Positions 1 to 64,000 of a stretch of 64,000 nucleotides of DNA are shown here, piece after piece. Location: assembly GCA_023382385.1 (NCBI GenBank), contig JAHDVH010000003.1, positions 310,001 through 374,000 on the forward strand, in the 5' to 3' direction. Origin of the DNA: a bacterium. GTDB lineage: Bacteria > Electryoneota > RPQS01. A program made the translations under genes and the position numbers. The notes beneath the pieces are model-generated. The model saw only the letters and a list, made by a program, of their open reading frames with translations. It searched no databases and was not told where the DNA came from. Numbering within the stretch: position 1 is the first letter of the stretch; every line of letters begins with the position of its first letter.

Positions 1-1385
1 TCGGTCCCAAAAAGGCTCGCGTACTGTGGCGCGAGGCACATATCTCTTCACTTGAAGAGCTGGACTCGGCCATCATGGCAGGCAAGCTTTCCGCTCTTTC
101 AGGCTTTGGGGGCAAAACCCTTGAAAAATTCCGGGCCAGCATTGCTTTCCTGCAAACAATCGGCAAACGCAGGCTCCGGCATCATGCCAAAAGAATTGCG
201 GCGGCGCTGACTGAACAAATCTTGGCACTTCCGCACGTCGACTCAGTTCACTTCTGTGGAAGCCTGCGTCGCAACTGTGAAACGATTGGTGATCTTGATT
301 GCGCCGTGTGCGCATCACGTGAGCATCATAAGACCTCACGAGAGCTGATTTCGAGAATCGACGCTATCACGTGGAACAACAAGGACGGAGAGATTTGGTC
401 TGGACGCACGACGGAAGGAATGGACATCGAGTTGTCCGTTTGCGCTCCCGATGAACTTGGGACAAGGCTTGTGCTCGCCACCGGTTCAAGAACTCACGTT
501 GCCGAACTCCTGCGCCGCGCGGGTGAACTGCCCAACTCGCCGACTGAAGAACAGCTATACGGTATGCTCGGGCTTCAATTCGTTCCACCTGCACTGCGAG
601 AGCAAACCACAGAGCCACGATTGTTAGGGGAACCTACGTATCCGTGCCCTGTTGAGAAGAAAGACATTCGAGGAATATTGCATATTCATTCGAACTACTC
701 TGACGGACATCACTCCATTCGACAGATGGCAGAAGCCGCGATGCTGCGCGGCTATGAGTATATCGGGATTGCCGACCACTCCAAGTCGGCGGCTTACGCG
801 GGAGGGCTTTCCACGGATCGCGTTATGGAACAGTGGGAAGAGATTGACTACTTGAATGATGAGCTTGCGCCGTTTCGCATTCTCAAAGGCACTGAATGTG
901 ATATCCTTGCTGACGGAAGTTTGGACTACGATGACGGTCTTCTGCGGGGATTTGATTACGTCGTTGCGTCAATTCATCAGGGTTTTCATATGTCCGAAGA
1001 CGAGGCAACGACTCGCTTGTGCCGCGCTCTCGAGAATCCACACGTAGACATTCTTGGTCATGCCACCGGGCGTTTGCTCCTCAGGCGTGAAGGTTATCCA
1101 GTCAATCACGAAAAACTTTTGGAATGCGCGGCCGAGTACGGGAAATCGATCGAGTTGAACACGAATCCGCATCGTCTGGATCTTGACTGGCGGTGGTTCA
1201 AGCGCGCTATTGAACTCGAGATTCCCATTCCTCTGAACCCTGACGCGCACGCCGCAGATGGACTCGACGATATTGAATACGGTCTTGATCTGGCTGCTAA
1301 AGGACCGATCACGCAAGCACTTTGCCCTTCCGCATGGAGTGCTCACGAGTTCCTGCAATGGTGTCAAACTCACCCCCATCGATGA
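1..1385 (+). CDS. polX: DNA polymerase X family protein with C-terminal PHP domain (5' partial)
   Basis: The reading frame is open from base 3 with no start codon in the window, so the gene begins upstream. The first visible residues (GPKKARVLW ... GFGGKTLEKF) form a helix-hairpin-helix typical of the PolX fingers/thumb region. The palm signature follows, GSLRRNCETIGDLD, with the metal-binding DxD pair. From about residue 220 comes a PHP phosphoesterase domain starting HIHSNYSDG and ending NPDAH, with the expected metal-binding His and Asp residues. In other bacteria PolX fills gaps in base-excision repair and the PHP domain gives exonuclease or phosphatase activity. The stop overlaps the next start as ATGA, so it is probably cotranscribed with the genes that follow. 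The family is clear; the N-terminus cannot be judged. Confidence 0.93.
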   Translation, partial: GPKKARVLWREAHISSLEELDSAIMAGKLSALSGFGGKTLEKFRASIAFLQTIGKRRLRHHAKRIAAALTEQILALPHVDSVHFCGSLRRNCETIGDLDCAVCASREHHKTSRELISRIDAITWNNKDGEIWSGRTTEGMDIELSVCAPDELGTRLVLATGSRTHVAELLRRAGELPNSPTEEQLYGMLGLQFVPPALREQTTEPRLLGEPTYPCPVEKKDIRGILHIHSNYSDGHHSIRQMAEAAMLRGYEYIGIADHSKSAAYAGGLSTDRVMEQWEEIDYLNDELAPFRILKGTECDILADGSLDYDDGLLRGFDYVVASIHQGFHMSEDEATTRLCRALENPHVDILGHATGRLLLRREGYPVNHEKLLECAAEYGKSIELNTNPHRLDLDWRWFKRAIELEIPIPLNPDAHAADGLDDIEYGLDLAAKGPITQALCPSAWSAHEFLQWCQTHPHR

Positions 1386-1837
1386 CGAATCAATCAGCAT
1401 CAAGGCTCTTCCAAAAACTCCCCGATGCGGACTTCCGTTCTCGCTGCCAGACATTGTGTGAGTTGCTTCGCCGAGATAACTCGGCATACGACTGGGTGGG
1501 CATCTACTGGGTAGACGGTGACGATCTCGTGCTCGGCCCCTGGTCGGGGAAGCAAGCAACTGAGCACACGCGCATTCCGATTTCACAGGGCATCTGCGGC
1601 GCAGCTGTTCGCGAGGGGCAAACCATTATCGTGGAGGACGTGCAGAATGATCCGCGATACCTTGCGTGTTTTCTCGAAACTCGCTCGGAAATCGTCGTTC
1701 CAATTCGTGCCGACGGCCTAATCATTGGCGAAATCGACATTGACGGCAAGCGCGTACGCGAGTTCGACGATAGAGACCAGGAATTTCTGGAAGAGCTATC
1801 GGAACTAATCGGTCGCGAGTGGCCGGGGCGATGGTGA
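1382..1837 (+). CDS. GAF domain protein, free methionine-(R)-sulfoxide reductase-like
   Basis: 151 residues covering one GAF domain. The ATG at 1382 overlaps the polX stop (ATGA) and is preferred over an upstream in-frame start at 1322, which would lie inside polX. The pattern WVGIYWV, LVLGPWSGK, GICGAAV, VEDV, LACF and SEIVVPI matches the YebR/fRMsr subfamily, cytosolic enzymes that reduce free methionine-R-sulfoxide using thioredoxin-linked cysteines. Two of the three cysteines known in YebR are present (GICG and LACF). The first, normally in a GK-IAC-RIP context, is replaced here by ATEHTRIP. If the activity is retained it must use a two-cysteine cycle; a purely ligand-sensing GAF protein is the alternative. 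It overlaps the next gene by 7 bases. Confidence 0.85.
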   Translation: MTNQSASRLFQKLPDADFRSRCQTLCELLRRDNSAYDWVGIYWVDGDDLVLGPWSGKQATEHTRIPISQGICGAAVREGQTIIVEDVQNDPRYLACFLETRSEIVVPIRADGLIIGEIDIDGKRVREFDDRDQEFLEELSELIGREWPGRW

Positions 1838-3192
1838 ACGACTCGCCGCTGATGATCTCCGTATCCGGAGTGCGCGGCATCGTCGGGCAAAGCATGACTG
1901 CCGAGGTTTGTTTGCGGTGGGCACAGGCATTTGGAAATCAATGCGCGCCCGGACCAGTCGTCGTGGGTGGCGACAGCCGTATCAGCAAGACAATGATGCG
2001 TGCTGCCACAATCTCCGGCTTGGCATCAGCGGGCGCTCGGATAATTGATATCGGAGTAGTCGCGACGCCCACAGTCGCACTTGCCGTGGAGTATCACCGA
2101 GCGAAGGGCGGTATTGCAATTACCGCCAGCCATAACCCGGCTGAATGGAACGCGCTGAAGTTTTATGGCGAGGACGGGTTATTCATTGACGAGGACCGTG
2201 GCAAGTTGCTGCACACGGCCGTAGCCTCAACACAGGCATACGACGTTGATGCTTTTCGCGTCGGACGTTATGAGCGCGACGAACTTGCGGTTGAGAGACA
2301 CTTGAATGCCGTGCTCGCGATGCCTTTCTTGCGCGTTGACGAACTGAGGGGGCGGAAGTTTCGCGTCGGGCTGGACGCTGTGAATGGTTCAGGTGGCGAA
2401 TTGCTCAAAAGGCTGTTGGAAACTCTCGGTTGTGATGTCGTGGGCTTTCATCTTGAACCAACTGGCAGGTTTCCTCGACAACCTGAACCGACTCCTGAAA
2501 ATATCCGCGACGTGTGCCAAGCTATGCAAGATGCGCGTGTCGATATCGGCTTCGTTGTTGACCCCGATGCAGACCGACTTGCAATCATCCGGTCCGACGG
2601 TAAACCGGCGGGTGAAGAATTGACAATTTGCGCTGCTGCGCTGGCCGCGCTTCCTTATGTTCCCGGTCCCGTTGTCGTCAACTGCTCAACCAGTCTCGCA
2701 ATCAGAGACATAGCAAACTGCTTTGAACGAACTGTCTATGAAACACGAGTTGGCGAGGCGCACGTTGCGCGGCGGATGAAGGAAGTTGGAGCGGCAGTTG
2801 GAGGGGAAGGTAACGGTGGAGTCATGCTGCCTTTGGTACATGCTTCCCGTGACTCGGCAGTAGGGGCGGCCTTAGTCTTGCAGGCCCTGCTTTCAGCAGA
2901 CACTGCTTCTGCCGAATTCTTTGACGGAATGCCGCAGTACCATCTTGTAAAGCGAAAGCGCGAATTCTCTACGTTGATGGAGCAGGCTCGTGCTCTCGAA
3001 CGTCTCGCGCAAATCACTGACCTGGGCGAAGCTGACACGCTGGACGGATTCAAGTGGAGAACGGTAGACGCATGGGTACAGGCAAGAGCCTCCAACACTG
3101 AACCGATTGTGCGAGTATTTGCAGAGGCTCCGACTCAAAGTGACGCAGAGCGGCTTGCGGCGAAAGTCTTAAATTTTCTTGATACACAATAA
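1831..3192 (+). CDS. Phosphohexomutase (phosphoglucosamine/phosphomannomutase family)
   Basis: 453 residues from the ATG at 1831; a GTG at 1819 and an ATG at 1852 (MISVSGVRG) are alternatives. All four alpha-D-phosphohexomutase motifs are visible: the phosphoserine loop TASHNP near residue 105, the metal loop DPDADRLAI near 245, the sugar-binding loop GEGNGG near 325, and the C-terminal phosphate-binding loop RASNTEPIVRV near 420. The enzyme moves phosphate between C1 and C6 of a hexose or hexosamine phosphate in the cytoplasm. The short N-terminus (VSGVRGIVG) resembles archaeal-type PMM/PGM and GlmM-like members, so substrate cannot be assigned. It lies 18 bases upstream of glgC; an enzyme supplying glucose-1-phosphate to GlgC would fit, which is inference. 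Confidence 0.9.
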   Translation: MVNDSPLMISVSGVRGIVGQSMTAEVCLRWAQAFGNQCAPGPVVVGGDSRISKTMMRAATISGLASAGARIIDIGVVATPTVALAVEYHRAKGGIAITASHNPAEWNALKFYGEDGLFIDEDRGKLLHTAVASTQAYDVDAFRVGRYERDELAVERHLNAVLAMPFLRVDELRGRKFRVGLDAVNGSGGELLKRLLETLGCDVVGFHLEPTGRFPRQPEPTPENIRDVCQAMQDARVDIGFVVDPDADRLAIIRSDGKPAGEELTICAAALAALPYVPGPVVVNCSTSLAIRDIANCFERTVYETRVGEAHVARRMKEVGAAVGGEGNGGVMLPLVHASRDSAVGAALVLQALLSADTASAEFFDGMPQYHLVKRKREFSTLMEQARALERLAQITDLGEADTLDGFKWRTVDAWVQARASNTEPIVRVFAEAPTQSDAERLAAKVLNFLDTQ

Positions 3193-3210
3193 CCACATCA
3201 TAAATTTCTT

Positions 3211-4500
3211 ATGGACAATGTAGCGGCAGTCATATTAGGCGGCGGACGAGGCACAAGATTGCATCCGTTAACCAAGCCCCGTTCAAAACCGGCCGTTCCG
3301 TTTGGCGGCATGTACAGGCTGATCGATATTCCAGTCTCAAATTGCCTGTATTCTCAACTGAGCAAGATTTATGTCATAACTCAGTTCAACTCTGCATCAT
3401 TGAATCGCCATGTTTCAATGACGTACACGTTTGATGCATTCAGAAATGGATTTGTGACGATTCTTGCTGCTGAGCAGACCATTGATACAAGCGATTGGCT
3501 GCAGGGGACAGCCGATGCCGTGCGCAAGAACTTGCGTCACATTCGACCTGCTGAACCCACGGACGTTTTGATTCTTTCAGGAGATCACATCTACTGGATG
3601 AACTATCAGGGCATGCTCGCCCTTCACCGTAGAGCAAGAGCCGACATAACAATTGCAACTTATCCTGTTGCGCTCGAGGACGCCAAAAGATTCGGGATCA
3701 TGAAGGTCAACGATGATGGTCGCATCGTGGAATTCAAGGAAAAGCCTGAATCCCCGAAAGACATTAAGAATTGGACACTCTCGGGTGAAGTGTTCAGGTC
3801 TGCCGACTTTGACTCCGAGGGACCGGTTGTTATGGCGTCAATGGGCATCTACTTGATACGCTGGGAAGCAATAGAACAACTGCTCGCTCCTGATACGGGA
3901 TCAGATTTCGGAAAGCATGTGATTCCTTCAGCAATCAACACACATCGTGTGTTTGCCTACCCCTTCAGCGGGTATTGGGAGGACATTGGAACCATCGAAT
4001 CCTACTATGATGCCAACCTCGCTTTGACGGATCCTCAACCAAAGTTCGCTTTGTTTGATCCGAACTACCGGTTATTCACGCGTCCGCGCTTTCTGCCCGG
4101 TGCGAGTATGCGCGAGGTGTATTCGAAACGGGCGTTAATCTGTGCCGGCTCACGAATTGAGCATGGTTCCATTGAGCATTCTATCCTCGGTACGCGTACG
4201 GTTGCAAAGTCAGGCATCAAAATCATTGACTCGGTCGTATGTGGCGCAGACTTCTATGAAAGTTCGGAGTCGTTGCAGTTGAATCGCGAAACGGGCCGAC
4301 CGGACATAGGGATCGGCGGCGATACGTCAATCAGGAAAGCTATTGTTGACAAGAACGCCCGGATTGGGTACGGCGTGCGAATTGACCCAAGCGACAATGT
4401 TCCTGATCATGACGGCGAGGGTTACTCTGTGCGAGACGGAATCGTGATCATCGAAAAGGATGCCGTGATTCCTGACGGCGCCGTTATCCCTGGCAAATAG
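3211..4500 (+). CDS. glgC: Glucose-1-phosphate adenylyltransferase (ADP-glucose pyrophosphorylase)
   Basis: 429 residues, full length for the family. It makes ADP-glucose from glucose-1-phosphate and ATP, the committed step of bacterial glycogen synthesis. The nucleotidyltransferase domain opens with GGGRGTRLHPLT and KPAVPFGG, followed by the activator/substrate region RLIDIPVSNC. LSGDHIYWM carries the catalytic Asp, and FKEKPESP and GYWEDIGT are present. A C-terminal left-handed beta-helix starts near residue 300. The length and the LTKPRSKPAVPFGG form resemble the cyanobacterial and plant branch. No glycogen synthase or branching enzyme is in the window. The gene lies 18 bases after the phosphohexomutase and 1 base before the phosphorylase, consistent with one operon. 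Confidence 0.95.
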   Translation: MDNVAAVILGGGRGTRLHPLTKPRSKPAVPFGGMYRLIDIPVSNCLYSQLSKIYVITQFNSASLNRHVSMTYTFDAFRNGFVTILAAEQTIDTSDWLQGTADAVRKNLRHIRPAEPTDVLILSGDHIYWMNYQGMLALHRRARADITIATYPVALEDAKRFGIMKVNDDGRIVEFKEKPESPKDIKNWTLSGEVFRSADFDSEGPVVMASMGIYLIRWEAIEQLLAPDTGSDFGKHVIPSAINTHRVFAYPFSGYWEDIGTIESYYDANLALTDPQPKFALFDPNYRLFTRPRFLPGASMREVYSKRALICAGSRIEHGSIEHSILGTRTVAKSGIKIIDSVVCGADFYESSESLQLNRETGRPDIGIGGDTSIRKAIVDKNARIGYGVRIDPSDNVPDHDGEGYSVRDGIVIIEKDAVIPDGAVIPGK

Positions 4501-4501
4501 T

Positions 4502-5812
4502 GTGAATGTTGCAGAACTCATTGCCCGAAAACAAGACGGGGGCGGACTGTCAGACACTGAGATTACTGCGTTGATTAACGGATTTGTTGATGGAACGGTT
4601 CCCGACTATCAAATGTCCGCGCTGCTTATGGCGGTTTACTTTCGCGGGCTAAGTGATCAAGAGGGAAGGTGTTTTCTTAACGCGATGATCAGATCCGGCG
4701 AAGTGCTGTCGTTCCCGGATATCTCAGCCCGCAAAGTGGATAAACATTCCACTGGTGGCGTCGGCGACAAGACTTCATTGATTGTTGCCCCCGTTCTTGC
4801 CGAAGCAGGTGTTCCCGTCCCCATGATTTCAGGACGGGCACTCGGGCACACAGGCGGGACTCTTGACAAGCTTGAAAGCATTCGCGGATTGCGCGTTGTG
4901 CTGTCGCATCAGGAATTCTCAAGCATATTGCGCGCGCACGGCTGTGTGTTTGGCGCTCAGACGGACAACCTGGTTCCTGCCGACAAAAAGCTGTATGCCC
5001 TGCGCGACGTTACCTCCACCGTCGCCATCCCTCCGCTGATTGCCGCGAGCATTCTCTCGAAGAAGATAGCCGAGGGTACGAATGCACTCGTTATGGACGT
5101 CAAAATCGGCCCCGGCGGATTCCTGCCGACAGAGGAAGAAGCTCGGGAGTTAGCGCAGAGGCTTGTGACGTGGTCGGCGGACTGGAACGTCGAGACGATA
5201 GTCTATGGCACGGACATGCACGAACCGCTCGGCGACACAGCTGGCAACCTCATTGAAGTTGTCGAGTGCTTGAGCATACTGAAAAACGGCATCGGCGACG
5301 CAAGGTTGATCGAGTTGTGTGGTGTTCTTGGAGGTGCAATGCTGAAGCTCGGAGGGATCGTCCGCGATGTCGAATCAGGCAGGAAAGAGTTCCATAGAGT
5401 GCTGCAGAGTGGGGCTGCATACAGGCGTTTTCAGCGGATTGCCGAAGCACAAGGGGCGGATCCTTTCGTATGGAAGGAGCTCGAGTCAGGCGTAAACTCG
5501 GCATGCTCGCACGTGATAACTGCAGCGAGCAATGGAGTGCTCTCCGAGATTCGACCTCGTCAGATCGGACTCGGACTCGTCGAGCTGGGTGCGGGGCGAC
5601 GAGTTGCTTCAGATAAGGTCGACCCTTTCGCCGGCATTCGATTTTTGAAGAAGCGTGGCGATTCGGTCAAGATTGGCGAACCGATTGCAATCGCACATTG
5701 GAGCGGCGCACCTTCCGGCAAGCCGCAAGGGATCTCACTTCTATCGGGAGCCTTTGAGATCTCCGATGGTCCGGCGGAGAATCGACCACTGGTTTATTTC
5801 GAAACTGCATAA
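4502..5812 (+). CDS. Pyrimidine-nucleoside phosphorylase (thymidine phosphorylase family)
   Basis: 436 residues from a GTG one base after the glgC stop. It phosphorolyses thymidine, deoxyuridine or uridine to the base and (deoxy)ribose-1-phosphate. The family hallmark region near residues 80-120 is intact: KHSTGGVGDK, the GRALGHTGGTLDKLE signature and the phosphate-binding Ser/Lys. An N-terminal helical domain (residues 1-65), a central alpha/beta domain and the C-terminal barrel-sandwich domain (from about 345, GLGLVELGAGR) are all visible. The sequence does not separate DeoA from the broader-specificity Pdp. In this operon it may feed sugar phosphates to the upstream mutase; this is inference. 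Confidence 0.93.
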   Translation: MNVAELIARKQDGGGLSDTEITALINGFVDGTVPDYQMSALLMAVYFRGLSDQEGRCFLNAMIRSGEVLSFPDISARKVDKHSTGGVGDKTSLIVAPVLAEAGVPVPMISGRALGHTGGTLDKLESIRGLRVVLSHQEFSSILRAHGCVFGAQTDNLVPADKKLYALRDVTSTVAIPPLIAASILSKKIAEGTNALVMDVKIGPGGFLPTEEEARELAQRLVTWSADWNVETIVYGTDMHEPLGDTAGNLIEVVECLSILKNGIGDARLIELCGVLGGAMLKLGGIVRDVESGRKEFHRVLQSGAAYRRFQRIAEAQGADPFVWKELESGVNSACSHVITAASNGVLSEIRPRQIGLGLVELGAGRRVASDKVDPFAGIRFLKKRGDSVKIGEPIAIAHWSGAPSGKPQGISLLSGAFEISDGPAENRPLVYFETA

Positions 5813-5859
5813 GCGCTCGCGGCTGTAGCCGAACGTATCGAGCAGAAAGTGAAAGACGT

Positions 5860-6243
5860 ATGGATGACTCTATTGAGAAGAAGGTTCGCACGCTCCGGCT
5901 GAAACTCCTGATGGCGGAAAGAGAGTTGCATGCTGCATCCGGCAAATGGAGACTTGGTGCGTTGCTGAAAGCTGGACACGCAAATGCTATGAATCGGGAG
6001 GTAGATAAGGTTACGGACCGATTGGAAGCAAAGATCGACAAATTACGCGCAGAAATCGCCGAGCTGACAGGAGAACCATTGCAAAGCGCGAATCCGGGCA
6101 AAGTGGTCGCTCCTGCCTCCAAGACAGCAGCGAAGAAGGAACCGGCGAAAGCTCCCGCTGACAAAAAGATGCAGACGCAAAGAACGGCGTCAAAGAAGTC
6201 CGCTGTCAAGAAAACCACTACGAAAAAGTCCGGGAAGAAGTGA
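5860..6243 (+). CDS. Small coiled-coil protein with histone H1-like lysine/alanine tail
   Basis: 127 residues starting at an ATG 47 bases after the phosphorylase stop. Residues 1-70 are predicted helical and coiled-coil-like, with alternating charged and hydrophobic residues (ERELHAAS, REVDKVTDRLEAKIDKLRAEIAEL). Residues 75-127 are a low-complexity tail of Lys, Ala, Thr and Ser with repeated KK and AKK units and a basic end (KKSGKK). Such tails occur in bacterial histone H1-like and other nucleic-acid-binding proteins, so nonspecific DNA or RNA binding is plausible but not shown. No catalytic motif is visible. A strong hairpin terminator follows. Confidence 0.75.
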   Translation: MDDSIEKKVRTLRLKLLMAERELHAASGKWRLGALLKAGHANAMNREVDKVTDRLEAKIDKLRAEIAELTGEPLQSANPGKVVAPASKTAAKKEPAKAPADKKMQTQRTASKKSAVKKTTTKKSGKK

Positions 6244-6270
6244 GCGCGAACCACCTTAAGTAAACTAATA

Positions 6271-6297
6271 GGGCCGCGTTATTCGCGGCCCTTGTTC
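6271..6297. terminator. Intrinsic terminator between convergent genes
   Basis: Perfect 8-bp stem gggccgcg / cgcggccc around a 5-base loop (6271-6291), followed by a TTGTTCT tract. It ends the + operon; the thioredoxin gene converges from the other side. Confidence 0.8.
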
Positions 6298-6316
6298 TCA
6301 TTCGTGCAATAAGAAC

Positions 6317-6643
6317 TTATTGAGCATGGTTGCGGAACTTCTCTTCGAGCTTTGCTTTCGGGAGAACTCCGGTTACAGTCTCGACGAGCTGCCCATTCTT
6401 AAAAAAGAGCACCTGCGGGATGTTCAGTACACCGTATTTGCGCGGCGTTTCCGGGTTGGCTGCGATGTCAATCTCGCCAATCACTGCCTTGCCATCCCAG
6501 TCAGGCGCAAGGTCTTCAAGTATGGCATGTATTTTCTTGCAGGGTGCGCACCATTCCGCCCCAAAGTCGAGAACGGCAAGTCGGTCGGCACGCAGGATTG
6601 TCTCTTCAAAATTTGCGTCTGTAACAGTGACCAAATTGGACAC
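6317..6643 (-). CDS. Thioredoxin
   Basis: 108 residues from a GTG start with a GAGGAG ribosome site just upstream. It is a complete single thioredoxin fold with the redox motif WCAPCKK near residue 32, the cis-proline loop (NIPQVLFF) near residue 75 and no signal peptide, so it is cytoplasmic. The motif is WCAPC rather than the classical WCGPC. It lies 26 bases downstream of the dsbD stop on the same strand. DsbD-type proteins take electrons from cytoplasmic thioredoxin, so this protein may be the dedicated electron donor, which is inference from the pairing. Confidence 0.92.
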   Translation of the reverse strand: MSNLVTVTDANFEETILRADRLAVLDFGAEWCAPCKKIHAILEDLAPDWDGKAVIGEIDIAANPETPRKYGVLNIPQVLFFKNGQLVETVTGVLPKAKLEEKFRNHAQ

Positions 6644-6669
6644 GTCAGCTCCTCTATTGTTGCAGTGTG

Positions 6670-8469
6670 TTAAAGGTTGTGGCGATCCAACAGGGCTATG
6701 AAGTCTTTTGCGGGCTTGAATCCCGTGAACCGAGTGATTTCGCGGTCGCCTTCCTGCAAGATCACTGTTGGCATCCCCGTGATCTTATACTTCTGCTTCA
6801 TCTCCTTCACCCACGGGGTTTCTTTGGTGAAGTCAAGCTTTAGTCTGACAAACTCATCGACACGTTGTTGGACTGCCGGCACAATCCAGGTCTTTTCGTC
6901 AAGTTCTACACAAGCGACACACCAGTCGGCATATACGTCGATCAGCATGGGTTTGCCCGAGGATTCGGTCAGCCGCAGAGCTTCTTCCTCTTTGTTGACC
7001 ATCCACTCTAATTCAGTTAGTGGGCCGGCGGATTCCGTCGTCGCGCCGATCGCATTTGGATAGAACGACTTGAAGAGGAATATCCCGCCGATCAAGAACA
7101 CGATAAGTGTGAATGTTTTGCCAAGCCTCTGTTTCGCCGTGGCTTCGTCAGTTAATGAGTCGAAAGCGCCGGAAAAGACGGAAAACGCAATCAGCAGGAC
7201 CGACCACGCCGCATAATATAGGTGTTCGGGAAGTGTAAGCCGGAGCATATAGATTGCTCCCGCCATCAGTATCCAGCCAAAGCCTTTCTTGACGGTTTCC
7301 ATCCAGGAGCCGGCCCGAGGCAGTGCCTGAATCGCACCGGCAAAAGTTCCGATAACCAGAAACAGCAAGCCAAGCCCCAGTGAAAACGTGAATAGCAACG
7401 CCCAGCCGTAGAAAAGATCACCCGTGCGAGCAACCCACGCGAGCAGCGCGACGATCACTGGACCGACACATGGCGCCATCACCAAGCCTGAAGCCATGCC
7501 CAGCAAGAGCGGTCCGAAAAATCCTCTTTTTGCTGCGCCACCCGTCAGACTGGACTGCAGCGCGGCAGGCAACGCAATATCAAACGCGCCAAGCATGCTG
7601 ATTCCCATGATGCCAAAGACTATCGCGATGACGATATTCACTACCGGGGATCCGGAAATCGAACCAAACAGCGTCCCCGTGGCGGCGGCAAAGAGTCCAA
7701 GTCCACTATAGACGATGGCGATGCCCAAGGCGAAAATCGTTGAAAGCATGAGGCCCCGCAACGGTTTCCCTGCACTTGAACCGCCGATGTATCCAATGGT
7801 TATTGGAATGACCGGATACACACACGGCGTGAAACTTGCGAGGATTCCGCCAAGGAAAGCAACAAGAAACGCCGTCCACGAGCCGCCCTCAAGCGCTGCG
7901 AGCAAGCGCGCTTCAAGTCCCTTTGGCTCTTCTTGTTCACCTGTTGCTCGGGCGTCCGCAAAAATCCGTTCGTTGGCGGCGATGACTTGAGAACCCGCAG
8001 CGCGAATCTCAAGCGAAGTTGTGAGCCTCTTTTCTTCAGGCAGAAAGCATACTTCCTGTCCGTACTCTTGACAAATCTGATAGCCGGCCTCGACTGGAAT
8101 TACATGTGTCCCAAGCACGGCGTCAGGTGCGGCGGTAACCGGAACGCGCACGAGCACGTCACCGCGATAGCAAACCTCATCGTGGAATGGCTCCCCCTTC
8201 GGAAATTGCGGTTCGCCAAATAGAAGGCCCAGCGTATCTGAAACCGTTACATAGAATAGCCCAAACTCGACGTCCGTAATGTGGTGTTTTGCTGGTACAC
8301 TGAACAGCAGGCCGAGTTCCGAGGTGCCGTCCGCCGCGATCGCATCTGTGCTCCATATCGCTCGCACCGGCACGCCGGGCGAGACTGGCCCGCCGTCTGC
8401 ATCTGCCCTGAGAGGTGCCGAACCTAAAAGGGTCGCTACGACAAGTACAAAGGGTGCAATCCAAGCCAT
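6670..8469 (-). CDS. dsbD: Thiol:disulfide interchange protein DsbD
   Basis: 599 residues with all three DsbD modules. A signal peptide (about 1-22) precedes the periplasmic N-terminal domain, which carries the ICQEYGQEVCF cysteine pair. Eight or so membrane helices (about 185-450) contain the two redox cysteines in FTPCVYPV and VMAPCVGPV. A C-terminal thioredoxin domain has ADWCVACVE near residue 510. All six cysteines known from the E. coli relay are present. The protein moves reducing power from cytoplasmic thioredoxin to the periplasm for disulfide isomerisation and cytochrome c maturation. The latter matters here because the window encodes about one hundred haem-c sites. It is cotranscribed with the downstream thioredoxin. 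Confidence 0.94.
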   Translation of the reverse strand: MAWIAPFVLVVATLLGSAPLRADADGGPVSPGVPVRAIWSTDAIAADGTSELGLLFSVPAKHHITDVEFGLFYVTVSDTLGLLFGEPQFPKGEPFHDEVCYRGDVLVRVPVTAAPDAVLGTHVIPVEAGYQICQEYGQEVCFLPEEKRLTTSLEIRAAGSQVIAANERIFADARATGEQEEPKGLEARLLAALEGGSWTAFLVAFLGGILASFTPCVYPVIPITIGYIGGSSAGKPLRGLMLSTIFALGIAIVYSGLGLFAAATGTLFGSISGSPVVNIVIAIVFGIMGISMLGAFDIALPAALQSSLTGGAAKRGFFGPLLLGMASGLVMAPCVGPVIVALLAWVARTGDLFYGWALLFTFSLGLGLLFLVIGTFAGAIQALPRAGSWMETVKKGFGWILMAGAIYMLRLTLPEHLYYAAWSVLLIAFSVFSGAFDSLTDEATAKQRLGKTFTLIVFLIGGIFLFKSFYPNAIGATTESAGPLTELEWMVNKEEEALRLTESSGKPMLIDVYADWCVACVELDEKTWIVPAVQQRVDEFVRLKLDFTKETPWVKEMKQKYKITGMPTVILQEGDREITRFTGFKPAKDFIALLDRHNL

Positions 8470-8475
8470 GTGCTG

Positions 8476-8503
8476 TTGAAACTCAATTATATTTAGATAA
8501 TCT
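8476..8503 (+). promoter_or_regulatory. Candidate promoter for osmC-like gene
   Basis: TTGAAA (8476-8481), 16-base spacer, TAATCT (8498-8503) in the AT-rich gap between divergent dsbD and the OsmC gene. A GGAGG ribosome site at 8525-8529 follows. Assigned by consensus only. Confidence 0.45.
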
Positions 8504-8534
8504 TATATACACGATTTACTATTCGGAGGTTCCC

Positions 8535-8996
8535 TTGAAAATCATACTAAAGCACTCAGGCCAAATGGCCTTTCTGGCGAAAGCTGATTCAAATCACTGG
8601 GTTCCCGTGGATGCTGGCCCGGTTTCGGGAGGCGGAAACGGGGCATCTTCCCCCATCGAGATGCTCGTGATCGCGGCCGGAGGCTGCGTAAGCATGGACA
8701 TGGTCTTTATCTTCGGAAAGAGCCGCAAGCCCTTCACCCGCTTTGAGATGGAAGTAGAAGCGAACCGAGCGGAAACTCATCCTCGCAGAATTATTTCCCT
8801 TCACTTTCATGCGCAGGTTGAGGGTCCCGAAATGACGCCGGACATGATTGAAAAAGCACTCAATCTGTCGCTAACGAAGTACTGTTCTGTCACGCTCTCC
8901 CTCGACCGTTCCGTCGTCCTGCGGGCCTCGTACACTTGCAACGGCCAGCCAGGAGTGGAATGGGAAGTGGAGCGAAACGCGGAAATCTATCAGTAG
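8535..8996 (+). CDS. OsmC family protein
   Basis: 153 residues. The TTG at 8535 is chosen because GGAGG lies 5 bases upstream and the protein then begins MKIILKHSGQMAF, as in OsmC relatives; the longer frame from 8415 runs back through the dsbD start. The two conserved redox cysteines are visible in AAGGCVSMD (near residue 55) and TKYCSVTLS (near 118), separated by the long helix expected for the fold. OsmC and Ohr proteins are thiol peroxidases for organic hydroperoxides, but many subfamilies have no known substrate; this one looks like the YhfA-type branch rather than Ohr. Its stop codon abuts the stop of the convergent SprT-like gene with no base between them. Confidence 0.88.
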   Translation: MKIILKHSGQMAFLAKADSNHWVPVDAGPVSGGGNGASSPIEMLVIAAGGCVSMDMVFIFGKSRKPFTRFEMEVEANRAETHPRRIISLHFHAQVEGPEMTPDMIEKALNLSLTKYCSVTLSLDRSVVLRASYTCNGQPGVEWEVERNAEIYQ

Positions 8997-9593
8997 CTAC
9001 TCAGCATCCGCGCCAACTCGAGTCCCTCCGTGCATCATTGCAAGGTAGGAGAGAAATCCGCCTGTGGAGGGGCGAGGCTTCCGCGCGGGACGACCACGCA
9101 AAGGCCAGTTATCTCTTAGCCACTCTTCCACAGTTTTGTAGACAGGAAATAGTCGCTCCGCGGCGCGAAACTCCGGCGTGTGAAAGCGTCTGCCCCCTGT
9201 GGGACCCTCTGTGATGCCAAAGTACAGATGCAGCATCTCGTGGTGCATCACACCCGCAACCACCATTTCAGGAATTCGTGCATCATCCAACGCGGAGTTA
9301 ATCGTAATCACGCGCTTCTCCACGTCACAAAGACCCAGCGTGTAACGCCAGCGATTCCGGCTCCAGCGAATCACTGGCTGCCGAAGTTCACACTTGAACA
9401 TCACGTCGTTTATGACGTCAAAGCAGTTCTGAAGATCGTAAACCAACCCTTGCGGTTTATGTCGAGGACCGCGGCGGGAGGAAGCCAGTGGCGGTTCCGG
9501 CGGGAGCGGAGTGGAAATTGTCTCTGATATCAGTCCAAAAAGTTCAAACTGATACGGGTCGGGAACAGGTCGGGTGCGTCCTACGGCTCCCAC
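8997..9593 (-). CDS. SprT-like zinc metalloprotease domain protein
   Basis: 198 residues from a GTG that overlaps the rmuC 3' end by 13 bases. Residues 60-165 match the SprT-like pattern: a hydrophobic strand pair (YTLGLCDVEKRVITIN), then the helix with VMHHEMLHLYFG, containing the HExxH-type zinc site HEMLH, then a His further on (FHTPEFRAAE) that could be the third ligand. SprT and Spartan proteins cleave DNA-protein crosslinks in eukaryotes; the bacterial role is unclear. There is no C-terminal zinc ribbon of the longer SprT form. Its overlap with rmuC, another DNA-maintenance gene, fits a genome-maintenance role, which is inference. Confidence 0.82.
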   Translation of the reverse strand: MGAVGRTRPVPDPYQFELFGLISETISTPLPPEPPLASSRRGPRHKPQGLVYDLQNCFDVINDVMFKCELRQPVIRWSRNRWRYTLGLCDVEKRVITINSALDDARIPEMVVAGVMHHEMLHLYFGITEGPTGGRRFHTPEFRAAERLFPVYKTVEEWLRDNWPLRGRPARKPRPSTGGFLSYLAMMHGGTRVGADAE

Positions 9594-10879
9594 GTGGTTC
9601 CGTCAGCGTTAGGCAACAATCTCTCAACAGTCGGTTCCGGCAATTCGTTCTGGGCACCCTCGTGTTGAATCCCGTCGAGCTTGCGTTCCAATTGTCCAAG
9701 ATCTCGATTGGCTTGCTCCATGTTGTTCCCCGCTTGCAGGACCTGCTTTGTGGCCTTCTGAAAGCTGTCCTTAACCTTCGAGAGGTCGCCCCCCAGACCC
9801 CTTAAGAGTCCCGTAATGTGCCTTGCACTTTCCGAGATTTGCATTCCCTTGAACCCAATGACTGTGACTTGCAGCAAAGCCCAAAACGACGTCGGAGACG
9901 TTGGATAAACACCTTTCTTGCGAGCGTGCTCCATCAGGTCAGGGATTGACAGCATCTCATAGTACACCCCCTCGGCGGGAACATACATGACGGCAAACAG
10001 CAAGGTCTCGGGTGGCCGAATGTACTTGTCGGCGATGTCGTCAACATGCTTCTTAACCGCTCGCACAAACTCTTTACGCGCCACCTCTGCTTCTGAATCA
10101 TCCTGCGCAGCCCGCAATCGGTTGTAGGCTTCGAGTGGAAACTTGCTGTCAACAGGCAGCCAACCGTGGGGGTTCTTGATCACGGCATCGACGCGCCCAG
10201 TGCCTAACGGGTATTGGATTTCAAACTGACTCGGATGAAGGCAGTCGCGCAGCATCCGCTCCATCTCTATTTCACCCAATTCGCCGCGCAACTTCGGGGC
10301 TTTGAGAATCCCCTGCAACTCCTCCAGTTCTTGAGAAAAGCGTTGAATCTTCTCGTTCGTTGTGTGCAGTTCTACAAGTCTCTCGGTCACGCCCTTAAAG
10401 AGACCTTCGTTGCGGGTGATAGTTTCTGAAAGCTTCTCGTCTACCTTCTTCTGAATCTCGGCCAGCTTGGCTTCGTTGGACTGCTGCAGCAGCCTGAACT
10501 GTTCGGTGAGCGACGTGACTCCTTCGCTTAGGGCTTGTCGCGACTCGGCACGTGCTTTGGACTGGTCTGCGCTTAGTGTCTCACGTAGACCTTCAAGGCT
10601 GCCGCGGAATGTCTCAATACTCTCCCTCAACTCCTTCCGTGCAATCTCCTGTTCTCCCGCAAACTCCTTCCTCGATTCACGCAACTCTGTAGACAAGGTC
10701 GCTTGATTCTCTTGACGCGTACGCTCAATGCTCTCCTGAAGCGCGGAGATTCTGCTTTCCAAGCTGGCAGTTCTCTCCCGCTCGACATCTGAACGATTTG
10801 AGAGGCGGGTCAATTGCACCCAGAGGGCCAATCCAAGCACGGCAATCGCCGCCAAAAGGAGATAAGTAGAAATGTCCAT
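9581..10879 (-). CDS. rmuC: DNA recombination protein RmuC
   Basis: 432 residues. An N-terminal membrane helix (about 5-22) is followed by a long coiled coil (about 30-190, rich in Glu, Arg and Gln) and the conserved RmuC core (about 195-370) with GELGEIEMERML, LGTGRVDAVI, PVDSKFPLEAY and PAEGVYYEML. RmuC limits inversions at short inverted repeats in E. coli and has a predicted nuclease-like core fold. The short C-terminal tail is another helical segment. It starts 340 bases from the divergent citrate synthase gene and overlaps the SprT-like gene downstream. Confidence 0.92.
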   Translation of the reverse strand: MDISTYLLLAAIAVLGLALWVQLTRLSNRSDVERERTASLESRISALQESIERTRQENQATLSTELRESRKEFAGEQEIARKELRESIETFRGSLEGLRETLSADQSKARAESRQALSEGVTSLTEQFRLLQQSNEAKLAEIQKKVDEKLSETITRNEGLFKGVTERLVELHTTNEKIQRFSQELEELQGILKAPKLRGELGEIEMERMLRDCLHPSQFEIQYPLGTGRVDAVIKNPHGWLPVDSKFPLEAYNRLRAAQDDSEAEVARKEFVRAVKKHVDDIADKYIRPPETLLFAVMYVPAEGVYYEMLSIPDLMEHARKKGVYPTSPTSFWALLQVTVIGFKGMQISESARHITGLLRGLGGDLSKVKDSFQKATKQVLQAGNNMEQANRDLGQLERKLDGIQHEGAQNELPEPTVERLLPNADGTTWEP

Positions 10880-10965
10880 GATTAGTTAATCAAATAAGTT
10901 AACGAACTAACCCCTAATCCGCAACGGCTTGGATGGTCGAAGCGTTCGTGTTTATCGTTAAATTC

Positions 10966-11151
10966 TCATAAATAGTTATTTATTATTTGCTTAATATGGG
11001 GATGTTTCAATACTTTGAGAATGGGAATGACTTCTAAACCCCGTGAGAAGAGGACTTCAACGGTCGCGTTGGACAAGGTGGTGAGAATTGAAGCATCCAA
11101 AACGGGAATAGCCCTCCCTGCCGTGATTTCCGGTTGATTTTCAGAGTTCAA
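10966..11151 (-). CDS. Possible small hypothetical protein
   Basis: A 61-residue frame from a TTG in the gap between divergent rmuC and citrate synthase. The translation has an ordered amphipathic look (ASILTTLSNATVEVL, LEVIPILKVLKH) and no low-complexity runs, but no ribosome-binding site is visible, no family is recognised, and it overlaps the predicted citrate synthase promoter. The rest of the 10880-11219 gap is AT-rich with nothing else recognisable. It may be a chance open frame. Confidence 0.25.
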   Translation of the reverse strand: MNSENQPEITAGRAIPVLDASILTTLSNATVEVLFSRGLEVIPILKVLKHPHIKQIINNYL

Positions 11152-11162
11152 ATCACGATAAT
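11134..11162 (+). promoter_or_regulatory. Candidate promoter for citrate synthase
   Basis: TTGATT (11134-11139), 17-base spacer, GATAAT (11157-11162), about 57 bases upstream of the start codon. Consensus match only. Confidence 0.45.
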
Positions 11163-11219
11163 AAGGAATAGAGCATATTTACTGATTGCCTTAAATTCAT
11201 CCTCACAGGGTCGACACAA

Positions 11220-12497
11220 ATGTCATTGATTCACGAGAAATTATCAAAAACGCTACCGGCCTACCAGGAGATTGTAAAATCCCTCGCCAAGACCCATGGC
11301 GACAAGGTCATCGATTCGGTTACGGTTGGCGCACTACTCGGAGGCCAGCGCGGCATAAAGTCCTTGCTTTGCGATACCTCTGAGGTTCCAGCCGACAAAG
11401 GTTTGATCATCCGCGGCATACCCGTGATGGAACTGGTGGATAAACTCCCCGAAGAAGTCATGTGGCTTCTATTTACGGGTGAAATGCCCACAGCTTCAGA
11501 ACTCGCGGATCTACAGAGTGATCTTGAAAAGCGCCGACACGTACCGGACTTCGTGTGGCACGCGATGGAAGCTTTGCCCAAAGACAGCCACCCTATGGCA
11601 GTCTTTAACCTCTTGATCTTAACACTCGAGCGGGATTCGGTATTCCGGAAGCGCTACGACGAAGGCATGGGCAAGGAAGAATACTGGAAGGCAGCACTTG
11701 AAGACAGTTTGAACCTGATCGCGCGCATTCCTGAAATCGCCGCAGGTGTGTATCGCTGGCGGTACGATCTCGGGCCGCGGATTGCGCCCAAGCCAGGACT
11801 TGATTGGGCTGCAAACTATGCTCACATGTTGGGCGTGGAAGACAAAGATGGTGGCCTCAAGAGGCTAATGAGGCTTTACATGGTGCTGCACACTGACCAT
11901 GAAAGCGGCAACGTCTCGGCTCACACTTGTCATTGCGTAGCCTCCGCACTCTCTGACCCGTACTACGCTGTCAGTGCAGGGTTAAATGGACTTGCCGGTC
12001 CGTTGCACGGTTTGGCAAATCAAGAGGTCCTGCAGTGGTTGCTGGATGTTCTGAAGAAATTCAATGGCAACCCCTCTGATGAACAGCTTGACGCTTTTGC
12101 TCATGAAACTCTTTCGTCCGGCCGCGTGATCCCGGGATATGGTCATGCAGTTCTCAGAGTGGTGGATCCGCGTTTCACAGCCTTCCTCGAATTCGGGAAG
12201 AAGGAATGTCCTGACGGTCCCGTCTTCAAGCTGGCCGAACAGGTCTTCCGTGTCGTCCCTGAAATCCTCAAGGGGATTCAAAAGATCAAGGATCCGTGGC
12301 CGAATGTCGATTCGATTTCCGGCAGTCTGCTGCACCACTACGGTGTTACGCAGCCTCGCTATTATACGGTCATGTTCGGTGTTTCGCGGGCCATAGGCAT
12401 GTGCTCGCAGATTGTGATGAGCAGAGCCTGGGGTGAGCCGATTCAAAGACCCAAATCTATTTCCATCAGCCAATTGAAGAAACTCGCCGAAGCTTAG
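11220..12497 (+). CDS. gltA: Citrate synthase, mitochondrial-like type
   Basis: 425 residues; condenses acetyl-CoA and oxaloacetate at the entry of the TCA cycle. The catalytic residues are visible: His in AGPLHGLANQE (about 262), His in PGYGHAVLR (about 308) and Asp in NVDSISGSLL (about 363). The stretches GNVSAHTCH, NGLAGPLHGLANQEVL and YYTVMFGVSRA resemble eukaryotic mitochondrial citrate synthase far more than E. coli GltA, which has an N-terminal NADH-binding extension missing here. That predicts no NADH allostery. The gene is monocistronic, with its own promoter and a strong terminator. Confidence 0.95.
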   Translation: MSLIHEKLSKTLPAYQEIVKSLAKTHGDKVIDSVTVGALLGGQRGIKSLLCDTSEVPADKGLIIRGIPVMELVDKLPEEVMWLLFTGEMPTASELADLQSDLEKRRHVPDFVWHAMEALPKDSHPMAVFNLLILTLERDSVFRKRYDEGMGKEEYWKAALEDSLNLIARIPEIAAGVYRWRYDLGPRIAPKPGLDWAANYAHMLGVEDKDGGLKRLMRLYMVLHTDHESGNVSAHTCHCVASALSDPYYAVSAGLNGLAGPLHGLANQEVLQWLLDVLKKFNGNPSDEQLDAFAHETLSSGRVIPGYGHAVLRVVDPRFTAFLEFGKKECPDGPVFKLAEQVFRVVPEILKGIQKIKDPWPNVDSISGSLLHHYGVTQPRYYTVMFGVSRAIGMCSQIVMSRAWGEPIQRPKSISISQLKKLAEA

Positions 12498-12516
12498 GCG
12501 AGTAACTCCCCAGAGT

Positions 12517-12549
12517 AAAAGCCCGGCGTTAGCGCGCCGGGCTTTTCTT
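12517..12549. terminator. Intrinsic terminator after citrate synthase
   Basis: 12-bp stem aaaagcccggcg / cgccgggctttt (12517-12546) followed by CTTT. The A-rich left arm makes it usable by the convergent flavin oxidoreductase gene too. Confidence 0.85.
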
Positions 12550-12566
12550 TCCGTTACTGTGAACTG

Positions 12567-13886
12567 CTATTGCGAACCGGTGCGTAACGGTTTGAAGCGC
12601 GAAGCTGGATCACACTTGCCAACCAATGCGGCCTCAATACTCCGAGTCACAGCATCGCGAAATCCCGTGAGACTAACTAACCCCGCAGCTGTTTCAACCG
12701 GACACCCTCCAAGATGAATTGAGTCTTCAGCCAGCCGCTCTAACAAGTCTGCTGCGCGCCGAGCAGTGCGGGCTTCATCATCCGGATGAAGGACCCAAAC
12801 TCGTACGTCTCCAGTGTCCAACGTTCCCCAAACGGCAACGTCCAGGCTTCGGTCACGCGCAAGTTCATCGACACGTTCATCAAAGTCGACAAGTGCTTCG
12901 GCCGGCAGACGGAACCTTCCACGAGATCTGTGGGGGAACAACCTCGTCAGAGTTCGCGGCAACCTCAGAAGGTTTTGCCATATCTGGTTGACTCGGGCGG
13001 CTTCGTTCGTCGTCGTGTGCTGCACGTTCTGCAGTGCGTCCAATGTAAGCGACTCGTCCCACTCAACGGCGAGCAGCGTCACCGCGCGATCTGTAACGAA
13101 ATTGTCGTTCCCCTGTCGAAGTGCTCGGGTTGCGGTCTTTGTGTAGAATGGAATCGCCGACGGCTGCGGCGACTGAGAACGCCATACTCGATACAACTCG
13201 CCAAGCTGCTCCACGCTCTCGCACTCAGCCAACAACAGAGTCCGTGACTTGGGAAGCGACTCAATGGCCAGCTCGAAGCGAGTGAAAACCCCGTAGCGCG
13301 CTTGACTTCCAAACAAAAGCGGCGAGACATCCACTCCGTCGCTGCTCAGACCTGGCCCCGTATGGAAAATAGTTCCGTCGTAACCTATCCACTCCATGCA
13401 ACGAAGGTTTGATAAGACCCCACCGCTCCGCAGGCAGCGCAGTCCCTCCTGCGCGTTTGCAAACAAGGTTCCCAATGTCTCGCCAGGTTCAATCGGGTGC
13501 AAGGGCGGCCATGTTAGCCCCCGTTGCGCCAAATCCACCGCCATTGACTCAAGCAGATTTCCAGAAAAAAACCACATTCCTTTCCCATCTGAAGACAACC
13601 TACAGGGTCCCACAAGTTTGTGCGTGAGCACAAGCATCGCACCCTCTAACTCCTGAACGGCGGCAGGATGCTGTCCGGACGCTACCGCTACTCGAATCTC
13701 CTTTTCCGCCGCAAAGCGCAGGGCTGCTTGAAGATCTTCGACTGAAGTCGGCTCAATAATCAGATCCGGCAAGTCGTTCTTCCGCAATGATCCGCTCAGC
13801 AGTGCGAGCATGTGTTTCTGTGCAGCATGCACAGTCATGCCCGGCGCATGCTTCTTGAGCTTCGCAAATCGGTCAAAGATGATCAC
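12567..13886 (-). CDS. FAD-binding oxidoreductase (GlcD/GlcE-like, VAO/PCMH family)
   Basis: 439 residues. The first 210 residues form a PCMH-type FAD domain: DLIIEPTSVEDLQAALRFAAEK, then VASGQHP in the place of the flavin-pyrophosphate loop, and TLGTLFANAQEG with a Gly-rich region (SGGVLSNLRCMEWIGYDG). The rest resembles the FAD-linked oxidase C-terminal domain. Relatives oxidise glycolate, lactate or other 2-hydroxy acids. There is no C-terminal iron-sulfur domain, and no GlcF-like partner is adjacent. A GlcE-like subunit or a stand-alone dehydrogenase are both possible. Its ATG overlaps the FmdB stop (ATGA), so the two are translationally coupled. Confidence 0.75.
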   Translation of the reverse strand: MIIFDRFAKLKKHAPGMTVHAAQKHMLALLSGSLRKNDLPDLIIEPTSVEDLQAALRFAAEKEIRVAVASGQHPAAVQELEGAMLVLTHKLVGPCRLSSDGKGMWFFSGNLLESMAVDLAQRGLTWPPLHPIEPGETLGTLFANAQEGLRCLRSGGVLSNLRCMEWIGYDGTIFHTGPGLSSDGVDVSPLLFGSQARYGVFTRFELAIESLPKSRTLLLAECESVEQLGELYRVWRSQSPQPSAIPFYTKTATRALRQGNDNFVTDRAVTLLAVEWDESLTLDALQNVQHTTTNEAARVNQIWQNLLRLPRTLTRLFPHRSRGRFRLPAEALVDFDERVDELARDRSLDVAVWGTLDTGDVRVWVLHPDDEARTARRAADLLERLAEDSIHLGGCPVETAAGLVSLTGFRDAVTRSIEAALVGKCDPASRFKPLRTGSQ

Positions 13887-14155
13887 GTCTTGCTCGCTGC
13901 GCCTTGCGTCGACCCGCTGGACTCTTTGCTATCAGAAGAACTGCTTTTGCTTGAGTCGCTGCTTCCACTGGGTGATTTCTTAGCGTAGTCTGTAATGTAG
14001 AAGCCCGAACCTTTGAAGATGAGTCCACTTCCCGCCGAAATCCTGCGCTCCGCGCGCCCGCCGCAGATCGGACAAACTTCGAGTGCAGGATCGAGCATGC
14101 TCTGAAATTCCTCAAACTCATGCTTGTTTTCACAAACGTATTCGTAGGTCGGCAT
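13883..14155 (-). CDS. FmdB family zinc ribbon protein
   Basis: 90 residues. The start MPTYEYVCENKHEFE and the pair C-E-N near residue 8 and CPICGG near residue 28 form the one-zinc FmdB/CxxC_CXXC ribbon. The region SGSGLIFKGSGFYITDY is the conserved tail of this family. Residues 60-90 are a Ser-rich, disordered tail. FmdB proteins are small, widely distributed and proposed to be regulatory, without firm function. Coupled to the oxidoreductase by a 4-base overlap and 13 bases downstream of the aminotransferase. Confidence 0.9.
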   Translation of the reverse strand: MPTYEYVCENKHEFEEFQSMLDPALEVCPICGGRAERRISAGSGLIFKGSGFYITDYAKKSPSGSSDSSKSSSSDSKESSGSTQGAASKT

Positions 14156-14168
14156 GGGGTGATTCTTG

Positions 14169-15359
14169 TTAAGACTTGATATCTGAAACAGCTGCGGCGA
14201 TTCGATTCACAGACTCGATTAAGATTTCATCCGATGTTGCAAACGACAGCCGAATGCAGTCCGGTGCTCGAAACGCGGTGCCCGGAACGATCGCCACATG
14301 ATACTTGTCCAGCAGATACTCGGCAAAGGCCGTTGCTTCCTTTAGTGGTTTCCCATTGATTGACCCGGTCATCATGGCCGGTATCTGCGGGAATGCATAG
14401 AACGCTCCCTCCGGCTTCGGGATTCGAATTCCCGGGACATCCTTCAAGGCTGCATGACAGATATCGCGCCGGCGTACAAAATCCTTGTTCATCATCTCAG
14501 GATAAGCAGTGCCGCTTTGAATTCCCGCTAACGCCGCCTTTTGTGAAATCGAACACGGCGAGGAAGTCATCTGGCTCTGAATTCGCGCGATGGCGTCCGA
14601 TACTTCAAGTGGTGCGGCCCCATATCCAATCCGCCAGCCGGTCATTGCGAAACTCTTCGATACTCCATTCACGACGACCGTTCGCTCCATCATGCCCGGG
14701 AAATGCGCAGGGCTGACGTGCTCCCGCCCGTCAAAACGTAAGTACTCGTATATTTCGTCCGAAATCACATAAGTGCGATGACGCCTCAGAACAGTTGAAA
14801 TCGCCTCCATTTCCGCGCCGGAAAGCACTGCTCCTGTGGGATTGCATGGACTGTTCAGCATGATTACTTTGGTTCTCGGAGATATCAACCGCTCCAAGAC
14901 TTCCGCCCGCAAATGGAACCCGTCCTCCACTTTCGTCGGAGCGAAAACCACTTCCCCACCCGCCAGCCATACCAGTTCAGGATAAGAAAGCCAGCACGGT
15001 TCGGGAATGATCACTTCATCACCGGGCTCCACCAGCGCGAGCAGTGCGCTGGCCAGTATGTGTTTGGCGCCGTTGCCCACCACAATCTGTTGCGGAGCAT
15101 AGTCGAGGTCGTTATCCCGCTTGAGCTTCTCGCAAATCGCTTGGCGAAGCTCCATGATGCCCGAGGCCGCGGTATACTTCGTGAAATTATCGTCAATCGC
15201 TTTATGACCGGCCTGCTTAACTTCCGGCGGGGATGGGTGGTCCGGCTCACCGACAGACAAATCGTAAATCTTCACCCCCTGCTTTTGCAGAGTGCGCACC
15301 TTTTCAACTATCGCCAACGTTTGAGAAATCGACAGGCGAGAGACACGGGACGTTAGCAC
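14169..15359 (-). CDS. Class I/II pyridoxal-phosphate aminotransferase (aspartate aminotransferase-like)
   Basis: 396 residues from a GTG. It has the type I fold with YDLSVGEPDHPSPPEV near residue 33, NSPCNPTGAV near 170, DEIYEYLRF near 205, the PLP lysine in NGVSKSFAMTGWRIGY near 235, and the C-terminal Arg in CIRLSFAT that binds substrate carboxylate. This is the AspB-type subgroup (Ib), which transaminates aspartate, or sometimes aromatic or prephenate substrates, with 2-oxoglutarate. Specificity cannot be read from the sequence. It heads a run into FmdB and the flavoprotein. Confidence 0.92.
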   Translation of the reverse strand: MLTSRVSRLSISQTLAIVEKVRTLQKQGVKIYDLSVGEPDHPSPPEVKQAGHKAIDDNFTKYTAASGIMELRQAICEKLKRDNDLDYAPQQIVVGNGAKHILASALLALVEPGDEVIIPEPCWLSYPELVWLAGGEVVFAPTKVEDGFHLRAEVLERLISPRTKVIMLNSPCNPTGAVLSGAEMEAISTVLRRHRTYVISDEIYEYLRFDGREHVSPAHFPGMMERTVVVNGVSKSFAMTGWRIGYGAAPLEVSDAIARIQSQMTSSPCSISQKAALAGIQSGTAYPEMMNKDFVRRRDICHAALKDVPGIRIPKPEGAFYAFPQIPAMMTGSINGKPLKEATAFAEYLLDKYHVAIVPGTAFRAPDCIRLSFATSDEILIESVNRIAAAVSDIKS

Positions 15360-15379
15360 GTTATACCTTTCAATATAAA

Positions 15380-15889
15380 TTAGAATTCTTCCTGCCAGAA
15401 CAAGACGCGAAACCGATCGTCGGCAGGTTTCATTACTGTAAATCTTGCAAACCCAATGAGCGGCGATAAGTTGTCCAGAACAAGCTGATACTGCGCTCGA
15501 AACTCAATCAAACTGTCCGAGGTTGCGAGCTCCAACGTTTCGCTTGGGATTCCCGCCCAAATCAGAGAGATGCGATCATATGCACGGAATAGTCGAGCTG
15601 TTGCACGCAAATCTGTTTCGCGAAACCAGCCGTCGTGCCGCTGCAAGTCGAGATCAAAGTAGCGGAATTGAAACGACTCATCCAACAGCTCTGAGTAACG
15701 CAGGGAATCCTCAAGCTCATAGGCAGTGACAAAATTCTCCAGCAACCCGCCGACAGTCTGCGCGTCAGACCAAATTGTGCCCGCATCGCCGCGCAGTGCC
15801 GGCGCAAATGGATTCGTGCAGCTTGTCGCGACGACGGCAGCAAGCAGAATGGTCAGCGCGATTGCACGAGTGCCTTGAGATCGCTCCAT
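15380..15889 (-). CDS. Hypothetical lipoprotein
   Basis: 169 residues using the ATG at 15889 (GAGGAG about 11 bases upstream), which overlaps the previous gene by 37 bases. A signal helix ends in the lipobox VATSC near residue 23. The rest is a small alpha/beta domain with alternating strands (DSLIEFRAQYQL, GFARFTVMKPADDRFRVLFW) reminiscent of NTF2/SnoaL-like folds. It resembles its upstream neighbour in layout: a helical start, an F-Q/D-x-F motif, then strands ending in a W near the C-terminus. Function unknown; envelope-anchored by inference. Confidence 0.7.
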   Translation of the reverse strand: MERSQGTRAIALTILLAAVVATSCTNPFAPALRGDAGTIWSDAQTVGGLLENFVTAYELEDSLRYSELLDESFQFRYFDLDLQRHDGWFRETDLRATARLFRAYDRISLIWAGIPSETLELATSDSLIEFRAQYQLVLDNLSPLIGFARFTVMKPADDRFRVLFWQEEF

Positions 15890-16431
15890 GAGGCAAGCTC
15901 CTCGGTTCGACGATCGGACCACCCGACGATCTCCCAATACCCCTGACTCCCAATTCTCATTGAAAACTCAGCTTCTCCGGCCATCGGTCCGGGTGCACCG
16001 CTTAGCGCGACCTGAGCCGTTAGATCGTATCGAGTCGTCACGCGAGCTGTATCACCTATGACAGTCTGTTCCGTTGCGGTAAACAAAACGAAGATAACGC
16101 TGTCCCGCGGCAGCACACCCTCACCAAGCAGACTGTTAATATGTGCCAGTTCACGTGCATAGTCCCAATCAGCGATTGAGGGCTGCTGCAATAGGACCTG
16201 CGGATCAGCGAAAAAGGCAAAACTGTCCGGCTGAAATGAGCGCATATAGTTTGACGCGTTCCGCTCAAACAATGCCAAAGTCAGATTGGTCAGAACTTCC
16301 GATGGCGTGAGAGGAACCTCCCAACTTCCACGCGCACCGACAGGGTCTTCCGGGTCGCGAGTCTGAAACAGATCGCAACCAATGACCAGCACGGCCGTCA
16401 AGAGGAAGATGGATACAGCAAGTTTGCTCAA
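15853..16431 (-). CDS. Hypothetical lipoprotein
   Basis: 192 residues. Signal peptide with lipobox LVIGC near residue 19. The mature part starts with an acidic linker (RDPEDPVGARGSW), then a helical stretch (VLTNLTLALFERNASNYMRSF), then beta strands (DSVIFVLFTATE, RVTTRYDLTAQV, GEAEFSMRIGSQGYWEIVGW). This looks like an NTF2-like domain and parallels the following lipoprotein. Its start overlaps the antiporter stop (ATGA). No known family is recognised. Confidence 0.75.
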   Translation of the reverse strand: MSKLAVSIFLLTAVLVIGCDLFQTRDPEDPVGARGSWEVPLTPSEVLTNLTLALFERNASNYMRSFQPDSFAFFADPQVLLQQPSIADWDYARELAHINSLLGEGVLPRDSVIFVLFTATEQTVIGDTARVTTRYDLTAQVALSGAPGPMAGEAEFSMRIGSQGYWEIVGWSDRRTEELASWSDLKALVQSR

Positions 16432-17726
16432 ATTACCATGAACCAGGTCAACAGCAGCACCGGCGCGAGAAACGGCAGCGAGTACTTGACTATATACTCA
16501 ACGAAGGTTGGCGTCGGGAGCTTCTCGTGCTCGGCGATTGCTTTGCACATGAAATTCGGACCGTTCCCGATATACGTAACCGCACCGAAAAACACAGCGG
16601 CGATTGAAATGGTTCGCAACATGTCTGGGTGTTCAATCGCGAATCGCATGACTTCTGCCTTGCTTCCGACGTCCATATCATAGAGTCCCATGGCGGTCGT
16701 CAGGAAATTCAAGTACGTCGGCGCGTTATCGAGTGCGGCGGAGAGGCCGCCAGTAAGCCAATAAAACTGCGTGGCTGTTTGAATACCAAGTGCACCCGCA
16801 TTGTGCGCAAGCCAATCCAGTGCCGGCATCATCGCGGCAAATATACCGAAGAACAGGATTGCAACTTCCTGCACGGGGTGGAAGTTGAAGTTGTTGCGTT
16901 CGTGAATATGCTTCGGCGTAAGGAAGTAAGATCCGACCGCGGCACCTATCATCAGGAATTCCCGTACAAGCAGAGGCTTTTGCACAAACGCTGCGCCAAT
17001 GATGATTGCCAGAAACGGCAAATTCACAAGCCCGCGAACGCGGAATCTATCTTCCAGTTCGGCAGCTTCGTGCTCGAACTCGGAGTGCTTATCATATTCG
17101 CGCTTGTCCAGTATATAAAAGAGGAATAGCAGGATCGAAATTGCAATGGCCCACTTGTACCAAAGCATTTCAAAGACCCAGAAGAACGGTACACCTCTTA
17201 GATAGCCGAGAAACAACGGCGGATCGCCGATCGGCGTCAGCGCTCCACCGCAATTGGATACGATGAAGATAAAGAACGCAATGTGATACTTCTGGAACCG
17301 CCATGAATTGCCGCGCATAAACGGCCTTATCAGGATCATGGATGCGCCGGTTGTACCGACCAAGTTCGCAAGTACCGCGCCTATTCCAAGAATTGCAAGA
17401 TTCTGATGTGGTGTCAAGCGACCGGTCATCGCGACAAGCAGGCCGCCGGAAACCACATACAGTGATCCGATTAAAGCAATAAAAGAGAAATACTCGTGCC
17501 CGACGTGCAAGACGTGCTCGGTCGCGTGTCTGCCAAGAATATAGTAACCAACAACTAGCAGACCCAAAGGCACCGTCAGCCACGGATAGTACTTCTCCCA
17601 GAACTTCGGATTGATCAACGGCCAGATGGCAATCTGGAGCAGAATCAAGGCAAAGGGGATCGCCCAGAAGAGCGTCGGTGGATCGCCACCGAGTGAAAGC
17701 AGTGGTAGAGTCGCTGGAAGAGTCAA
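16428..17726 (-). CDS. NhaD/ArsB-type sodium:proton antiporter-like membrane protein
   Basis: 432 residues, almost entirely hydrophobic, with about 11-12 predicted membrane helices. The segments GTTGASMILIRPFMRGN, SNCGGALTPIGDPPLFLGYL and YIGNGPNFMCKAIAEH belong to the ion-transporter superfamily that includes NhaD Na+/H+ antiporters and ArsB, with the TPIGDPP loop as its best signature. Sodium or proton exchange is the best guess; an anion transporter of the same superfamily cannot be excluded. The start is a TTG without an obvious ribosome site, 4 bases after the preceding gene. Confidence 0.78.
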   Translation of the reverse strand: MTLPATLPLLSLGGDPPTLFWAIPFALILLQIAIWPLINPKFWEKYYPWLTVPLGLLVVGYYILGRHATEHVLHVGHEYFSFIALIGSLYVVSGGLLVAMTGRLTPHQNLAILGIGAVLANLVGTTGASMILIRPFMRGNSWRFQKYHIAFFIFIVSNCGGALTPIGDPPLFLGYLRGVPFFWVFEMLWYKWAIAISILLFLFYILDKREYDKHSEFEHEAAELEDRFRVRGLVNLPFLAIIIGAAFVQKPLLVREFLMIGAAVGSYFLTPKHIHERNNFNFHPVQEVAILFFGIFAAMMPALDWLAHNAGALGIQTATQFYWLTGGLSAALDNAPTYLNFLTTAMGLYDMDVGSKAEVMRFAIEHPDMLRTISIAAVFFGAVTYIGNGPNFMCKAIAEHEKLPTPTFVEYIVKYSLPFLAPVLLLTWFMVI

Positions 17727-17730
17727 GATT

Positions 17731-18519
17731 TTACGTCAGGTGTGTGACCGAGCGCCGGATCCACTCGGTAAGGGTTGGGCGAAAGTTTTCACGTGCAGCT
17801 TTTGTTTCTCTGCATCGTCGCGGAATCTCAATATGCATTCCAATTTGACAGACATCTCGGTGTAAAGAACCAAACTGCTTGGCGCGCATTGCAAGATATC
17901 GCAGTTTGTCTATCGGTTCAATGGCAAGCTCAGGTGCCCCGGCCTGCAACTTCGCAACCTCGTAATAACTCTGTTTGATCGCGTGAGCGGTGCTGGAGTC
18001 AATGCCAACGGTTGCAACTTCAATGTTCGCATGGCGACGATGGCCGTGCAACTCGATCAGCAACGTGAGCGGAAATCCTCCGCACGCCTCTTGCAATGCC
18101 TTCACGTACGCTCGAAAGACAATTCTAGCGCGGTCCGTCTCATGTTCAGCGCTTCCTCTTCCTTCCGACTCGGTGGGACGGTTCACGTGAATGTGTCTGC
18201 CGATTGAAGCTGGAATCCGGTTCCCGTCATCATCACGAAAGTTCCTTGCAAGCACTTCGCCGCAACTCAAGTCGGCAGCCAGTCGATTTGCGAAATACTC
18301 CGTCCAGTTGTCGAAGCTCACGTGAGGTGCGGCCACCACAATCGCCGGTACTGTGTCGCAGATTCGCTTAACGACAATTTCGGTGGGAATCAGTTCCTGC
18401 AGTTTCTCCCGCAGACCTTCGCGCGTATACTCCCTCCCATCGCTCGCTGAGTAAAGCGCAACACCAGACCTAAGCGCAGACGACAGTTCCGTGATCAAGC
18501 GATTGTCAGCGTCATCCAT
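17731..18519 (-). CDS. N-formylglutamate amidohydrolase-like protein
   Basis: 262 residues starting inside the Nudix 3' end (25-base overlap). Residues 55-240 show a metal-hydrolase pattern: VAAPHVSFDNWTEYFA, RNFRDDDGNRIP, HIHVNRPTE, LLIELHGH and IGMHIEIPR. The His in APH, the Asp/Glu pairs, ELHGH and the Arg of NRPTE are arranged as in zinc-dependent N-formylglutamate deformylase and related hydrolases of this fold. There are no histidine-degradation genes nearby, so another amide substrate is possible. Assignment is by motif only. Confidence 0.5.
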   Translation of the reverse strand: MDDADNRLITELSSALRSGVALYSASDGREYTREGLREKLQELIPTEIVVKRICDTVPAIVVAAPHVSFDNWTEYFANRLAADLSCGEVLARNFRDDDGNRIPASIGRHIHVNRPTESEGRGSAEHETDRARIVFRAYVKALQEACGGFPLTLLIELHGHRRHANIEVATVGIDSSTAHAIKQSYYEVAKLQAGAPELAIEPIDKLRYLAMRAKQFGSLHRDVCQIGMHIEIPRRCRETKAARENFRPTLTEWIRRSVTHLT

Positions 18520-18941
18520 CGTTCATAGCGGTCAAATACTTCCAGGAGGCTCTCGCTAAGGTATCCAAAGCCGCGCTCGTCTTGGGTCAGAACGTCGCCA
18601 CTCGCAATTTCTTCACGACTTGCCCAGATCCACTCTGAATGCTCGCGGCTGAGTATAGGTTCTCCGCTTTCGGATCGCGCCACGTAATTGATGCACAGGA
18701 GTGGTTCAGACTCGCTGCTGATTCTGCCATACCAGGTATGAGCTACACCGATGATCTGAACGTCAAGTCTTGTTTCCTCCCGAATCTCACGAAGCACACC
18801 TGCGACCGGATCTTCCCCGACCTCAAGGCGGCCGCCAGGCGGCGCAAATACAAATGGAGAAGCCGTTCGCTTCAGCAGAAGTAGCCGGCCGTTTCGGAAG
18901 ACGTAGGCCGCCGCTGCCACGCGGTGCGTAAGTGTTGACAT
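18495..18941 (-). CDS. Nudix hydrolase
   Basis: 148 residues. A complete Nudix box runs from GGRLEVGEDP to REIREETRLDV (residues about 36-58), with the REXXEE core that binds the metal. Flanking strands AAYVFRNGRLLLLKR and LLCINYVARSE fit the family. It should hydrolyse a nucleoside diphosphate linked to another group; the substrate cannot be deduced. Its ATG shares one base with the rsmD stop (TGATG). Confidence 0.9.
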   Translation of the reverse strand: MSTLTHRVAAAAYVFRNGRLLLLKRTASPFVFAPPGGRLEVGEDPVAGVLREIREETRLDVQIIGVAHTWYGRISSESEPLLCINYVARSESGEPILSREHSEWIWASREEIASGDVLTQDERGFGYLSESLLEVFDRYERWMTLTIA

Positions 18942-19480
18942 CAGATGCTGTCCAGTATGCTGACGGTTGTGTCGCCGAATACTCGAGACTTGCGAAGTTT
19001 CAGCCCCACAATATCTGGCGGGGCCTGCCGTTTTGAGTGTTCAAACACGATTACTCCTCCTGAAGCCAGAAGCTTGGAATCGAGAATCTGATCCATTAAA
19101 TCAGCAGGATTTACCTTTTCGTAGGGAGGATCTGCGAAGATGATGTTGAAAGGTTCGGTAAATCGACCAGCGGTATGCAGGAAATGCAGAACGTCTTCGC
19201 AGTGCACGACTGAGCGATCTTCAAGGTGATATTGCAGGAGCGCGCGCTTCATCCGCTTCTCGGCTTCGCGCGATTTGTCGACAAATACAGCGACGTCTGC
19301 ACCTCGCTTCAAGGCCATCACTCCATAGGATCCGACGCCTGCATACAAATCCAGCACACGGGTACCTGGAATGTCAGCACGTAGCATGTCAAAGACCGAC
19401 TCCAGTGTCCTCGCCGAGGTGGGGCGCAACTCGATGTGCCCCTTTCCGCGGCGCAAACCGGCGGAGATGCGGACTGCCAT
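18941..19480 (-). CDS. rsmD: 16S rRNA (guanine966-N2)-methyltransferase RsmD
   Basis: 179 residues. The ATG at 19480 is chosen: AAGGAG lies just upstream and the protein then begins MAVRISAGLRRG like other RsmD proteins, while the longer frame runs into the ComEA-like gene. Visible motifs are the start RISAG-RG-(hydrophobic)-RPTS-RT-ESVFDML, SAM-binding VLDLYAGVGSYGVMALKRGA, the second acidic site DKSRE and the catalytic FADPPYE. It methylates G966 of 16S rRNA in assembled 30S subunits. Confidence 0.92.
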   Translation of the reverse strand: MAVRISAGLRRGKGHIELRPTSARTLESVFDMLRADIPGTRVLDLYAGVGSYGVMALKRGADVAVFVDKSREAEKRMKRALLQYHLEDRSVVHCEDVLHFLHTAGRFTEPFNIIFADPPYEKVNPADLMDQILDSKLLASGGVIVFEHSKRQAPPDIVGLKLRKSRVFGDTTVSILDSI

Positions 19481-19520
19481 GTTCAGTCTCCTTGCAAAAG
19501 ACCACTCCAAGTGGTCGATG

Positions 19521-19925
19521 TCACAGTTGAGTAATCGTAACGCGCTCGCGCAAGACAGCCAACTTCTTCGGCCCGATACCCGAAACATTTTCGAGCTCGT
19601 CAATTGATTGAAACGGACCATTCGCGTTCCGATAGGCTATGATGCGCTCAGCGAGAACAGGGCCGATGCCGGGCAAATGCTCCAACCGCTCCGCGTCTGC
19701 GGAATTTAGATCGACGGGCTTTGCGAGTTCCATGGATCTGGCCCGTAGAGCAGAATCTGCCAGCGCGACCAATTCAGGGTTGCGGCCAAGAGACACAAGT
19801 CGCGCCTTTCCAGCTGAACTCCTGCCTGTCCATTGCTCTCGCAGCTCCAGCGCAGTTCCAGTCAGAAAACTCAACCCCAACAGCCAAAGGAGTGCACGAC
19901 GACTAAAGTCAAATTTCCAAATCAC
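19521..19925 (-). CDS. Helix-hairpin-helix protein, ComEA-like
   Basis: 134 residues from a GTG overlapping the dnaJ stop (GTGA). A single N-terminal membrane helix (about 10-27) anchors a C-terminal double helix-hairpin-helix: [29 protein letters not shown] and [18 protein letters not shown]. This is the DNA-binding module of the competence protein ComEA, which captures incoming DNA at the membrane. No ComEC or pilus genes lie nearby, so a role in natural transformation remains a family-based guess. Confidence 0.85.
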
Positions 19926-21070
19926 TGCCCAAATGCTTCTTTGACTCGACCAAAGAACCCCTTCTCATTGGTTTGGACTTTGAAGTTCTCGCTGTCACGG
20001 AGTTTCTCGATCATGCCCCGTTCCGTGGAGCTTAGTTTCCTCGGCACGTGAAGATCTATTTCCACCAGTTGATCACCGCGACCGTATCCGTTCAAAGCCG
20101 GCAGCCCTTTGCCCCGCATACGCAGTATCTTTCCTGGTGTTAATCCGGCTTCTAACTTCAATTGTGCTTTGCCGGACAATGTCGGCACTTCAACAGTGTC
20201 GCCAAGAAGTAGCTGAGGAATTGAAACTCTCAGCTTGTAGATAATGTTGTCTCCATCCCGCTCGAAATACTCATGATCCCGTTCTTCGATCAAGACAATC
20301 AAATCTCCTGCGGGGCCGTTTCGCGGCCCCGAATGCCCTTCCCCACGAAGCGTCAAGTACTGTCCACTTGCGACGCCCGCCGGAATGTCAACATGAATCG
20401 TGTCCTCGACACGCACACGACCTTCTCCGTTACATGTCTTGCAGGGATTTGCTACAACCTTGCCTTCTCCGTGACATTGCGGACAGGTCTGAACATTGAC
20501 GAACTGACCGAGAATTGTCCGTGACACCTGACGGACTTGCCCTTGACCGCGACATGTGGGACATTCCGTCGGCGCGCTTCCTGATGCCGCACCGCTTCCC
20601 TTGCACGTTTCGCATGGCCGCAATCGCTTGACCCGAATTGTCTTGCGGACACCTTCAGAAATCTCCTCAAGCGTCAAGGATAGCTTCAGCTGTAAATCAT
20701 TTCCCCGCACACGAGCCGAACCACGCCCTCCCCCGCGCGACTGACCGAAAAAGTCGCCAAACATGCCGCCTTCCATGAATTGGCGGAGCGCATCTGATAA
20801 GTCAAACTCAAAACTTCCGCCTTGCTGCCCGGGTCGAAATCCTCCTCCAGCCATGGCATGCCCGAAGCGGTCATACTGTGCTCGCTTATCCTGATCTGAC
20901 AACACTGCGTAGGCTTCGCCTACTTCCTTGAATTTCTCTTCGGCGGTTGCATCGCCTTTATTACGGTCCGGGTGATACTGCATCGCGAGCTTGCGGTAAG
21001 CCTTCTTAATCTCCTCCTGTGTCGCACCGCGATTTACACCCAGCACCTCATAATAGTCGCGCTTCGCCAT
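19922..21070 (-). CDS. dnaJ: Chaperone protein DnaJ
   Basis: 382 residues, full type I layout: J domain (1-70) with the HPD tripeptide in YHPDRNKG, a Gly/Phe-rich linker (about 75-130), a zinc-binding region with four CXXCXGXG repeats ([32 protein letters not shown]; about 140-215) and C-terminal substrate-binding domains. It stimulates DnaK ATPase and delivers unfolded clients. dnaK is not between grpE and dnaJ and is not in the window. The start follows the grpE stop without a gap. Confidence 0.96.
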
Positions 21071-21652
21071 CTACTCTTGATCCTCCCCTTCTCGCTGCTC
21101 CTCTTCCGGCTCGCAAGAAACGATCACTTGTGCGTGACGAATCACTCGCTCCCCGAGCCGATAGCCCGGCGTTACCTCCTCCAGCACCACGTTCGCTGGA
21201 AAACCTGCACGCGGCTGCATCATGATCGCATCGTGTTCCTCGGGATTGAACACCTTCCCTCTGCACTCGAGTTTCGTAATCCGCTGCGATTCGAGGTAAC
21301 TCTTGAACTTCTGCTGTATCAACTCAATCCCGCGGCGCAAGCTCGCTTCATCAGCACTCGCATTCTCCACCGTGCGATTCATATCATCGTAGACAGTCAA
21401 TAAATTCAGGAGCAGACTCTCCGCGACGCTGTCTCGCAGCAATTCAATTTCCGCTCGCGTACGCTTGCGGAAATTGTCAAACTCCGCAAGAGCGCGGACA
21501 TATTTGTCTCTCCACTCCTCCGCTTCGCGACGAGCAAGCTCCAGCTCGTTACTCTGAGACGACTCGAGCGATGGGCCTTCCGACGTAACTTGGGTCTCGT
21601 CGATTCCCAGAGAATCCATTACTTCACGGTCTTTGTTGTTAGGTTCGTTCAT
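21071..21652 (-). CDS. grpE: Nucleotide exchange factor GrpE
   Basis: 193 residues. An acidic, disordered N-terminus (1-30) leads to a long coiled-coil helix (about 35-95: RREAEEWRDKYVRALAEFDN) and the C-terminal beta-wing domain (GKVFNPEEHDAIM, TPGYRLGERVIRHAQVIVS). GrpE releases ADP from DnaK. Gene order hrcA-grpE-dnaJ on one strand with gaps of 9 and 0 bases marks the heat-shock operon. Confidence 0.95.
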   Translation of the reverse strand: MNEPNNKDREVMDSLGIDETQVTSEGPSLESSQSNELELARREAEEWRDKYVRALAEFDNFRKRTRAEIELLRDSVAESLLLNLLTVYDDMNRTVENASADEASLRRGIELIQQKFKSYLESQRITKLECRGKVFNPEEHDAIMMQPRAGFPANVVLEEVTPGYRLGERVIRHAQVIVSCEPEEEQREGEDQE

Positions 21653-21661
21653 ATCTATCTA

Positions 21662-22702
21662 TTACGAAAGGCGTTTTGTGACCACGCGCGCGGTGTATTC
21701 AAGAAGCGTCGTCAGCCGCGAATAGTCCATCCGCGTCGGACCGATCACTCCAAGTTTCCCTGCACTGGAAGCCGTCTTGTAGTCCGCGGCGATCACAGAC
21801 AGCTCTTTGGCTCTTGAATCGAGATTCTCGCGGCCAATCGTTATTGATATCGGTCCCCGCAGATCGGGACTCTGCAGCAAGTGAATGATGATATCTTTGT
21901 CTTCCACTAGCTCGATAATCCCGCGCATCGAACCGGGTGTCGAAAACTCCGGCTGATTGATGACCTGTGCTCGTCCGCCGATCTTCACATTATCTGTTGT
22001 CGAAAAGTTAAACAACTCGTCTGTTGACTCTACGAATAGCCTGATCAGGCTTTGGGGAGTCTCCCCGAGATTCTGCATCCGCTCCGCGATCTGCCCGCGA
22101 ATCTCGCCAACCCTTAATCCTGCGAGGCGGCGATTCAGAGCCCTTGTCACCTCGTGAACCGACTTCTCACTCATCTCCTGATCAAGTTCGAGCATGATCG
22201 ACTTCATCGGGCCGGACTTCAGGCTGATGACAACCAGCAATCTGCGCTCGGACAAGCGCGCGAGTTCAATCCGGTCCAGCACCGCGCTCTGCAGCTCAGG
22301 AATCACGACCACGCCTAATAAATGAGAAGCGGACGCCAAGACACGCGTCGTCGCGTCAAGCACTGACTCGAGTTCAGCGGGAACCGATTCAATTTCACGC
22401 TCGATACTCTCGCGTTCTTCACCTGACAAGTCGGCAAGCTCCATGATATCGTCCACGTAGAGACGGTACCCGAGATCCGAGGGCATCCGCCCCGCCGAAG
22501 TGTGCGGATGACTAAGAAGCCCCATTTCTTCAAGATCCGCCATGACATTTCGAATCGTCGCAGCAGACAGATTTATCCCGAACTTTCGCGCAATATGCCG
22601 GGATCCCACCGGATTTGCCGTCAGGATAAAGTGCTGAACAACTGCGCGCAGGATCAGCCGCTCACGGTCAGTCAGCTTCGGATTTGGTCGTTGTATCGTC
22701 AT
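21662..22702 (-). CDS. hrcA: Heat-inducible transcription repressor HrcA
   Basis: 346 residues from the ATG at 22702 (MTIQRPNPKLTDRE); the longer frame to 22774 would cross the promoter. The winged-helix DNA-binding region (about 10-80) holds LTDRERLILRAVVQHFI, NPVGSRHIA and SAATIRNVMADLEEMGLL; the GAF-like inserted domain and dimerisation region follow (DNVKIGGRAQVINQPEF, GRENLDSRAKELSVIA, GVIGPTRMDYSRLTTL). HrcA usually binds the CIRCE element and represses chaperone genes, with GroEL as its thermosensing partner. No CIRCE sequence is visible upstream; a different inverted repeat sits at the promoter. Confidence 0.95.
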   Translation of the reverse strand: MTIQRPNPKLTDRERLILRAVVQHFILTANPVGSRHIARKFGINLSAATIRNVMADLEEMGLLSHPHTSAGRMPSDLGYRLYVDDIMELADLSGEERESIEREIESVPAELESVLDATTRVLASASHLLGVVVIPELQSAVLDRIELARLSERRLLVVISLKSGPMKSIMLELDQEMSEKSVHEVTRALNRRLAGLRVGEIRGQIAERMQNLGETPQSLIRLFVESTDELFNFSTTDNVKIGGRAQVINQPEFSTPGSMRGIIELVEDKDIIIHLLQSPDLRGPISITIGRENLDSRAKELSVIAADYKTASSAGKLGVIGPTRMDYSRLTTLLEYTARVVTKRLS

Positions 22703-22726
22703 TGGGCGTATTGAGTCTAATCTAAT

Positions 22727-22768
22727 AAGATAACGAGATATCGGCCCATTGTCAAGCCCAACCGATAT
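22727..22768 (-). promoter_or_regulatory. Promoter and candidate operator of hrcA-grpE-dnaJ
   Basis: Minus-strand TTGACA (22750-22755), 17-base spacer, TATCTT (22727-22732), about 25 bases from the hrcA start. The inverted repeat ATATCGG (22738-22744) / CCGATAT (22762-22768) with a 17-base centre brackets the -35 box. CIRCE (TTAGCACTC-N9-GAGTGCTAA) is absent. Confidence 0.7.
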
Positions 22769-22905
22769 ACCCAACCACTATACAATTAATTACTTGCACG
22801 GTTTCGAGCACCTTTGGGACTTTTGCCTGCGGATTGTTGCCGACGGCCGGTCAATACCCACTCTGCGCCTCTCTTACCCGCGGCTGCCTGTCAAGTTCCC
22901 AAACG

Positions 22906-22933
22906 AAAACGCCCGGCAGGAAACTGTCGGGCG
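22906..22933 (-). terminator. Intrinsic terminator after the 22958-23527 lipoprotein gene
   Basis: Stem cgcccggcag / ctgtcgggcg around GAAA (22910-22933), followed on the minus strand by TTTTCG. One G-T pair in the stem. Confidence 0.8.
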
Positions 22934-22957
22934 TCGCACATCGTACAGTGTGATTCG

Positions 22958-23527
22958 CTAAATGCTGCCGGTGATGTGGAAACCGAACACGACTCCTGTC
23001 AGAGTGAAGCAGTAAACATCCTCATTCCCCAACCCAAATGCTTGAAACTTCCCTACCTGAATCGCCTCCACCAAGCGGTCGGTGTTCTGCAGCATCTCAA
23101 TCGTTTCGCGACACAAGAACTGGCGCGTTTGATTCGGGGCCAAAGCCAGCCCCTCAAACACCTTAAATGCGTCCGATCGGCTCCGTACCGCAACCGGGTT
23201 GCCGGCGGGATCAAAGTTCAGATCCATCACGATCCAAATCTCCCCTGACACCGGAGTGCTCAGGTGATTCTCGGCCAAGACGCTGATGCAGCCGTCCTCG
23301 ACGCCTTCAATGGTGAAGTCGCTCCAGTCGCTATTGTCTGTCAGGTCCACCGTCACGCCTTCCATCTGTGCATCCAGCACTCCCCCGCCGCGTACCGACG
23401 TGCTGCGTGTGTCAGTCGTAATCGTTCCGTCCACCTCTTGCGAAACGAAGGCAGTGCCCGAGACAAAGCCGCATCCGCTAACGAACAGCAGCAGGGCAGC
23501 CGAGCATGCTAAGTAGATTTTGTTCAT
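22958..23527 (-). CDS. Hypothetical lipoprotein
   Basis: 189 residues. Signal peptide with lipobox FVSGC at residue 19. The mature protein is beta-rich (GTITTDTRSTSV, VTVDLTDNSDWSDFTIEGV, GEIWIVMDLNFD) and lacks recognisable catalytic motifs. Cysteines near 81, 140 and 173 could form a disulfide. Probably lipid-anchored in the envelope. It follows the beta-barrel gene by 17 bases and has its own terminator, so the two form a small operon. No family recognised. Confidence 0.75.
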   Translation of the reverse strand: MNKIYLACSAALLLFVSGCGFVSGTAFVSQEVDGTITTDTRSTSVRGGGVLDAQMEGVTVDLTDNSDWSDFTIEGVEDGCISVLAENHLSTPVSGEIWIVMDLNFDPAGNPVAVRSRSDAFKVFEGLALAPNQTRQFLCRETIEMLQNTDRLVEAIQVGKFQAFGLGNEDVYCFTLTGVVFGFHITGSI

Positions 23528-23544
23528 TTTGCTCTCCTTGTCGC

Positions 23545-24123
23545 TTAGTTGGAGGATTTGGCTTTAATCGGAATGAAATACTGGACGCCGAGCATTGTCT
23601 GCCAGTTCTTCCGCGAAGCATTGTTGTCATGGAACGGCATAACCAAAAGAGACGTCATCACATCAAGATAGATCTTCCTCTGGTAAAGGTTGAAACCTGC
23701 ACCGAAGCCTCCGCTCATGCCGGTGAGTGTCTCATCCTCCTTGTAGTCCGCACCAGCCGCAACAGAGTTGGACGACACTCCAAGATGGAGGTACGGCCAG
23801 AAGCTGGCAGGGTCCTTTTTGGCCAAAAGGAGGTTCAGGCCAAAACCGGTGAGCGTTCCGCCCGGAATCGTCAGCGTAGGTTCACCCGGAAAGTCGATGT
23901 CCTCTTCAACGTCTCCCTGCGAGCTGCTCCTGAAGAGTACCTGACCGTGCAGCGGCCCAACAATATTTCCCCGAACCGAGATCCCGAACATCGGTCCTTG
24001 GCCTACATCCTCCTGGATGACAGGAAGATCAAATCCGCCATGCAAACCCACGCCAAGTGGGTAGTCGGCCAGAGCTGGCAAGGCCAACAGCCCTGTCACC
24101 AAAAGGATTCCCAAGATTCTCAT
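23545..24123 (-). CDS. Outer-membrane beta-barrel-like protein
   Basis: 192 residues. A cleavable signal peptide ends near ALADY (residue 20). The mature part alternates short amphipathic strands with turns (YPLGVGLHGGF, GPMFGISVRGNIVGPLHGQVLFR, GFGLNLLLAKKD, WPYLHLGVSSN, GFGAGFNLYQRKIYLDVMTSLLVMP) and ends in an aromatic strand (MLGVQYFIPIKAK). This fits a small 8-stranded barrel of the OmpW/OMP_b-brl type. No specific function. AAGGAG lies upstream of the start, and the lipoprotein gene follows on the same strand. Confidence 0.75.
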   Translation of the reverse strand: MRILGILLVTGLLALPALADYPLGVGLHGGFDLPVIQEDVGQGPMFGISVRGNIVGPLHGQVLFRSSSQGDVEEDIDFPGEPTLTIPGGTLTGFGLNLLLAKKDPASFWPYLHLGVSSNSVAAGADYKEDETLTGMSGGFGAGFNLYQRKIYLDVMTSLLVMPFHDNNASRKNWQTMLGVQYFIPIKAKSSN

Positions 24124-24288
24124 TAACTTGCTCCTTGAGTAAAGTGGAATTCACAGGCAATGTACAAACAGATTGTCTAAGTATCAACAATTTCTAACTA
24201 TTCAAAAACTTTCGTCGTGTTCGCTTCCGAGTTTGTTTTCCTCCAACAGGTTGACTACATTGTGACTTGCCTATCTGGAGGAACCTCT

Positions 24289-25617
24289 ATGTTTCTTGCT
24301 TGTGTACTCTTCTCTTTTGCTCTGGTCCTGCCCGCAGTCGCCGACCCGGGCGATACGACTGTCGTCATCACCTTTACCCAAGAACTGCACAACTTTGCCG
24401 CGGGCGGCCGCGATAACATCGCCACCTTTACGTTCCCTGAGCCAAGCCTCGAGTGCAGTCAGATTACGATGGTCTACCGTCTCGACTGTCCGAGCGCCCC
24501 AGGCGACTGCGACCCATGGGACAGAACTGCCCGCCTTTATGTGCAGCGTGCCCTGACCGACTCGACCCACGAAGACATCGAAATCGCGCGCGTCATTACT
24601 CCCTATGACATAACCGGCAGCGGCAGGCCGGGCCATTGCCAATGGGAATTCGACATGATGGAGTATCAGTCTCTGTTGCGCGGCGAGGTGACTCTCCACA
24701 GCTTTGTCGACACTTGGATTGGCGGCAATCAAGGCTGGCTGGTCACCTGTACTTTCTACTTTGTGGAAGGGGATATGGCCATCACACCTTATCGAGTTGA
24801 ACAGCTTTGGAACTACGGCGGGCTGGTGTATGGGAATCCGGACAATCCCATTGACAACTATCTTGACTTCTCGTTTGTGCCCGTAGATGCGCAGGCAGAG
24901 TTCGCCACCGTGCGGCTTTGGACCACCGGACACGGGCAGGGCAACACCCACAACGCCGCTGAATTCTCGCAGAAAAGGCACGGGGTGTGGGTTGGACTGG
25001 ATTACTATGAACACCTGCTATGGCGTAACGACTGTGCATCTAATCCGTGCAGTCCGCAAGGCGGTACATGGCAATTCAATCGTGCCGGCTGGTGTCCGGG
25101 TGACCGCGTGTTCCCGTGGGACATCCCTTTTCTCCAAGTTGAACCCGGCTCCACAATTGATATCTGGCCGACCATTGAGACATACGAAAATCTCTGTCGA
25201 CCAAACAACCCGGATTGTGTTTCCGGTGTAACCTGCACGGACTGCAACTACAACAGTACGGGTCATACGGAACCCGTCTATATCACGGCAGGGCAGGTCA
25301 TCTTCTGGACCACCCAAAGTGTGGACGCGGGCGAGACACCTATCCCTGTTCCCGCGTCCGCAGTTCTACACCAGAACTTTCCGAATCCGTTCAATCCTCA
25401 GACTACGATTTCCTTTACGCTTGCGTCAGAAGGGCAAACACTATTGCAGGTGTTTGATGTCCAGGGACGTGAGGTACAGACTCTGCTGAATCGTAACCTC
25501 CCTCGTGGACAGCATCAAGTGCGCTTCGATGGCACCGGCTTGGCCAGCGGCGTCTACTTCACAAGATTGGAGACTCGAAACGAAGTCTTCACGCGGAAAA
25601 TGTTGCTGATGAAGTGA
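24289..25617 (+). CDS. Secreted PNGase F-like protein with C-terminal sorting domain
   Basis: 442 residues from the ATG at 24289 (GGAGG upstream; the frame is open to 24217 but without a ribosome site). Signal peptide ends near PAVADPG. The body resembles the two jelly-roll domains of peptide-N-glycosidase F: DCDPWDRTARLYV corresponds to the active-site Asp region, and GHGQGNTHNAAEF carries a Glu in the position of the catalytic AEF. Many paired cysteines (NPCSPQGGTWQ, GWCPGD) suggest disulfides. The last 80 residues start QNFPNPFNPQTTISF and end in TRKMLLMK, a type A-like sorting domain. It may strip N-glycans from glycoproteins outside the cell; activity is inferred. Confidence 0.78.
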   Translation: MFLACVLFSFALVLPAVADPGDTTVVITFTQELHNFAAGGRDNIATFTFPEPSLECSQITMVYRLDCPSAPGDCDPWDRTARLYVQRALTDSTHEDIEIARVITPYDITGSGRPGHCQWEFDMMEYQSLLRGEVTLHSFVDTWIGGNQGWLVTCTFYFVEGDMAITPYRVEQLWNYGGLVYGNPDNPIDNYLDFSFVPVDAQAEFATVRLWTTGHGQGNTHNAAEFSQKRHGVWVGLDYYEHLLWRNDCASNPCSPQGGTWQFNRAGWCPGDRVFPWDIPFLQVEPGSTIDIWPTIETYENLCRPNNPDCVSGVTCTDCNYNSTGHTEPVYITAGQVIFWTTQSVDAGETPIPVPASAVLHQNFPNPFNPQTTISFTLASEGQTLLQVFDVQGREVQTLLNRNLPRGQHQVRFDGTGLASGVYFTRLETRNEVFTRKMLLMK

Positions 25618-25636
25618 CAGAAACTCGCTCCATCGG

Positions 25637-25665
25637 AAAGCCCCCGCGTGCGCGGGGGCTTTTTG
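25637..25665. terminator. Intrinsic terminator, bidirectional
   Basis: Perfect stem aaagcccccgcg / cgcgggggcttt with a TG tip and a TTTTTG tail, between the PNGase F-like gene and the convergent SRPBCC gene. Confidence 0.88.
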
Positions 25666-25685
25666 TATCGACAATTGATTGTCTG

Positions 25686-26201
25686 CTATTTGTGCTTGCC
25701 CGCTGAGACATAAGGAGCGAACGCCTCAAACACGAAATGGCTCCACACCTTATCCACGATTGCGGCAAGTTCCTCGTTCACTTGACCGAGCATTTGCACC
25801 GTGACTGTGAGCTGCGTGCTGTCACCGTCTGCAGAAAATTCGTAAGTCACCACGTTCGTCAGTGCCCGACCCGAAAGACCCAGCGGTCCTTCGTAGCGTA
25901 TCATTGCCGGTCGGTCAGCAAGTATGACTGTCGCATGAAGTGCGCCGTTGCCTTGATCGTCAAACTCCTCGATGAATCGGCCACCCACCCAGGGTTCGAG
26001 GCGCAGAGCGTGCGGCTGTTCGCGAAAAGAGTGATCCCACCAACCCGAGATGTCCCCTGTCATTGCGTCGAAGATTTCTGTGGTCGATCCCGGCAGTTTT
26101 GCCTTCTGCACACTCGTGAAACTGCCGTCCGAGTTGATTGTCAACTCCGCGCGACTCCCGATGGCGAACAACAGGATGATTGTGAGTCCCGCCTTTCCCA
26201 T
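25686..26201 (-). CDS. Secreted SRPBCC-domain protein
   Basis: 171 residues. An N-terminal signal peptide (about 1-18, ending in SRA) precedes a START/SRPBCC-like fold: PGSTTEIFDAMTGDISGWWDHSF, GGRFIEEFDDQGNGALHATVI, MIRYEGPLGLSGRALTNVVTYEF, QLTVTVQML and a long C-terminal helix. This resembles AHSA1-type or polyketide-cyclase-like proteins that bind hydrophobic ligands in a cavity. A signal peptide on this fold is uncommon and places it in the periplasm. Ligand unknown. Confidence 0.72.
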   Translation of the reverse strand: MGKAGLTIILLFAIGSRAELTINSDGSFTSVQKAKLPGSTTEIFDAMTGDISGWWDHSFREQPHALRLEPWVGGRFIEEFDDQGNGALHATVILADRPAMIRYEGPLGLSGRALTNVVTYEFSADGDSTQLTVTVQMLGQVNEELAAIVDKVWSHFVFEAFAPYVSAGKHK

Positions 26202-26223
26202 ACTCTCCCTCCTGAATCGAAGT

Positions 26224-26946
26224 TTATGGCAATGTGACTTGATGCTCGGACTTGATTGTCCAACCCGAACCGAACCCGCTGATTCGCAAAGCCTCTTCCC
26301 AGTTGAATCGGGAGAGCCTTCGCAACAGGGCCGGATTGCGGAGCGTGTAGCTTCCGTCGCTCCGGACCGTAATCCCCCAAGTTATGCCAGCCAGCTGAGT
26401 CACCGACTTTGGCCCGGTGCGTTTCACTAACCACGACTCGAAATTAAAACCGCTGTCATGGGTCGGGCGGTCCAATAACCAGTATCTTCCATCCGCAAAC
26501 ACTCTGCTTGACAGAACTGGATTAGTGTAGTCTTTAACAGAGTAGTATGCAGGGTCCTCGTCTTCGCCTCTTGCTCCCGGCAGGCCTGATCCCCCGCTCT
26601 GAGGATCAATTCGCGGGTAGCCCGGCCTATCTTGTCGTTCCGCAAGCTGCCACCACTCGACTTCTTGTTCGCGAATTCCCAGTTCGCCGTAAGGCTCGAA
26701 AGCCAGTCGCAAATCGCCCTCAGGACCCAATGGCCGAACTATGATCCATCCAAGTGTGTCCTGCCCCGCAATGACCGCGAAAGCATCGCCGCTTGCAGAA
26801 GAATCAGCCCCATTCCTCGCCATGCCCTGCAAAATGATCAAAGCCGCCAGCCCAATCCCCGCACACAGCAAGGTCAGTTGGCTGCGTGGGCGAAGAAATA
26901 TGGGCTTAGCAGGGAGAGGAGTTATAGTTTCGTAGATATGTGACAC
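26224..26946 (-). CDS. Hypothetical membrane-anchored protein
   Basis: 240 residues from a GTG. One membrane helix at about 24-42 (LTLLCAGIGLAALIILQG) with a short cytoplasmic N-terminus, so the remaining 200 residues should be periplasmic. That part is beta-rich with many Trp and Tyr (GWIIVRPLGPEGDLRLAFEPYG, GRYWLLDRP, FNFESWLVKR, WGITVRSDGSYTLRN). No known family. It is divergent from the tetR gene and shares its intergenic region, so it could be a target of that regulator. Confidence 0.6.
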   Translation of the reverse strand: MSHIYETITPLPAKPIFLRPRSQLTLLCAGIGLAALIILQGMARNGADSSASGDAFAVIAGQDTLGWIIVRPLGPEGDLRLAFEPYGELGIREQEVEWWQLAERQDRPGYPRIDPQSGGSGLPGARGEDEDPAYYSVKDYTNPVLSSRVFADGRYWLLDRPTHDSGFNFESWLVKRTGPKSVTQLAGITWGITVRSDGSYTLRNPALLRRLSRFNWEEALRISGFGSGWTIKSEHQVTLP

Positions 26947-27036
26947 AGGTTACAGAACAGCCTACGACTTGTTTGTAACTACAAGATAATAAAGTAAATC
27001 TTTTGCCGCACAATCTCTTACAGCTTGATCTGCAAC

Positions 27037-27090
27037 TTGCGAACCTCCTGTTAATTTCGTATACTGTGTTCCAACAATGAACACTGTTCA
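27037..27090 (+). promoter_or_regulatory. Promoter and candidate TetR autoregulatory operator
   Basis: TTGCGA (27037-27042), 17-base spacer, TATACT (27060-27065). Two overlapping inverted repeats cover the start site: GTGTTC-N7-GAACAC (27066-27084) and the perfect 13-mer TGAACACTGTTCA (27078-27090). The position favours repression by the TetR protein encoded 11 bases downstream. Confidence 0.6.
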
Positions 27091-27100
27091 GAGGGTATGA

Positions 27101-27721
27101 GTGGCGATAGTTGACCGTAAGTTGCGGGAAAAAGCTGAGATGCGCTCCAGAATTCTGGAGTCTGCTAAAGCTTTGTTCGCGGAAGACGGTTTTCAAAATG
27201 TCTCTATCCGTAAGATTGCCGACAAGATCGAGTATAGCCCGGCGACTATCTATCTGTATTTTAAGGATAAAGACGCTATTCTGTTCGCCCTCCATAATGA
27301 AGGGTTTCGCGCGCTGTTTACCCGTCAACGTGATTTTGTCAGAATCGCTGACCCAGTCCAGCGACTTCGCAAACTTCTCAGCGGATACCTCGACTTTGCC
27401 TTGGAAGAGCCTGAATATTATGATCTTATGTTCATGCTTTTCACGCCTCTTCCTAAGCTGCTGAGAACATCTGAATGGCGGTTCGGACGAAGGGCCTATA
27501 GAACGTTGCATCATACCATTGTCGAGTGTCAGGGTCGAGGATACCTCGCAGGGACATCTCCGGACGCCGCGGCACTTGGCATGTGGGGCGCCGTTCACGG
27601 AATCGCCGCGCTACTCCTGCGGCGTAGGGCTTCCATGCTGCCTGAGGAAGACCTGCCACGACTGGCTCGTGAGGGCGTGGCCATGCTTGAGCAGCATCTG
27701 CTGCCCGCGAAACCAAAGTAG
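27101..27721 (+). CDS. TetR family transcriptional regulator
   Basis: 206 residues from GTG 27101, spaced 5 bases from GAGGG; the ATG at 27097 is in another frame and stops after five codons. The N-terminal HTH (about 13-60) is canonical: RSRILESAKALFAEDGFQNVSIRKIADKIEYSPATIYLYFKDK, interrupted by none of the usual gaps. The C-terminal ligand domain (about 80-200) is helical and includes MFTPLPKLLR and MWGAVHGIAALLLRR, as in the TetR_C_33/WHG-type group. Ligand unknown. An operator-like palindrome overlaps its promoter. Confidence 0.9.
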   Translation: MAIVDRKLREKAEMRSRILESAKALFAEDGFQNVSIRKIADKIEYSPATIYLYFKDKDAILFALHNEGFRALFTRQRDFVRIADPVQRLRKLLSGYLDFALEEPEYYDLMFMLFTPLPKLLRTSEWRFGRRAYRTLHHTIVECQGRGYLAGTSPDAAALGMWGAVHGIAALLLRRRASMLPEEDLPRLAREGVAMLEQHLLPAKPK

Positions 27722-27853
27722 AATTTCTCCTGTTAATTAATCGTTCCAGTAAGATAGTCGGTAAGCGATTTATCGCTTGCCCACGGGCCGCCAAGGTTAC
27801 CCGGCCGCAACGACCCCGTGTCAATCCACTCCACCGGGTTTAGGAAGGACACC

Positions 27854-28453
27854 ATGAAGAAGACGTTGTTTGTAGCTCTTTGGGTCGCACCGCTGCTGTT
27901 CTTGGCGGGTTGCGCTGAACCGCCGAAGGCGGAATCTGATGCCGCCAATGCCGCTTTGCAGGCTGCTAAGACTGCAGAAGCTGATCAGTATGCCGGTCAG
28001 GCATACAATGCCGCGCGTGATACGCTGAATGCCGCGTTGGCCGCAGTGAAGGAGCAGGATGGCAAGTTCGCGCTGTTCCGCAACTACGACGCCGCCAAGG
28101 CGCAGTTGGTCAAGGCCACTGAAATGGCCAATCAAGCCGGTCAGGCCGCTGCCGCTGAGAAGGATCGCCTGAAGAATGAACTCACAACCATGCAGATGGA
28201 GCTTGTCGCTGCTTTGGCTGCCGCTGACACCGCGTTGATGAAGGCTCCGGTCGGCAAGGGCAACAAGGCTGACATCGAGTTGATAAAGAGCGATCTGTCC
28301 GCCGCACGCACGGCCTTTGATGCCGCCGTGGCTGATTTCAATCAGGGCAAGTATCTGACCGCGCGTACCAAGATGCAGACTGTCAGACAGCGCGTCACGA
28401 ACATCACCAACGAAATCGCAACCGCGACTGAAAAGGCCAAAGGCAAGAAGTAG
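27854..28453 (+). CDS. Ala/Lys-rich helical lipoprotein
   Basis: 199 residues from the ATG at 27854 (AAGGA upstream). Signal peptide with lipobox FLAGC near residue 20. The mature protein is almost wholly helical and Ala-rich, with coiled-coil character (AANAALQAAKTAEADQYA, AAAAEKDRLKNELTTMQ). Its first 90 residues align by eye with the N-terminal part of the downstream L,D-transpeptidase: QYA, then a basic-acidic helix, Q-x-GK-F/W-LF/LR-x-YD-A, then an Ala-rich helix. This suggests a shared domain, perhaps for peptidoglycan or partner binding. A 27-base gap-flanked hairpin separates it from the next gene. Confidence 0.8.
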   Translation: MKKTLFVALWVAPLLFLAGCAEPPKAESDAANAALQAAKTAEADQYAGQAYNAARDTLNAALAAVKEQDGKFALFRNYDAAKAQLVKATEMANQAGQAAAAEKDRLKNELTTMQMELVAALAAADTALMKAPVGKGNKADIELIKSDLSAARTAFDAAVADFNQGKYLTARTKMQTVRQRVTNITNEIATATEKAKGKK

Positions 28454-28494
28454 GATTCATGTGCCGCGTATGCGGCATCTGAAGTGATCGAAAG

Positions 28495-28525
28495 CAGGGA
28501 GCCGCACACCCGGTGCGGCTCCCTG
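28495..28525 (+). terminator. Intercistronic hairpin without T tract
   Basis: Perfect 13-bp stem cagggagccgcac / gtgcggctccctg around a 5-base loop. No T run follows, so partial termination or 3' end protection of the upstream lipoprotein mRNA is more likely than full termination. Confidence 0.6.
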
Positions 28526-28572
28526 TATGTTCAAAGGACAAAAACTCTCAACGACTTTCTCTCTCTATTCGG

Positions 28573-29637
28573 ATGCCCCGCCTCTACGTCGCTGTTTTGC
28601 TCATCTCCCTCGCCATCCTTGGCGCAGGGTGTGATACTCCGCCGCTCGCAGATATGGTTCGGGCCGAGTCGGCGCTCGTCCGCTGCCGCACCGGCATCAT
28701 AAAACAGTATGCCTCCGCTGAAGTTGAAGCCGGCGAAGTTGCAATGCAGAAAGCCCGCGAGGAGATGGCTTATCAGCAGGGACGCTGGTCATTGCTTCGC
28801 AAGTACGACTCGGCGGACTCCCTGATTGCCTACGCTCGGTCGCTGATTCAGATTGCCGAAGACTCAGCGGCCGTCCGGCGAGCGACGGCCTATGCGTACG
28901 CCAAGAGCGAGATTGATGATCTCGGCGAAGATCTCTCGCTGTGGCGCAAATCGCTCGACCAGAAGTTGACTCTTTACGGCGCTGAAAAACTCTGGACTCT
29001 CGCCCAGATGAGTCAGGCAAATGCCATCAGCTTGATGACACAAGAGGATTTGGAAGGTGCACTGGAATCCGCACAAGAATGCCGAGAACATCTGGCCGCG
29101 CTGCGAGACGCCCTGAATAACCACGATGTTGATGAGCAAGAGCGAATTCGCATGGCCAGAACATGGGTCGCGCATACGCTTGAGAACAGCCGGCGGAACG
29201 GAAACGTCGCGATTATCGTTGATAAAGAAGAGAAGATGCTCCACGTCATTGATAGTGGAAAGAAAATAAAATCATATCGTTGCGACCTCGGTTTCAATGC
29301 CGCGTATCAGAAGATGTTCGCAGGCGACGGCGCGACGCCAGAAGGCCGCTACCAAGTTACCAAGGTCGTGCATTCAAGCCGCTACTTCAAAGCGCTCCTG
29401 CTTGATTATCCTAACGAAGATGACAAAAAGCGCTTTGCCGCAAACAAACGCTCTGGTCGAATCTCTCAGCGCGCGGGTATCGGCAAACTTATCGAAATTC
29501 ACGGACACGGCGGACAGAACAAAGACTGGACCGACGGATGTGTCGCCCTTGCCGACCGTGATATGCTCGATATTCTGAAATTCGCGACAGTCGGAACACC
29601 CGTCACTATCGTGCGAAAATTGGAGGGCTTCCAATGA
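28573..29637 (+). CDS. L,D-transpeptidase (YkuD domain) lipoprotein
   Basis: 354 residues from ATG 28573 (MPRLYVAVLL); the frame is open from 28513. Lipobox LGAGC near residue 20. Residues 25-190 are helical and contain the domain shared with the upstream lipoprotein. The YkuD domain runs from about 210: AIIVDKEEKMLHVID, GDGATPEGRYQVTKVV and the catalytic region IEIHGHGGQNKDWTDGCVAL with nucleophile Cys. Such enzymes make 3-3 peptidoglycan crosslinks or attach proteins to the wall in the periplasm. It overlaps the next transpeptidase by 4 bases (ATGA). Confidence 0.9.
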   Translation: MPRLYVAVLLISLAILGAGCDTPPLADMVRAESALVRCRTGIIKQYASAEVEAGEVAMQKAREEMAYQQGRWSLLRKYDSADSLIAYARSLIQIAEDSAAVRRATAYAYAKSEIDDLGEDLSLWRKSLDQKLTLYGAEKLWTLAQMSQANAISLMTQEDLEGALESAQECREHLAALRDALNNHDVDEQERIRMARTWVAHTLENSRRNGNVAIIVDKEEKMLHVIDSGKKIKSYRCDLGFNAAYQKMFAGDGATPEGRYQVTKVVHSSRYFKALLLDYPNEDDKKRFAANKRSGRISQRAGIGKLIEIHGHGGQNKDWTDGCVALADRDMLDILKFATVGTPVTIVRKLEGFQ

Positions 29638-30275
29638 TCAGAATTGTCCTTATTATTGTCGTCGTGATCGGCGTGCTGGTCTCGCTGGCTTTTGCGCTCT
29701 CCAGCAAACCTGCCGAACTCCCAACGCCGCAAATTATCGCACGGATGGACTCTCTGCTCGCAACACCGCCTGATGAGAAATCGCTGAGCAAGGAAGTCAA
29801 GCAGTTGCGCAAGGAGCTTGAAAAAAGTGTTCCTAAGTCAAAGTATGTCGTCATTGACCGAAACAGCAATACAGCCTATCTCCGCACAGCTGATTCCGTG
29901 TTATACAAAGCGGTTTGCTCCACCGGTTCGGGGGGTGAGTTAACCGATCCCAAGAGCGGCCGCAAATGGGTCTTTCACACTCCCAGCGGTGTCTTTGCCA
30001 TCAAAAACAAGATCGTTGAACCGTGGTGGCGCAAGCCTGACTGGGCCTTCATTGAAGACAATGAGCCGATTCCCTCCAACAATTCTGACCGGTTGGACCC
30101 GAACGTCATGGGTGACTACGCCATGGGATTTGGTGACGGTTACTTTATTCACGGCACTCTCTACGAAAGACTATTAGGAATGTCGGTCAGCCACGGCTGT
30201 GTTCGACTCGGCTCGGATGACTTGAAATACATCTACGACCGTGTCCCCATCGGGACAGGAGTCTATGTTTACTAA
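29634..30275 (+). CDS. L,D-transpeptidase (YkuD domain), membrane-anchored
   Basis: 213 residues. An N-terminal membrane helix (about 3-22) and a short coiled region (ATPPDEKSLSKEVKQLRKEL) precede a YkuD domain from about 70: YVVIDRNSNTAYL, KWVFHTPSGVFAIKNKI, FIHGTLYERLLGMSVSHGCVRL. The HG...SHGCVR active site is textbook. It differs from its neighbour in anchor type and active-site form (SHGCVR against TDGCVA), so the two are not a recent duplicate. It overlaps the next gene by 11 bases. Confidence 0.92.
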   Translation: MIRIVLIIVVVIGVLVSLAFALSSKPAELPTPQIIARMDSLLATPPDEKSLSKEVKQLRKELEKSVPKSKYVVIDRNSNTAYLRTADSVLYKAVCSTGSGGELTDPKSGRKWVFHTPSGVFAIKNKIVEPWWRKPDWAFIEDNEPIPSNNSDRLDPNVMGDYAMGFGDGYFIHGTLYERLLGMSVSHGCVRLGSDDLKYIYDRVPIGTGVYVY

Positions 30276-30882
30276 GTGGGGACTTACCGCCGCCTTACTG
30301 ATTGCAAGCTGTCACGCTGCTCTGGCACAGTCCGACAGCTTACTCAAAGAGTGGCGCTCTCTGACTGTGCGCAACGAGCTGGTCAAGTCGAACGCTCCTT
30401 ACCTTGTGCTGGATTCCCAGTCACAGAGGGTAGAGATTCGATTGGGTGGCGGCGTGGTCTGGGAAATGGAAGAAGACTCCGGGACGGCCAAACTGAATGT
30501 CAAGAAGTTCATCGAGGACTTTCATCCCGATTCCGCGCTTGTCTATAGCGTCGCATCGGTTCAGCTTCTGAAATATGAACCTCGCTTCCCCGATTCATTG
30601 CTCGAAATCGTCAGCGGAGCTATGGATATGGATCCTTCTCTCTTGCAGCGTGAGATTCCGGTGATGTTCGAAGTGCAGTGGAGGCACGGTCCAAAGCTCT
30701 TGGTTCATTCCAAGCCGGAAGGACAGCCCATTCCAGTCCAGATCTCTTGGCGCGTGAAACTTGATCGTTGGCTGTCTAAGTTCGGCGGGTCGGCGGTGTA
30801 TGATGTGCAGATCGATCGCGAACATGCATTGACTTTGTATCGTGTCCTGCGCGAAGGCGCGCCCCTCCTCGTTATCCGATAG
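30265..30882 (+). CDS. Secreted hypothetical protein
   Basis: 205 residues from the ATG at 30265, chosen because it starts a clean signal peptide (MFTKWGLTAALLIASCHAALAQ) and overlaps the transpeptidase stop. The mature part has strand-rich segments (YLVLDSQSQRVEIRLGGGVVWEM, EVQWRHGPKLLVHSK, YDVQIDREHALTLYRVLREGAPLLVI). The phrase LVLDSQSQRVEIRLGGGVV resembles the first strands of YkuD domains (product of a decayed transpeptidase?), but no HG or SHGC active site is present. It may be an inactive partner of the two upstream enzymes. Confidence 0.65.
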   Translation: MFTKWGLTAALLIASCHAALAQSDSLLKEWRSLTVRNELVKSNAPYLVLDSQSQRVEIRLGGGVVWEMEEDSGTAKLNVKKFIEDFHPDSALVYSVASVQLLKYEPRFPDSLLEIVSGAMDMDPSLLQREIPVMFEVQWRHGPKLLVHSKPEGQPIPVQISWRVKLDRWLSKFGGSAVYDVQIDREHALTLYRVLREGAPLLVIR

Positions 30883-30906
30883 AATTTCGACTTCCTTAAA
30901 CATGAA

Positions 30907-30932
30907 CGGGGCCTCCCAAATGGGAGGCCCCG
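30907..30932. terminator. Hairpin between convergent genes
   Basis: 12-bp stem cggggcctccca / tgggaggccccg with a minimal AA tip; weak T content afterwards. Separates the transpeptidase operon from the minus-strand CBM-like gene. Confidence 0.65.
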
Positions 30933-30955
30933 CTGCATTGCTTATGCGGCCCTGC

Positions 30956-32611
30956 TTACTTTAGCAATAGCATCTTGCGCGTTGCCGTGAAGTTCCCGGC
31001 ATCGAGGCGGTAGAAGTACACTCCGCTCGGCAGTGATGCGGCATCAAAGGACACCGTATAGGAACCGGCAGTCTGGCTGCGGCTCACAAGCGTCGTCACT
31101 TCTTCGCCCGTGACTGTGAAAATCTTCAACGTCACCTTGGCGGCATCCGCCAGCGTATAGCTGATGTTCGTCTCGGGGTTGAACGGGTTCGGGAAATTCT
31201 GCGCCAATGCAAACTCGCTCACTGTCCCTGTTCCGCGCGGTGTCGCGCTGGCGATCTGCGAATGCACGCTACGGCTGCCATCAAGGTCAACGATCGTCAA
31301 GCGATAGTTGTAAGCCGTGCCGGCAACGACGTTGCCGTCGGTGAACGTATAATGTGTCTCCGACGAGCTTTCACCGCGAGCTTGCAGCTGAGCGACGGTC
31401 GACCACGCATTCAGGTCGGTCGAGCGGTCCAGTATGAAGTGACTGGTCGCTTGCTCAGTGGCAGTGCTCCAATTCACGCGAACCGCATTCTCCAGACCGA
31501 CGGCGCTGAACGATGCCATCTGCACGGGCAGAATGTCGTCAATCGTGATGCAGAAACAACCTGCGTAGTCGTCGCCGTCCGGTGGAATCAACTGCCGATT
31601 TGCGTCAGCGAGCAGACACAGCACGAGATACCAGTTCATGTCCTCGCCTTGACGAATCTCCCAGCTGATCTCGCCGCTGCCCGGCGAACAGTCCGGAACA
31701 TCACACTCAATGCAGCCCGGAACGTACGTGAAATCCGTAAACACCGGCGGATTGTACGGTGTGTTCAAGTGAATCCACAGTTCCTGCGCACAGCAACACA
31801 AACTAACACAGTAGGAACCTGCTCCGGAAATCTCACCCGGTCCCCACGTCTCGCAGCAGTAAACCTGAATGTCGAGCGTCTGCGGTTGGCCGTTGTCAAC
31901 AATACTGGCAAGGCGGTTGCCGCCGCATTCCCAATTGCAAACTCCGCCGTCATTGCGCTGGAACTTGTATTGAATCGAGGGATTCGAGCCACCGACAAAG
32001 ACAAACGTGCCCTCCCAGATTCCGTCGTTGTTGAAATCGTTCATTGCGCCGTTCGGATTGCACATGCTCCAGCCGAGGAAGTCGCCTGTGAAGAACACGC
32101 CGCCTTCGAACAAGTCGGGGTTCACACAGTTCATATCCACGCGGAACGTAACTGCCACATCGGCCGAGAGGCCCGGCTGAATATGCAGCGTAAATGGCGG
32201 GCTGTTGCCTGCCTGATCCTGCGCGCCTTCATACCAGCTATCGTCAGAGATGTCGCGAATCCTGACATAGAAATAGGTGTCTTCTCCACCTACTGTCGAA
32301 CTGGAGGGAATCGTCCCCCACCATTCATCGTTGTTGCCGATCTCCACGTTGTAGGCCATCATCACGGAATCATAATCTGCGGCGCTGGCGGTCTTGTAGT
32401 ACAACCAGCCTTCTACGTCTGCGCACGGGCCGGGCGAATCCGTACAGCCGCCCTTCCAAACCTGCACGTAGACTCCGATGTTGTCGGTCGGGAGATAAGT
32501 TTGGCCGCTCGTGGGCCAAATCTGGCCGGCCCAGCCAATTGCTGCATGAGCACTTGTTGTGCCGAGGGCCATTAGCGTTAAACAGATAAACAAGGTCTTA
32601 AAAGATTTCAT
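30956..32611 (-). CDS. Secreted Cys-rich protein with CBM20/48-like region and C-terminal sorting domain
   Basis: 551 residues. Signal peptide ends near SAHAA (24). Residues 25-155 are a beta domain (PTDNIGVYVQVW, YFYVRIRDISDDSW). Residues 160-260 look like a starch-binding-type fold: VAVTFRVDMNCVNPDLFEGGVFFTGDF, NDFNNDGIWEGTFVF, IQYKFQRNDGG. A Cys-rich stretch follows (about 262-370, with YCCETW and CVSLCCCAQ). A fibronectin-like domain (ILPVQMASFSAVGLENAVRVNW) and a final 80-residue sorting domain (NFPNPFNPE ... TRKMLLLK) end the protein. Probably surface or secreted; ligand unknown. Confidence 0.75.
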   Translation of the reverse strand: MKSFKTLFICLTLMALGTTSAHAAIGWAGQIWPTSGQTYLPTDNIGVYVQVWKGGCTDSPGPCADVEGWLYYKTASAADYDSVMMAYNVEIGNNDEWWGTIPSSSTVGGEDTYFYVRIRDISDDSWYEGAQDQAGNSPPFTLHIQPGLSADVAVTFRVDMNCVNPDLFEGGVFFTGDFLGWSMCNPNGAMNDFNNDGIWEGTFVFVGGSNPSIQYKFQRNDGGVCNWECGGNRLASIVDNGQPQTLDIQVYCCETWGPGEISGAGSYCVSLCCCAQELWIHLNTPYNPPVFTDFTYVPGCIECDVPDCSPGSGEISWEIRQGEDMNWYLVLCLLADANRQLIPPDGDDYAGCFCITIDDILPVQMASFSAVGLENAVRVNWSTATEQATSHFILDRSTDLNAWSTVAQLQARGESSSETHYTFTDGNVVAGTAYNYRLTIVDLDGSRSVHSQIASATPRGTGTVSEFALAQNFPNPFNPETNISYTLADAAKVTLKIFTVTGEEVTTLVSRSQTAGSYTVSFDAASLPSGVYFYRLDAGNFTATRKMLLLK

Positions 32612-32665
32612 AAAACTGCTCCGTATCCTTTCATGGTGACATGTTGTTGCAGACGCAGTATAGCT

Positions 32666-32694
32666 AATATATTCTTCATGGACTCTGATGTCAA
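32666..32694 (-). promoter_or_regulatory. Promoter of the 30956-32611 gene
   Basis: Minus-strand TTGACA (32689-32694), 17-base spacer, TATATT (32666-32671), about 55 bases from the start. Near-consensus. Confidence 0.7.
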
Positions 32695-32881
32695 TATGTC
32701 GGTATACTAATAATGATTTTCATGGCAGTTTGCCCGTTTCGTCACAGGAATCAAACCTCTTATTAACCGGATGTTTATTCTATATCTATGGCTTTTGGTT
32801 GGTTTGCAAACGGTGCAAATACATTGCTGAACAACAATGACCCACTCTATTGGGAGGCGTGAACTTGAGACTTCCAGAAAC

Positions 32882-32910
32882 TTGACAGTCCACTTTCATC
32901 TGAATATCTT
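32882..32910 (+). promoter_or_regulatory. Promoter of the trpG/pabA-like gene
   Basis: TTGACA (32882-32887), 17-base spacer, TATCTT (32905-32910), about 60 bases upstream of the TTG start; identical boxes to the hrcA promoter. The rest of the 358-base divergent gap (32612-32969) is AT-rich and shows no gene or leader-peptide attenuator that I can recognise. Confidence 0.7.
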
Positions 32911-32969
32911 CCGTCAGCCTCTGGCATGCATGGTTAACTCCCGCATATTCTCCAACTAATTCCCTTAAT

Positions 32970-33548
32970 TTGATTTTCATTCTCGACAATTACGATTCAT
33001 TTACTTTTAATCTCGTCCAAGCTGTCAACAGACTTGGAGTTGAAACAGTCACCGCGAGAAATGACGAAATCACCGCCGCAGAAGTCCTTGAGTTAGGCCC
33101 TTCAGGAATTATCCTCTCGCCCGGGCCGGGGAGACCCGAAAATGCGGGAAATATGCCGAAAATACTAAGTGCTGCGCTGGATAAAGTCCCGATTCTCGGC
33201 GTCTGTCTGGGTCACCAAATGATCGGTTTGCTGTTGGGGGCACAAGTGGTAGCTGCTTCCAATATCGTCCACGGAAAGTCAACAAGAATACACCATGACG
33301 GACTTGGCGTGTTTCATGGCCTGCCCAATCCGTTTTCCGCTGGTCGGTACCATTCCCTAATCGTTTCCCCGGAGGCCCTACCCGAAGACTTAACAATCTC
33401 GGCGCGAACTGACGGAGGCGAAATCATGGGGTTACGTCACCGGAGGCTACCCGTTGAGGGAGTCCAATTCCACCCTGAATCGATCCTGACCCCGGAGGGC
33501 GATCTGTTGCTTCTGAATTTTGTTCGGTTAACTTCTGGTTGTGTCTGA
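32970..33548 (+). CDS. Glutamine amidotransferase, anthranilate/aminodeoxychorismate synthase component II
   Basis: 192 residues from a TTG; MIFILDNYDSFTFNLVQ is the standard TrpG/PabA beginning, which fixes the start although no good ribosome site is seen. Class I glutamine amidotransferase motifs: LSPGPGRPENAG, the nucleophile in GVCLGHQ, HGKST, and FHPESILT with the catalytic His and Glu. It releases ammonia from glutamine for a TrpE or PabB partner. No synthase subunit or other tryptophan or folate gene is adjacent, so it may serve both pathways, as the B. subtilis protein does; that is inference. Confidence 0.9.
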   Translation: MIFILDNYDSFTFNLVQAVNRLGVETVTARNDEITAAEVLELGPSGIILSPGPGRPENAGNMPKILSAALDKVPILGVCLGHQMIGLLLGAQVVAASNIVHGKSTRIHHDGLGVFHGLPNPFSAGRYHSLIVSPEALPEDLTISARTDGGEIMGLRHRRLPVEGVQFHPESILTPEGDLLLLNFVRLTSGCV

Positions 33549-33724
33549 CGTCCCCTGCAGACCCGTGAATCCTTCTCTAAGTTCTTGTTTGGATTAACCA
33601 AACATGGGATGCGTTGAGTGCGGCCGAAAGCTTGTAAGTCCTTCAGAAAATCTGTATCTTCTGAGACTTGGAACAATTGGCCATGTGCCTTCGTTAACCT
33701 TCTGATCCCTCGGGAGCCGACACG

Positions 33725-34276
33725 ATGATGTCAAACAAAAATTCACACAAGGTTTTGCAAATCACTATGAAGACACTTTTCTCCCTGATGCTGGCGACGT
33801 TCGTGCTCGCTTCCGTCGGTTGCGGCCAATCGGGCGCCAAGCAGGAGGCCGTCAAGGTTGCCGATGCAAAGAAACTGAATTTCACCTACCAAACGACCGA
33901 AGGGCAGACGGTGGACGCACGCCAATTCTACGGCAAGGTCGTCATCGTCGACATTTGGGATACGTGGTGTGGTCCCTGTCGGAAAGGTATTCCGCATTTC
34001 GTCGAACTTTACGACCAGTACAATGGGCAAGTTGAAATCGTGGGTTTGGCCTTTGGCCGCTATGGCGCACCGAAAGTCAAGGAATTCGCGGACCAGATGA
34101 AGATCAATTATCCTAACGGTCTCTTTAGCGACGAAGCCGCTACGCAGTTTGGTCGCCCGCGCTCGATTCCCACCTGCTTCATCATTGACAAGAAAGGTGA
34201 AATCGTCGAGACTGTGGTTGGCTATCGCCCGAAAGAGTATTTTGAGGAAAAGATTCAGGCTCTGCTGAAGTCTTAA
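33725..34276 (+). CDS. TlpA/ResA-like thiol-disulfide oxidoreductase lipoprotein
   Basis: 183 residues from ATG 33725 (a second ATG at 33767 lacks a ribosome site). Signal segment with lipobox LASVGC near residue 33. The thioredoxin-fold domain has VVIVDIWDTWCGPCRKGIPHF near residue 78 with the WCGPC motif, GLAFGRYGAP in the insert typical of TlpA/ResA, and the cis-Pro loop SIPTCFIID. A periplasm-facing protein of this type commonly reduces apocytochrome c cysteines before haem attachment, which suits the cytochrome-rich genome. The thioredoxin gene follows after 44 bases. Confidence 0.9.
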   Translation: MMSNKNSHKVLQITMKTLFSLMLATFVLASVGCGQSGAKQEAVKVADAKKLNFTYQTTEGQTVDARQFYGKVVIVDIWDTWCGPCRKGIPHFVELYDQYNGQVEIVGLAFGRYGAPKVKEFADQMKINYPNGLFSDEAATQFGRPRSIPTCFIIDKKGEIVETVVGYRPKEYFEEKIQALLKS

Positions 34277-34320
34277 TCCCCGGACAAGTATATATTGCAA
34301 ATTATTGTGGAGTTTCTATC

Positions 34321-34662
34321 ATGCCGAATACCGCTGCAGCCGCCGTGCTGAAGGTTACTGATCAGTCCTTCGGTGATACCGTTAAGTCAAACAAACTGTT
34401 GGTCGTGGATTGTTACGCGGATTGGTGCGGCCCCTGTCGCATGATTGCGCCGATCGTTGAGGATCTTGCCAATGAATACGCAGGTCGTGTGGCATTTGCA
34501 AAAGTAGACGTGGATCAGTCTCCCGATGTCAGCCGTCAGTTCCATGTCAGTTCGATTCCCACCCTCTTGTTCTTCAAGAATGGGGAAATGGTGGATCGCC
34601 AGATCGGTGCCCTGCCCAAGCACGCCTTGCAAGCTCGCGTCGAGTCGCTGCTCGCAAATTGA
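34321..34662 (+). CDS. trxA: Thioredoxin
   Basis: 113 residues, no signal peptide, classical thioredoxin: VVDCYADWCGPCRMIAPIVEDLA with the WCGPC site near residue 38, KVDVDQSPDVSRQF and the cis-Pro loop SSIPTLLFFKNG. Slightly long N-terminus (MPNTAAAAVLKVTD). The general cytoplasmic disulfide reductant; its neighbour is a periplasmic TlpA-like protein, and a second thioredoxin sits beside dsbD at 6.3 kb. Followed by a hairpin. Confidence 0.93.
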   Translation: MPNTAAAAVLKVTDQSFGDTVKSNKLLVVDCYADWCGPCRMIAPIVEDLANEYAGRVAFAKVDVDQSPDVSRQFHVSSIPTLLFFKNGEMVDRQIGALPKHALQARVESLLAN

Positions 34663-34688
34663 TCCTCATTCCGTAGTTCTCATGTTAT

Positions 34689-34712
34689 TAGCCCCGTGAG
34701 ATCATGGGGCTA
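34689..34712 (+). terminator. Candidate terminator after trxA
   Basis: TAGCCCC (34689-34695) / GGGGCTA (34706-34712) around a 10-base loop that can pair further (TGA/TCA), followed by TTCATTTCT. Confidence 0.65.
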
Positions 34713-34748
34713 TTCATTTCTCTACAAACCAAACTCTCGGGGAGAAAC

Positions 34749-35702
34749 ATGTCCGACAAAAAGACAATTGCAGTTATGGGGGCCACCGGTGCCCAGGGTG
34801 GCGGATTGGTACGAGCCATACTCGCCAATCCGCAAAGTGGCTTTACGGCTCGAGCCGTGACTCGCGATCCCAATTCCGAAAAGGCCAAGGCACTTGCCGC
34901 ACTCGGTGCTGAGGTGGTAGCCGCTGATATTGAAGATGTCGAGAGCTTAAAGCGCGCGTACAACGGCGCCTACGGCGTCTTCGGCGTTACGTTCTTCTGG
35001 GATCACTTCAGTCCGCAAAAGGAAACAGCGCACGCTAAGGCTATGGCTGACGCAGCAAAAGCGGTTGGTGTCAAGCACTTCATTTGGTCAACTCTTGAAG
35101 ACACGCGGAAGTTCATGCCGCTCAGTGACACGCGCATGCCCACGCTGCAGGAAGCTTACAAGGTTCCGCACTTCGACGGAAAAGGCGAAGTGGATGCCTA
35201 CTTTGCGGAAATCGGTGTGCCGACAACCAATCTGCTAACCAGCTTCTATTGGGACAATCTTGTCCACTTCGGTCTTGGCCCGCAGAAGACTCCGGAAGGG
35301 AACCTTGCCATCTTTATTCCCATGGGCGACAAGCTCCTTCCGGGAATTGCAGCTGAAGATATCGGCAAGTGCGCATTTGGTATTTTCCAGCGCGGAGAGG
35401 AGTACATCGGCAAGACGGTCGGCATCGCCGGCGACCACCTTACCGCTGATTCTATGGCAGCCGAGTTGACCCGCGCCATCGGCAAGCAGATCGTCAACGT
35501 GTCGCTGCCTTTTGAAGTCTATCGCGGTTTGGGATTCCCGGGTGCCGACGACATGGGGAACATGTTTCAATTCAAGCACGACTTCGAAAAAGAGTTCGTC
35601 GGTGCGCGTGACTTAAACGTCTCACGTTCGCTGAATCCCGAACTCAAGAGCTTCGCTCAATGGTTGAAGGAATACGCATCGCGCATCCCGATTCCTGAAT
35701 AA
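34749..35702 (+). CDS. NmrA-like NAD(P)-binding family protein
   Basis: 317 residues from ATG 34749 with GGGGAG upstream; the in-frame start at 34704 lies in the terminator. The Rossmann fold opens with IAVMGATGAQGGGLVRAIL, followed by RAVTRDPNSEKA, VVAADIEDVESL and FIWSTLEDTRKF. This is the NmrA/HSCARG-type atypical SDR group, which lacks the Tyr-x3-Lys catalytic pair and often senses NADP(H) redox state rather than catalysing a reaction. A flavin- or quinone-reductase-like role is possible. Monocistronic between two terminators. Confidence 0.88.
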   Translation: MSDKKTIAVMGATGAQGGGLVRAILANPQSGFTARAVTRDPNSEKAKALAALGAEVVAADIEDVESLKRAYNGAYGVFGVTFFWDHFSPQKETAHAKAMADAAKAVGVKHFIWSTLEDTRKFMPLSDTRMPTLQEAYKVPHFDGKGEVDAYFAEIGVPTTNLLTSFYWDNLVHFGLGPQKTPEGNLAIFIPMGDKLLPGIAAEDIGKCAFGIFQRGEEYIGKTVGIAGDHLTADSMAAELTRAIGKQIVNVSLPFEVYRGLGFPGADDMGNMFQFKHDFEKEFVGARDLNVSRSLNPELKSFAQWLKEYASRIPIPE

Positions 35703-35782
35703 GACTGCTGTGATCCCAGCGAAAGACCTCCCCGAAGGGACTCTTGCGCTCCAAGGCGATGAACATGTGAGAGGCAAAACAG

Positions 35783-35810
35783 AGAACCCCGGCCATTGGC
35801 CGGGGTTCTT
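35783..35810. terminator. Bidirectional intrinsic terminator
   Basis: Perfect 12-bp stem agaaccccggcc / ggccggggttct around ATT; T-rich on both strands (TTAATG on plus, TCTGTTTTG on minus). Serves the NmrA-like gene and the convergent esterase gene. Confidence 0.85.
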
Positions 35811-35828
35811 AATGTTCAACTTCTCAAT

Positions 35829-37958
35829 TTAGTTGCGTTTGGCTACAACTCTAAAACACTCCGCTTCTTCACTCGCGAAGATGACCAGCTCCGTTCCCGT
35901 TGTTGTCATCGGCGGATTCGGCCAGGTTCCGTACTCGGTTGATGCATAGACATCATATGCCGTCGCTCCGAATATCGGAGTCCAGCGCAGATGCAGACTG
36001 TCTCCTTCAACTTGCATCGTCAACTCAGGCGCGGCCAGCGGTCCAATCACTTCCTGAATGAACCACTGTGCATTCTGAGGAGTGATCTGCACGTGATCCT
36101 GATTGTTCACTGGATAGTAGACCGAATCAAATGGTGTTAAGTCATAAAGATTCGGTGCACCTGCAATATTGAAGAACGGATCTGCCACATTCAGGTCCAG
36201 CGCGCTGATCGATGGAATGAAGCAGTGCGAGGGATAGAGAGCCTGAATATCGCCGTACGGTGCCGGCACAGCGGCCAGCTCTTCCATCGTGGCAGTTAAT
36301 CCGCCGGGTGCGTTGTCCCACGGCAGGCACGGCGCAATGAATACATTGCTGAATCTGTCCGGCAGTGGCCAAATGACGTTGATCTCACCCTGCAACACAC
36401 GGGTATTGACCGTGTTGCTGACTGCCCATACATTGCCGCGAATATCCACAAGAAAGCTGTCATACACCCAGCGAATGATCTGTGCACCCGGCGCGTATCC
36501 GCTGTTCTGCTGCGTGCTGCTTCCATTAATAACTGAAACCAGCCGCGGCTGCGACGGATAGTCTCCCAGTGAGGCTAAATCGCTCTGCAGAGCCGCAAAC
36601 AACGGATCGGGGTTCGCCGTCCCGCTCCCGGATGACGAGAAGTGATACAGAAGCAGCTGGCGAGGAGCTGGAGTCAAGAGTGCGTCTCGAGCCGCGGCCG
36701 CTTCCGCCGCCTCGCTCGCAAAGAAGTCCGCCCAGTGCTGTATTCCAACCGGTATGTTTGCGCCGTTCTGCGGCGAATCAACTGAAATGAACGTCGACAC
36801 GTTATGCTCGAGATTGTTCGCTTCCATGTAGGTCAGAGCATATCGTGTCGTGATGCCGCCGAGACTCGTCCCGATCATTACCAGAGGATGAATTCCGCCC
36901 GTCGCGGAGTTGATCTCCTCTATCAACTCCTGAACCAGGAACGCGTTGTCTTGAACGTGCATGGTCGAGTTGCCGTAGTTCAGCACAACAGCATCGAATC
37001 CGATCTCAAGCAATGTCTCGATGAGCAACTCCTGATTCATCAAGTCGTATAGCTCGTCCCAATTCAAACTGTTGTTCAAATCCAGGCCTTCCACCAGCAC
37101 GATAGGACGGGTGAGCATACTGTGTCCCGGCGCGTACAGGATATACGCCTCGCCGCTCGCAGGAGTCCCCGAGAAGCTGTGGCTTGCGGTAAGCTGCCAT
37201 GTCTCAGAAGGTGCGGGCGCGTCAAGCGAGCGCACGTCGAGGCGCGTCCGTGCGAATAGAACCTCACCGGAAGCCAACGTAACTCGCGCCGTGATTAGCT
37301 TCTCGCCCGTCGTGGCGTAGGATATGAGAGTTTTCTCTTCCGCGATTTTCCTATATCCCGAGCCATCAGAGAAGTCAACATCGAGAGAGGCAATCTCTCC
37401 GGCGTTTCCGAACATGTGACGCTCCCGGTCGAATTTGAAGACAACGTCTTCGCCGTGATAGGTCCATTCGTTCAGCACAGTCATTGCAACCGTGCGCTCG
37501 GTGGTCAGTAATTCTGTTCGCATTCCGGTTATCTGCCCGTTGTCATACTGAAGCAGGCTGTCCATGAGCCATTTGTCCGCGACGCGTTGATACTCATAGA
37601 TCATCAGCATCAGCGGATAGTCGCCCGCGCGCTGCGCAATCTGACGGTCGCGGCGAAGTTCATCATACGCAGGAATCGTGTTCGGCGTCAAAGATGCACG
37701 CTTCAACTCGAACGCAATCTGCTCCCACGTCGAAAACGTCGCTGCGGGAGCCGCAAGTGTGCCATCGAAGTGCTCCAGTCCGGAGAGCGGTGTCGCGAGA
37801 TCGTAAAGGATGCCGCTCGACAGCGGACTTTCTTTCATCCCGCCATACCGCGACTCCAACTGGCCCACGATCATGCTTTTCAATTCATCCAACTCGACAC
37901 TCCCGAAAACCAACCGCGGAAGCACGACAAGAAACGCAAACAACGAAATTCTCATCAT
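35829..37958 (-). CDS. Secreted alpha/beta-hydrolase (esterase/lipase-like)
   Basis: 709 residues from ATG 37958 (a TTG two codons upstream is also open). Signal peptide ends near VFGSVE (about 20). Residues 25-270 are a helical plus beta N-terminal region. The alpha/beta-hydrolase domain spans about 280-620: RPIVLVEGLDLNNS as the oxyanion strand, then VMIGTSLGGITTRYAL with the GxSxG nucleophile (GTSLG), and a candidate catalytic His in NNQDHVQITP near 630. A C-terminal FN3-like segment (LTMQVEGDSLHLRWTPIFG) ends without the FPNPFNP sorting domain. A secreted lipase or esterase of unknown substrate. Confidence 0.75.
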   Translation of the reverse strand: MMRISLFAFLVVLPRLVFGSVELDELKSMIVGQLESRYGGMKESPLSSGILYDLATPLSGLEHFDGTLAAPAATFSTWEQIAFELKRASLTPNTIPAYDELRRDRQIAQRAGDYPLMLMIYEYQRVADKWLMDSLLQYDNGQITGMRTELLTTERTVAMTVLNEWTYHGEDVVFKFDRERHMFGNAGEIASLDVDFSDGSGYRKIAEEKTLISYATTGEKLITARVTLASGEVLFARTRLDVRSLDAPAPSETWQLTASHSFSGTPASGEAYILYAPGHSMLTRPIVLVEGLDLNNSLNWDELYDLMNQELLIETLLEIGFDAVVLNYGNSTMHVQDNAFLVQELIEEINSATGGIHPLVMIGTSLGGITTRYALTYMEANNLEHNVSTFISVDSPQNGANIPVGIQHWADFFASEAAEAAAARDALLTPAPRQLLLYHFSSSGSGTANPDPLFAALQSDLASLGDYPSQPRLVSVINGSSTQQNSGYAPGAQIIRWVYDSFLVDIRGNVWAVSNTVNTRVLQGEINVIWPLPDRFSNVFIAPCLPWDNAPGGLTATMEELAAVPAPYGDIQALYPSHCFIPSISALDLNVADPFFNIAGAPNLYDLTPFDSVYYPVNNQDHVQITPQNAQWFIQEVIGPLAAPELTMQVEGDSLHLRWTPIFGATAYDVYASTEYGTWPNPPMTTTGTELVIFASEEAECFRVVAKRN

Positions 37959-38040
37959 CAGCAATACACCTGTTCTTTGAAAGTTGGCTCACTTCTTAAG
38001 GTACGACCTCGCCCTTGAATCTGCAAGCCTCTTAGACCAC

Positions 38041-38070
38041 AAAACAGCCCTCGACGCGTGTCGAGGGCTG
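38041..38070 (-). terminator. Intrinsic terminator after the subtilase gene
   Basis: 11-bp stem cagccctcgac / gtcgagggctg around GCGT (38045-38070), followed on the minus strand by TTTTGTGG. Confidence 0.85.
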
Positions 38071-38093
38071 CTTCACCTGTGCCTTTTTGCGAA

Positions 38094-41000
38094 TTAGCGG
38101 GCTTTCGCCTGCTCAGGGAGGCGCTCCTCAACTGCCAGTGCCGACACTGCGATCACATGGTAGAATGCCTTGGGCGATCCATCGTAGGCAATCGTCAGCG
38201 ATGTCCCCGATGTTGTGCCCTCTAACGTCAGGAAGGGTCCTTCCGGCTCCGGCGACGACCATAGCTCATAGAGCGGCGCACCGCTGCTTGTCCAGTTAAA
38301 CTGGAGTTGATTCGTCCCGGGCAAGAAAAGAATTGTGAGGTTCGTCGGGGCAGGGATTGATCCTACCATGAACTCCACCGGCACAACGACAAGCCCTTCG
38401 TCAGGATCGCTTGTTTGAATCAAGAGATCGCCCGTATACGTTCCCGCAGGCAATTCCCCGGCGTCGAATGTCACAGGAATCGTCACACAATTCCCCGGAT
38501 CAATCGTTCCGGCTTCCGGAGGCGTAATCGTCAGCCAATCCACTGCCGCCTTGAGTTCTATCGCCATGTTACTGTGCAGATAGGCCGCGTTATAGACGAC
38601 CTGCAAGCCAACAGTGCCGGCTTCGTTGTTTAAGCCGATCGTGCAGGATGCTAATCCGGCCGAACCGAGAACTAAGTCCTCGTATTGCAGCACAATGCGC
38701 CCGTTCGCATAAAGTAAGACTTGGAACGTGTAAAAATCTCCCGTTCCGGGATAGTGCGCGATGTTGTCCCACTCGACAATGAACCTATTGTTGGCAACGT
38801 CGTGGTACGTGTAAACCGTGCCGCCGGCTGGTGGGTATAGGTCATCCCAAAACGGAGCAATCATCGCCAGTGGTCCGGACGGATAAGGCAAAGGCTGATT
38901 GAAGTAGGCGGCATTCGCTGCGCCAAAGTGAATGTTACCGTTCGATGAAATCTTGACCGAGGTGTAGCTGATTCCGTAGAATGAAAACGCGAACGGTAAG
39001 TTTACTGTCACAGTCTGATCGTCTCCGGTCACACCTGCGTTCGTTCCAATGGCGTTAATCTCAAACCAGCTATACGTGGGTCCGCCTGCTTCGTCTGAGT
39101 CGATCCAGCGATAGCCAAACGCATCCGGCCCGCCCTGTGCGTCTATAGGCGAACGACCGTCGCGATTCTCGATTTCAAGTTCCGGCTTCTCGCCGCGATT
39201 AATCGCTTCGATCAGGCTAATCTGCTCCTTCGTCATGACCACTTCCGTCGGCGCAACATAGCTTGACAGCGCGAGCGTCGGAGTCGTCTGATCCCAATCG
39301 ATCTGCCAACTTAGAGGACACTCTCCGATATTGCAGATTTGCAGGGATCCTGTATCGGTTCCACCAATCGGTGCTGAGCCTGTCAATGAGGCCGGTGCAA
39401 TGGTGACCTCACCAAATCCGTCACAGCCCGGTCCTGTTGAGAAGTAAACCGTGCGTCCCGCTTCCTGTCCCCACGAATTCGCGTCGGCCGCGCCGTTGCA
39501 CACATATTGCGAATAAACACCGGCTGCAGTCTTGATGCCGACGGTCGTCGCGCTCGTTTGCGTCAACGGCTCGTCGTACTGGAACAGAATGTGATTGTCG
39601 CCGGTCGCCGAGGAATAGAAGCCCTGATCATAAATGATGATCTGGAAGCTCGATTGGCCGCCCCCACTGAAATGGCTGATCTGATAGAATGAAATCACCA
39701 GCCAATGGTTTGCAGCATCGTAGTAGTAGGCCACCTGACCTGAATAGGTCGTCATGTCGTCCCAGTTCGGATACAGTCCCGCTGGCATACTGCTCGGGAA
39801 ACATGTGTTCGACCACGATGTTGCGCTGTTGCCGAATGTGACATAACCGTTGGACCCGATATAGTAGCTCGTGTACGTCGTGCCGTAGAACTGGAAAGGA
39901 AACGGGAAATTGATCGCTGTAGTTGCCCCGTCGTCTACCGAGTTTAGCACAGCCGTGCCGCTTCCGCCTTCCATAGGCGTAATCGCCCGCCACACGAGGG
40001 GGAATCCTCCCACGTCCACGTTTTCACACATTGTATACCCGTATCCATCCGGTGCACTGCACTCGTATCTTGGATCCGTTAACAACGTGAAGTTCCGTGT
40101 CGTCGAGGCCCCGATCACCACTCCGTCCACTTGATGCGGTGCGCAGCCTGCACCGGTCGCGCGCATGTCATAGGTCCCTTGTGGCAGCGTAATCGAATAG
40201 AATCCCACGCCATTTGTGGTCGCAGGGGCGATGGGCGTGTTCAAAACGGTCACGGTCGCTCCGACAGCGGGACCGCCGTTGCAGTCGGTCACTATGCCGG
40301 ACACCGTCCCCTGCGGGGCAAGCGTCAGCACAAAATTCCGCGTCACCGTGTCGCCTTCCACGATGACCACATTTGTCGCGGACTGCGAGATGTAGCCGAA
40401 CGCAGAACATACAACCGTGTAAGTTCCAGCGGAAAGAGGCAGACAGTATGAACCGTCGCCACCGGTCAGAACTTCATTTGTTCCGCTGGTGATTCCGATA
40501 CGCGCGCCAACGATCGGAGCGTTCGATGCATCCCGAACAGTTCCACACACCCGGCCCAAATCCGAAACCGCAATCACCGCGTCGTAGGCGTTAATAAATC
40601 CGTGACCGTATTGATTATCCTGTCCCGCCGGACCGTAGTCAATTGCCGTCTGCATGATCGCATCTTTGATCGTGATGTGATCGCAGTCCGGACAAGCTTC
40701 GCGCATCAGCGCAACCACACCCGCCACGTGCGGACCCGCCATCGAGGTCCCCGAGTATCCGCTGCTGTAACCGCCGCCCGGTATTGAAGAATACACGTTA
40801 ACTCCCGGCGCCGCAATCTCAGGCTTGATGTTGTCCGGAACCGCCGGTGCACACGGCGTCGGCCCTTGACTGGAAAACGACGCCAGCGGATACGGCGCGC
40901 TGAAATTCGTCGCGTCCACCGCGCCGACTGAGAATATCTGGTAGGCATTCAATGAGTAAATCGCCGGACTCCGCAATCCGCTCGTGCTCTCATTTCCGGC

Positions 41001-42026
41001 TGACCACGTCACTACCGGCCCGGCCGCTTCGCAATTCGTGATAAACGAATTCCACAAATCAAAACACTGCGCGTAACCAAGTCCTGTAAAGACTCCCCAA
41101 CTGTTCTGAATCACGTCCGGCACGTCGTCGAGGGTCGCGGGGTTCCCGTCCGGATCAGCAAACCACTGATAGTCGGCAATAATGTCGTTGTCAAAATCCT
41201 GGCTGACGCCCTGATTGATTGAGTTCGTCGCAATCCATCTTGCGTTCGGAGCTGAACCAACCGTGTTGGTGTCGTTGCCGGAAATCGCACGTCCCGTGAT
41301 GGTTCCCATGACATGCGTTCCATGCCCGTTGCCGTCCGACGGAAAGTTCGGTGCGCTTCCGAGCGCATCGCGCCAGCACTGTGCCGCAGGTGCGAAATTC
41401 CCCCGCCAGCGGGAAGCCAGTGCCGGATGATTCCCGTCCACGCCGGTGTCGCAATTCGCCACCAGCACGCCCTGACCTGTAATCCCGAGCACGCGATTCA
41501 CTTCCGTCGCCCGAATCGCATCCTGGCCGGGCGTCGTCGTTTCAGTGTCCAGCGGATTCCGATCCGGCTCCCGCCCGTCACTCATAATCGGCTCGATAAG
41601 CTCAGGCCGGAAATTCTCCGTCACGTATTTGATATCCCCGCGACTCCGAAGTGACTCGAGATACTCCTTTGTTGCAGAGACCACAAACAGATTCTCAATC
41701 CAGTAGGCCGTGTAGCCTTTGACTCTGCTCTCAGCTTTCGCGGCGTCCAGCTCCGCTTGAAAAGCCGGCTGTGTCTGCGAGGCGTTGTACTTGAGCGCGC
41801 TGATAACTTCCGCGTGCCGCTCTGCTAAAGACGCCCGGCGCGTGTGTAGTTGGAAGTCCAAATTCATGATATCAATCGGACTCTCGAGAATGACAATCGC
41901 ACTCACGAACTCCTCTGACTCCGACTTCTCAAGCTGATAGTCCAATGTCGGCGAGAACTCTGCGGCCAACGCCGCTGTGCACCATAGCAGAATCATCGCA
42001 ACTAACAAACGGGATCCATGTCTCAT
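38094..42026 (-). CDS. Large secreted subtilisin-family (S8) serine peptidase
   Basis: 1310 residues from ATG 42026 (MRHGSRLLVAMILLW); the longer frame has no signal peptide. The signal (about 1-22) is followed by an inhibitor-like propeptide (about 30-140) and the S8 domain (about 180-500) with the triad in VANCDTGVDGNHP, GNGHGTHVMGT and GTSMAGPHVAGV. Two carboxypeptidase-regulatory-like beta domains follow (GRVCGTVRDASN, GTVSGIVTDCNG). Then come two copies of a 180-residue beta domain marked FPFPFQFYGTTYTS / LPFAFSFYGISYTS, and a C-terminal FN3-like domain (FNWTSSGAPLYELW). No sorting motif at the end. Likely an extracellular degradative protease. Confidence 0.9.
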   Translation of the reverse strand: MRHGSRLLVAMILLWCTAALAAEFSPTLDYQLEKSESEEFVSAIVILESPIDIMNLDFQLHTRRASLAERHAEVISALKYNASQTQPAFQAELDAAKAESRVKGYTAYWIENLFVVSATKEYLESLRSRGDIKYVTENFRPELIEPIMSDGREPDRNPLDTETTTPGQDAIRATEVNRVLGITGQGVLVANCDTGVDGNHPALASRWRGNFAPAAQCWRDALGSAPNFPSDGNGHGTHVMGTITGRAISGNDTNTVGSAPNARWIATNSINQGVSQDFDNDIIADYQWFADPDGNPATLDDVPDVIQNSWGVFTGLGYAQCFDLWNSFITNCEAAGPVVTWSAGNESTSGLRSPAIYSLNAYQIFSVGAVDATNFSAPYPLASFSSQGPTPCAPAVPDNIKPEIAAPGVNVYSSIPGGGYSSGYSGTSMAGPHVAGVVALMREACPDCDHITIKDAIMQTAIDYGPAGQDNQYGHGFINAYDAVIAVSDLGRVCGTVRDASNAPIVGARIGITSGTNEVLTGGDGSYCLPLSAGTYTVVCSAFGYISQSATNVVIVEGDTVTRNFVLTLAPQGTVSGIVTDCNGGPAVGATVTVLNTPIAPATTNGVGFYSITLPQGTYDMRATGAGCAPHQVDGVVIGASTTRNFTLLTDPRYECSAPDGYGYTMCENVDVGGFPLVWRAITPMEGGSGTAVLNSVDDGATTAINFPFPFQFYGTTYTSYYIGSNGYVTFGNSATSWSNTCFPSSMPAGLYPNWDDMTTYSGQVAYYYDAANHWLVISFYQISHFSGGGQSSFQIIIYDQGFYSSATGDNHILFQYDEPLTQTSATTVGIKTAAGVYSQYVCNGAADANSWGQEAGRTVYFSTGPGCDGFGEVTIAPASLTGSAPIGGTDTGSLQICNIGECPLSWQIDWDQTTPTLALSSYVAPTEVVMTKEQISLIEAINRGEKPELEIENRDGRSPIDAQGGPDAFGYRWIDSDEAGGPTYSWFEINAIGTNAGVTGDDQTVTVNLPFAFSFYGISYTSVKISSNGNIHFGAANAAYFNQPLPYPSGPLAMIAPFWDDLYPPAGGTVYTYHDVANNRFIVEWDNIAHYPGTGDFYTFQVLLYANGRIVLQYEDLVLGSAGLASCTIGLNNEAGTVGLQVVYNAAYLHSNMAIELKAAVDWLTITPPEAGTIDPGNCVTIPVTFDAGELPAGTYTGDLLIQTSDPDEGLVVVPVEFMVGSIPAPTNLTILFLPGTNQLQFNWTSSGAPLYELWSSPEPEGPFLTLEGTTSGTSLTIAYDGSPKAFYHVIAVSALAVEERLPEQAKAR

Positions 42027-42081
42027 CTTCCAGCCTACCTCTCTTGGATGTGCTCTATTCTCTCGTACTCTGGGTAAAATC

Positions 42082-42110
42082 AAGCTATTTCAATTTGTTC
42101 AGCTTGTCAA
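42082..42110 (-). promoter_or_regulatory. Promoter of the subtilase gene
   Basis: Minus-strand TTGACA (42105-42110), 17-base spacer, TAGCTT (42082-42087), about 55 bases from the start. Confidence 0.6.
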
Positions 42111-42633
42111 TATCTAACACCTTGCTGCAATTTTTTGTTTAGCTCCTGGATTCTTTGCGCGGCGGGTCTCCACTTTTGAAGCCCGCAAAACCGCGTTTGA
42201 TTACGTTGAACTTGCACGGAGTGTCTGCGAAGTCAACTTCCCACACAGATTTTTGCCTGCCCCCAACTCCGGCCGCAAGAGGCATCCGTCTGCGCGCCGC
42301 CGACTCTCGAGCCATGCAATCACACCAGACCCATGTCCGACTTCCTTACGGCGTGTTGCGGAGAGGCAACTGGGTCAGAACAATGTTCGACTCAAATAGT
42401 CGAGTTCCTTGCTCAAAAATCGACTATTCCCAACTCCTGAAACTGTTGAACATAAATTTACTGACCCTCCTTGCCGCCACTATAGTAAGTATACTCATCC
42501 TTATTTCTCATTGTTTTATCTTCTATTTCAATCTTCACTATTCCTTCGGATATACTTATCCTCTTTCACTATATTAGTTTCGCTTCGACCAATGGATGGT
42601 GATACTTTTTGGGAAAACATGAGGAAAGAAAAC
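42111..42633 (+). other. Divergent intergenic region with candidate promoter
   Basis: About 520 bases with no convincing gene. TCGACT-caaat-AGTCGA at 42387-42403 is an inverted repeat, and TTACTG (42458-42463)-17-TATAGT (42481-42486) is a plausible promoter for the VWA gene, leaving a leader of about 140 bases. GAGGAAAG at 42621-42628 is the ribosome site. Confidence 0.4.
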
Positions 42634-45600
42634 ATGAAACGATTGGTTCTGATGTTGGGCCTTGTTGTAGCCTGTACCGGCGCGCTCTTCGCCGCTGGCA
42701 AGACGATTGATCAAACAGCAATCGGTCAACAGTCTGCCAACAACAAGAGCGCGCTCGACCGTGAATTGCAGCGTCAAGCTCTGGAGGCCCAGATCTTCGC
42801 GGCCAAGACCCAAGGCGCAATTCCGCAGGCTCTGCTCGCTGAGTACGAGCAACTTCTGGATGATATGGGCCGCCTGAACCCGCAACATGGCGCGCTGGAT
42901 CAGGGCGGCGACAACTGCTCGGACGCCGTGGACCTTGGCTCCGCGCTCGGTAACGGGATTGCCTCCGGTTCCACCGCCAATGCTCAAAACGACTTCCTGC
43001 ACTTTGCGCAACAGCCCCCCTGCTATCAGGGAACCTATTATACCGGCAGTGCCACTGCGCCTGATGTCACCTACAAATGGACAGCTCCCCGCACCAGCAC
43101 GTATACCTTTGCCCTGTGCGGAAGCAACTTTGACACCGAGCTTTCCCTCTGGAACTACACCTGTCCCACGCACCCTTCTTTCCCTGCTGATTACATCTGC
43201 GGGAATGACGACGCTCTGTCGGCATTCACATGCGAGTCCAACGGACTTCACTCTGTTGTCGGCTGCATCGCTCTGAACGCCGGACAGGAAATCCTCGTCG
43301 TCGTGGACGGCTGGAGCGGCTCGTCAGGCCAGTATTTCCTCTCGATTTTCGATTGCGACCCCGTTTGCTATGACGTTACGCTCGCCGCACCGGGTGCATA
43401 CTCGGGAACCACTTGCGAACAGGGCAACGACTGTGCAGCCTTCGGTTCCGATGATCTTGTGATCGCAGTCGAAATCCCGTCTGCAGGCTTGTGGTCGTTC
43501 GCCTATAACGGCATCGGTTTTGACCCCTATCTGCGAATCGGCTATGAGTGCTGCACCAGCGACATTTGTAGCGATGACGACAGCGGTGGCGGCTTGAATT
43601 CGCTTTGCCGCTGTGTTTCGCTTCAGCCCGGCACGGTCTATGTGACCCTCGAAGGTCTGGGTAACAGCTGTGGTGAGTTCACCCTCTCCGTCACCACCGA
43701 TGACTGCGTCGGCGGTCGTTGCTGCTACACCAATCCCTTCGGCGGACCTGCCTGCTCCACGACGCGCTTCGAAGAGTGCATTGCGTTGGGCGGTGTCTGG
43801 GATGAAGGCCTGTCCTGCGAAGAGAATCCCTGCGGCGTCGGACGTTGCTGCTACTATGACGACGGCGAACCCGTCTGCGAAAGCGGAGTTCGCGAGGACT
43901 TCTGCCAGTTTGCCCTTGGCGGCGTCTGGACGGAAGGCGCAAGCTGCAACACCCCCTGCCCCGCTACGGGCGACTGCGGCCCGATTGACCTCGTGTTCGC
44001 TGTGGACGTCACGGGTTCGATGTTTCAGGCGATTGACAACATCGTCAACGAGCTGCCGAACATCATCGCCATTGCCAACACCGCTTCAAATGGCGACCTG
44101 CGTTTGGGTCTGGTGACTTTCGATGATGAAGTCTTCGTCCACCATGCACTGACCAACAATATTGCCGCCGTGCAGGCGACCATCGCCGGACTCACCTCCT
44201 TTGGTGGTTTTGGGCTTCCTGAAGCATCCGACGAAGCACTCCGCGAGATCCTCACGGGTGACGGTCAGTGCGTATCAGTGGGTGATTTCAATGTAGCCTT
44301 CCGCGCCGGTGCCAACAAGATTGTCGTGTTGATTACCGACGCATCAAACGGTGGCTGTGATGACACCCATACGCCTGCCGATGTGGCTTACGCCCATCAG
44401 CGAGCGCTCGACGCACAGGCTGCCGGCGTTCGCATCTGCCCCGTCTGGCGTCCGCTGCCTGGTGCCGAACCGTTCGGAATCATTGTACCGGTGCTGCAGG
44501 ACTACGCTCTGACATCGGCCGGCACGTTCTCAATCATCGGCTTTGACGGCTCAGGTGCCGGCGGTGCGATTAATCAAATCGTCGCCAATTGCGGTCAGGG
44601 CGAATTGCGCCTGTTCTCGCCGGGCATCGACCTGCGTTGCGATCCGAACGGCGGCGGCATCACCACCCCGACCTTTGATCTGCTCGTCCGCGTCGGTAAC
44701 AGCGGCACGGAAACCTGCGAAAACGTTATGCTCGAACTCACCAGCATCGGTGGCGATGCCGGAACCGTCGTGCTGAACTCTGCCAATCCGGTTGCGCTTG
44801 GCAATCTGCTCGCGGGTCAATCGGTTGATCAGCTCTTCAACCTCACCGTGACTCCGGATGCCGATGGCGGCCAGATCGTTATCACCGCGACCGTCACGAG
44901 CGACAATTGCCCGTCGAACTTCCTGCAGATCGTGATTGATGTGCCGGATTGCGACGGCGACTGCGAAGGCGACTCCGAAATTCACTTCTACGAAATCGAT
45001 TTCCGGGTTCCGCCTGACTGCATCTGCGCCCACCTGTGTGTCGGTCATCCGGTGCACGTCTACGTCTGCGGTGAAGGCTTCTCACCGGGACGCTATCCGC
45101 TTCTGAACATCGCGCCGGGCTGCATGACCGACGGCTGCGACGAAGAGTGCGATCCTGCTCAGTGGATGTTCAGCAATACCGGCTGGACGCTGATCGGCGA
45201 CACCTGCTGGCACAATGTGATTATCCCGGGCACGGATGGCTGCATCTGTGTCTGCTTCGACCGCTTCCTGCCGGCTGAATTGGCCTCGTTCTCGGCTCTC
45301 CCGGGCAATGAAGAAATTCAGATCCGCTGGACTACCGCTTCTGAAACCCAGAACGACCACTTTGAATTGCTGCGCGACGGTGCTGTTACAGCCCATGTCG
45401 CCGCCACCAATTCGCCGAGCGGTTCGTCCTACTCGTTCGTCGACCGTGGCCTGACCAACGGCCGCGTCTACACCTACGAACTGGTCAGCGTCAGCCTGAC
45501 TGGAGATCGTCAGGTCATCGGCTCACTGGAATCTGCTCCGCAAGCGGGAGCCGCAGTGGTCTCTGAACTGGCGCTCTTCCAGAACTACCCGAATCCGTTC

Positions 45601-45825
45601 AACCCCGAGACGAGCATCTCGTTTGACCTGGTCGAAAACAGCAGCGTTAAGCTGTCGGTTTACAATCCGGTTGGTCAGCTGGTGGCAACGCTCGTGGAAG
45701 GCTCGCTGAATTCGGGTCGTCACACGGTGCAGTTCAATGCAGCCGGGCTGCCCAGCGGTCTCTACTTCTACCGTTTGACCGTTGGTGAGACGGTTATGCA
45801 GAAGAAGATGCTGCTGCTGAAGTAA
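42634..45825 (+). CDS. Secreted VWA-domain protein with Cys-rich repeats and C-terminal sorting domain
   Basis: 1063 residues from ATG 42634, with GAGGAAAG before it and a clean signal peptide (MKRLVLMLGLVVACTGALFAA). Order: an N-terminal linker, two PPC-like beta domains (about 90-350), two tandem 40-residue Cys repeats of form GRCCY ... LGGVW-EG-SC (about 355-440), a von Willebrand A domain (about 450-640) with the metal site DVTGSM and VLITDAS, a CARDB-like beta domain (about 680-780), a Cys-rich insert, an FN3-like domain (LPAELASFSALPGNEEIQIRW) and the sorting domain NYPNPFNPE ... KKMLLLK. Probably a surface adhesin or matrix protein. Followed by a strong terminator. Confidence 0.82.
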   Translation: MKRLVLMLGLVVACTGALFAAGKTIDQTAIGQQSANNKSALDRELQRQALEAQIFAAKTQGAIPQALLAEYEQLLDDMGRLNPQHGALDQGGDNCSDAVDLGSALGNGIASGSTANAQNDFLHFAQQPPCYQGTYYTGSATAPDVTYKWTAPRTSTYTFALCGSNFDTELSLWNYTCPTHPSFPADYICGNDDALSAFTCESNGLHSVVGCIALNAGQEILVVVDGWSGSSGQYFLSIFDCDPVCYDVTLAAPGAYSGTTCEQGNDCAAFGSDDLVIAVEIPSAGLWSFAYNGIGFDPYLRIGYECCTSDICSDDDSGGGLNSLCRCVSLQPGTVYVTLEGLGNSCGEFTLSVTTDDCVGGRCCYTNPFGGPACSTTRFEECIALGGVWDEGLSCEENPCGVGRCCYYDDGEPVCESGVREDFCQFALGGVWTEGASCNTPCPATGDCGPIDLVFAVDVTGSMFQAIDNIVNELPNIIAIANTASNGDLRLGLVTFDDEVFVHHALTNNIAAVQATIAGLTSFGGFGLPEASDEALREILTGDGQCVSVGDFNVAFRAGANKIVVLITDASNGGCDDTHTPADVAYAHQRALDAQAAGVRICPVWRPLPGAEPFGIIVPVLQDYALTSAGTFSIIGFDGSGAGGAINQIVANCGQGELRLFSPGIDLRCDPNGGGITTPTFDLLVRVGNSGTETCENVMLELTSIGGDAGTVVLNSANPVALGNLLAGQSVDQLFNLTVTPDADGGQIVITATVTSDNCPSNFLQIVIDVPDCDGDCEGDSEIHFYEIDFRVPPDCICAHLCVGHPVHVYVCGEGFSPGRYPLLNIAPGCMTDGCDEECDPAQWMFSNTGWTLIGDTCWHNVIIPGTDGCICVCFDRFLPAELASFSALPGNEEIQIRWTTASETQNDHFELLRDGAVTAHVAATNSPSGSSYSFVDRGLTNGRVYTYELVSVSLTGDRQVIGSLESAPQAGAAVVSELALFQNYPNPFNPETSISFDLVENSSVKLSVYNPVGQLVATLVEGSLNSGRHTVQFNAAGLPSGLYFYRLTVGETVMQKKMLLLK

Positions 45826-45851
45826 TCCGGCAGCCGGATTTCGGTCCATCG

Positions 45852-45885
45852 AGGGGCCGCAGGCACAGCCTGCGGCCCCTTCCTC
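45852..45885 (+). terminator. Intrinsic terminator after the VWA gene
   Basis: 13-bp stem aggggccgcaggc / gcctgcggcccct around ACA (45852-45880), followed by TTCCTCTC. Confidence 0.85.
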
Positions 45886-46066
45886 TCTAAATCGGTGAGT
45901 TTGGTGACCCTCTCACTTAACGATTGTTTAGTTGCTCAGCACACGTTCGCCTGTTAGTCGAAAAAGCCCGGCGAAACCTCCAGAATATCAAGAGAATACA
46001 GGCACACTCATCGCAGAAGTTTACCTTAATTGTCATATTTGCAAAAGGATACACTTTCGAAATTGG

Positions 46067-46095
46067 TTGCAATCGTGAGGAATCATGACTATATT
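46067..46095 (+). promoter_or_regulatory. Promoter of the tetrahaem cytochrome gene
   Basis: TTGCAA (46067-46072), 17-base spacer, TATATT (46090-46095), about 60 bases from the start. A small repeat GAGCG-taa-CGCTC (46108-46120) lies in the leader. The remainder of the gap (45886-46066) is AT-rich with nothing recognisable. Confidence 0.6.
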
Positions 46096-46154
46096 TATGC
46101 ATGAAAAGAGCGTAACGCTCCGAATCGTCACGCATTTATTTTAAGGGCAAAACA

Positions 46155-46688
46155 ATGAAATTCAATCGAATCATTATCAGTGCCGGCATCTGCCTGGCCT
46201 TCGCCATCAGCTCCTTTGCACAGGATGAGGCAAAGACTCCGACCTATGTCGGCTCGGGTAAGTGCAAGATCTGCCATAAGGGTGAGAAGAACGGCAACAT
46301 CTACGAAACTTGGCTTGACAGCAAACATGCTAAAGCGTTGGAAACCCTTGTCGCAAAGGGCGAGCAGAACAACCCTGAATGTTTGTCCTGCCACACCACC
46401 GGCTATGGAACGGCCAGTGGCTTTGACAAAATGCCCGATCTGCATGGCATGGAAGATTTAGGCGGCGTCGGCTGCGAATCCTGTCACGGCCCGGGTTCTG
46501 AGTACAAGACCAAGAAGATTATGGAGTCCCGCGAAGCGTCGATCGCTGCCGGAATGTGGATTCCGGATGAAAATACCTGCAAGACTTGTCATAACGAAAA
46601 GTCCCCCACCTTTAAGGGCTTCAATTACGAAGAAGCATTGCAGAAGATTATCCATCACGTCCCGCCAAAGGCGGAAGCCACCGAATAA
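46155..46688 (+). CDS. Tetrahaem cytochrome c, c554-like
   Basis: 177 residues. Signal peptide ends near SSFAQ (22). Four haem-c sites: CKICH (about 37), CLSCH (75), CESCH (101) and CTKCH-type CKTCH (144). The pattern YVGSGKCKICH, WLDSKHAKALETL, PECLSCHTTGYG and GVGCESCHGPGSEY is that of the cytochrome c554 family found beside many periplasmic electron-transfer systems. It is a soluble periplasmic carrier by prediction. It precedes the Hmc-like module by 170 bases containing two hairpins, so it may be the first gene of that operon or an independent one. Confidence 0.9.
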   Translation: MKFNRIIISAGICLAFAISSFAQDEAKTPTYVGSGKCKICHKGEKNGNIYETWLDSKHAKALETLVAKGEQNNPECLSCHTTGYGTASGFDKMPDLHGMEDLGGVGCESCHGPGSEYKTKKIMESREASIAAGMWIPDENTCKTCHNEKSPTFKGFNYEEALQKIIHHVPPKAEATE

Positions 46689-46703
46689 TTTTGTCCTGAT
46701 GAT

Positions 46704-46787
46704 GGTCGGCGCAACGGGACTTCCCCGCGAGGAAGTCCTGCGCCGGCCACAGTGGACGCAACACCTTTTGACCCGGAGTTTCCGGGT
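46704..46787 (+). repeat. Two intercistronic hairpins
   Basis: A long imperfect hairpin (46704-46748; ggtcggcgca and ggacttcc arms matched by ggaagtcc and tgcgccggcc, with a 3-base bulge), then ACCCGG / CCGGGT (46771-46787). Neither has a real T tract; they may attenuate read-through from the tetrahaem gene. Confidence 0.55.
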
Positions 46788-46804
46788 TTGCGCACGGGGA
46801 TTCT

Positions 46805-46820
46805 TGTGAAAAATTTCACA
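46805..46820 (+). promoter_or_regulatory. Crp/Fnr-type palindrome upstream of the Hmc-like operon
   Basis: TGTGA-AAAATT-TCACA, an exact match to the E. coli CRP half-site arrangement TGTGA-N6-TCACA, centred about 46 bases before the start codon at 46859. No good -10/-35 pair is placed for class I or II activation, so a roadblock or repression mode, or a chance hairpin, are alternatives. Confidence 0.4.
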
Positions 46821-46858
46821 TGAGTCGGTGAGACTCCGGCCAAAAGGGGGAACCGAAT

Positions 46859-47812
46859 ATGAAGATTAATCGTCGTAACTTCCTGAAACTTGCCGGACTT
46901 GCCACCGCTAATGTGGCCGTCGGCACGCTGCCGGGCAAAGCCGTCGCCTCCCCCGGCCACTTTACGGGTCACCCCGAACGGCGCGGCGTACTTGTGGACA
47001 CCACACAGTGCATCGGACTGAACTGCCGACGCTGTGAACTTGCCTGTGCCAAAGAGCACAACCTGCCGACGCCGGAAAAAGCTCCCGAAGATCCCACCGT
47101 CTTCGACAAGAGACGACGGACACACGCCGACCAGTTCACCGTCGTCAATCGCTTCAAGGGACAGTCGCCTGAAACCCCGATCTACGCCAAGAAGCAGTGC
47201 ATGCACTGCGATGAACCGGCGTGTGCTTCCGCGTGTCTGGTCGGCGCATTTTCCAAAACGCCAAGCGGCGCAGTCGAGTATGATGCCAGCGTCTGCATCG
47301 GCTGCCGATACTGCATGGTCGCCTGTCCCTTTGATATTCCCACGTACGAGTATTTCAGTGCACTTCACCCTCGGGTTCGCAAGTGCACTTTTTGTTTTGA
47401 ATCGCGGCTCCAGCAGGGCAAACCGCCTGCCTGTGTCGAAGCCTGTCCTCGCGAAGTCATGACGTTCGGCCGCAGGGAAGACTTGATCAAAGTCGCACGA
47501 CAAAAGATTGTCCGAAGTCCCAACCGATACGTCGATCACATCTATGGTGAACACGAAGTCGGCGGCACAAGCTGGATGTATCTCTCGTCCGTGCCGTTTG
47601 ACCAAATCGGCTTCCGCACGGATCTGGGGACCACTCCCTACCCCGAACTGACGCGCAACTACCTGTCGGCCGCGCCGCTGGTCATGGCGATTTGGCCGAC
47701 GTTCTTCCTGAGCATCTATCTGTTCACCAAACGCAAGGAGGAACTCGCCGCTGAACAGCGCCTGCTGAATCCCTCTGCGGACGGAAATCACAGAACCAAG
47801 GAGGACAAGTAA
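46859..47812 (+). CDS. Tat-exported 4x[4Fe-4S] ferredoxin-like subunit (HmcB/HybA/DsrO type)
   Basis: 317 residues. Twin-arginine signal NRRNFLKLAGL at the N-terminus. The 4Fe-4S pattern is that of DMSO-reductase-type electron-transfer subunits: CIGLNCRRCELAC (about 51-63, unusual C-x4-C-x2-C-x3-C spacing), CMHCDEPACASAC (about 117-129), CIGCRYCMVAC (about 148-158), then CTFC and CVEAC. A C-terminal membrane helix (about 272-290, PLVMAIWPTFFLSIYLF) anchors it, as in HybA and HmcB. It should pass electrons between the NrfD-like quinone subunit and the multihaem cytochrome on the periplasmic side. Overlaps the next gene as TAATG. Confidence 0.9.
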   Translation: MKINRRNFLKLAGLATANVAVGTLPGKAVASPGHFTGHPERRGVLVDTTQCIGLNCRRCELACAKEHNLPTPEKAPEDPTVFDKRRRTHADQFTVVNRFKGQSPETPIYAKKQCMHCDEPACASACLVGAFSKTPSGAVEYDASVCIGCRYCMVACPFDIPTYEYFSALHPRVRKCTFCFESRLQQGKPPACVEACPREVMTFGRREDLIKVARQKIVRSPNRYVDHIYGEHEVGGTSWMYLSSVPFDQIGFRTDLGTTPYPELTRNYLSAAPLVMAIWPTFFLSIYLFTKRKEELAAEQRLLNPSADGNHRTKEDK

Positions 47813-49050
47813 TGGCTACTGTCCTCGCTCCTCCTGCTCACCTGCGTCCTACGCCGAACTTCGTTCGTGATAAGCTGCTGCTCGGCATGACGCCGCGCGA
47901 GTATCTCAAGAGTTTGATGACTCCCGGACATTACATTGCCGCACTGATTCTGGCTGTCGGAATTCCCGTCACCTATCAACGCTTCACCGGAGGTATCGGC
48001 GCGATTTCCAACCTTACCGACGCCAATCCGTGGGGTATCTGGATCGGTATCGATGTGCTCTGCGGGGTCGCGCTGGCTGCCGGAGGATTCATCATCGGCT
48101 CCATCTACCACATCTTCGGTATGCACGAATACAAACCGCTCGTGCGTCCGGCCATACTCACGGGCTTTCTCGGCTACGCGCTCGTCGTGTTCGGTTTGAT
48201 GTTCGACTTGGGCCGCCCGTGGCGTCTCCCCTATCCGATGGTCTGGTCATTCGGCACAAGCTCAGTCATGTTTGAAGTCGGCTGGTGTGTCGCACTGTAT
48301 TTGTTCTGTCAGTTCATTGAATTCTGGCCGCCGCTCTTCGAGTGGATTGGAGCCAAACGCGCGCGTGCCTTTGCCGTCAAGCTGACGCTCGGTGCGACGG
48401 TGATGGCCGTGGTCCTTTCGACGCTGCACCAATCATCACTTGGCGCGCTCTTCCTGATTATGCCGTCCAAGCTGCATCCGCTGTGGTACAGCATGTATCT
48501 GCCGGTCTTCTTCCTGATTTCGGCAGTCTCGGGCGGAATCGGAATGATCATCTTCGAAGCCACCATGTCCCACCGCTACTTCAAGATGCAAACTGGACAT
48601 CTGAGTCATCGCGAGCTTGACAAGCTCATTCTCGGGTTGGCAAAGGGTGGTGCGCTTGTTCTTTATCTCTACTTCTGGCTCAAGATCATCGGCGTGGCGC
48701 ATGAACACCAGTGGGCATTGATTGCCACCGGATGGGGAGCGTGGTGGCTCGTGGAAGTCGTCGGCTTTATCCTGCTCCCGGCCTTCATGTTCCTGTTCGC
48801 TGTGCGCAGACTGAGTCCGACCCTCGCTCGCATTGCCGCCGTCTGGACCGTGTTGGGACTCATCCTCAACCGGGTAAACGTTTCCATCATCGCACTGAAC
48901 TGGTATGCCGAGGAACGCTACATCCCGCATTGGAAGGAAATTACCGTCACTTTGATGATTATCACAATCGGCGTGTTAGTCTTTAAGTTCATCGTGAATC
49001 GCATGCCGATTCTCCTGCAGCATCCTGATTATGCGGGCGACAGCCATTAA
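47812..49050 (+). CDS. NrfD/HybB/HmcC-type integral membrane subunit
   Basis: 412 residues with about ten predicted membrane helices. TPREYLKSLMTPGHYIAALIL, NPWGIWIGIDVLCGVALAAGGF and FDLGRPWRLPYPMVWSFG match the NrfD/PsrC family; ETTVHQSSLGALFLI-type text appears here as STLHQSSLGALFLIMP. These proteins bind quinol without haem and couple to the ferredoxin subunit. Together with the upstream ferredoxin and downstream small protein and multihaem cytochrome it reproduces the HmcB-HmcC-HmcD order. Direction of electron flow (quinol oxidation or reduction) is not determined by sequence. Confidence 0.92.
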   Translation: MATVLAPPAHLRPTPNFVRDKLLLGMTPREYLKSLMTPGHYIAALILAVGIPVTYQRFTGGIGAISNLTDANPWGIWIGIDVLCGVALAAGGFIIGSIYHIFGMHEYKPLVRPAILTGFLGYALVVFGLMFDLGRPWRLPYPMVWSFGTSSVMFEVGWCVALYLFCQFIEFWPPLFEWIGAKRARAFAVKLTLGATVMAVVLSTLHQSSLGALFLIMPSKLHPLWYSMYLPVFFLISAVSGGIGMIIFEATMSHRYFKMQTGHLSHRELDKLILGLAKGGALVLYLYFWLKIIGVAHEHQWALIATGWGAWWLVEVVGFILLPAFMFLFAVRRLSPTLARIAAVWTVLGLILNRVNVSIIALNWYAEERYIPHWKEITVTLMIITIGVLVFKFIVNRMPILLQHPDYAGDSH

Positions 49051-49065
49051 GGAAGGATGATATCC

Positions 49066-49188
49066 ATGTATACATTACATGACTTTACTGTTCTGACACA
49101 GACGGGTGAATATCTTGTCGCCATCCTCGGTCTGTTATCGTTTGTCCCATTTTGGAAAGCTTTGAATCAACGACCCAAGCGCCACTAA
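49066..49188 (+). CDS. Small single-span membrane protein (HmcD-like)
   Basis: 40 residues, found by reading the gap between the NrfD-like and 13-haem genes. The ATG at 49066 follows GGAAGGA by 9 bases. The translation starts MYTLHDFTVLTQTG, has one hydrophobic span (about 15-31, EYLVAILGLLSFVPFW) and ends in a basic tail (RPKRH), so the C-terminus should be cytoplasmic. In Desulfovibrio the Hmc operon places the tiny membrane protein HmcD just after the NrfD-like HmcC. Homology to HmcD cannot be shown at this length; position, size and topology support it. Confidence 0.75.
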   Translation: MYTLHDFTVLTQTGEYLVAILGLLSFVPFWKALNQRPKRH

Positions 49189-49217
49189 TCGCGCTGTCGA
49201 GTCGGAGAATTCCGGCC

Positions 49218-50327
49218 ATGAAATATTACATATTCTTGCTTATCGCCAGTTTTACGCTTGTGCTCTCCAGCGAGCGCGCCGAAGCCGTCTCGCAGCAACC
49301 CGGCGCGTCCAATGGCTGCTCGCAATGTCACGTCTGCCGGACACCTACGGCGGACGACCCTTGCCTCCGTATCTGCCCGCGACCGCGCGTCACCCCGCAA
49401 GATCTGAAGATGGGGCCGGATGAAGTGCTCATCAACGAACTCGAGAATGAGTACGAAGCCGTTCGTTTTTCGCATCGCCTGCATGCGGAAATGACCGCGA
49501 TGGATCGCGGATGTCAGGATTGTCACCACTTCCAGCAGGTCGGCGGCATCACCGCCTGCAAAGATTGTCATCCCCCGCACATCGCCGACGAAAATCTCGA
49601 ACAGCCGGGCCTGAAAGGTGCCTATCATCGGCAATGTCTTGGCTGCCATCAGGATTGGAGTCACGACACGTCCTGCGAAATCTGCCACCTGAAGAAGGGA
49701 CAAGAGACGGCGACGCATCCGCTGCCTAAGCGTTCGCCCGGAAGCAAATTCGCCGGACTCGTCGAACCTGAAAAGAAGGTCTGGCATTCGTCCTATGGCG
49801 GCGGAACGATTGTCACGCTGTTTCACAGAAATCACACCGAGAAATACGGCATCTCGTGTGCATCGTGCCATCATGCTGAAGGCTGCGCGTCGTGTCATTC
49901 GAAATCCGAGCAAACCACCACGTCCATTCGCCACAGCGAAGAAGCTTTGCACGGCATCTGCAATTCCTGTCACTCGGAGATGAGCTGCAATCAGTGTCAC
50001 ATGAAAACGGAAGCCGTTGAGTTTTCTCACGACCGGACGGGGTGGCCGCTCAAGTTCTACCACGAACGACTGTCGTGCCGCCGGTGTCACGGCAATCCGA
50101 ATCACTTTACGAAACCGTCGCGCGACTGCAATAGTTGCCACAAGGACTGGGCCGTCGGCACGTTCAAACACGCGCACACCGGCTACGGATTGAACGACAC
50201 GCATGCTGAAATCTCCTGCGAGGAATGCCACGTCGGGAAGAATTTCGCGGTCAAACCGACCTGCAATTCGTGTCACGACAACGACATTACATATCCTGCA
50301 TCGCAACCCGGTGGAAGATTGAGATAA
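49218..50327 (+). CDS. 13-haem cytochrome c (HmcA/class III-like)
   Basis: 369 residues from ATG 49218 (MKYYIFLLIASF signal peptide ending near AEAVS); the frame extends to 49152 without a signal. Thirteen CXXCH sites: CSQCH, CQDCH, CKDCH, CLGCH, CEICH, CASCH twice, CNSCH, CNQCH, CRRCH, CNSCH, CEECH, CNSCH. Several His residues sit one turn before them (FSHRLH, YHRQ), as in cytochrome c3-type bis-His haems. Just after the first site come extra cysteines (CHVCRTPTADDPCLRIC) not explained by haem binding. Periplasmic electron acceptor or donor for the membrane complex. No paralogy to the next two genes outside the haem motifs. Confidence 0.9.
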   Translation: MKYYIFLLIASFTLVLSSERAEAVSQQPGASNGCSQCHVCRTPTADDPCLRICPRPRVTPQDLKMGPDEVLINELENEYEAVRFSHRLHAEMTAMDRGCQDCHHFQQVGGITACKDCHPPHIADENLEQPGLKGAYHRQCLGCHQDWSHDTSCEICHLKKGQETATHPLPKRSPGSKFAGLVEPEKKVWHSSYGGGTIVTLFHRNHTEKYGISCASCHHAEGCASCHSKSEQTTTSIRHSEEALHGICNSCHSEMSCNQCHMKTEAVEFSHDRTGWPLKFYHERLSCRRCHGNPNHFTKPSRDCNSCHKDWAVGTFKHAHTGYGLNDTHAEISCEECHVGKNFAVKPTCNSCHDNDITYPASQPGGRLR

Positions 50328-50331
50328 TTCC

Positions 50332-52812
50332 ATGAAACGAGCACTTCTTACTCTCCTGCTTGTTGCCTGTTTCGGCACGCTGGCTTACGCAAACAAAGAC
50401 AAAGACGCGGCCTGCATCGAGTGTCACTCCGACGCGACGCTGACACGGACGAATCGAGACGGTTCCATCGTGTCGCTGGCCGTGACCCCGGACTCGCTCG
50501 CTCGCTCGAAACACGCTTCGCTCGCCTGTGTGGACTGCCACGCCGATTTGAAGAACTTTGATGACTGGCCGCACGCCGAACGACTGGCAGCCGTGAGCTG
50601 CGCAAGCTGTCACAAGGAAGCTGCGACGGAAGTTGCCATGGGCGGACATGAAGGTGTCTTGAAGTGCGCATCATGTCATGGAACCCATAACATATTGGAT
50701 ACCAAAGACCCGCGGTCAATGGTCTCAAAAGAGAAAATAGATCGCAGCTGCGAGCAGTGCCATAACAGGATGCATCCCCCTCATCGCGGACGTACCACCG
50801 TCTATGAAAGCTACGACGTCGGCATTCATGGAAGGCTCGCAAAACTTGGAAAACAGGGTCTGCCCTCCTGCACGGATTGCCACTCGTCGCACGCCGTGCA
50901 CGCGGAAGATCGCCAACCCGAAAAGCTTGAACAATCCTGTTTGAACTGCCACAGTGAGATCGTCGCGGAATTCAAGAAGTCGGTGCACGGTCAGTTCCGC
51001 GATGGCAGAAATCTCTCGCACTGTTTCGATTGTCACGGTGAACATCGCAGCCGCGCGCCATCAGACTCTACCTTGCGCGTGACAAACGAGTCACCGGCCG
51101 AGGCGACCTGCGGCGCCTGCCACGAAGAGTCCGTGAGGCTTTACAATCAGAGCTTGCATGCGTATGCGCTGCAGAGCGGTTCTCCACGCGCACCGCGCTG
51201 TGAAAGCTGTCACGGCGCACATAACATCCGCAAAGTGGACGACCCCGAATCGCCGATGCACCGCTCAAAACAGGTCGAGACATGCGCAAAGTGTCATAGC
51301 CAGATCGGCATCGCGCTCGATCCTGAAGTGCGGCTGCCGCGATCTTTCGAAAACTATCTCGAAAGCACGCACGGCAAACTTCTGAAGCAGGGCAACGAGA
51401 ACGTTCCTGTCTGCATCGATTGTCACGGCGGTCACGCGGTGCTTGGCAGCACGAACCCGCTGTCCACAATTACGCTGACTAACATTCACAAGACCTGCGG
51501 ACAGTGCCATCCGAAAGAACAGCAGCTTTACGAAGTTTCCATTCACTACCGCGCACTGATGAGCGGCATCACGGACAGCCCGACGTGCACAGGATGTCAT
51601 GGTGAGCACTTGATGGTTTCGCCGAAGGATCCGAAGAGCAAGGTCAGTCACGCGCGAATCGCGGCGGAAACGTGCGGAAAGTGTCACGAAAACCCCGATA
51701 TCATTCGCAAGTATGGATTGGCCCCGGACGTGGTCTCAACATATACAGACAGTTATCACGGTCTGGCCACGCGGGCAAGAAACCGGAAAACTCCCTCGTG
51801 TGCAGATTGCCACGGTGCGCACGACGTGAGAACTGCGGCAGACCCGCTGTCCTCCATTCATGAAGCCAACGTCGTGCAGACCTGCGCGACTTGCCATCCC
51901 CGAGCGGATGCGAAGTTCGCGGCATCTTATACTCACCGTGCCTTGCAGCCGCGCGAGGGCGGGGCTCAATGGTGGATTGCGCGGATCTATTGGATTCTGA
52001 TTTTTGCGGTTATCGGCGGAATGGTCCTGCACAACCTGATCATCCTGAACTATCATATGATCAAGGCGCGCGAGCATCAAACCAGCGGTCCGAAAGTCAC
52101 GAGATTTGACCGGCATCAGATCATTCAACACTTGGTCCTCTCGTTCACGTTTATTCTGCTCGCAATAACGGGATTTGCTCTGAAGTATCCGGACGCGTGG
52201 TGGGTCAGGATGCTCGCTTCGATCGGCTTCAGCGAAGGCATTCGCAGTGTCACGCATCGCGTCATGGCAGTAGGTTTGATCGCGTGCTCGATCTATCACA
52301 TCGTCTATCTGTTCTGGACAAGGCGCGGCCGTGAAGAGTGGCAGGCACTGATACCGGCTAAGACGGATGTCAGCGACTTGACCGAGAATCTCTCCTATCA
52401 CATGCAGAAGCGCAAGGATCCGCCGAAGTTTGATCGTTATGATTACTCACAGAAGGCGGAGTATTGGGCGCTGATCTGGGGAACAATCCTGATGATTGCT
52501 ACTGGATTTGTGCTGTGGTTCCCCGCAGAACTTTCTCCGATTCTTCCGGCGTGGGCGATTCCGGTCAGCCAGACCATCCACCTCTATGAAGCATGGCTCG
52601 CGACGCTTGCGATCGTTGTGTGGCACTTCTTCTTCGTCATCTTCCATCCCGAGGAGTATCCCATGAGCTGGACATGGTTGACGGGCAAGATTCCGCTGCA
52701 TCTTGTCAAGCATCGTCACGGCCGCTGGTACGAGAAAATTACAGCCGGAAAGACCGACGTTGAGACGAGCGAGACTGAGGCGCCCAAGCCAACTGAACCC
52801 GCATCAGAATAA
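50332..52812 (+). CDS. 17-haem cytochrome c fused to membrane cytochrome b domain
   Basis: 826 residues. Signal peptide MKRALLTLLLVACFGTLAYA. Residues 25-530 carry 17 CXXCH sites (from CIECH to CATCH) in repeating CxxCHG-(T/A/E)H units. Residues 545-780 hold five hydrophobic spans of the b561/NarI/FdnI type with His in facing helices (IIQHLVLSFTF, THRVMAVGLIACSIYH, TIHLYEAWLATLAIVVWHFF), able to bind two haems b. The C-terminus is a charged cytoplasmic tail. The closest known architecture is Geobacter CbcL, which joins about nine haem-c sites to a b domain; this one has nearly twice as many. Predicted inner-membrane quinol oxidase with a periplasmic wire. Confidence 0.9.
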   Translation: MKRALLTLLLVACFGTLAYANKDKDAACIECHSDATLTRTNRDGSIVSLAVTPDSLARSKHASLACVDCHADLKNFDDWPHAERLAAVSCASCHKEAATEVAMGGHEGVLKCASCHGTHNILDTKDPRSMVSKEKIDRSCEQCHNRMHPPHRGRTTVYESYDVGIHGRLAKLGKQGLPSCTDCHSSHAVHAEDRQPEKLEQSCLNCHSEIVAEFKKSVHGQFRDGRNLSHCFDCHGEHRSRAPSDSTLRVTNESPAEATCGACHEESVRLYNQSLHAYALQSGSPRAPRCESCHGAHNIRKVDDPESPMHRSKQVETCAKCHSQIGIALDPEVRLPRSFENYLESTHGKLLKQGNENVPVCIDCHGGHAVLGSTNPLSTITLTNIHKTCGQCHPKEQQLYEVSIHYRALMSGITDSPTCTGCHGEHLMVSPKDPKSKVSHARIAAETCGKCHENPDIIRKYGLAPDVVSTYTDSYHGLATRARNRKTPSCADCHGAHDVRTAADPLSSIHEANVVQTCATCHPRADAKFAASYTHRALQPREGGAQWWIARIYWILIFAVIGGMVLHNLIILNYHMIKAREHQTSGPKVTRFDRHQIIQHLVLSFTFILLAITGFALKYPDAWWVRMLASIGFSEGIRSVTHRVMAVGLIACSIYHIVYLFWTRRGREEWQALIPAKTDVSDLTENLSYHMQKRKDPPKFDRYDYSQKAEYWALIWGTILMIATGFVLWFPAELSPILPAWAIPVSQTIHLYEAWLATLAIVVWHFFFVIFHPEEYPMSWTWLTGKIPLHLVKHRHGRWYEKITAGKTDVETSETEAPKPTEPASE

Positions 52813-52823
52813 ACGACAAGCTC

Positions 52824-55322
52824 ATGAGACTACTTGCCAGACCCATTCCCGTCCTGCTCTTCATGCTGTCGCTGGTTTGCCTCGTGGCACGGGCGCAGAC
52901 CAACAACGACTGCATGGAGTGCCATAGCGATCCGACGCTGACGATGGAGACGCTGACCGGCTCCAAGTCACTCACCGTGACGACTGACAGCCTGAAGCGT
53001 TCCGTTCATGCAGGTCTCGATTGCATCGACTGCCACGGCGATCTGAAGGGTGCGGACTTTCCGCACGAGCGACCACGCCATGTGAACTGCGGCGAGTGTC
53101 ACGAAGCTGCGATGAAGACGTTCATGGCAGGCTTCTTCAATAAGCTGAATGCCATGGGCTTCCGTGGAGTGCCGGAGTGTTCGGACTGTCACGGCACGCA
53201 CAACATTACCGACCATGCGGATTCGCGCAAGGTTTGCGGCATCTGCCACCGCGCAGAACTCGCGGCGTTTGACAAGAGTGTGCATGCGCGGACGGGCAAG
53301 GCGGCCAAGGCGGAAATGAGCTGCACGTCCTGTCACGATCCGCACTTCAAATCCAAACGCGACAGTATGACGGTGGCGCAGTGGCACGAATACAATATTC
53401 GCGGCTGCATGGAGTGCCACAAGAACGAATCACGTAACTATATTGCCAGTCAGCATTATCAGAAACTGAAAGGCGGAAATCTTGACGCGCCGAACTGCGT
53501 AACCTGTCACGGAGAGCATGGAATATTGTCTCCCGAAGATCCGGCTTCGCATACCTCGGTTGAACGTCTTGACGCGCTCTGCGCGACCTGTCACAAGGGC
53601 TATGAAGAGTCGCTGCACCGCAAGGACAGCGTGGACGCGCGGTTGATGACCTGCGTGGCCTGCCACACCGGACATCAGACTCAAATGGTGCATGCGGTAG
53701 GCGGAATCTTCCGCGAAGAGCTGCCGGCCACCTGCAACCGATGTCACGAGAGTGAGCGCCATGCCAAGGAGTTCCTCGCGCACGGACGGATCATGAGCGC
53801 ATCGGAAACGGGCGAACTGGCGAATTGCACACAGTGCCACGTCTACCACTTCAATCGCAAGATAGAGGGACAAAAGCCGATTTCGAACCTTCGCATGCAG
53901 TGCGAGAACTGTCATGCCAAGGAATATCAGGAATACATGCGGTCAGAGCACGGAATAGCCTATGCCAAGGGGCATACGGAGGCTCCGACGTGCGTGACGT
54001 GTCACGGAGAGAAGGACATCAAGAAAGTCAGCGACGACATGCGGCCGCGGCATATCATTGATATGTGCAGCAAGTGTCACGGCAATCGCGAATTCGCGCT
54101 GAAATTCCAGCTTAATCCCGAAGTCGTGCGGTCTTATTCCCGCACATATCACGGACAGGCCTACAACCTCGGATATCAGGGTGACGAATTTGCGACGTGT
54201 GTGAACTGTCACGGCAATCACGACATTCGTTCACAGAATGATCCGGGTTCTTTGGTCAGCCGTGAGAAGATTGTGCAGACGTGCGCACGCTGTCACAAGG
54301 ACGCGAACGAGAATTTTGTGCAGTTTCTCTCGCACTACGATCCTCACGGCGGGTCGCTCGGGCCGACTTCACCTCAGAGAAAGGTGAGTCGCGCCGAGAA
54401 GTTCATGACGTCGCTGCTGCTGTTCGTGTTCGGATTCTTCGGGATTCACACGGTGCTTTGGTTGATCAGAGGATTTGCGGAGGGTCGTCCGAAGCGAACG
54501 CCGGAAGCGATGCGGAAGTGGGTGCGAAGATTTTCGCCGTGGCAGCGGACTTTGCACATCTCGCTGGCCACGAGTTTTCTGGTGCAGGCGATGACGGGCT
54601 TGCCGCTGAAGTTCTCGCACAGCGTGGCCGCATACTGGATCACGAGCAATGTGATGGATCTGCGGACGATGGCGCTCACGCATCGCATCGGTGCGGTGAT
54701 CATGATCGCGACGTTCGTGCTGCACATCTTGAGTCTATTGACTGCGGCCTTCATTCAGCGCAAGCGCGGAATGTTCTACGGTGAGCATTCGATGACACCG
54801 CGCCTGCAGGACGCGAAGGACATGTTCAACCACTTCAAGTGGTTCCTCTGGCTCGGTCCGAAGCCGAAATTCGGCAAATTCACCTACTGGGAGAAGTTCG
54901 ACTACTTCGCAGTATTCTGGGGTGTGATCATCATTGGTTCGAGCGGGTTCATTCTGTGGTTCCCGGAGTATTTTACGAAGCTATTGCCGGGCTGGATGAT
55001 CAATCTGGCGCACATCGTCCACAGCGAGGAGGCGTTGCTGGCAACGGCGTTTATCTTCACGGTGCACTTCTTCAACGGGCATCTGAGACCTTCCAAGTTC
55101 CCGTTTGACGACGTGATTCTGACGGGCCGCGAGTCCACCGAAGAGATGGAGCGCGAGCGGCCGCGCGAAATGGCAGAACTCGTTGGTGAAGACAAACTTG
55201 ACAAGCATGTGGTTCCGCCGATGAAGCGGTGGCACAAGATCCTACTGACTATCTGGGGATGGAGCGCATTTATCACGGGACTTGTGCTGCTCGTGTTTAT
55301 CCTGTATAGTTTGTTCGGATAG
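52824..55322 (+). CDS. 17-haem cytochrome c fused to membrane cytochrome b domain (paralogue)
   Basis: 832 residues, 11 bases after its paralogue. Signal peptide ends near VARAQ. Seventeen CXXCH sites again (CMECH to CARCH, residues 30-490), then five membrane spans (about 535-790) with His in RTLHISLATSFLVQAM, THRIGAVIMIATFVLH, NLAHIVHSEEALLATAFIFTVHFF. The two genes share the opening CxECHSD-TLT and the order of haem units, so they arose by duplication, but the sequences have diverged strongly and extra Lys/Arg-rich loops differ. A second quinol-oxidising wire, possibly tuned to another potential. A terminator follows 25 bases after the stop. Confidence 0.9.
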   Translation: MRLLARPIPVLLFMLSLVCLVARAQTNNDCMECHSDPTLTMETLTGSKSLTVTTDSLKRSVHAGLDCIDCHGDLKGADFPHERPRHVNCGECHEAAMKTFMAGFFNKLNAMGFRGVPECSDCHGTHNITDHADSRKVCGICHRAELAAFDKSVHARTGKAAKAEMSCTSCHDPHFKSKRDSMTVAQWHEYNIRGCMECHKNESRNYIASQHYQKLKGGNLDAPNCVTCHGEHGILSPEDPASHTSVERLDALCATCHKGYEESLHRKDSVDARLMTCVACHTGHQTQMVHAVGGIFREELPATCNRCHESERHAKEFLAHGRIMSASETGELANCTQCHVYHFNRKIEGQKPISNLRMQCENCHAKEYQEYMRSEHGIAYAKGHTEAPTCVTCHGEKDIKKVSDDMRPRHIIDMCSKCHGNREFALKFQLNPEVVRSYSRTYHGQAYNLGYQGDEFATCVNCHGNHDIRSQNDPGSLVSREKIVQTCARCHKDANENFVQFLSHYDPHGGSLGPTSPQRKVSRAEKFMTSLLLFVFGFFGIHTVLWLIRGFAEGRPKRTPEAMRKWVRRFSPWQRTLHISLATSFLVQAMTGLPLKFSHSVAAYWITSNVMDLRTMALTHRIGAVIMIATFVLHILSLLTAAFIQRKRGMFYGEHSMTPRLQDAKDMFNHFKWFLWLGPKPKFGKFTYWEKFDYFAVFWGVIIIGSSGFILWFPEYFTKLLPGWMINLAHIVHSEEALLATAFIFTVHFFNGHLRPSKFPFDDVILTGRESTEEMERERPREMAELVGEDKLDKHVVPPMKRWHKILLTIWGWSAFITGLVLLVFILYSLFG

Positions 55323-55346
55323 TTGGGAACGGTTTGTGGAAACTGG

Positions 55347-55377
55347 CGGCGGCCCGGCAACGGGTCGCCGTTTTTTT
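55347..55377 (+). terminator. Intrinsic terminator of the Hmc-like operon
   Basis: 10-bp stem cggcggcccg / cgggtcgccg around GCAA (55347-55370) and a TTTTTTT tract. Confidence 0.92.
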
Positions 55378-55470
55378 GTGGGACTGAAGAGAGGGTTCTC
55401 TTGCGGCACTCAGGCTGGGGACGGGCACTTGTTGTAGAGTCGGGCTTGGGGTGGGAAGCTGCTTAGAAGA

Positions 55471-55888
55471 GATCCTTTCGGTATGACAGGAAAGGTAAGT
55501 GGGAAAGGTAGAGCTTCGTCTGTATTGCGCTGGCTTGTGTTCGCCCCGCGATCGGAGTTACTTAAGTTGGTTCAAGACGAGAGGTGGTTGCTGAGTCATC
55601 AGAGCACAGAAGCGTGGGCGGGCCACAGTTGGCCAGTCTGCCCGGTTCCTCCGGTTCGGTGCTTTGGTTGGTTAGCTGGTGCTAATATAATACAATATTT
55701 ACGAAAAGTCAAGTGTTTTTCGTAAAAATGTTGTAAACATTTGGGCAAATTGGAGTTAGGGGGTCGAGGTGGGTAAACAGGGGATCCTTCAGCCGCAACG
55801 GCTTCAGGATGACGACCTGCTACGGTTGGTGGGTGCACTTTGGGTAGCAACCCGCTTGGACAGGAATCTTTGCAGGATGACACAAAGG
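55471..55888. repeat. Intergenic region with degenerate dispersed-repeat units
   Basis: The 55378-55949 gap has no convincing gene. Three related units occur: GATCCTT...TATGACAGG (55471-55490), GATCCTTC...CAGGATGAC (55783-55813, with an internal hairpin AGCCG-caa-CGGCT) and GAATCTTTGCAGGATGAC (55864-55881). They resemble the short CAGGATGA-type intergenic repeats found in many bacterial genomes. Confidence 0.35.
55684..55742 (-). promoter_or_regulatory. Orphan promoter with nested palindromes
   Basis: Minus-strand TTGACT (55707-55712), 17-base spacer, TATATT (55684-55689). The -35 box lies at the edge of a perfect inverted repeat TTTACGAAAA-N9-TTTTCGTAAA (55698-55726), and a second, AAATGTT-gta-AACATTT (55726-55742), abuts it. 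No gene follows in that direction before the + operon's terminator. Confidence 0.5.
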
Positions 55889-55937
55889 AACTAATTGGGT
55901 GATTGCCAATGCTGGCCATGAGAGTCGCAACGGCGAA

Positions 55938-55971
55938 GAAGAATGCGAACGGCCCCTCTCTCGAGGGGCCG
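55938..55971 (-). terminator. Intrinsic terminator of the porin-cytochrome operon
   Basis: 9-bp stem cggcccctc / gaggggccg around TCTC (55950-55971), followed on the minus strand by TTCGCATTCTTCTT. Confidence 0.75.
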
Positions 55972-56002
55972 CGCAACAGTAAGGCGGATGGCGAATTCGG
56001 TC

Positions 56003-56938
56003 TTACTGGAAGAAGATGTTTACGACACCATTGACATGCAGCGTATCGCCCGGCAGGAAGATAATCTGATTTGCGTCAAAGTAGTTGGAGTTCGGATCCA
56101 CGTTGTGATGACACAAATGACACTGCGGAATTGCGGGATGCGTCGGACTGGCCGGCGGCACCTGATGACAGGAGCGACAGTTGTTAAGAGTCTGCCCCGT
56201 GCCCCACGTCACGGGAACCAGAGGATCCCCGCCGCGGGCGTTGGAATGACAGTAGGTGGCGCAGTTGCTTTGATTCGTATACGTCGCGGGATATCCGTTA
56301 GTAGTTGATATCCGCGCATCGTCGAAGCGCACGTCCGCAGGCAGCGGGCCGATGTGATCCAATCCACGAACGCGATTGTGGCATTCGGTGCAGGAATAGC
56401 GCGTGTGCGCATAATGAGCACCGGGGTTACGGTCACCGAGCGGATTCTGCGCCGAAGGCGGCATGCCGTGACAGGTGCTGCACGACGCCGGACCTGAGTT
56501 CTGCGTGTGGCAGGTGCGGCAGCTTGCCTCTGTGCGGCCACCTGCGAAATCGACACCGTGACATGCCTGACAGTCTCGGATCGTCTGCCACTCCATTGCG
56601 CGAATCTCTGCGGCATGTCCCTGCGCGAAGTCGCCCTGATGCGGATACGAGTGACATTCGTAGCACCCGGTCTGCTGCGCCGAGATCGGCGACGGATCGG
56701 GACGCTCACTGGCCGCAGGATCAAAGGGCAGGATGTTGTGACAGCCTGCGCAGCTTTGTCCCTGACTGCCCATCGCAGCCTGACCGTGCCATTCGGGGCT
56801 ATGCACATCCATCCATCCGGTGGGATGCGTCTTGTAGCTTGACGTCACGCGGTCTTCGCTGCAGGAGAGCACGACAACGGCAATCACCGCAATACTGAGC
56901 AGCGCGAAGAGCGCTGACCTTTTGGAATTAGTTTGCAT
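56003..56938 (-). CDS. 9-haem outer-membrane lipoprotein cytochrome c
   Basis: 311 residues starting inside the 3' end of the previous gene (11-base overlap). Signal helix with lipobox VVLSC near residue 26. Eight CXXCH sites (CAGCH, CYECH, CQACH, CRTCH, CSTCH, CTECH, CRSCH, CHLCH) plus one CX3CH (CATYCHS), a spacing variant akin to those in surface cytochromes of Geobacter. The pattern CHGMPPSAQNP, GAHYAHTRYSCTECH and PVTWGTGQTLNNCRSCH is that of the outer-surface GSU-type multihaem family. As the last gene after barrel and periplasmic cytochrome it takes the place of the OmcB-type surface cytochrome. A beta-strand C-terminus ends VNIFFQ. Confidence 0.88.
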   Translation of the reverse strand: MQTNSKRSALFALLSIAVIAVVVLSCSEDRVTSSYKTHPTGWMDVHSPEWHGQAAMGSQGQSCAGCHNILPFDPAASERPDPSPISAQQTGCYECHSYPHQGDFAQGHAAEIRAMEWQTIRDCQACHGVDFAGGRTEASCRTCHTQNSGPASCSTCHGMPPSAQNPLGDRNPGAHYAHTRYSCTECHNRVRGLDHIGPLPADVRFDDARISTTNGYPATYTNQSNCATYCHSNARGGDPLVPVTWGTGQTLNNCRSCHQVPPASPTHPAIPQCHLCHHNVDPNSNYFDANQIIFLPGDTLHVNGVVNIFFQ

Positions 56939-57836
56939 GGCACCTCACGCAGGTTGGTTCGCGACGCGGAGTGTCATGACAGGACATACAGCTTTCGAGA
57001 TCGAACTCAGCGGCTTCGGCATGCCGTCCGCCGGTCGCAGTCAGGAAACCCGGGCGGAAGTGGTCGGCGGGCAGAATGTTCATCTGCGCGTGACAGTCCA
57101 CACAGAAGCTGCGCTGCTCGTGGCACGTGCCGCACCGGAAGTCGGACAGATGCGCATCGTGGCCGTGACGACTTAAGTAGTTTTTCGGATGCGGGTTGAA
57201 GACGGCGTCGCCCTGATGACAGGACTGGCAATCGAGCTTCGAGCCGCTGATGTGACACATCGAGCAATTTGCGTTGGCAGCGGCAGCTTCAATGCCGTGC
57301 CTTTGATCCCACATGACGGCGTGATCGTCGGGAACGAGTTTCTCGCCGGGCAGGTGACACGTGTTGCATTCCATCGCGACGGCACGCGTGACGTGGCAGT
57401 CCATGCACTCGGACATCGTCGGGAAGCGTCCGCTCTGTTTTGCGGAGATCGGTTCATCGAGATTGTTGTGACAAGCCGTGCATGCGAGCTTGGCATTACT
57501 CAGATGACGCTGATGGCCGAAGCCTGGGCTGTAATCGGAGATCACTTTGAGGATGAATCCATCGTAAGGTTCACCGAGCGCGATGCCCTTACCCGCCAAG
57601 TCGTTGTGCTCGTGACAATCGGCACAGGCCGACCACTTGGGCATCAGATTGTCCGTGCCCGCCCTGCTGGTTTCAACTCCGACGTGACAGGCCGAGCACT
57701 CGAGTCCCTGTTCGATGTGCACGGCGTGGCTGAAGGCAGGCGGTGCCGCGCGTTCAGGCTTGGCCACCGCGAATCTGCCGACGATAAAGACCACGATAAC
57801 GGCGCAACTCAAGATCAGGAAGATGAATCGTTTCAT
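56928..57836 (-). CDS. 11-haem periplasmic cytochrome c
   Basis: 302 residues from ATG 57836 with GGGAGGTG upstream; it overlaps the barrel gene stop as ATGA. The N-terminal hydrophobic segment (about 4-24) is a signal peptide or uncleaved anchor. Eleven CXXCH sites: CSACH, CADCH, CTACH, CMDCH, CNTCH, CSMCH, CQSCH, CGTCH, CVDCH, CMSCH, CVRCH, with distal His residues in AFSHAVH, GFGHQRHL and HGHDAHLSDF as in cytochrome c7/c3 modules. In the porin-cytochrome model it is the periplasm-side plug that feeds the barrel. No lipobox. Confidence 0.9.
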   Translation of the reverse strand: MKRFIFLILSCAVIVVFIVGRFAVAKPERAAPPAFSHAVHIEQGLECSACHVGVETSRAGTDNLMPKWSACADCHEHNDLAGKGIALGEPYDGFILKVISDYSPGFGHQRHLSNAKLACTACHNNLDEPISAKQSGRFPTMSECMDCHVTRAVAMECNTCHLPGEKLVPDDHAVMWDQRHGIEAAAANANCSMCHISGSKLDCQSCHQGDAVFNPHPKNYLSRHGHDAHLSDFRCGTCHEQRSFCVDCHAQMNILPADHFRPGFLTATGGRHAEAAEFDLESCMSCHDTPRREPTCVRCHAN

Positions 57837-59077
57837 GACACACCTCCCAGCATGCGGCGGAAGCTTGTCGTCAGATGGAAGAGCGCGCGCCAATCCTCAC
57901 TGCGCAGCGGATCTTTCAAATGCTCAATCCTTGCTCCGATCGACAACATGCGTTGCGGCGACCACGAGAGACCGCCGTAGATGACTTGTGCTTCGGTATT
58001 GGGACGAATCTCGCTATTCGAACCGCGAGAGTAATCGAACCCGGCCATCCCTTCAAACTCCCGGTAGAGATAACGCGCCTGACCGTAGAAGCCGTCCATG
58101 TCGCCGTCTCCCGCGGAGAGCCAATGCGTGTAGCCGACTTCGGCTTCGGGGATGCCGACGCCGCAGCGAGCTTTGTAGAGCATGTCGTCTTCGGAAAACA
58201 CCAGATAGCCCATACCCGTAGCGTAGATGCCCCGGTTCTTACAGAAAGTCCACTGCGCGCCGCCGCGAGCGGAGGTGGTTTTGGATTCTTCCAAGAACAT
58301 CGCGAAGAAGGAGTCTTCAAAGATACGCGGGGTTTGCGTTCGGACATCGGCGGACACCAGCAGTTTGGTCATGGCCTGCCAATAGGCCGTCAGCTGCGCG
58401 GTTTCGATAGACGACTGCATGAGGTTCATGTGCAAGCGGCCACGCAGAGTCACGTCATCGTGAGGTTTGCCCGAAGCGTCGAGACCTGCGCCGCTAAACA
58501 GGAGGTCACCGTCTCTGCCGACATAGTAATAGGACAGACCGAGACGAGTTCCCTGAATGCGTGTGCGCAGATTGACGCCCGCAGCCATTCCCTGATCGTC
58601 ATTCTCACCATCAAGCCTCAAGGATGAAGCGAGTCGATATCCAACATAGACGCGCGCATCGGTCCTGCGGTTGAACGTGAAGCTACTCCAGAGACCTGTG
58701 ACATTCCCGCGACCGACACCTTCCGTAATCCACTGTTGTCCGCCGCGGATTTCCCACGGGGAATCGGAGGGTTTCCAAATCAGCAGTGCCCGACTGACGC
58801 GCACGGACGCCGAGCTATCGGCGTAGCCGTTCTGATACTCCGCATAGCCGCGCAATGTGCTTTCGAATGACCACGCGCCGCCTCCGCCAAAGCGGTGGAC
58901 ATTGAGACTGAGCAGCGGCACAACCTGCACACGATCCACGGAGTCGTCACGAACGTACGACCAGAGTCCGAAACGTCCGGAGACGGAGGCCGCTCGCGCG
59001 GCCTCCGTACTCACAAACGTCAAGGCAAGTGAGATCGTCAGGAGGAGAGTGCCCTGCCGAGATATTATGAATCGCAT
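57833..59077 (-). CDS. Outer-membrane beta-barrel, candidate porin of a porin-cytochrome conduit
   Basis: 414 residues. Signal peptide ends near ARAASVSG (30). The mature chain alternates amphipathic strands and short turns throughout: SGRFGLWSYVRDD, WSFESTLRGYAEYQNG, VSRALLIWKPSDSPWEIRGGQQWI, ARVYVGYRLASSLRL, GLSYYYVGRDGDLLF, LSIGARIEHLKDPL, ALFHLTTSFRRM. About 18-20 strands fit a barrel of the MtrB/OmbB size class, though shorter than MtrB. Two Cys (FCKNRG, ARCGVG) could form a disulfide. No sequence motif for MtrB is visible; the assignment rests on topology and on the two cytochrome genes translationally coupled downstream. Confidence 0.78.
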   Translation of the reverse strand: MRFIISRQGTLLLTISLALTFVSTEAARAASVSGRFGLWSYVRDDSVDRVQVVPLLSLNVHRFGGGGAWSFESTLRGYAEYQNGYADSSASVRVSRALLIWKPSDSPWEIRGGQQWITEGVGRGNVTGLWSSFTFNRRTDARVYVGYRLASSLRLDGENDDQGMAAGVNLRTRIQGTRLGLSYYYVGRDGDLLFSGAGLDASGKPHDDVTLRGRLHMNLMQSSIETAQLTAYWQAMTKLLVSADVRTQTPRIFEDSFFAMFLEESKTTSARGGAQWTFCKNRGIYATGMGYLVFSEDDMLYKARCGVGIPEAEVGYTHWLSAGDGDMDGFYGQARYLYREFEGMAGFDYSRGSNSEIRPNTEAQVIYGGLSWSPQRMLSIGARIEHLKDPLRSEDWRALFHLTTSFRRMLGGVS

Positions 59078-59124
59078 AATTTTGCGACCGTTCTATTGAT
59101 GAGCGTCAACAAGTGACGCGAGGT

Positions 59125-60843
59125 TTACTCTGTCCAGGCAGCCATCTTGTTTGAATCCGGAGACGTTATGGCGGCACCACTTGCGTGCAGATAGTCAATC
59201 GCGTTGATCAGCAGCGAGCGCGCATACGGGTAGTTGTGGACGCCCATCGAGCCTTCGTTAGTCACGAAGTACCAAGCGTAGCCGGCTTCGCGCTGGACAC
59301 GTGTGGAATTGCTCGCCAAGAAGTTCGGGGAGGTGCCGTTGTTCGGAAGCAGATTGAACAGCGAATCTCTCAGAGCGGCAATTTCCGTACGACGGCCGTG
59401 ATAGTCGAAGTCGGCGGGAGTCGCGTGGCAGGTATTGCAGGCCTGCAGATTCGGTGCAAAGCTGTGTCCGTGCAACGGACCGCCGGGCTGACCGAACGGA
59501 ATCACGTAGATGTGGCACTTGACGCACATGTCTTCAAGCGTGCTTTCACCAATCACAACATCGGGCTGGTGCGGCGATTCACGATTGTAGGTGTAGCCCG
59601 GGATTTCATAGGAGCCGTAGCCAACGACCATGTCGGCCTGACAGCTTCCATGCGGGCCGGGGCGCGCGTTTCCGTTGTTGATTTGGCCGAGGACATTGGC
59701 TTCAGTGCGGCGCGCGTGGTGGCACTGGCCGCAGAGCTGGCCTTTGCCGTAGCTGGGAATGCCCATCGCCTCATTGGGAATCTCGAAGCCTTCGGGATGA
59801 TCCGGTCCGCCGTAGATGATGTCGAACGGTGCGAGAGCACGCAGATAGCTGGGGTTGTTTTCGGCATCGTGCGAGTGCACATCATGGCAAGTTGCACACG
59901 TGACCTGATAGTGTTCTTCCGGCAACTCACGCGTTGCCCATTCGGCGTCCCAAAGCTTAATGAAGCCTTCGTTCGTATGGCAGTCCATACATCCGGTGCG
60001 CGCGAATTCAGTATTAAACTCTTCGAGGCCTCCGGCATTCGCAATCGCATGGCCGTGACCGGATTCCATGTATTCTTCGTTCTGGCTGTGGCAACGATTG
60101 CAGGCGTCACCCGTCAGAGCCTTGTGGATGTCCGGTGCATGTCCTGCGAACTGCGGACCCTGTGGAGAGTGGCAGGCTTCGCATTGCACGTTATGCAGCA
60201 TCGCAGACGGGAAGTCGTCAAAGCCGCCGTTGTCAATACCGGGGGTTGCGATGGAGCCGTCGAAGTTCACGATGTCGTCGTAGCCCGTGACGTGGCACTG
60301 CACGCAATACGGGTTGTTCGTGACATTGCTCGTGACCAGCGTTTCCCAAGCATTCGCGTGGTGAGTGGTCGACCAGCCGTCTACGTAAGCGGCGTGGCAG
60401 TGGCTGCAGCGATTGGCGTTGTCACCTAAGAAGCTCGGGAAGACAGCGGGGACGTAGGTGTTTACACCGACAGTAACCGTCGCAGTCGCGCTGCCGTCGT
60501 TGTCGGTTACGGTCACTGAGACCTGATACAATCCGATTTCCCGAGGCGGAGAGTAATTCGTTACGGCCATCGTCGGAGTTGCGAGTGTGCCGGTCGCGGC
60601 ACTCCACTGATAGGTCATCGGATCGCCGTTCGGATCGTAGGCACTGACGAACAGCACGGTGCTTTCGCCGGTACCTACCGAATCGGGTGCAGCGACAATA
60701 GCGGTAATAATAGGTGCGGAGTCAGGGTTAAGACCTGCAGGACCCGCAGGACCCTGGTCTCCTTCGCAGCCCATGAAAGCGACGGTCACAACCATGACAC
60801 TGACGAGGAGAAATACGGCTGGATGTAATTTTTTTCGATACAT
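59125..60843 (-). CDS. 9-haem lipoprotein cytochrome c with PKD/Ig-like domain
   Basis: 572 residues. Lipobox VAFMGC near residue 26, then a short collagen-like GPAGPAG stub, then a PKD/cadherin-like beta domain (about 40-130: STVLFVSAYDPNGDPMTYQW, YQVSVTVTDNDGSATATVTV). Nine CXXCH sites follow (CSHCH, CVQCH, CEACH, CNRCH, CMDCH, CATCH, CGQCH, CVKCH, CNTCH) in a c554/NrfA-like multihaem domain with HHANAWETL, and a 100-residue haem-free C-terminus. Probably surface-exposed, the PKD domain acting as a stalk or contact site. Located 47 bases upstream of the barrel gene. Confidence 0.88.
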   Translation of the reverse strand: MYRKKLHPAVFLLVSVMVVTVAFMGCEGDQGPAGPAGLNPDSAPIITAIVAAPDSVGTGESTVLFVSAYDPNGDPMTYQWSAATGTLATPTMAVTNYSPPREIGLYQVSVTVTDNDGSATATVTVGVNTYVPAVFPSFLGDNANRCSHCHAAYVDGWSTTHHANAWETLVTSNVTNNPYCVQCHVTGYDDIVNFDGSIATPGIDNGGFDDFPSAMLHNVQCEACHSPQGPQFAGHAPDIHKALTGDACNRCHSQNEEYMESGHGHAIANAGGLEEFNTEFARTGCMDCHTNEGFIKLWDAEWATRELPEEHYQVTCATCHDVHSHDAENNPSYLRALAPFDIIYGGPDHPEGFEIPNEAMGIPSYGKGQLCGQCHHARRTEANVLGQINNGNARPGPHGSCQADMVVGYGSYEIPGYTYNRESPHQPDVVIGESTLEDMCVKCHIYVIPFGQPGGPLHGHSFAPNLQACNTCHATPADFDYHGRRTEIAALRDSLFNLLPNNGTSPNFLASNSTRVQREAGYAWYFVTNEGSMGVHNYPYARSLLINAIDYLHASGAAITSPDSNKMAAWTE

Positions 60844-61353
60844 ATGGTACCCCTTTGGGACCTTTTTCCCTGTTTTGGAAAGCTCCTGCTACGGACGGAA
60901 AATAATGACCCCCCGCGGAAGTTTTCCACAGGGGGTGTCAATAATGTTGATAAGTTTTGTCAGATTAAGATGGCAAACGGGAATGCCTGCGTTGGTCAGC
61001 AACTGATTGGAAACAATGATGATTCGTTGATGATGGAGACTCATTGTGCGTTCAAATTGCAACGACTAATGCCTATCCTTAGCCAATGCATTTATTCTAC
61101 ACAACTTTCGTTCCAAGTGCAACGGTGCAAAGACCTTGGAAGAACCGGATCAGTTCCAGTTCAAAATCTCAAGCCTTTCTTTTTCAGCAATGTAGACCCA
61201 AGCAGTCCACTTTGCAATTTGCTTGATAAGGAGGCTCTTTTCAACACTTAGGTGTTGCGATGCCTCCACGCTGACTTTAGTTGCACGAGTCGAGCCGACT
61301 CGTAACCCTATGGTTTTCAGTAATTAAGCTTTTAATATTGCGCAATTAGCTTT
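60844..61353 (-). other. Long structured leader upstream of the 9-haem gene
   Basis: 510 bases without a gene. On the minus strand RNA can fold ACGAGTCG-GCT-CGACTCGT (61285-61303), a nested hairpin GGAGGC ... CAACAC-ctaa-GTGTTG ... GCCTCC (61230-61267) and a 13-bp stem at 60908-60936 whose two G-U pairs exist only in minus-strand RNA, followed by CATTATTTT. I found no match to the GEMM/c-di-GMP consensus. Could be a terminator after the HTH gene plus an attenuator before the cytochrome. Confidence 0.45.
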
Positions 61354-61662
61354 TTAGTGTCCCGTGGCGCGGTGGTCTCGAATGAAGCGCATGATCTCAT
61401 CACGTTCGAAAAGAATGACTTTACGTGATAAGCGCACACATTTCAAGCGATCTTCACGCACCCAACGCATAATTGTGGTACGATGTACACGGCCGAGCAT
61501 TTCGGCAGCTTCGGACAGAGTTAGTAGTCCCTGCGGTCCTTCTCCCGGCGCACGCGGCGCGGTCCCACCGTCGGCCCGGGTCACCTTAGCAACGCGAGTT
61601 CGCGGTGCTGTGTTCATGGCTTCTCCTTTCGCGGCAGTCTTCATTGGTTTTCGAGTACTCAT
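61354..61662 (-). CDS. Excisionase/MerR-type HTH DNA-binding protein
   Basis: 102 residues from the ATG at 61662, which overlaps the cytochrome stop as ATGA. An ATG at 61617 with AAGGAG 6 bases upstream would give 87 residues and may be the main start. Residues 1-42 are basic and disordered (RADGGTAPRAPGEGP). The HTH_17 domain (about 45-97) reads LLTLSEAAEMLGRVHRTTIMRWVREDRLKCVRLSRKVI with a C-terminal FERDEIMRFI helix. Such proteins act as excisionases or as small BldC-like regulators. No integrase is near, so regulation of the flanking cytochrome genes is the better guess. Confidence 0.82.
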   Translation of the reverse strand: MSTRKPMKTAAKGEAMNTAPRTRVAKVTRADGGTAPRAPGEGPQGLLTLSEAAEMLGRVHRTTIMRWVREDRLKCVRLSRKVILFERDEIMRFIRDHRATGH

Positions 61663-63596
61663 TGGGCTGCTCCAAGCGATTCATACCACCGCTTGAATAG
61701 TTCTGGGTTATGAGCGGTACCGCTTCCGTCTTTCTTCAGCAGGTCCGCCAATTGTTGGTATTTTCGATAAGGTTCACTTCCGGCACGGTAAGCTGACATT
61801 GCTTTCTGCACGTTGCGTGCAATTTCCTGTGCATCGGACTTCCACATTTTCAACGTGTCGGCAGTGTTCTCGTCGTGACACGCGATGCAAGACGGCAAAA
61901 CGTCGCGTGAAACATGAGTCCCGCTTACGGCATGGCAGTCCGTACAAACGATTTCGAGGTCCATTTTAAATGACGGCTTCGCGCCCGCGAATTCAGGAAC
62001 GTTGCCGGCATACACAGCCGCTTGCGTCGTATGACACGTCTTGCAATCTGTCTTCGCCAGTGCAACGGACTCATGGTGGCAGGCGTTGCACTGGTTGCTC
62101 GACATTTGAATCGCGCCGTGACGGTCCGTCCGTTCCGACACGTGGCAGGCTGTACAGTCACCAGCGCGCGAATGTTTGCTATGGTTAAAGAGCTTGCCGT
62201 CATAGGCCACCACAGCGTTGGCCGCGCCCGGGTGACAGACTGCGCAGGCGTGCCCGGTCGCCGCAGGTGAGCCGGTGATGCGCGCGGTGAGCACGTCCAC
62301 CAATTCCGGATTGTGCAACGGATTTCCCCGCCTGTACACATCAATCGCCGCCCGAATCGTGTCTGCTTCCGCAGGACTCAGTGTATGAAGCTTTGCTTCG
62401 AGGTCGCGCAAGCCCTGGGCAATCGTCACTTCCCAACGCGGCCAGAGTCTGTCGAACTCCGCGTCATGACAAGGCGTGCAGGAGGGCGGCTCAGGCTTGC
62501 CGCGAATCGTGTGCACATCCCCTGTGTGACAGGACGTGCAGGACATTCCGGCACTTGCCATAGACGACGGAGAAGGCGGAATGCCGGGCAACTCGCCGCG
62601 CCAAACTTTTTCGATGGCGTTATCCGGTTTGCCGTGGCACTGCCCGCAGGTCCGTTCCTGACTGGCAAACGCGACGGCTTCCTTGCCGTGCCTGATTTGA
62701 ATGTGACAAGCCGTGCATTCCACTTTACGATCGGTCACGTGCATCTGATGAACGAATTCGTGATCATCGTAGCGCTCGATGTGAGCGACCTGCGCGTGAC
62801 AGGAATTGCAGCGTTCGCGCGGGACAAAACCGTCGCCTGCAATTTCCGAAACGTGGCAGCTTGAACAATCAATCTTGCGGGCAAGCATCTCGGTATGGTC
62901 GTAGCTCGTGTCCGCGGCGGCCGGTCCGGTCGGGGGATTGTGACAAATCGTGCATGTGGCGAGCGCAGTCACCTGTCCCAGGGAATCCGGCTTGAAGTGG
63001 CACAGGAAACACGTGGACTCGTTGACCGATATGTGCTCGCCTTGAACGATGTTTGCGTGGCACGATGTGCAGCGCAACTGCCGACCGCGCCGGACATTCT
63101 CGAGATGCGGCTTGTGGTCAAACATCACACCCCGAAAACTCTCGGTGCTCTGCAGCAAGCGAGTGTCATGACAACCGGAACGCAGACAGCTCCTGTCATC
63201 GATTTCCGCCCAAGGCTTTGAGCGCTTATACAGTCCCGTCATATAATTGGTGACCATCGAGATGGCCAAGAACTTCGAGTGAATCGTTCCTTCCAACCCG
63301 GGCGGAATATGGCACTCCGTGCAGGTAACCATACTATGCGTTGATGTTTCCCACGCATCGAAGTAGGGAATCATCACATGACACGACTTACAGAAGTTCG
63401 GCTGCGACGTGACTTTGACAAAGAACAACAAAGAAAACAGAATGACCGCGGCAGAGGCAAACAACACCAAGCCGATGCGTCGCGGTCCGAATTCCATCAA
63501 TCGCTTCCAGCCAACGCCAAAAAGCCAGAAAGGAAGTTTGATCGTCTCCCAGCAGGCGATGAAGAATTCGTGCAGAAGGAACTTGAACTTGGACAC
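61659..63596 (-). CDS. 18-haem NapC/NirT-type membrane cytochrome c
   Basis: 645 residues from a GTG without a strong ribosome site; ATG near residue 34 (MEFGPRRIG) is an alternative. One membrane helix (about 40-60) followed at once by FCKSCHVMIPYFDAWETSTH and CTECHIPPG, the NapC/NrfH signature of menaquinol oxidases. Seventeen CXXCH sites and one CX4CH (CLRSGCH, third position) are spread over the chain, from CKSCH to CIACH. The NapC domain covers about 45-130; the rest is a much longer wire than the 4-haem NapC. In function it may parallel Geobacter ImcH. First gene of the minus-strand cluster and coupled to the HTH gene. Confidence 0.9.
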   Translation of the reverse strand: MSKFKFLLHEFFIACWETIKLPFWLFGVGWKRLMEFGPRRIGLVLFASAAVILFSLLFFVKVTSQPNFCKSCHVMIPYFDAWETSTHSMVTCTECHIPPGLEGTIHSKFLAISMVTNYMTGLYKRSKPWAEIDDRSCLRSGCHDTRLLQSTESFRGVMFDHKPHLENVRRGRQLRCTSCHANIVQGEHISVNESTCFLCHFKPDSLGQVTALATCTICHNPPTGPAAADTSYDHTEMLARKIDCSSCHVSEIAGDGFVPRERCNSCHAQVAHIERYDDHEFVHQMHVTDRKVECTACHIQIRHGKEAVAFASQERTCGQCHGKPDNAIEKVWRGELPGIPPSPSSMASAGMSCTSCHTGDVHTIRGKPEPPSCTPCHDAEFDRLWPRWEVTIAQGLRDLEAKLHTLSPAEADTIRAAIDVYRRGNPLHNPELVDVLTARITGSPAATGHACAVCHPGAANAVVAYDGKLFNHSKHSRAGDCTACHVSERTDRHGAIQMSSNQCNACHHESVALAKTDCKTCHTTQAAVYAGNVPEFAGAKPSFKMDLEIVCTDCHAVSGTHVSRDVLPSCIACHDENTADTLKMWKSDAQEIARNVQKAMSAYRAGSEPYRKYQQLADLLKKDGSGTAHNPELFKRWYESLGAAQ

Positions 63597-64000
63597 GTCA
63601 GCCAGAATTAAGCGGCAGGAAGGCCCGCCGTCGGTTCAACAGAATTGGACTCACCCTGTAAGGATACGTGGAAGGGGACAGCGAATGTTCAAGCGGACTC
63701 TTGAATGAAGGATTCGCAGGCCGGTCTTTCGGAAGCCTAATGCCCTCCTGAGCTTGCCACGCACCCTGAGACGGATTCACCCTTAAATATCGGAAAGCAA
63801 TCAAGAGCAGTCAAGCATAAATAATGTGTTTGTGTCACTTTGTGGCGAAAAAGCCTAACAGGCAGAAGTGCATATCTTCTATATAAACTGCAAATCCGCC
63901 TGATTATGTCAACTTTTTGAGGAGGCAATGTGTCTTTGCGATGATAATTTCTGAGGCGGAATCAGCGCAAAGCACACCAGTGTGAAGTAAACGGTATCTA
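63597..64000 (-). promoter_or_regulatory. Upstream region of the NapC-type cytochrome gene
   Basis: About 400 bases to the window end with no convincing gene. Minus-strand TTGACT (63809-63814)-17-GATATT (63786-63791) is a possible promoter; TTGACA at 63907-63912 has only a poor TTTATA 19 bases on. A strand-opposite AGGAGG at 63919-63924 leads to no frame longer than 14 codons. Confidence 0.3.

What the first reader, a model, noticed from the sequence alone, without database searches (positions are those of the whole stretch)
46155..63596. Convergent 98-haem electron-transfer island
Eight genes in 17.5 kb encode 96 CXXCH, one CX3CH and one CX4CH haem-c sites (4, 13, 17, 17 on plus; 18, 9, 11, 9 on minus), plus two membrane cytochrome b domains, a four-cluster ferredoxin, an NrfD-type quinone subunit and a beta-barrel. 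Every topological step from quinol pool to cell surface is represented. If real, this is a self-contained extracellular electron-transfer system in a lineage where none may have been described.
Basis: partly seen in the sequence, partly recalled or inferred. Interest (0 to 1): 0.88.

Follow-up and report, generated by a model that had tools for sequence, protein, structure and literature searches.

The report
Porin-cytochrome electron export gene island
An uncultured bacterium of the phylum Electryoneota carries a real, conserved set of genes that very probably wires its inner membrane to the outside of the cell, so that it can breathe on (or draw electrons from) minerals or other outside partners; the machinery is of a known type seen in several other phyla.

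Summary
The genome belongs to Candidatus Electryoneota (FCB). Plus strand: a tetrahaem cytochrome, an HmcB/HmcC-like pair, a 13-haem cytochrome and two CbcL-like proteins (17 c-haems plus a b-type membrane domain each). Minus strand: an 18-haem NapC-type cytochrome, a 9-haem lipoprotein, a 22-strand barrel, an 11-haem periplasmic cytochrome and a second 9-haem lipoprotein. Barrel and partner form a porin-cytochrome (Pcc) conduit: 25 of 39 Electryoneota genomes have the barrel, and in 16 of 16 loci from other phyla, not used to build the model, the next gene is an 8-14-haem cytochrome. The quinone-side genes recur beside it in distant genomes. So this is a genuine, near-complete extracellular electron-transfer gene set, but of a known kind: Pcc clusters and CbcL homologues are already described, also in FCB phyla. 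It is not the only one in this genome, which also has a second barrel with 20- and 31-haem cytochromes, an Alternative Complex III-like cluster, oxidases and NrfHA. Direction of flow and substrate remain open.

The parts
46155..46688 (+). P1: secreted tetrahaem cytochrome (cytochrome c554 family), likely small periplasmic carrier
   Evidence: 4 CXXCH, signal peptide; PF13435 E 6.7e-15; PDB match cytochrome c554 1bvb E 6.4e-9; homologues with 3-4 haems lie directly after the conduit genes or beside the CbcL-like genes in many phyla
46859..47812 (+). P2: HmcB-like 4Fe-4S ferredoxin with Tat signal and C-terminal membrane anchor
   Evidence: NF045715 HmcB 423.8 bits, cut-off 420; RR motif and TM 271-289
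47812..49050 (+). P3: HmcC/NrfD-family quinone-interacting membrane subunit
   Evidence: PF03916 E 3.8e-17; NF045714 511.6 bits, below cut-off 550; about ten TM segments
49218..50327 (+). P4: periplasmic 13-haem cytochrome, probable partner of P2/P3
   Evidence: 13 CXXCH; class III cytochrome c domains; the long homologues beside P2/P3 all have 13 haems
50332..52812 (+). P5: CbcL-like fusion, 17 c-haems plus cytochrome b561-type membrane domain
   Evidence: homologues with 11-19 haems in many phyla
52824..55322 (+). P6: CbcL-like fusion, 17 c-haems plus cytochrome b561-type membrane domain
   Evidence: all 17 haem sites invariant in 15 sequences; six TM segments in the family mean, nine invariant His after the haem domain
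55345..55372 (+). terminator-like hairpin closing the plus-strand set
   Evidence: 12-pair stem with T tail
56003..56938 (-). M5: 9-haem lipoprotein (8 CXXCH + 1 CX3CH), probable surface cytochrome
   Evidence: lipobox VLSC, haem count; GSu_C4xC__C2xCH domain; homologue follows M4 in most loci
56928..57836 (-). M4: 11-haem periplasmic cytochrome of the conduit (12 haems in most relatives)
   Evidence: haem count; alignment A3; start overlaps the barrel stop as ATGA; always next to the barrel
57833..59077 (-). M3: 22-strand outer-membrane beta-barrel of the conduit
   Evidence: AlphaFold2 model pLDDT 88.2; fold matches to outer-membrane barrels; 27 of 39 phylum genomes
59125..60843 (-). M2: 9-haem lipoprotein with collagen-like stretch and PKD domain, probable second surface cytochrome
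   Evidence: homologues next to the barrel in distant loci L061, L063, L092, L099, L113
61354..61662 (-). small helix-turn-helix protein, possible regulator
   Evidence: PF12728 E 3.8e-12; kept in G001 and G006
61659..63596 (-). M1: NapC-type membrane-anchored 18-haem cytochrome (17 CXXCH + 1 CX4CH), probable quinol dehydrogenase with a long haem arm
   Evidence: PF03264; all 18 sites invariant in nine sequences of several phyla; NrfH and multihaem PDB matches

Best explanation
The island encodes a quinone-linked extracellular electron-transfer system of the porin-cytochrome (Pcc) type. Electrons leave menaquinol in the inner membrane through any of three kinds of entry module: the HmcB/HmcC-like ferredoxin-NrfD pair with its 13-haem partner (P2-P4), the two CbcL-like multihaem-cytochrome b fusions (P5, P6), and the NapC-type 18-haem cytochrome (M1). 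Their long haem arms, with the tetrahaem carrier P1, pass electrons over the periplasm to M4. M4 sits in the lumen of the 22-strand barrel M3 and hands them to the surface lipoproteins M5 and M2, which reduce an outside acceptor. Shown here: the genes, haem counts, membrane and barrel signatures, and the conserved gene neighbourhood. Inferred: that the parts form one chain, that the quinone is menaquinone, that M4 fills the barrel, that M5 and M2 face outward, and that flow is mainly outward (anaerobic respiration by a facultative organism).
For: Haem count and families. Barrel model with 22 strands, within the 18-22 strands given for Pcc porins in PMC4245776. The barrel profile hits 27 of 39 Electryoneota genomes, 25 strongly, and 49 of 347 sampled genomes outside the phylum. 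In 16 of 16 of these outside loci, none used to build the profile, the gene after the barrel is an 8-14-haem cytochrome. Gene order barrel - M4 - M5 - P1 - P5 - P6 recurs in other Electryoneota, and P2-P3-P4, M1 and M2 recur beside P5/P6 or M3/M4 in Neomarinimicrobiota, Zixibacteria, Calditrichota and others. Fourteen of 16 Electryoneota genomes with full-length P6 also have a strong barrel match. Haem sites are invariant in P6 and M1. Two heme-copper oxidases, one beside an Alternative Complex III-like cluster, plus NrfHA, point to a facultative respirer.
Against: No expression, localisation or redox data exist. Sequence homology of the barrel to Geobacter OmbB was not tested because no reference sequence was at hand. 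The M4 model is weak (pLDDT 66), so a fit in the barrel is untested. Some relatives have the barrel without full-length P6 or the reverse, so the modules are not strictly inseparable. Direction cannot be read from the genes.
Confidence: 0.78

Rival explanations
1. The same conduit runs inward: electrons from Fe(II), another mineral or a partner cell enter through M2/M5-M3-M4 and reduce quinone through the CbcL-like or NrfD modules, feeding oxygen or nitrite reduction.
For: CbcL/MtrH/MtoC homologues occur in both Fe(III) reducers and Fe(II) oxidisers (PMC6295460). Iron-oxidation marker genes were reported for other Electryoneota (PMC10439189). The genome has an Alternative Complex III-like cluster and two heme-copper oxidases.
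Against: Several parallel quinone modules and large surface lipoproteins are, to my knowledge, more usual in metal reducers; carbon fixation, which inward flow would often serve, was not examined here.
Confidence: 0.15
2. The two convergent sets are separate systems: the minus-strand set is an outer-membrane conduit, and the plus-strand set is a periplasmic or inner-membrane respiratory module (for example Hmc-like exchange between periplasmic cytochromes and quinone, or delivery to NrfA) that only happens to lie beside it.
For: Convergent transcription with a terminator-like hairpin between. Some relatives have only one of the two sets. P5/P6-type genes occur in many Bacteroidota loci without a barrel within the fetched stretch.
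Against: In other Electryoneota and in outside loci the two sets lie together on one strand (L090, L091, L092, L206, L209), and 14 of 16 genomes with P6 have the barrel.
Confidence: 0.06

Closest known systems
Porin-cytochrome (Pcc) clusters, e.g. Geobacter ombB-omaB-omcB and Ignavibacterium album IALB_1838/1839 (PMC4245776)
   Same: Small barrel (18-22 strands) next to a periplasmic multihaem cytochrome and an outer cytochrome. An Ignavibacteriales locus (L113) carries homologues of M3 and M4 in which the M4 homologue has 400 residues and 14 haems, the size and count given for IALB_1838.
   Different: M4 has 11 haems here (12 in most relatives) against 8 in the Geobacter periplasmic partner. 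Two putative surface lipoproteins with 9 haems each, against one with 12 in Geobacter. Quinone-side genes are attached to the cluster.
CbcL/MtrH/MtoC family (PMC6295460)
   Same: N-terminal multihaem c domain and C-terminal membrane cytochrome b domain with about six helices and conserved His
   Different: 17 haems against 9 in G. sulfurreducens CbcL; two in tandem, attached to a Pcc cluster and an Hmc-like unit
Hmc complex of sulfate reducers (HmcB, HmcC)
   Same: P2 passes the HmcB cut-off; P3 is close to HmcC
   Different: P3 is below the HmcC cut-off; the cytochrome has 13, not 16, haems and does not reach the HmcA cut-off
MtrCAB / PioAB conduit
   Same: Same principle: haem chain through an outer-membrane barrel
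   Different: 22 strands against 28 predicted for MtrB-type porins (PMC4245776); M4 does not match the DmsE/MtrA model TIGR03508
NapC/NirT/CymA and ImcH quinol dehydrogenases
   Same: M1 starts with one membrane helix and a NapC-type haem domain
   Different: 18 haems in one chain against 4-5 (CymA) and 6-10 (ImcH, which has three helices) in PMC6295460

Membership tests
Porin-cytochrome (Pcc) conduit | outer-membrane porin-like barrel with 18-22 strands | tested here: met
   22 strands in a confident model; range from PMC4245776
Porin-cytochrome (Pcc) conduit | adjacent periplasmic c-type cytochrome with 5-14 haem motifs | tested here: met
   M4, 11 haems, next gene, signal helix; 16 of 16 outside loci likewise
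Porin-cytochrome (Pcc) conduit | outer-membrane multihaem cytochrome in the cluster (most, not all, clusters) | tested here: met
   M5 with lipobox and M2 with lipobox-like signal, 9 haems each; surface position itself is inferred
Porin-cytochrome (Pcc) conduit | sequence kinship of barrel with Geobacter OmbB or IALB_1839 | not tested
   no reference sequence held; only size and haem count of the L113 M4 homologue agree with IALB_1838
Porin-cytochrome (Pcc) conduit | electron transfer across the outer membrane | not testable with these tools
   needs biochemistry
CbcL/MtrH/MtoC | N-terminal domain with 3-23 CX2CH, 416-1034 residues | tested here: met
   P5 826 aa, P6 832 aa, 17 each; ranges from PMC6295460
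CbcL/MtrH/MtoC | about six C-terminal transmembrane helices | tested here: met
   six in the P6 family mean, five seen in P5 (4-6 occur in the family by PMC6295460); PF01292 matched in both
CbcL/MtrH/MtoC | conserved histidines for b haems | tested here: met
   nine invariant His after the haem domain of the P6 family, among them 578, 620, 634, 733, 748
Hmc complex | HmcB ferredoxin | tested here: met
   423.8 bits, cut-off 420
Hmc complex | HmcC at curated cut-off | tested here: not met
   511.6 bits, cut-off 550
Hmc complex | 16-haem HmcA | tested here: not met
   P4 has 13 haems and 39 bits against cut-off 400
MtrCAB | MtrB barrel with 28 predicted strands and decahaem MtrA | tested here: not met
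   22 strands; M4 has 11 haems and no hit to TIGR03508; MtrB/MtrA figures from PMC4245776
NapC/NirT/CymA quinol dehydrogenase | single N-terminal anchor followed by NapC-type haem domain | tested here: met
   TM 41-59, PF03264 above cut-off
NapC/NirT/CymA quinol dehydrogenase | CymA: 4-5 haem motifs only | tested here: not met
   M1 has 18; CymA count from PMC6295460

The most novel reading that the evidence does not exclude
M1 (18 haems) and the 17-haem CbcL-like proteins are single-chain periplasmic wires that reach from quinol to the outer-membrane conduit without small diffusible carriers. With the Hmc-like unit they would form a distinct, recurring electron-transfer architecture of FCB and other uncultured phyla, with three parallel quinone entries that may serve acceptors of different potential.
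Probability: 0.3. Interest if true: 0.62.

Novelty: new member of a known kind. Interest (0 to 1): 0.42.

Why it matters
It gives an uncultured phylum a concrete, testable route for exchanging electrons with minerals or partners. It also shows that the conduit and several quinone-linked cytochromes recur together as a kit over many phyla, so the capacity for extracellular respiration can be predicted by gene neighbourhood rather than by haem count alone. A profile for this barrel, which has no Pfam, NCBIfam or PDB sequence match, would let others find it.

Tried and rejected
A single-sequence scan of genome contigs with the barrel found nothing; an alignment of P6 was needed. MtrB was not among the structural matches listed for the barrel; this says nothing against kinship. 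PDB sequence searches for the barrel and for P3 gave nothing. Rfam found no RNA family in the window. An island of recent foreign origin was considered: GC of the island (about 0.54-0.585) is close to the rest of the window, and the order is kept in relatives, so this was dropped. Literature searches for EET in Electryoneota found no description; absence in this open-access library is weak evidence.
Full report
What was claimed.

Check of the observation. A script gives 96 CXXCH, one CX3CH (CATYCH in M5) and one CX4CH (CLRSGCH in M1), distributed exactly as stated; shuffled proteins give almost none. Pfam and NCBIfam confirm cytochrome c7/c3/c554 domains, two Ni_hydr_CYTB domains, a ferredoxin passing the HmcB cut-off, an NrfD/HmcC-type protein and a NapC-type N-terminus. 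The barrel has no family match by sequence, but an AlphaFold2 model from 20 homologues has mean pLDDT 88 and 22 strands after a signal helix. Its best structural matches are outer-membrane barrels: TonB-dependent receptor and usher barrels (Z about 17-21, rmsd 4-5, about 320-350 aligned residues, about 10% identity) and solute porins. A shared barrel fold suggests location, not function.

Whose genome. The window lies in a 2.9 Mb genome in 7 contigs. A genome given as of the same phylum (G020) carries the same sequence as a record titled Candidatus Electryonea clarkiae (L072 = L091). That species is placed in Candidatus Electryoneota, FCB group. The closest named record with the whole island is the MAG 'bacterium isolate SJ276' (L089, P6 80% identical).

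Layout. Plus strand: P1, then P2-P3-P4-P5-P6 with overlaps or short gaps, closed by a strong terminator-like hairpin at 55345-55372. Minus strand: M1 and a small HTH protein, then M2-M3-M4-M5; the barrel stop overlaps the M4 start as ATGA. M5 has a clear lipobox and M2 a lipobox-like signal; P2 has a Tat motif; P3 has about ten transmembrane segments. In the P6 family, six transmembrane segments follow the haem domain, with nine invariant histidines there.

Conservation. G006 (the SJ276 assembly) keeps the whole convergent arrangement, and the same-genus genome G001 keeps the whole minus-strand set. All 17 haem sites of P6 are invariant in 15 sequences. All 18 sites of M1, the CX4CH included, are invariant in nine sequences of several phyla. 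The long P4 homologues all have 13. M4 has lost one haem that most relatives keep: 11 against 12. The barrel profile matches 27 of 39 Electryoneota genomes, 25 of them with E below 1e-30; 14 of the 16 with full-length P6 also have such a barrel.

An independent test of the conduit. The barrel profile was run over 386 genomes and matched 49 of 347 outside the phylum. I took 16 of these loci, none used to build the profile. In all 16 the next gene is a cytochrome with 8 to 14 haems, in 13 of them best matched by the M4 profile, and often a third cytochrome follows. This is what defines porin-cytochrome clusters: a barrel always associated with a periplasmic multihaem cytochrome and usually an outer one (PMC4245776).

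Link to the quinone side. In other Electryoneota the order is barrel-M4-M5-P1-(P5)-P6 on one strand. In Neomarinimicrobiota, M4, M5, P6, M1, P2, P3 and P4 homologues lie in one run (L094). In Zixibacteria RBG-1, P2, P3, P4 and P5 homologues lie together (L146). M1 lies beside P5/P6-type genes in Calditrichota, Aminicenantes and others. One outside locus holds P2, P3, barrel, M4, a 19-haem CbcL-like gene and an M1-like gene together (L209). So the island is a kit whose parts recur together, not a chance gathering.

Function. The best reading is quinol oxidation by the Hmc-like, CbcL-like and NapC-like modules, transfer over the periplasm by long haem arms and P1, passage of the outer membrane through M4 in M3, and delivery by M5 and M2. 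Direction is inferred. CbcL-type proteins serve both directions (PMC6295460), and iron-oxidation markers were noted for other Electryoneota (PMC10439189). The genome has an Alternative Complex III-like cluster next to a heme-copper oxidase, a second oxidase, NrfHA and an octahaem tetrathionate-reductase family protein, so it is probably a facultative anaerobe for which outward flow without oxygen makes sense.

What is not supported. The system is not the genome's only one. C2:344-365 kb holds proteins with 26, 16, 20 and 31 haems and a second barrel weakly related to M3, and a 32-haem gene lies at the end of C2. CXXCH-coding words number 589 in the genome against 150 for the reversed control, so the island has about a fifth of the excess. 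Nor is the kind new: Pcc clusters are known in FCB (Ignavibacterium, Melioribacter; PMC4245776, PMC7399161), and CbcL homologues in 15 phyla (PMC6295460). An Ignavibacteriales M4 homologue (L113) has 400 residues and 14 haems, the figures given for IALB_1838, which suggests but does not prove that it is the same gene family.

Verdict. A real, conserved, near-complete extracellular electron-transfer gene set of the porin-cytochrome kind in Candidatus Electryoneota: a new member of a known kind. The least familiar parts are the 18-haem NapC-type protein and the tandem of 17-haem CbcL-like proteins attached to the conduit.

Noticed in passing
G000:C2:344-365 kb (L043:7674-10882, L044:2691-8358): Proteins with 26, 16, 20 and 31 haem sites and a 558-residue barrel weakly related to M3; a second, larger candidate conduit in the same genome.
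   Followed up: partly
L045:14451-16879 (end of G000:C2): A gene with 32 haem sites cut off by the end of the contig.
   Followed up: no
L042:3550-5772 (G000:C3:393.5-395.8 kb): Octahaem tetrathionate-reductase family cytochrome with a membrane cytochrome b, about 20 kb beyond the island.
   Followed up: partly
L105, L107, L109, L134, L158, L159: A 19-haem CbcL-like protein of about 925-950 residues is widespread in Bacteroidota, including named strains (Draconibacterium aestuarii, Maribellus sp.), with constant neighbours: a 7-haem protein, a membrane cytochrome b of about 206 residues, a 6-haem protein of about 500 residues and a tetrahaem P1 homologue. Function unknown to me.
   Followed up: no
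window 61354-61662: An excisionase-like HTH gene overlaps M1 and is kept in relatives; possible regulator of the minus-strand set.
   Followed up: partly
L060:11526-13631: An M5-like protein with 24 haem sites beside the conduit in another Electryoneota genome: the outer cytochrome varies strongly in haem number while the barrel and M4 vary little.
   Followed up: no
window 38094-42083 and 42409-45825: Two very large secreted proteins next to the island: a subtilisin-like protease and a von Willebrand A-like protein ending in a sorting-tail-like domain (both read by eye from the translation, not searched).
   Followed up: no

Follow-up and report, generated by a model that had tools for sequence, protein, structure and literature searches.

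Three overlapping genes on the minus strand of the window, the whole stretch of 64,000 nucleotides analysed here, very probably encode a conduit in which a barrel encloses a cytochrome wire and which is a divergent branch of the superfamily of Geobacter OmbB-OmaB-OmcB and ExtB/ExtE. The first codes for a 414-aa barrel-like outer-membrane protein (57833..59077), placed by homology, as a divergent member, in the superfamily of OmbB/ExtB/ExtE barrels. Its stop codon shares the sequence ATGA with the start codon of the next gene (start 57836), giving a 4-base overlap. This second gene (56928..57836) encodes a 302-aa exported periplasmic cytochrome c with 11 CXXCH motifs, carrying an export signal and no lipobox, and made of an N-terminal c7-type half and a C-terminal six-haem conduit module. 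It overlaps by 11 bases (56928-56938) the gene of a 311-aa lipoprotein cytochrome c (56003..56938) that has the lipobox VVVLSC (Cys26), an HPTGW motif after it, eight CXXCH and one atypical CX3CH motif (CATYCH), nine haems in all provided that the atypical site binds one. The earlier note had described a 414-residue barrel gene with 11-haem and 9-haem cytochromes joined by overlaps of 4 and 11 bases, and all are present as ORFs at these coordinates, the nine being eight CXXCH plus one CX3CH. The ombB-omaB-omcB order that it proposed for the conduit is borne out by gene order, export signal, lipobox and conservation.

Pcc clusters are found in six phyla. Their barrels are predicted to have 18-22 strands, their periplasmic cytochromes carry 5-14 haems and their outer cytochromes 1-15 haems, atypical motifs included; electron transfer by the Geobacter Pcc is seen in proteoliposomes (Shi et al. 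2014, PMC4245776). The triad has a barrel homologous to Pcc barrels by reciprocal profiles with negative reversed controls, an adjacent exported periplasmic cytochrome of 302 aa within the 5-14 haem range, and the 311-aa protein as outer-membrane lipoprotein cytochrome. A porin-cytochrome conduit composed of barrel, periplasmic cytochrome and surface lipoprotein cytochrome is the best reading of the locus, with good support from its anatomy and its conservation. The counts of 11 and 9 haems, which had been put forward as a sign of novelty, lie inside the published ranges (PMC4245776), so that this argument fails.

The order of the three genes is shared with Geobacter OmbB-OmaB-OmcB (PMC4245776), to which the barrel is homologous by profile; the periplasmic cytochromes of both carry the di-haem signature described below, and atypical CX3CH-type haem motifs are also known in that family (PMC4245776). 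Unlike in OmbB-OmaB-OmcB, the periplasmic protein has 11 haems instead of 8, with an extra c7-type N-terminal half, and the outer cytochrome 9 instead of 12. Profile homology of the barrel extends to Geobacter ExtABCD and ExtEFG (PMC6148476), where the pentahaem gene after the Ext barrel also has the signature. That gene encodes a five-haem lipoprotein, and ExtA is a separate 12-haem protein encoded upstream of the Ext barrel, whereas the barrel here is followed by a single 11-haem non-lipidated protein. By their descriptions only, two further systems are similar. The Pcc periplasmic cytochromes of Anaeromyxobacter, Kuenenia and Ignavibacterium are of similar size with 12-14 haems, but in Anaeromyxobacter and Kuenenia, unlike here, there is no gene for an outer-membrane cytochrome (PMC4245776). 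OetABI of syntrophic sulfate reducers is a cassette that likewise encodes a barrel, an outer lipoprotein cytochrome and a periplasmic cytochrome (PMC10553843).

The product of 57833-59077 gives no family match in Pfam or NCBIfam, and PDB searches with its sequence or with the barrel profile return nothing. An alternating pattern is found in it with 27 peaks, against 21.4 +/- 2.3 in shuffles, from which the number of strands is not countable; a single-sequence AlphaFold model (pLDDT 30) was discarded. Its barrel nature is deduced from homology to Geobacter conduit barrels together with the above-shuffle alternating pattern, not from a structure model. A search of viral contigs for further barrels found none. 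Shewanella MtrCAB combines a barrel sheath, an internal multihaem wire and an outer lipoprotein cytochrome. The triad follows the same design principle, but its barrel has no match at E<=1 to PF11854 (MtrB/PioB) or the NCBIfam equivalent, and PF11854 is absent from the whole source genome (2.9 Mb, 7 contigs). As to an MtrA/DmsE-type decahaem partner, the 302-aa protein has 11 haems and no DmsE-family match, and MtrA is not among the matches listed in a PDB search with the module profile.

Profile A1, built from 13 barrels of the phylum, identifies barrel homologues in 27 of 39 phylum genomes. The barrel-cytochrome pair is kept in order in relatives ranging from the same genus (66% identity) to the same phylum (about 19-22%), and the gene after the barrel codes for a multihaem cytochrome wherever the contig extends far enough, mostly with 11-12 haems and with 8-9 in a few genera. 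The overlap between the two genes is usually 4 bases. Most phylum loci have another cytochrome after the barrel's partner; by a simple rule, a lipobox is absent from the first in every phylum member and usually present in the second. The conserved order from genus to phylum and the typical 4-base overlaps indicate that the pairing is more than chance. The triad could still be an ordinary outer-membrane porin beside soluble periplasmic cytochromes with which it does not interact. We consider this highly improbable: barrel and C-terminal module are present together in the same 27 of the 39 genomes and absent together from the same 12, the 4-base overlap is conserved, and outside the phylum barrel relatives almost always adjoin a multihaem cytochrome.

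The source genome has a second, more divergent barrel of 558 aa (L070:2692-8359; G000:C2 near 364 kb), encoded after 20-haem and 31-haem cytochromes. This trio, found also in a sister genome (L071), may be another conduit, perhaps OmcK/OmcL-like.

Outside the phylum, profile A1 matches barrels in 38 of the genomes sampled from other phyla, and in almost all of the loci read a multihaem cytochrome directly adjoins the barrel. Geobacteraceae genomes were reached by a scan with a joint query of a PpcA sequence and a piece of the barrel; a search with the NF040886 (ExtKL) model, aimed at Geobacter genomes, gave no match over the cut-off. Eight Geobacteraceae genomes have 2-5 barrel matches each to profile A1 (E below 0.001), all of them adjoining multihaem cytochromes in ombB-omaB-, extABC- or extEF-like order. 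These genes were classified by context, not by locus tag, into three kinds. In the OmbB-like kind a 403-aa barrel is followed by an 8-haem protein and a lipoprotein cytochrome, in the ExtB-like kind a 12-haem protein precedes the barrel and a 5-haem one follows it, and in the ExtE-like kind a 5-haem protein and then a lipoprotein cytochrome come after the barrel. In group-against-group searches, the profile of the window's own group finds ExtB at 2e-9, ExtE-like barrels at 5e-8 and OmbB at 6e-7. Conversely, the OmbB profile finds the own group at 3e-6 and the ExtB profile at 4e-12, and the profile of a bridging group (OUT12) reaches the own group at 4e-22 and OmbB at 7e-25. Reversed sequences give no significant match (best E=18 for the own-group profile) and parity-preserving shuffles almost none to the barrel profiles. 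These matches argue for a distant common ancestry of the OmbB-, ExtB- and ExtE-like barrels and those of the phylum.

The earlier note had seen no MtrB or OmbB signature in the barrel and had proposed an independent conduit family. The first statement holds for MtrB, given the lack of a PF11854 match, and not for OmbB, as OmbB-like barrels are detected by profiles in both directions; the HMM comparison that the note had proposed matches OmbB, ExtB and ExtE-like barrels and leaves MtrB unmatched. The OmbB kinship escapes the eye, pairwise identity being so low (about 17% when aligned by profile) that profiles from relatives are needed to find it. An independent family converged on the OmbB-OmaB-OmcB layout would accord with this very low identity to Geobacter barrels, with the empty Pfam, NCBIfam and PDB searches, and with a tree of 78 barrels in which the window's order forms a firm, distinct clade and deep branches are poorly supported. 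Conduit families are also called non-homologous (several of them; PMC6148476) or evolutionarily independent (PMC7399161) in the literature. Against it stand the reciprocal profile matches to Geobacteraceae barrels, the bridging groups, the negative reversed controls, and a partner-specific cytochrome module and signature held in common. Profiles link the OmbB-, ExtB- and ExtE-like barrels, and the C-terminal module is common to OmaB-like and ExtC/ExtF-like proteins; independent origin was rejected on the profile evidence and we regard it as improbable.

The more interesting by-product of the analysis is this module of the partner cytochrome with its signature. According to a 2026 study, sequence homology is a misleading guide among Geobacter multihaem cytochromes (PMC12977616), and adjacency and negative sets were used for that reason. 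The conserved part of the 302-aa cytochrome is its C-terminal six-haem half (56928..57359, minus strand), common to cytochromes beside conduit barrels in other phyla and in Geobacteraceae. When the cytochrome profile A2 is run on Geobacteraceae, its N-terminal half matches many c7-type polyhaem proteins and its C-terminal half genes of barrel clusters. Profile A4, made of the C-terminal half alone, places the immediate downstream neighbour of the barrel ahead of other cytochromes within the Geobacteraceae loci retrieved. All but one of its matches at E<=1e-3 in the eight Geobacteraceae genomes fall within barrel clusters; the exception, on a separate contig (G393:C34), is consistent with, though no proof of, a cluster truncated at the end of its contig. 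Twenty loci of other phyla have a module match and no or only a distant A1 barrel; a barrel-sized ORF lies immediately upstream in 16, of which 13 match the barrel profile below 1e-3 and one carries four haem motifs, and is lacking at that position in the other 4. With CXXCH masked, the module profile recovers 13 of 50 partner cytochromes and none of 81 others. It finds none of the Geobacter OmaB and pentahaem proteins, so that their link to the module rests on haem spacing and signature.

The signature, H-x(2,4)-[FWY]-x(2,4)-H-x(2,3)-[AS]-x(4,9)-CXXCH-x(2,10)-CXXCH, was written from alignments and occurs in two copies in the 302-aa protein, at residues 172-207 (57216..57323, minus strand; HAVMWDQRHGIEAAAANANCSMCHISGSKLDCQSCH) and 216-249 (57090..57191, minus strand; HPKNYLSRHGHDAHLSDFRCGTCHEQRSFCVDCH). 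It is present in 74/74 barrel-partner cytochromes and in 0/204 other multihaem ORFs (0/153 in the same loci and 0/51 in other, mostly Geobacteraceae, loci), figures to be read knowing that it was drafted after viewing part of the test sequences, was not frozen beforehand, and that most loci were collected via the barrel. Haem-preserving shuffles contain it at a rate of 1.3%. ExtA was tried as the 11-haem counterpart and rejected: the ExtA-like genes upstream of ExtB have no signature and are not among the module matches listed.

Two loci depart from the usual arrangement. A 552-aa ORF (L236:1382-3600), followed by a 7-haem module cytochrome, combines four haem motifs with a stretch that the barrel profile matches at E 5e-9, and is possibly a cytochrome-barrel fusion. 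A 22-haem cytochrome with a module match of E 1e-52 (L237:2728-4347) has no barrel-like gene adjoining and is an exception to the adjacency rule.

A broader hypothesis, to which we give even odds, is that barrel and signature-bearing cytochrome constitute one ancient pan-bacterial core from which the OmbB-, ExtB- and ExtE-type conduits and those of the phylum would all descend. The module would be the wire in the barrel, the number of haems outside it would have been freely extended, and the phylum would have added the c7-type arm. This runs against the published view that Geobacter conduits share no homology.

The triad is surrounded by genes of other redox proteins. Upstream on the minus strand, and part of the same gene set, a 572-aa lipoprotein with a PKD domain and 9 haems (59125..60843) is a probable surface partner. 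It is preceded by a 102-aa helix-turn-helix (HTH_17) protein (61354..61662, minus strand), kept in two relatives between the NapC-like gene and the conduit, and by this 645-aa NapC/NirT-anchored cytochrome with 17 CXXCH (61659..63596, minus strand), a probable quinol-side entry point. A convergent set on the plus strand comprises a 177-aa tetrahaem c554-type cytochrome (46155..46688), with homologues immediately 3' of the triad in many relatives, a 317-aa 4Fe-4S dicluster protein (46859..47812), a 412-aa NrfD/HmcC-like membrane protein (47812..49050), a 13-haem cytochrome (49218..50327) and two 17-haem cytochromes fused to a b561-type membrane domain (50332..52812 and 52824..55322), the second convergent with the conduit operon, likewise in locus L015. 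Against HmcC the NrfD-like protein scores 512 bits (cut-off 550), which gives the plus-strand set a likeness to an Hmc-type membrane complex. Near the triad in 25 phylum loci, many of which stop at contig edges, scoring by size and haem count finds a 4-haem gene in 14, a gene of the size of the b561 fusion in 9, of the PKD-domain 9-haem protein in 8 and of the NapC-like 17-haem cytochrome in 6.

Other observations concern the surroundings of the triad and of its relatives. A 1138-aa cysteine-rich secreted protein (42409-45825) has a C-terminus that by eye resembles a type IX secretion sorting domain. In one relative, CcsA-type and ResB-type cytochrome c maturation genes lie directly 3' of the triad (L021:12795-15794). 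A 9-10-haem cytochrome and a lipoprotein are encoded next to or near the conduit in four loci (L016:8621-10764, L056:10602-12786, L060:11405-13538 and L074:8032-10494). The L016 lipoprotein, beside a related barrel, has rhodanese domains in Pfam, recalling Geobacter ExtH; no rhodanese lipoprotein (ExtI-type partner) was identified within the window.

The locus has the layout to be expected if these proteins formed a chain linking the quinone pool with the cell surface. We privilege a model in which the barrel lumen would hold the periplasmic multihaem cytochrome, whose C-terminal six-haem module could be the ancestral part fitting the barrel. The N-terminal c7-type half would be a periplasmic extension meeting the inner-membrane quinol oxidoreductases encoded next door (the NapC-like 17-haem, 17-haem/b561 and FeS/NrfD proteins). 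Electrons would run along the haem chain of the periplasmic cytochrome, reach the outward-facing lipoprotein cytochrome and go on to an extracellular partner or mineral. A real conduit could also work mainly inward or serve a surface enzyme or partner cell, in electron uptake, syntrophy or reduction of a soluble acceptor, in place of mineral reduction. Direction is not readable from sequence, the PKD-domain 9-haem lipoprotein is encoded upstream, and some bacteria with Pcc clusters reduce no solid Fe(III)/Mn(IV) oxides (PMC4245776). The adjoining NapC-like and b561-fused cytochromes, however, resemble quinol-oxidising entry points and suit outward flow, although such enzymes are reversible; we hold an inward or partner-serving role to be a real possibility, at somewhat less than even chances.

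Whichever way its electrons would flow, the triad extends the Pcc conduits by a phylum-wide, divergent lineage, in a locus with candidate parts for a path between quinone pool and cell surface. The signature provides a cheap marker of the barrel's partner cytochrome and may help where homology assigns multihaem cytochromes poorly (PMC12977616). With it, the common ancestry of Geobacter conduits becomes testable.
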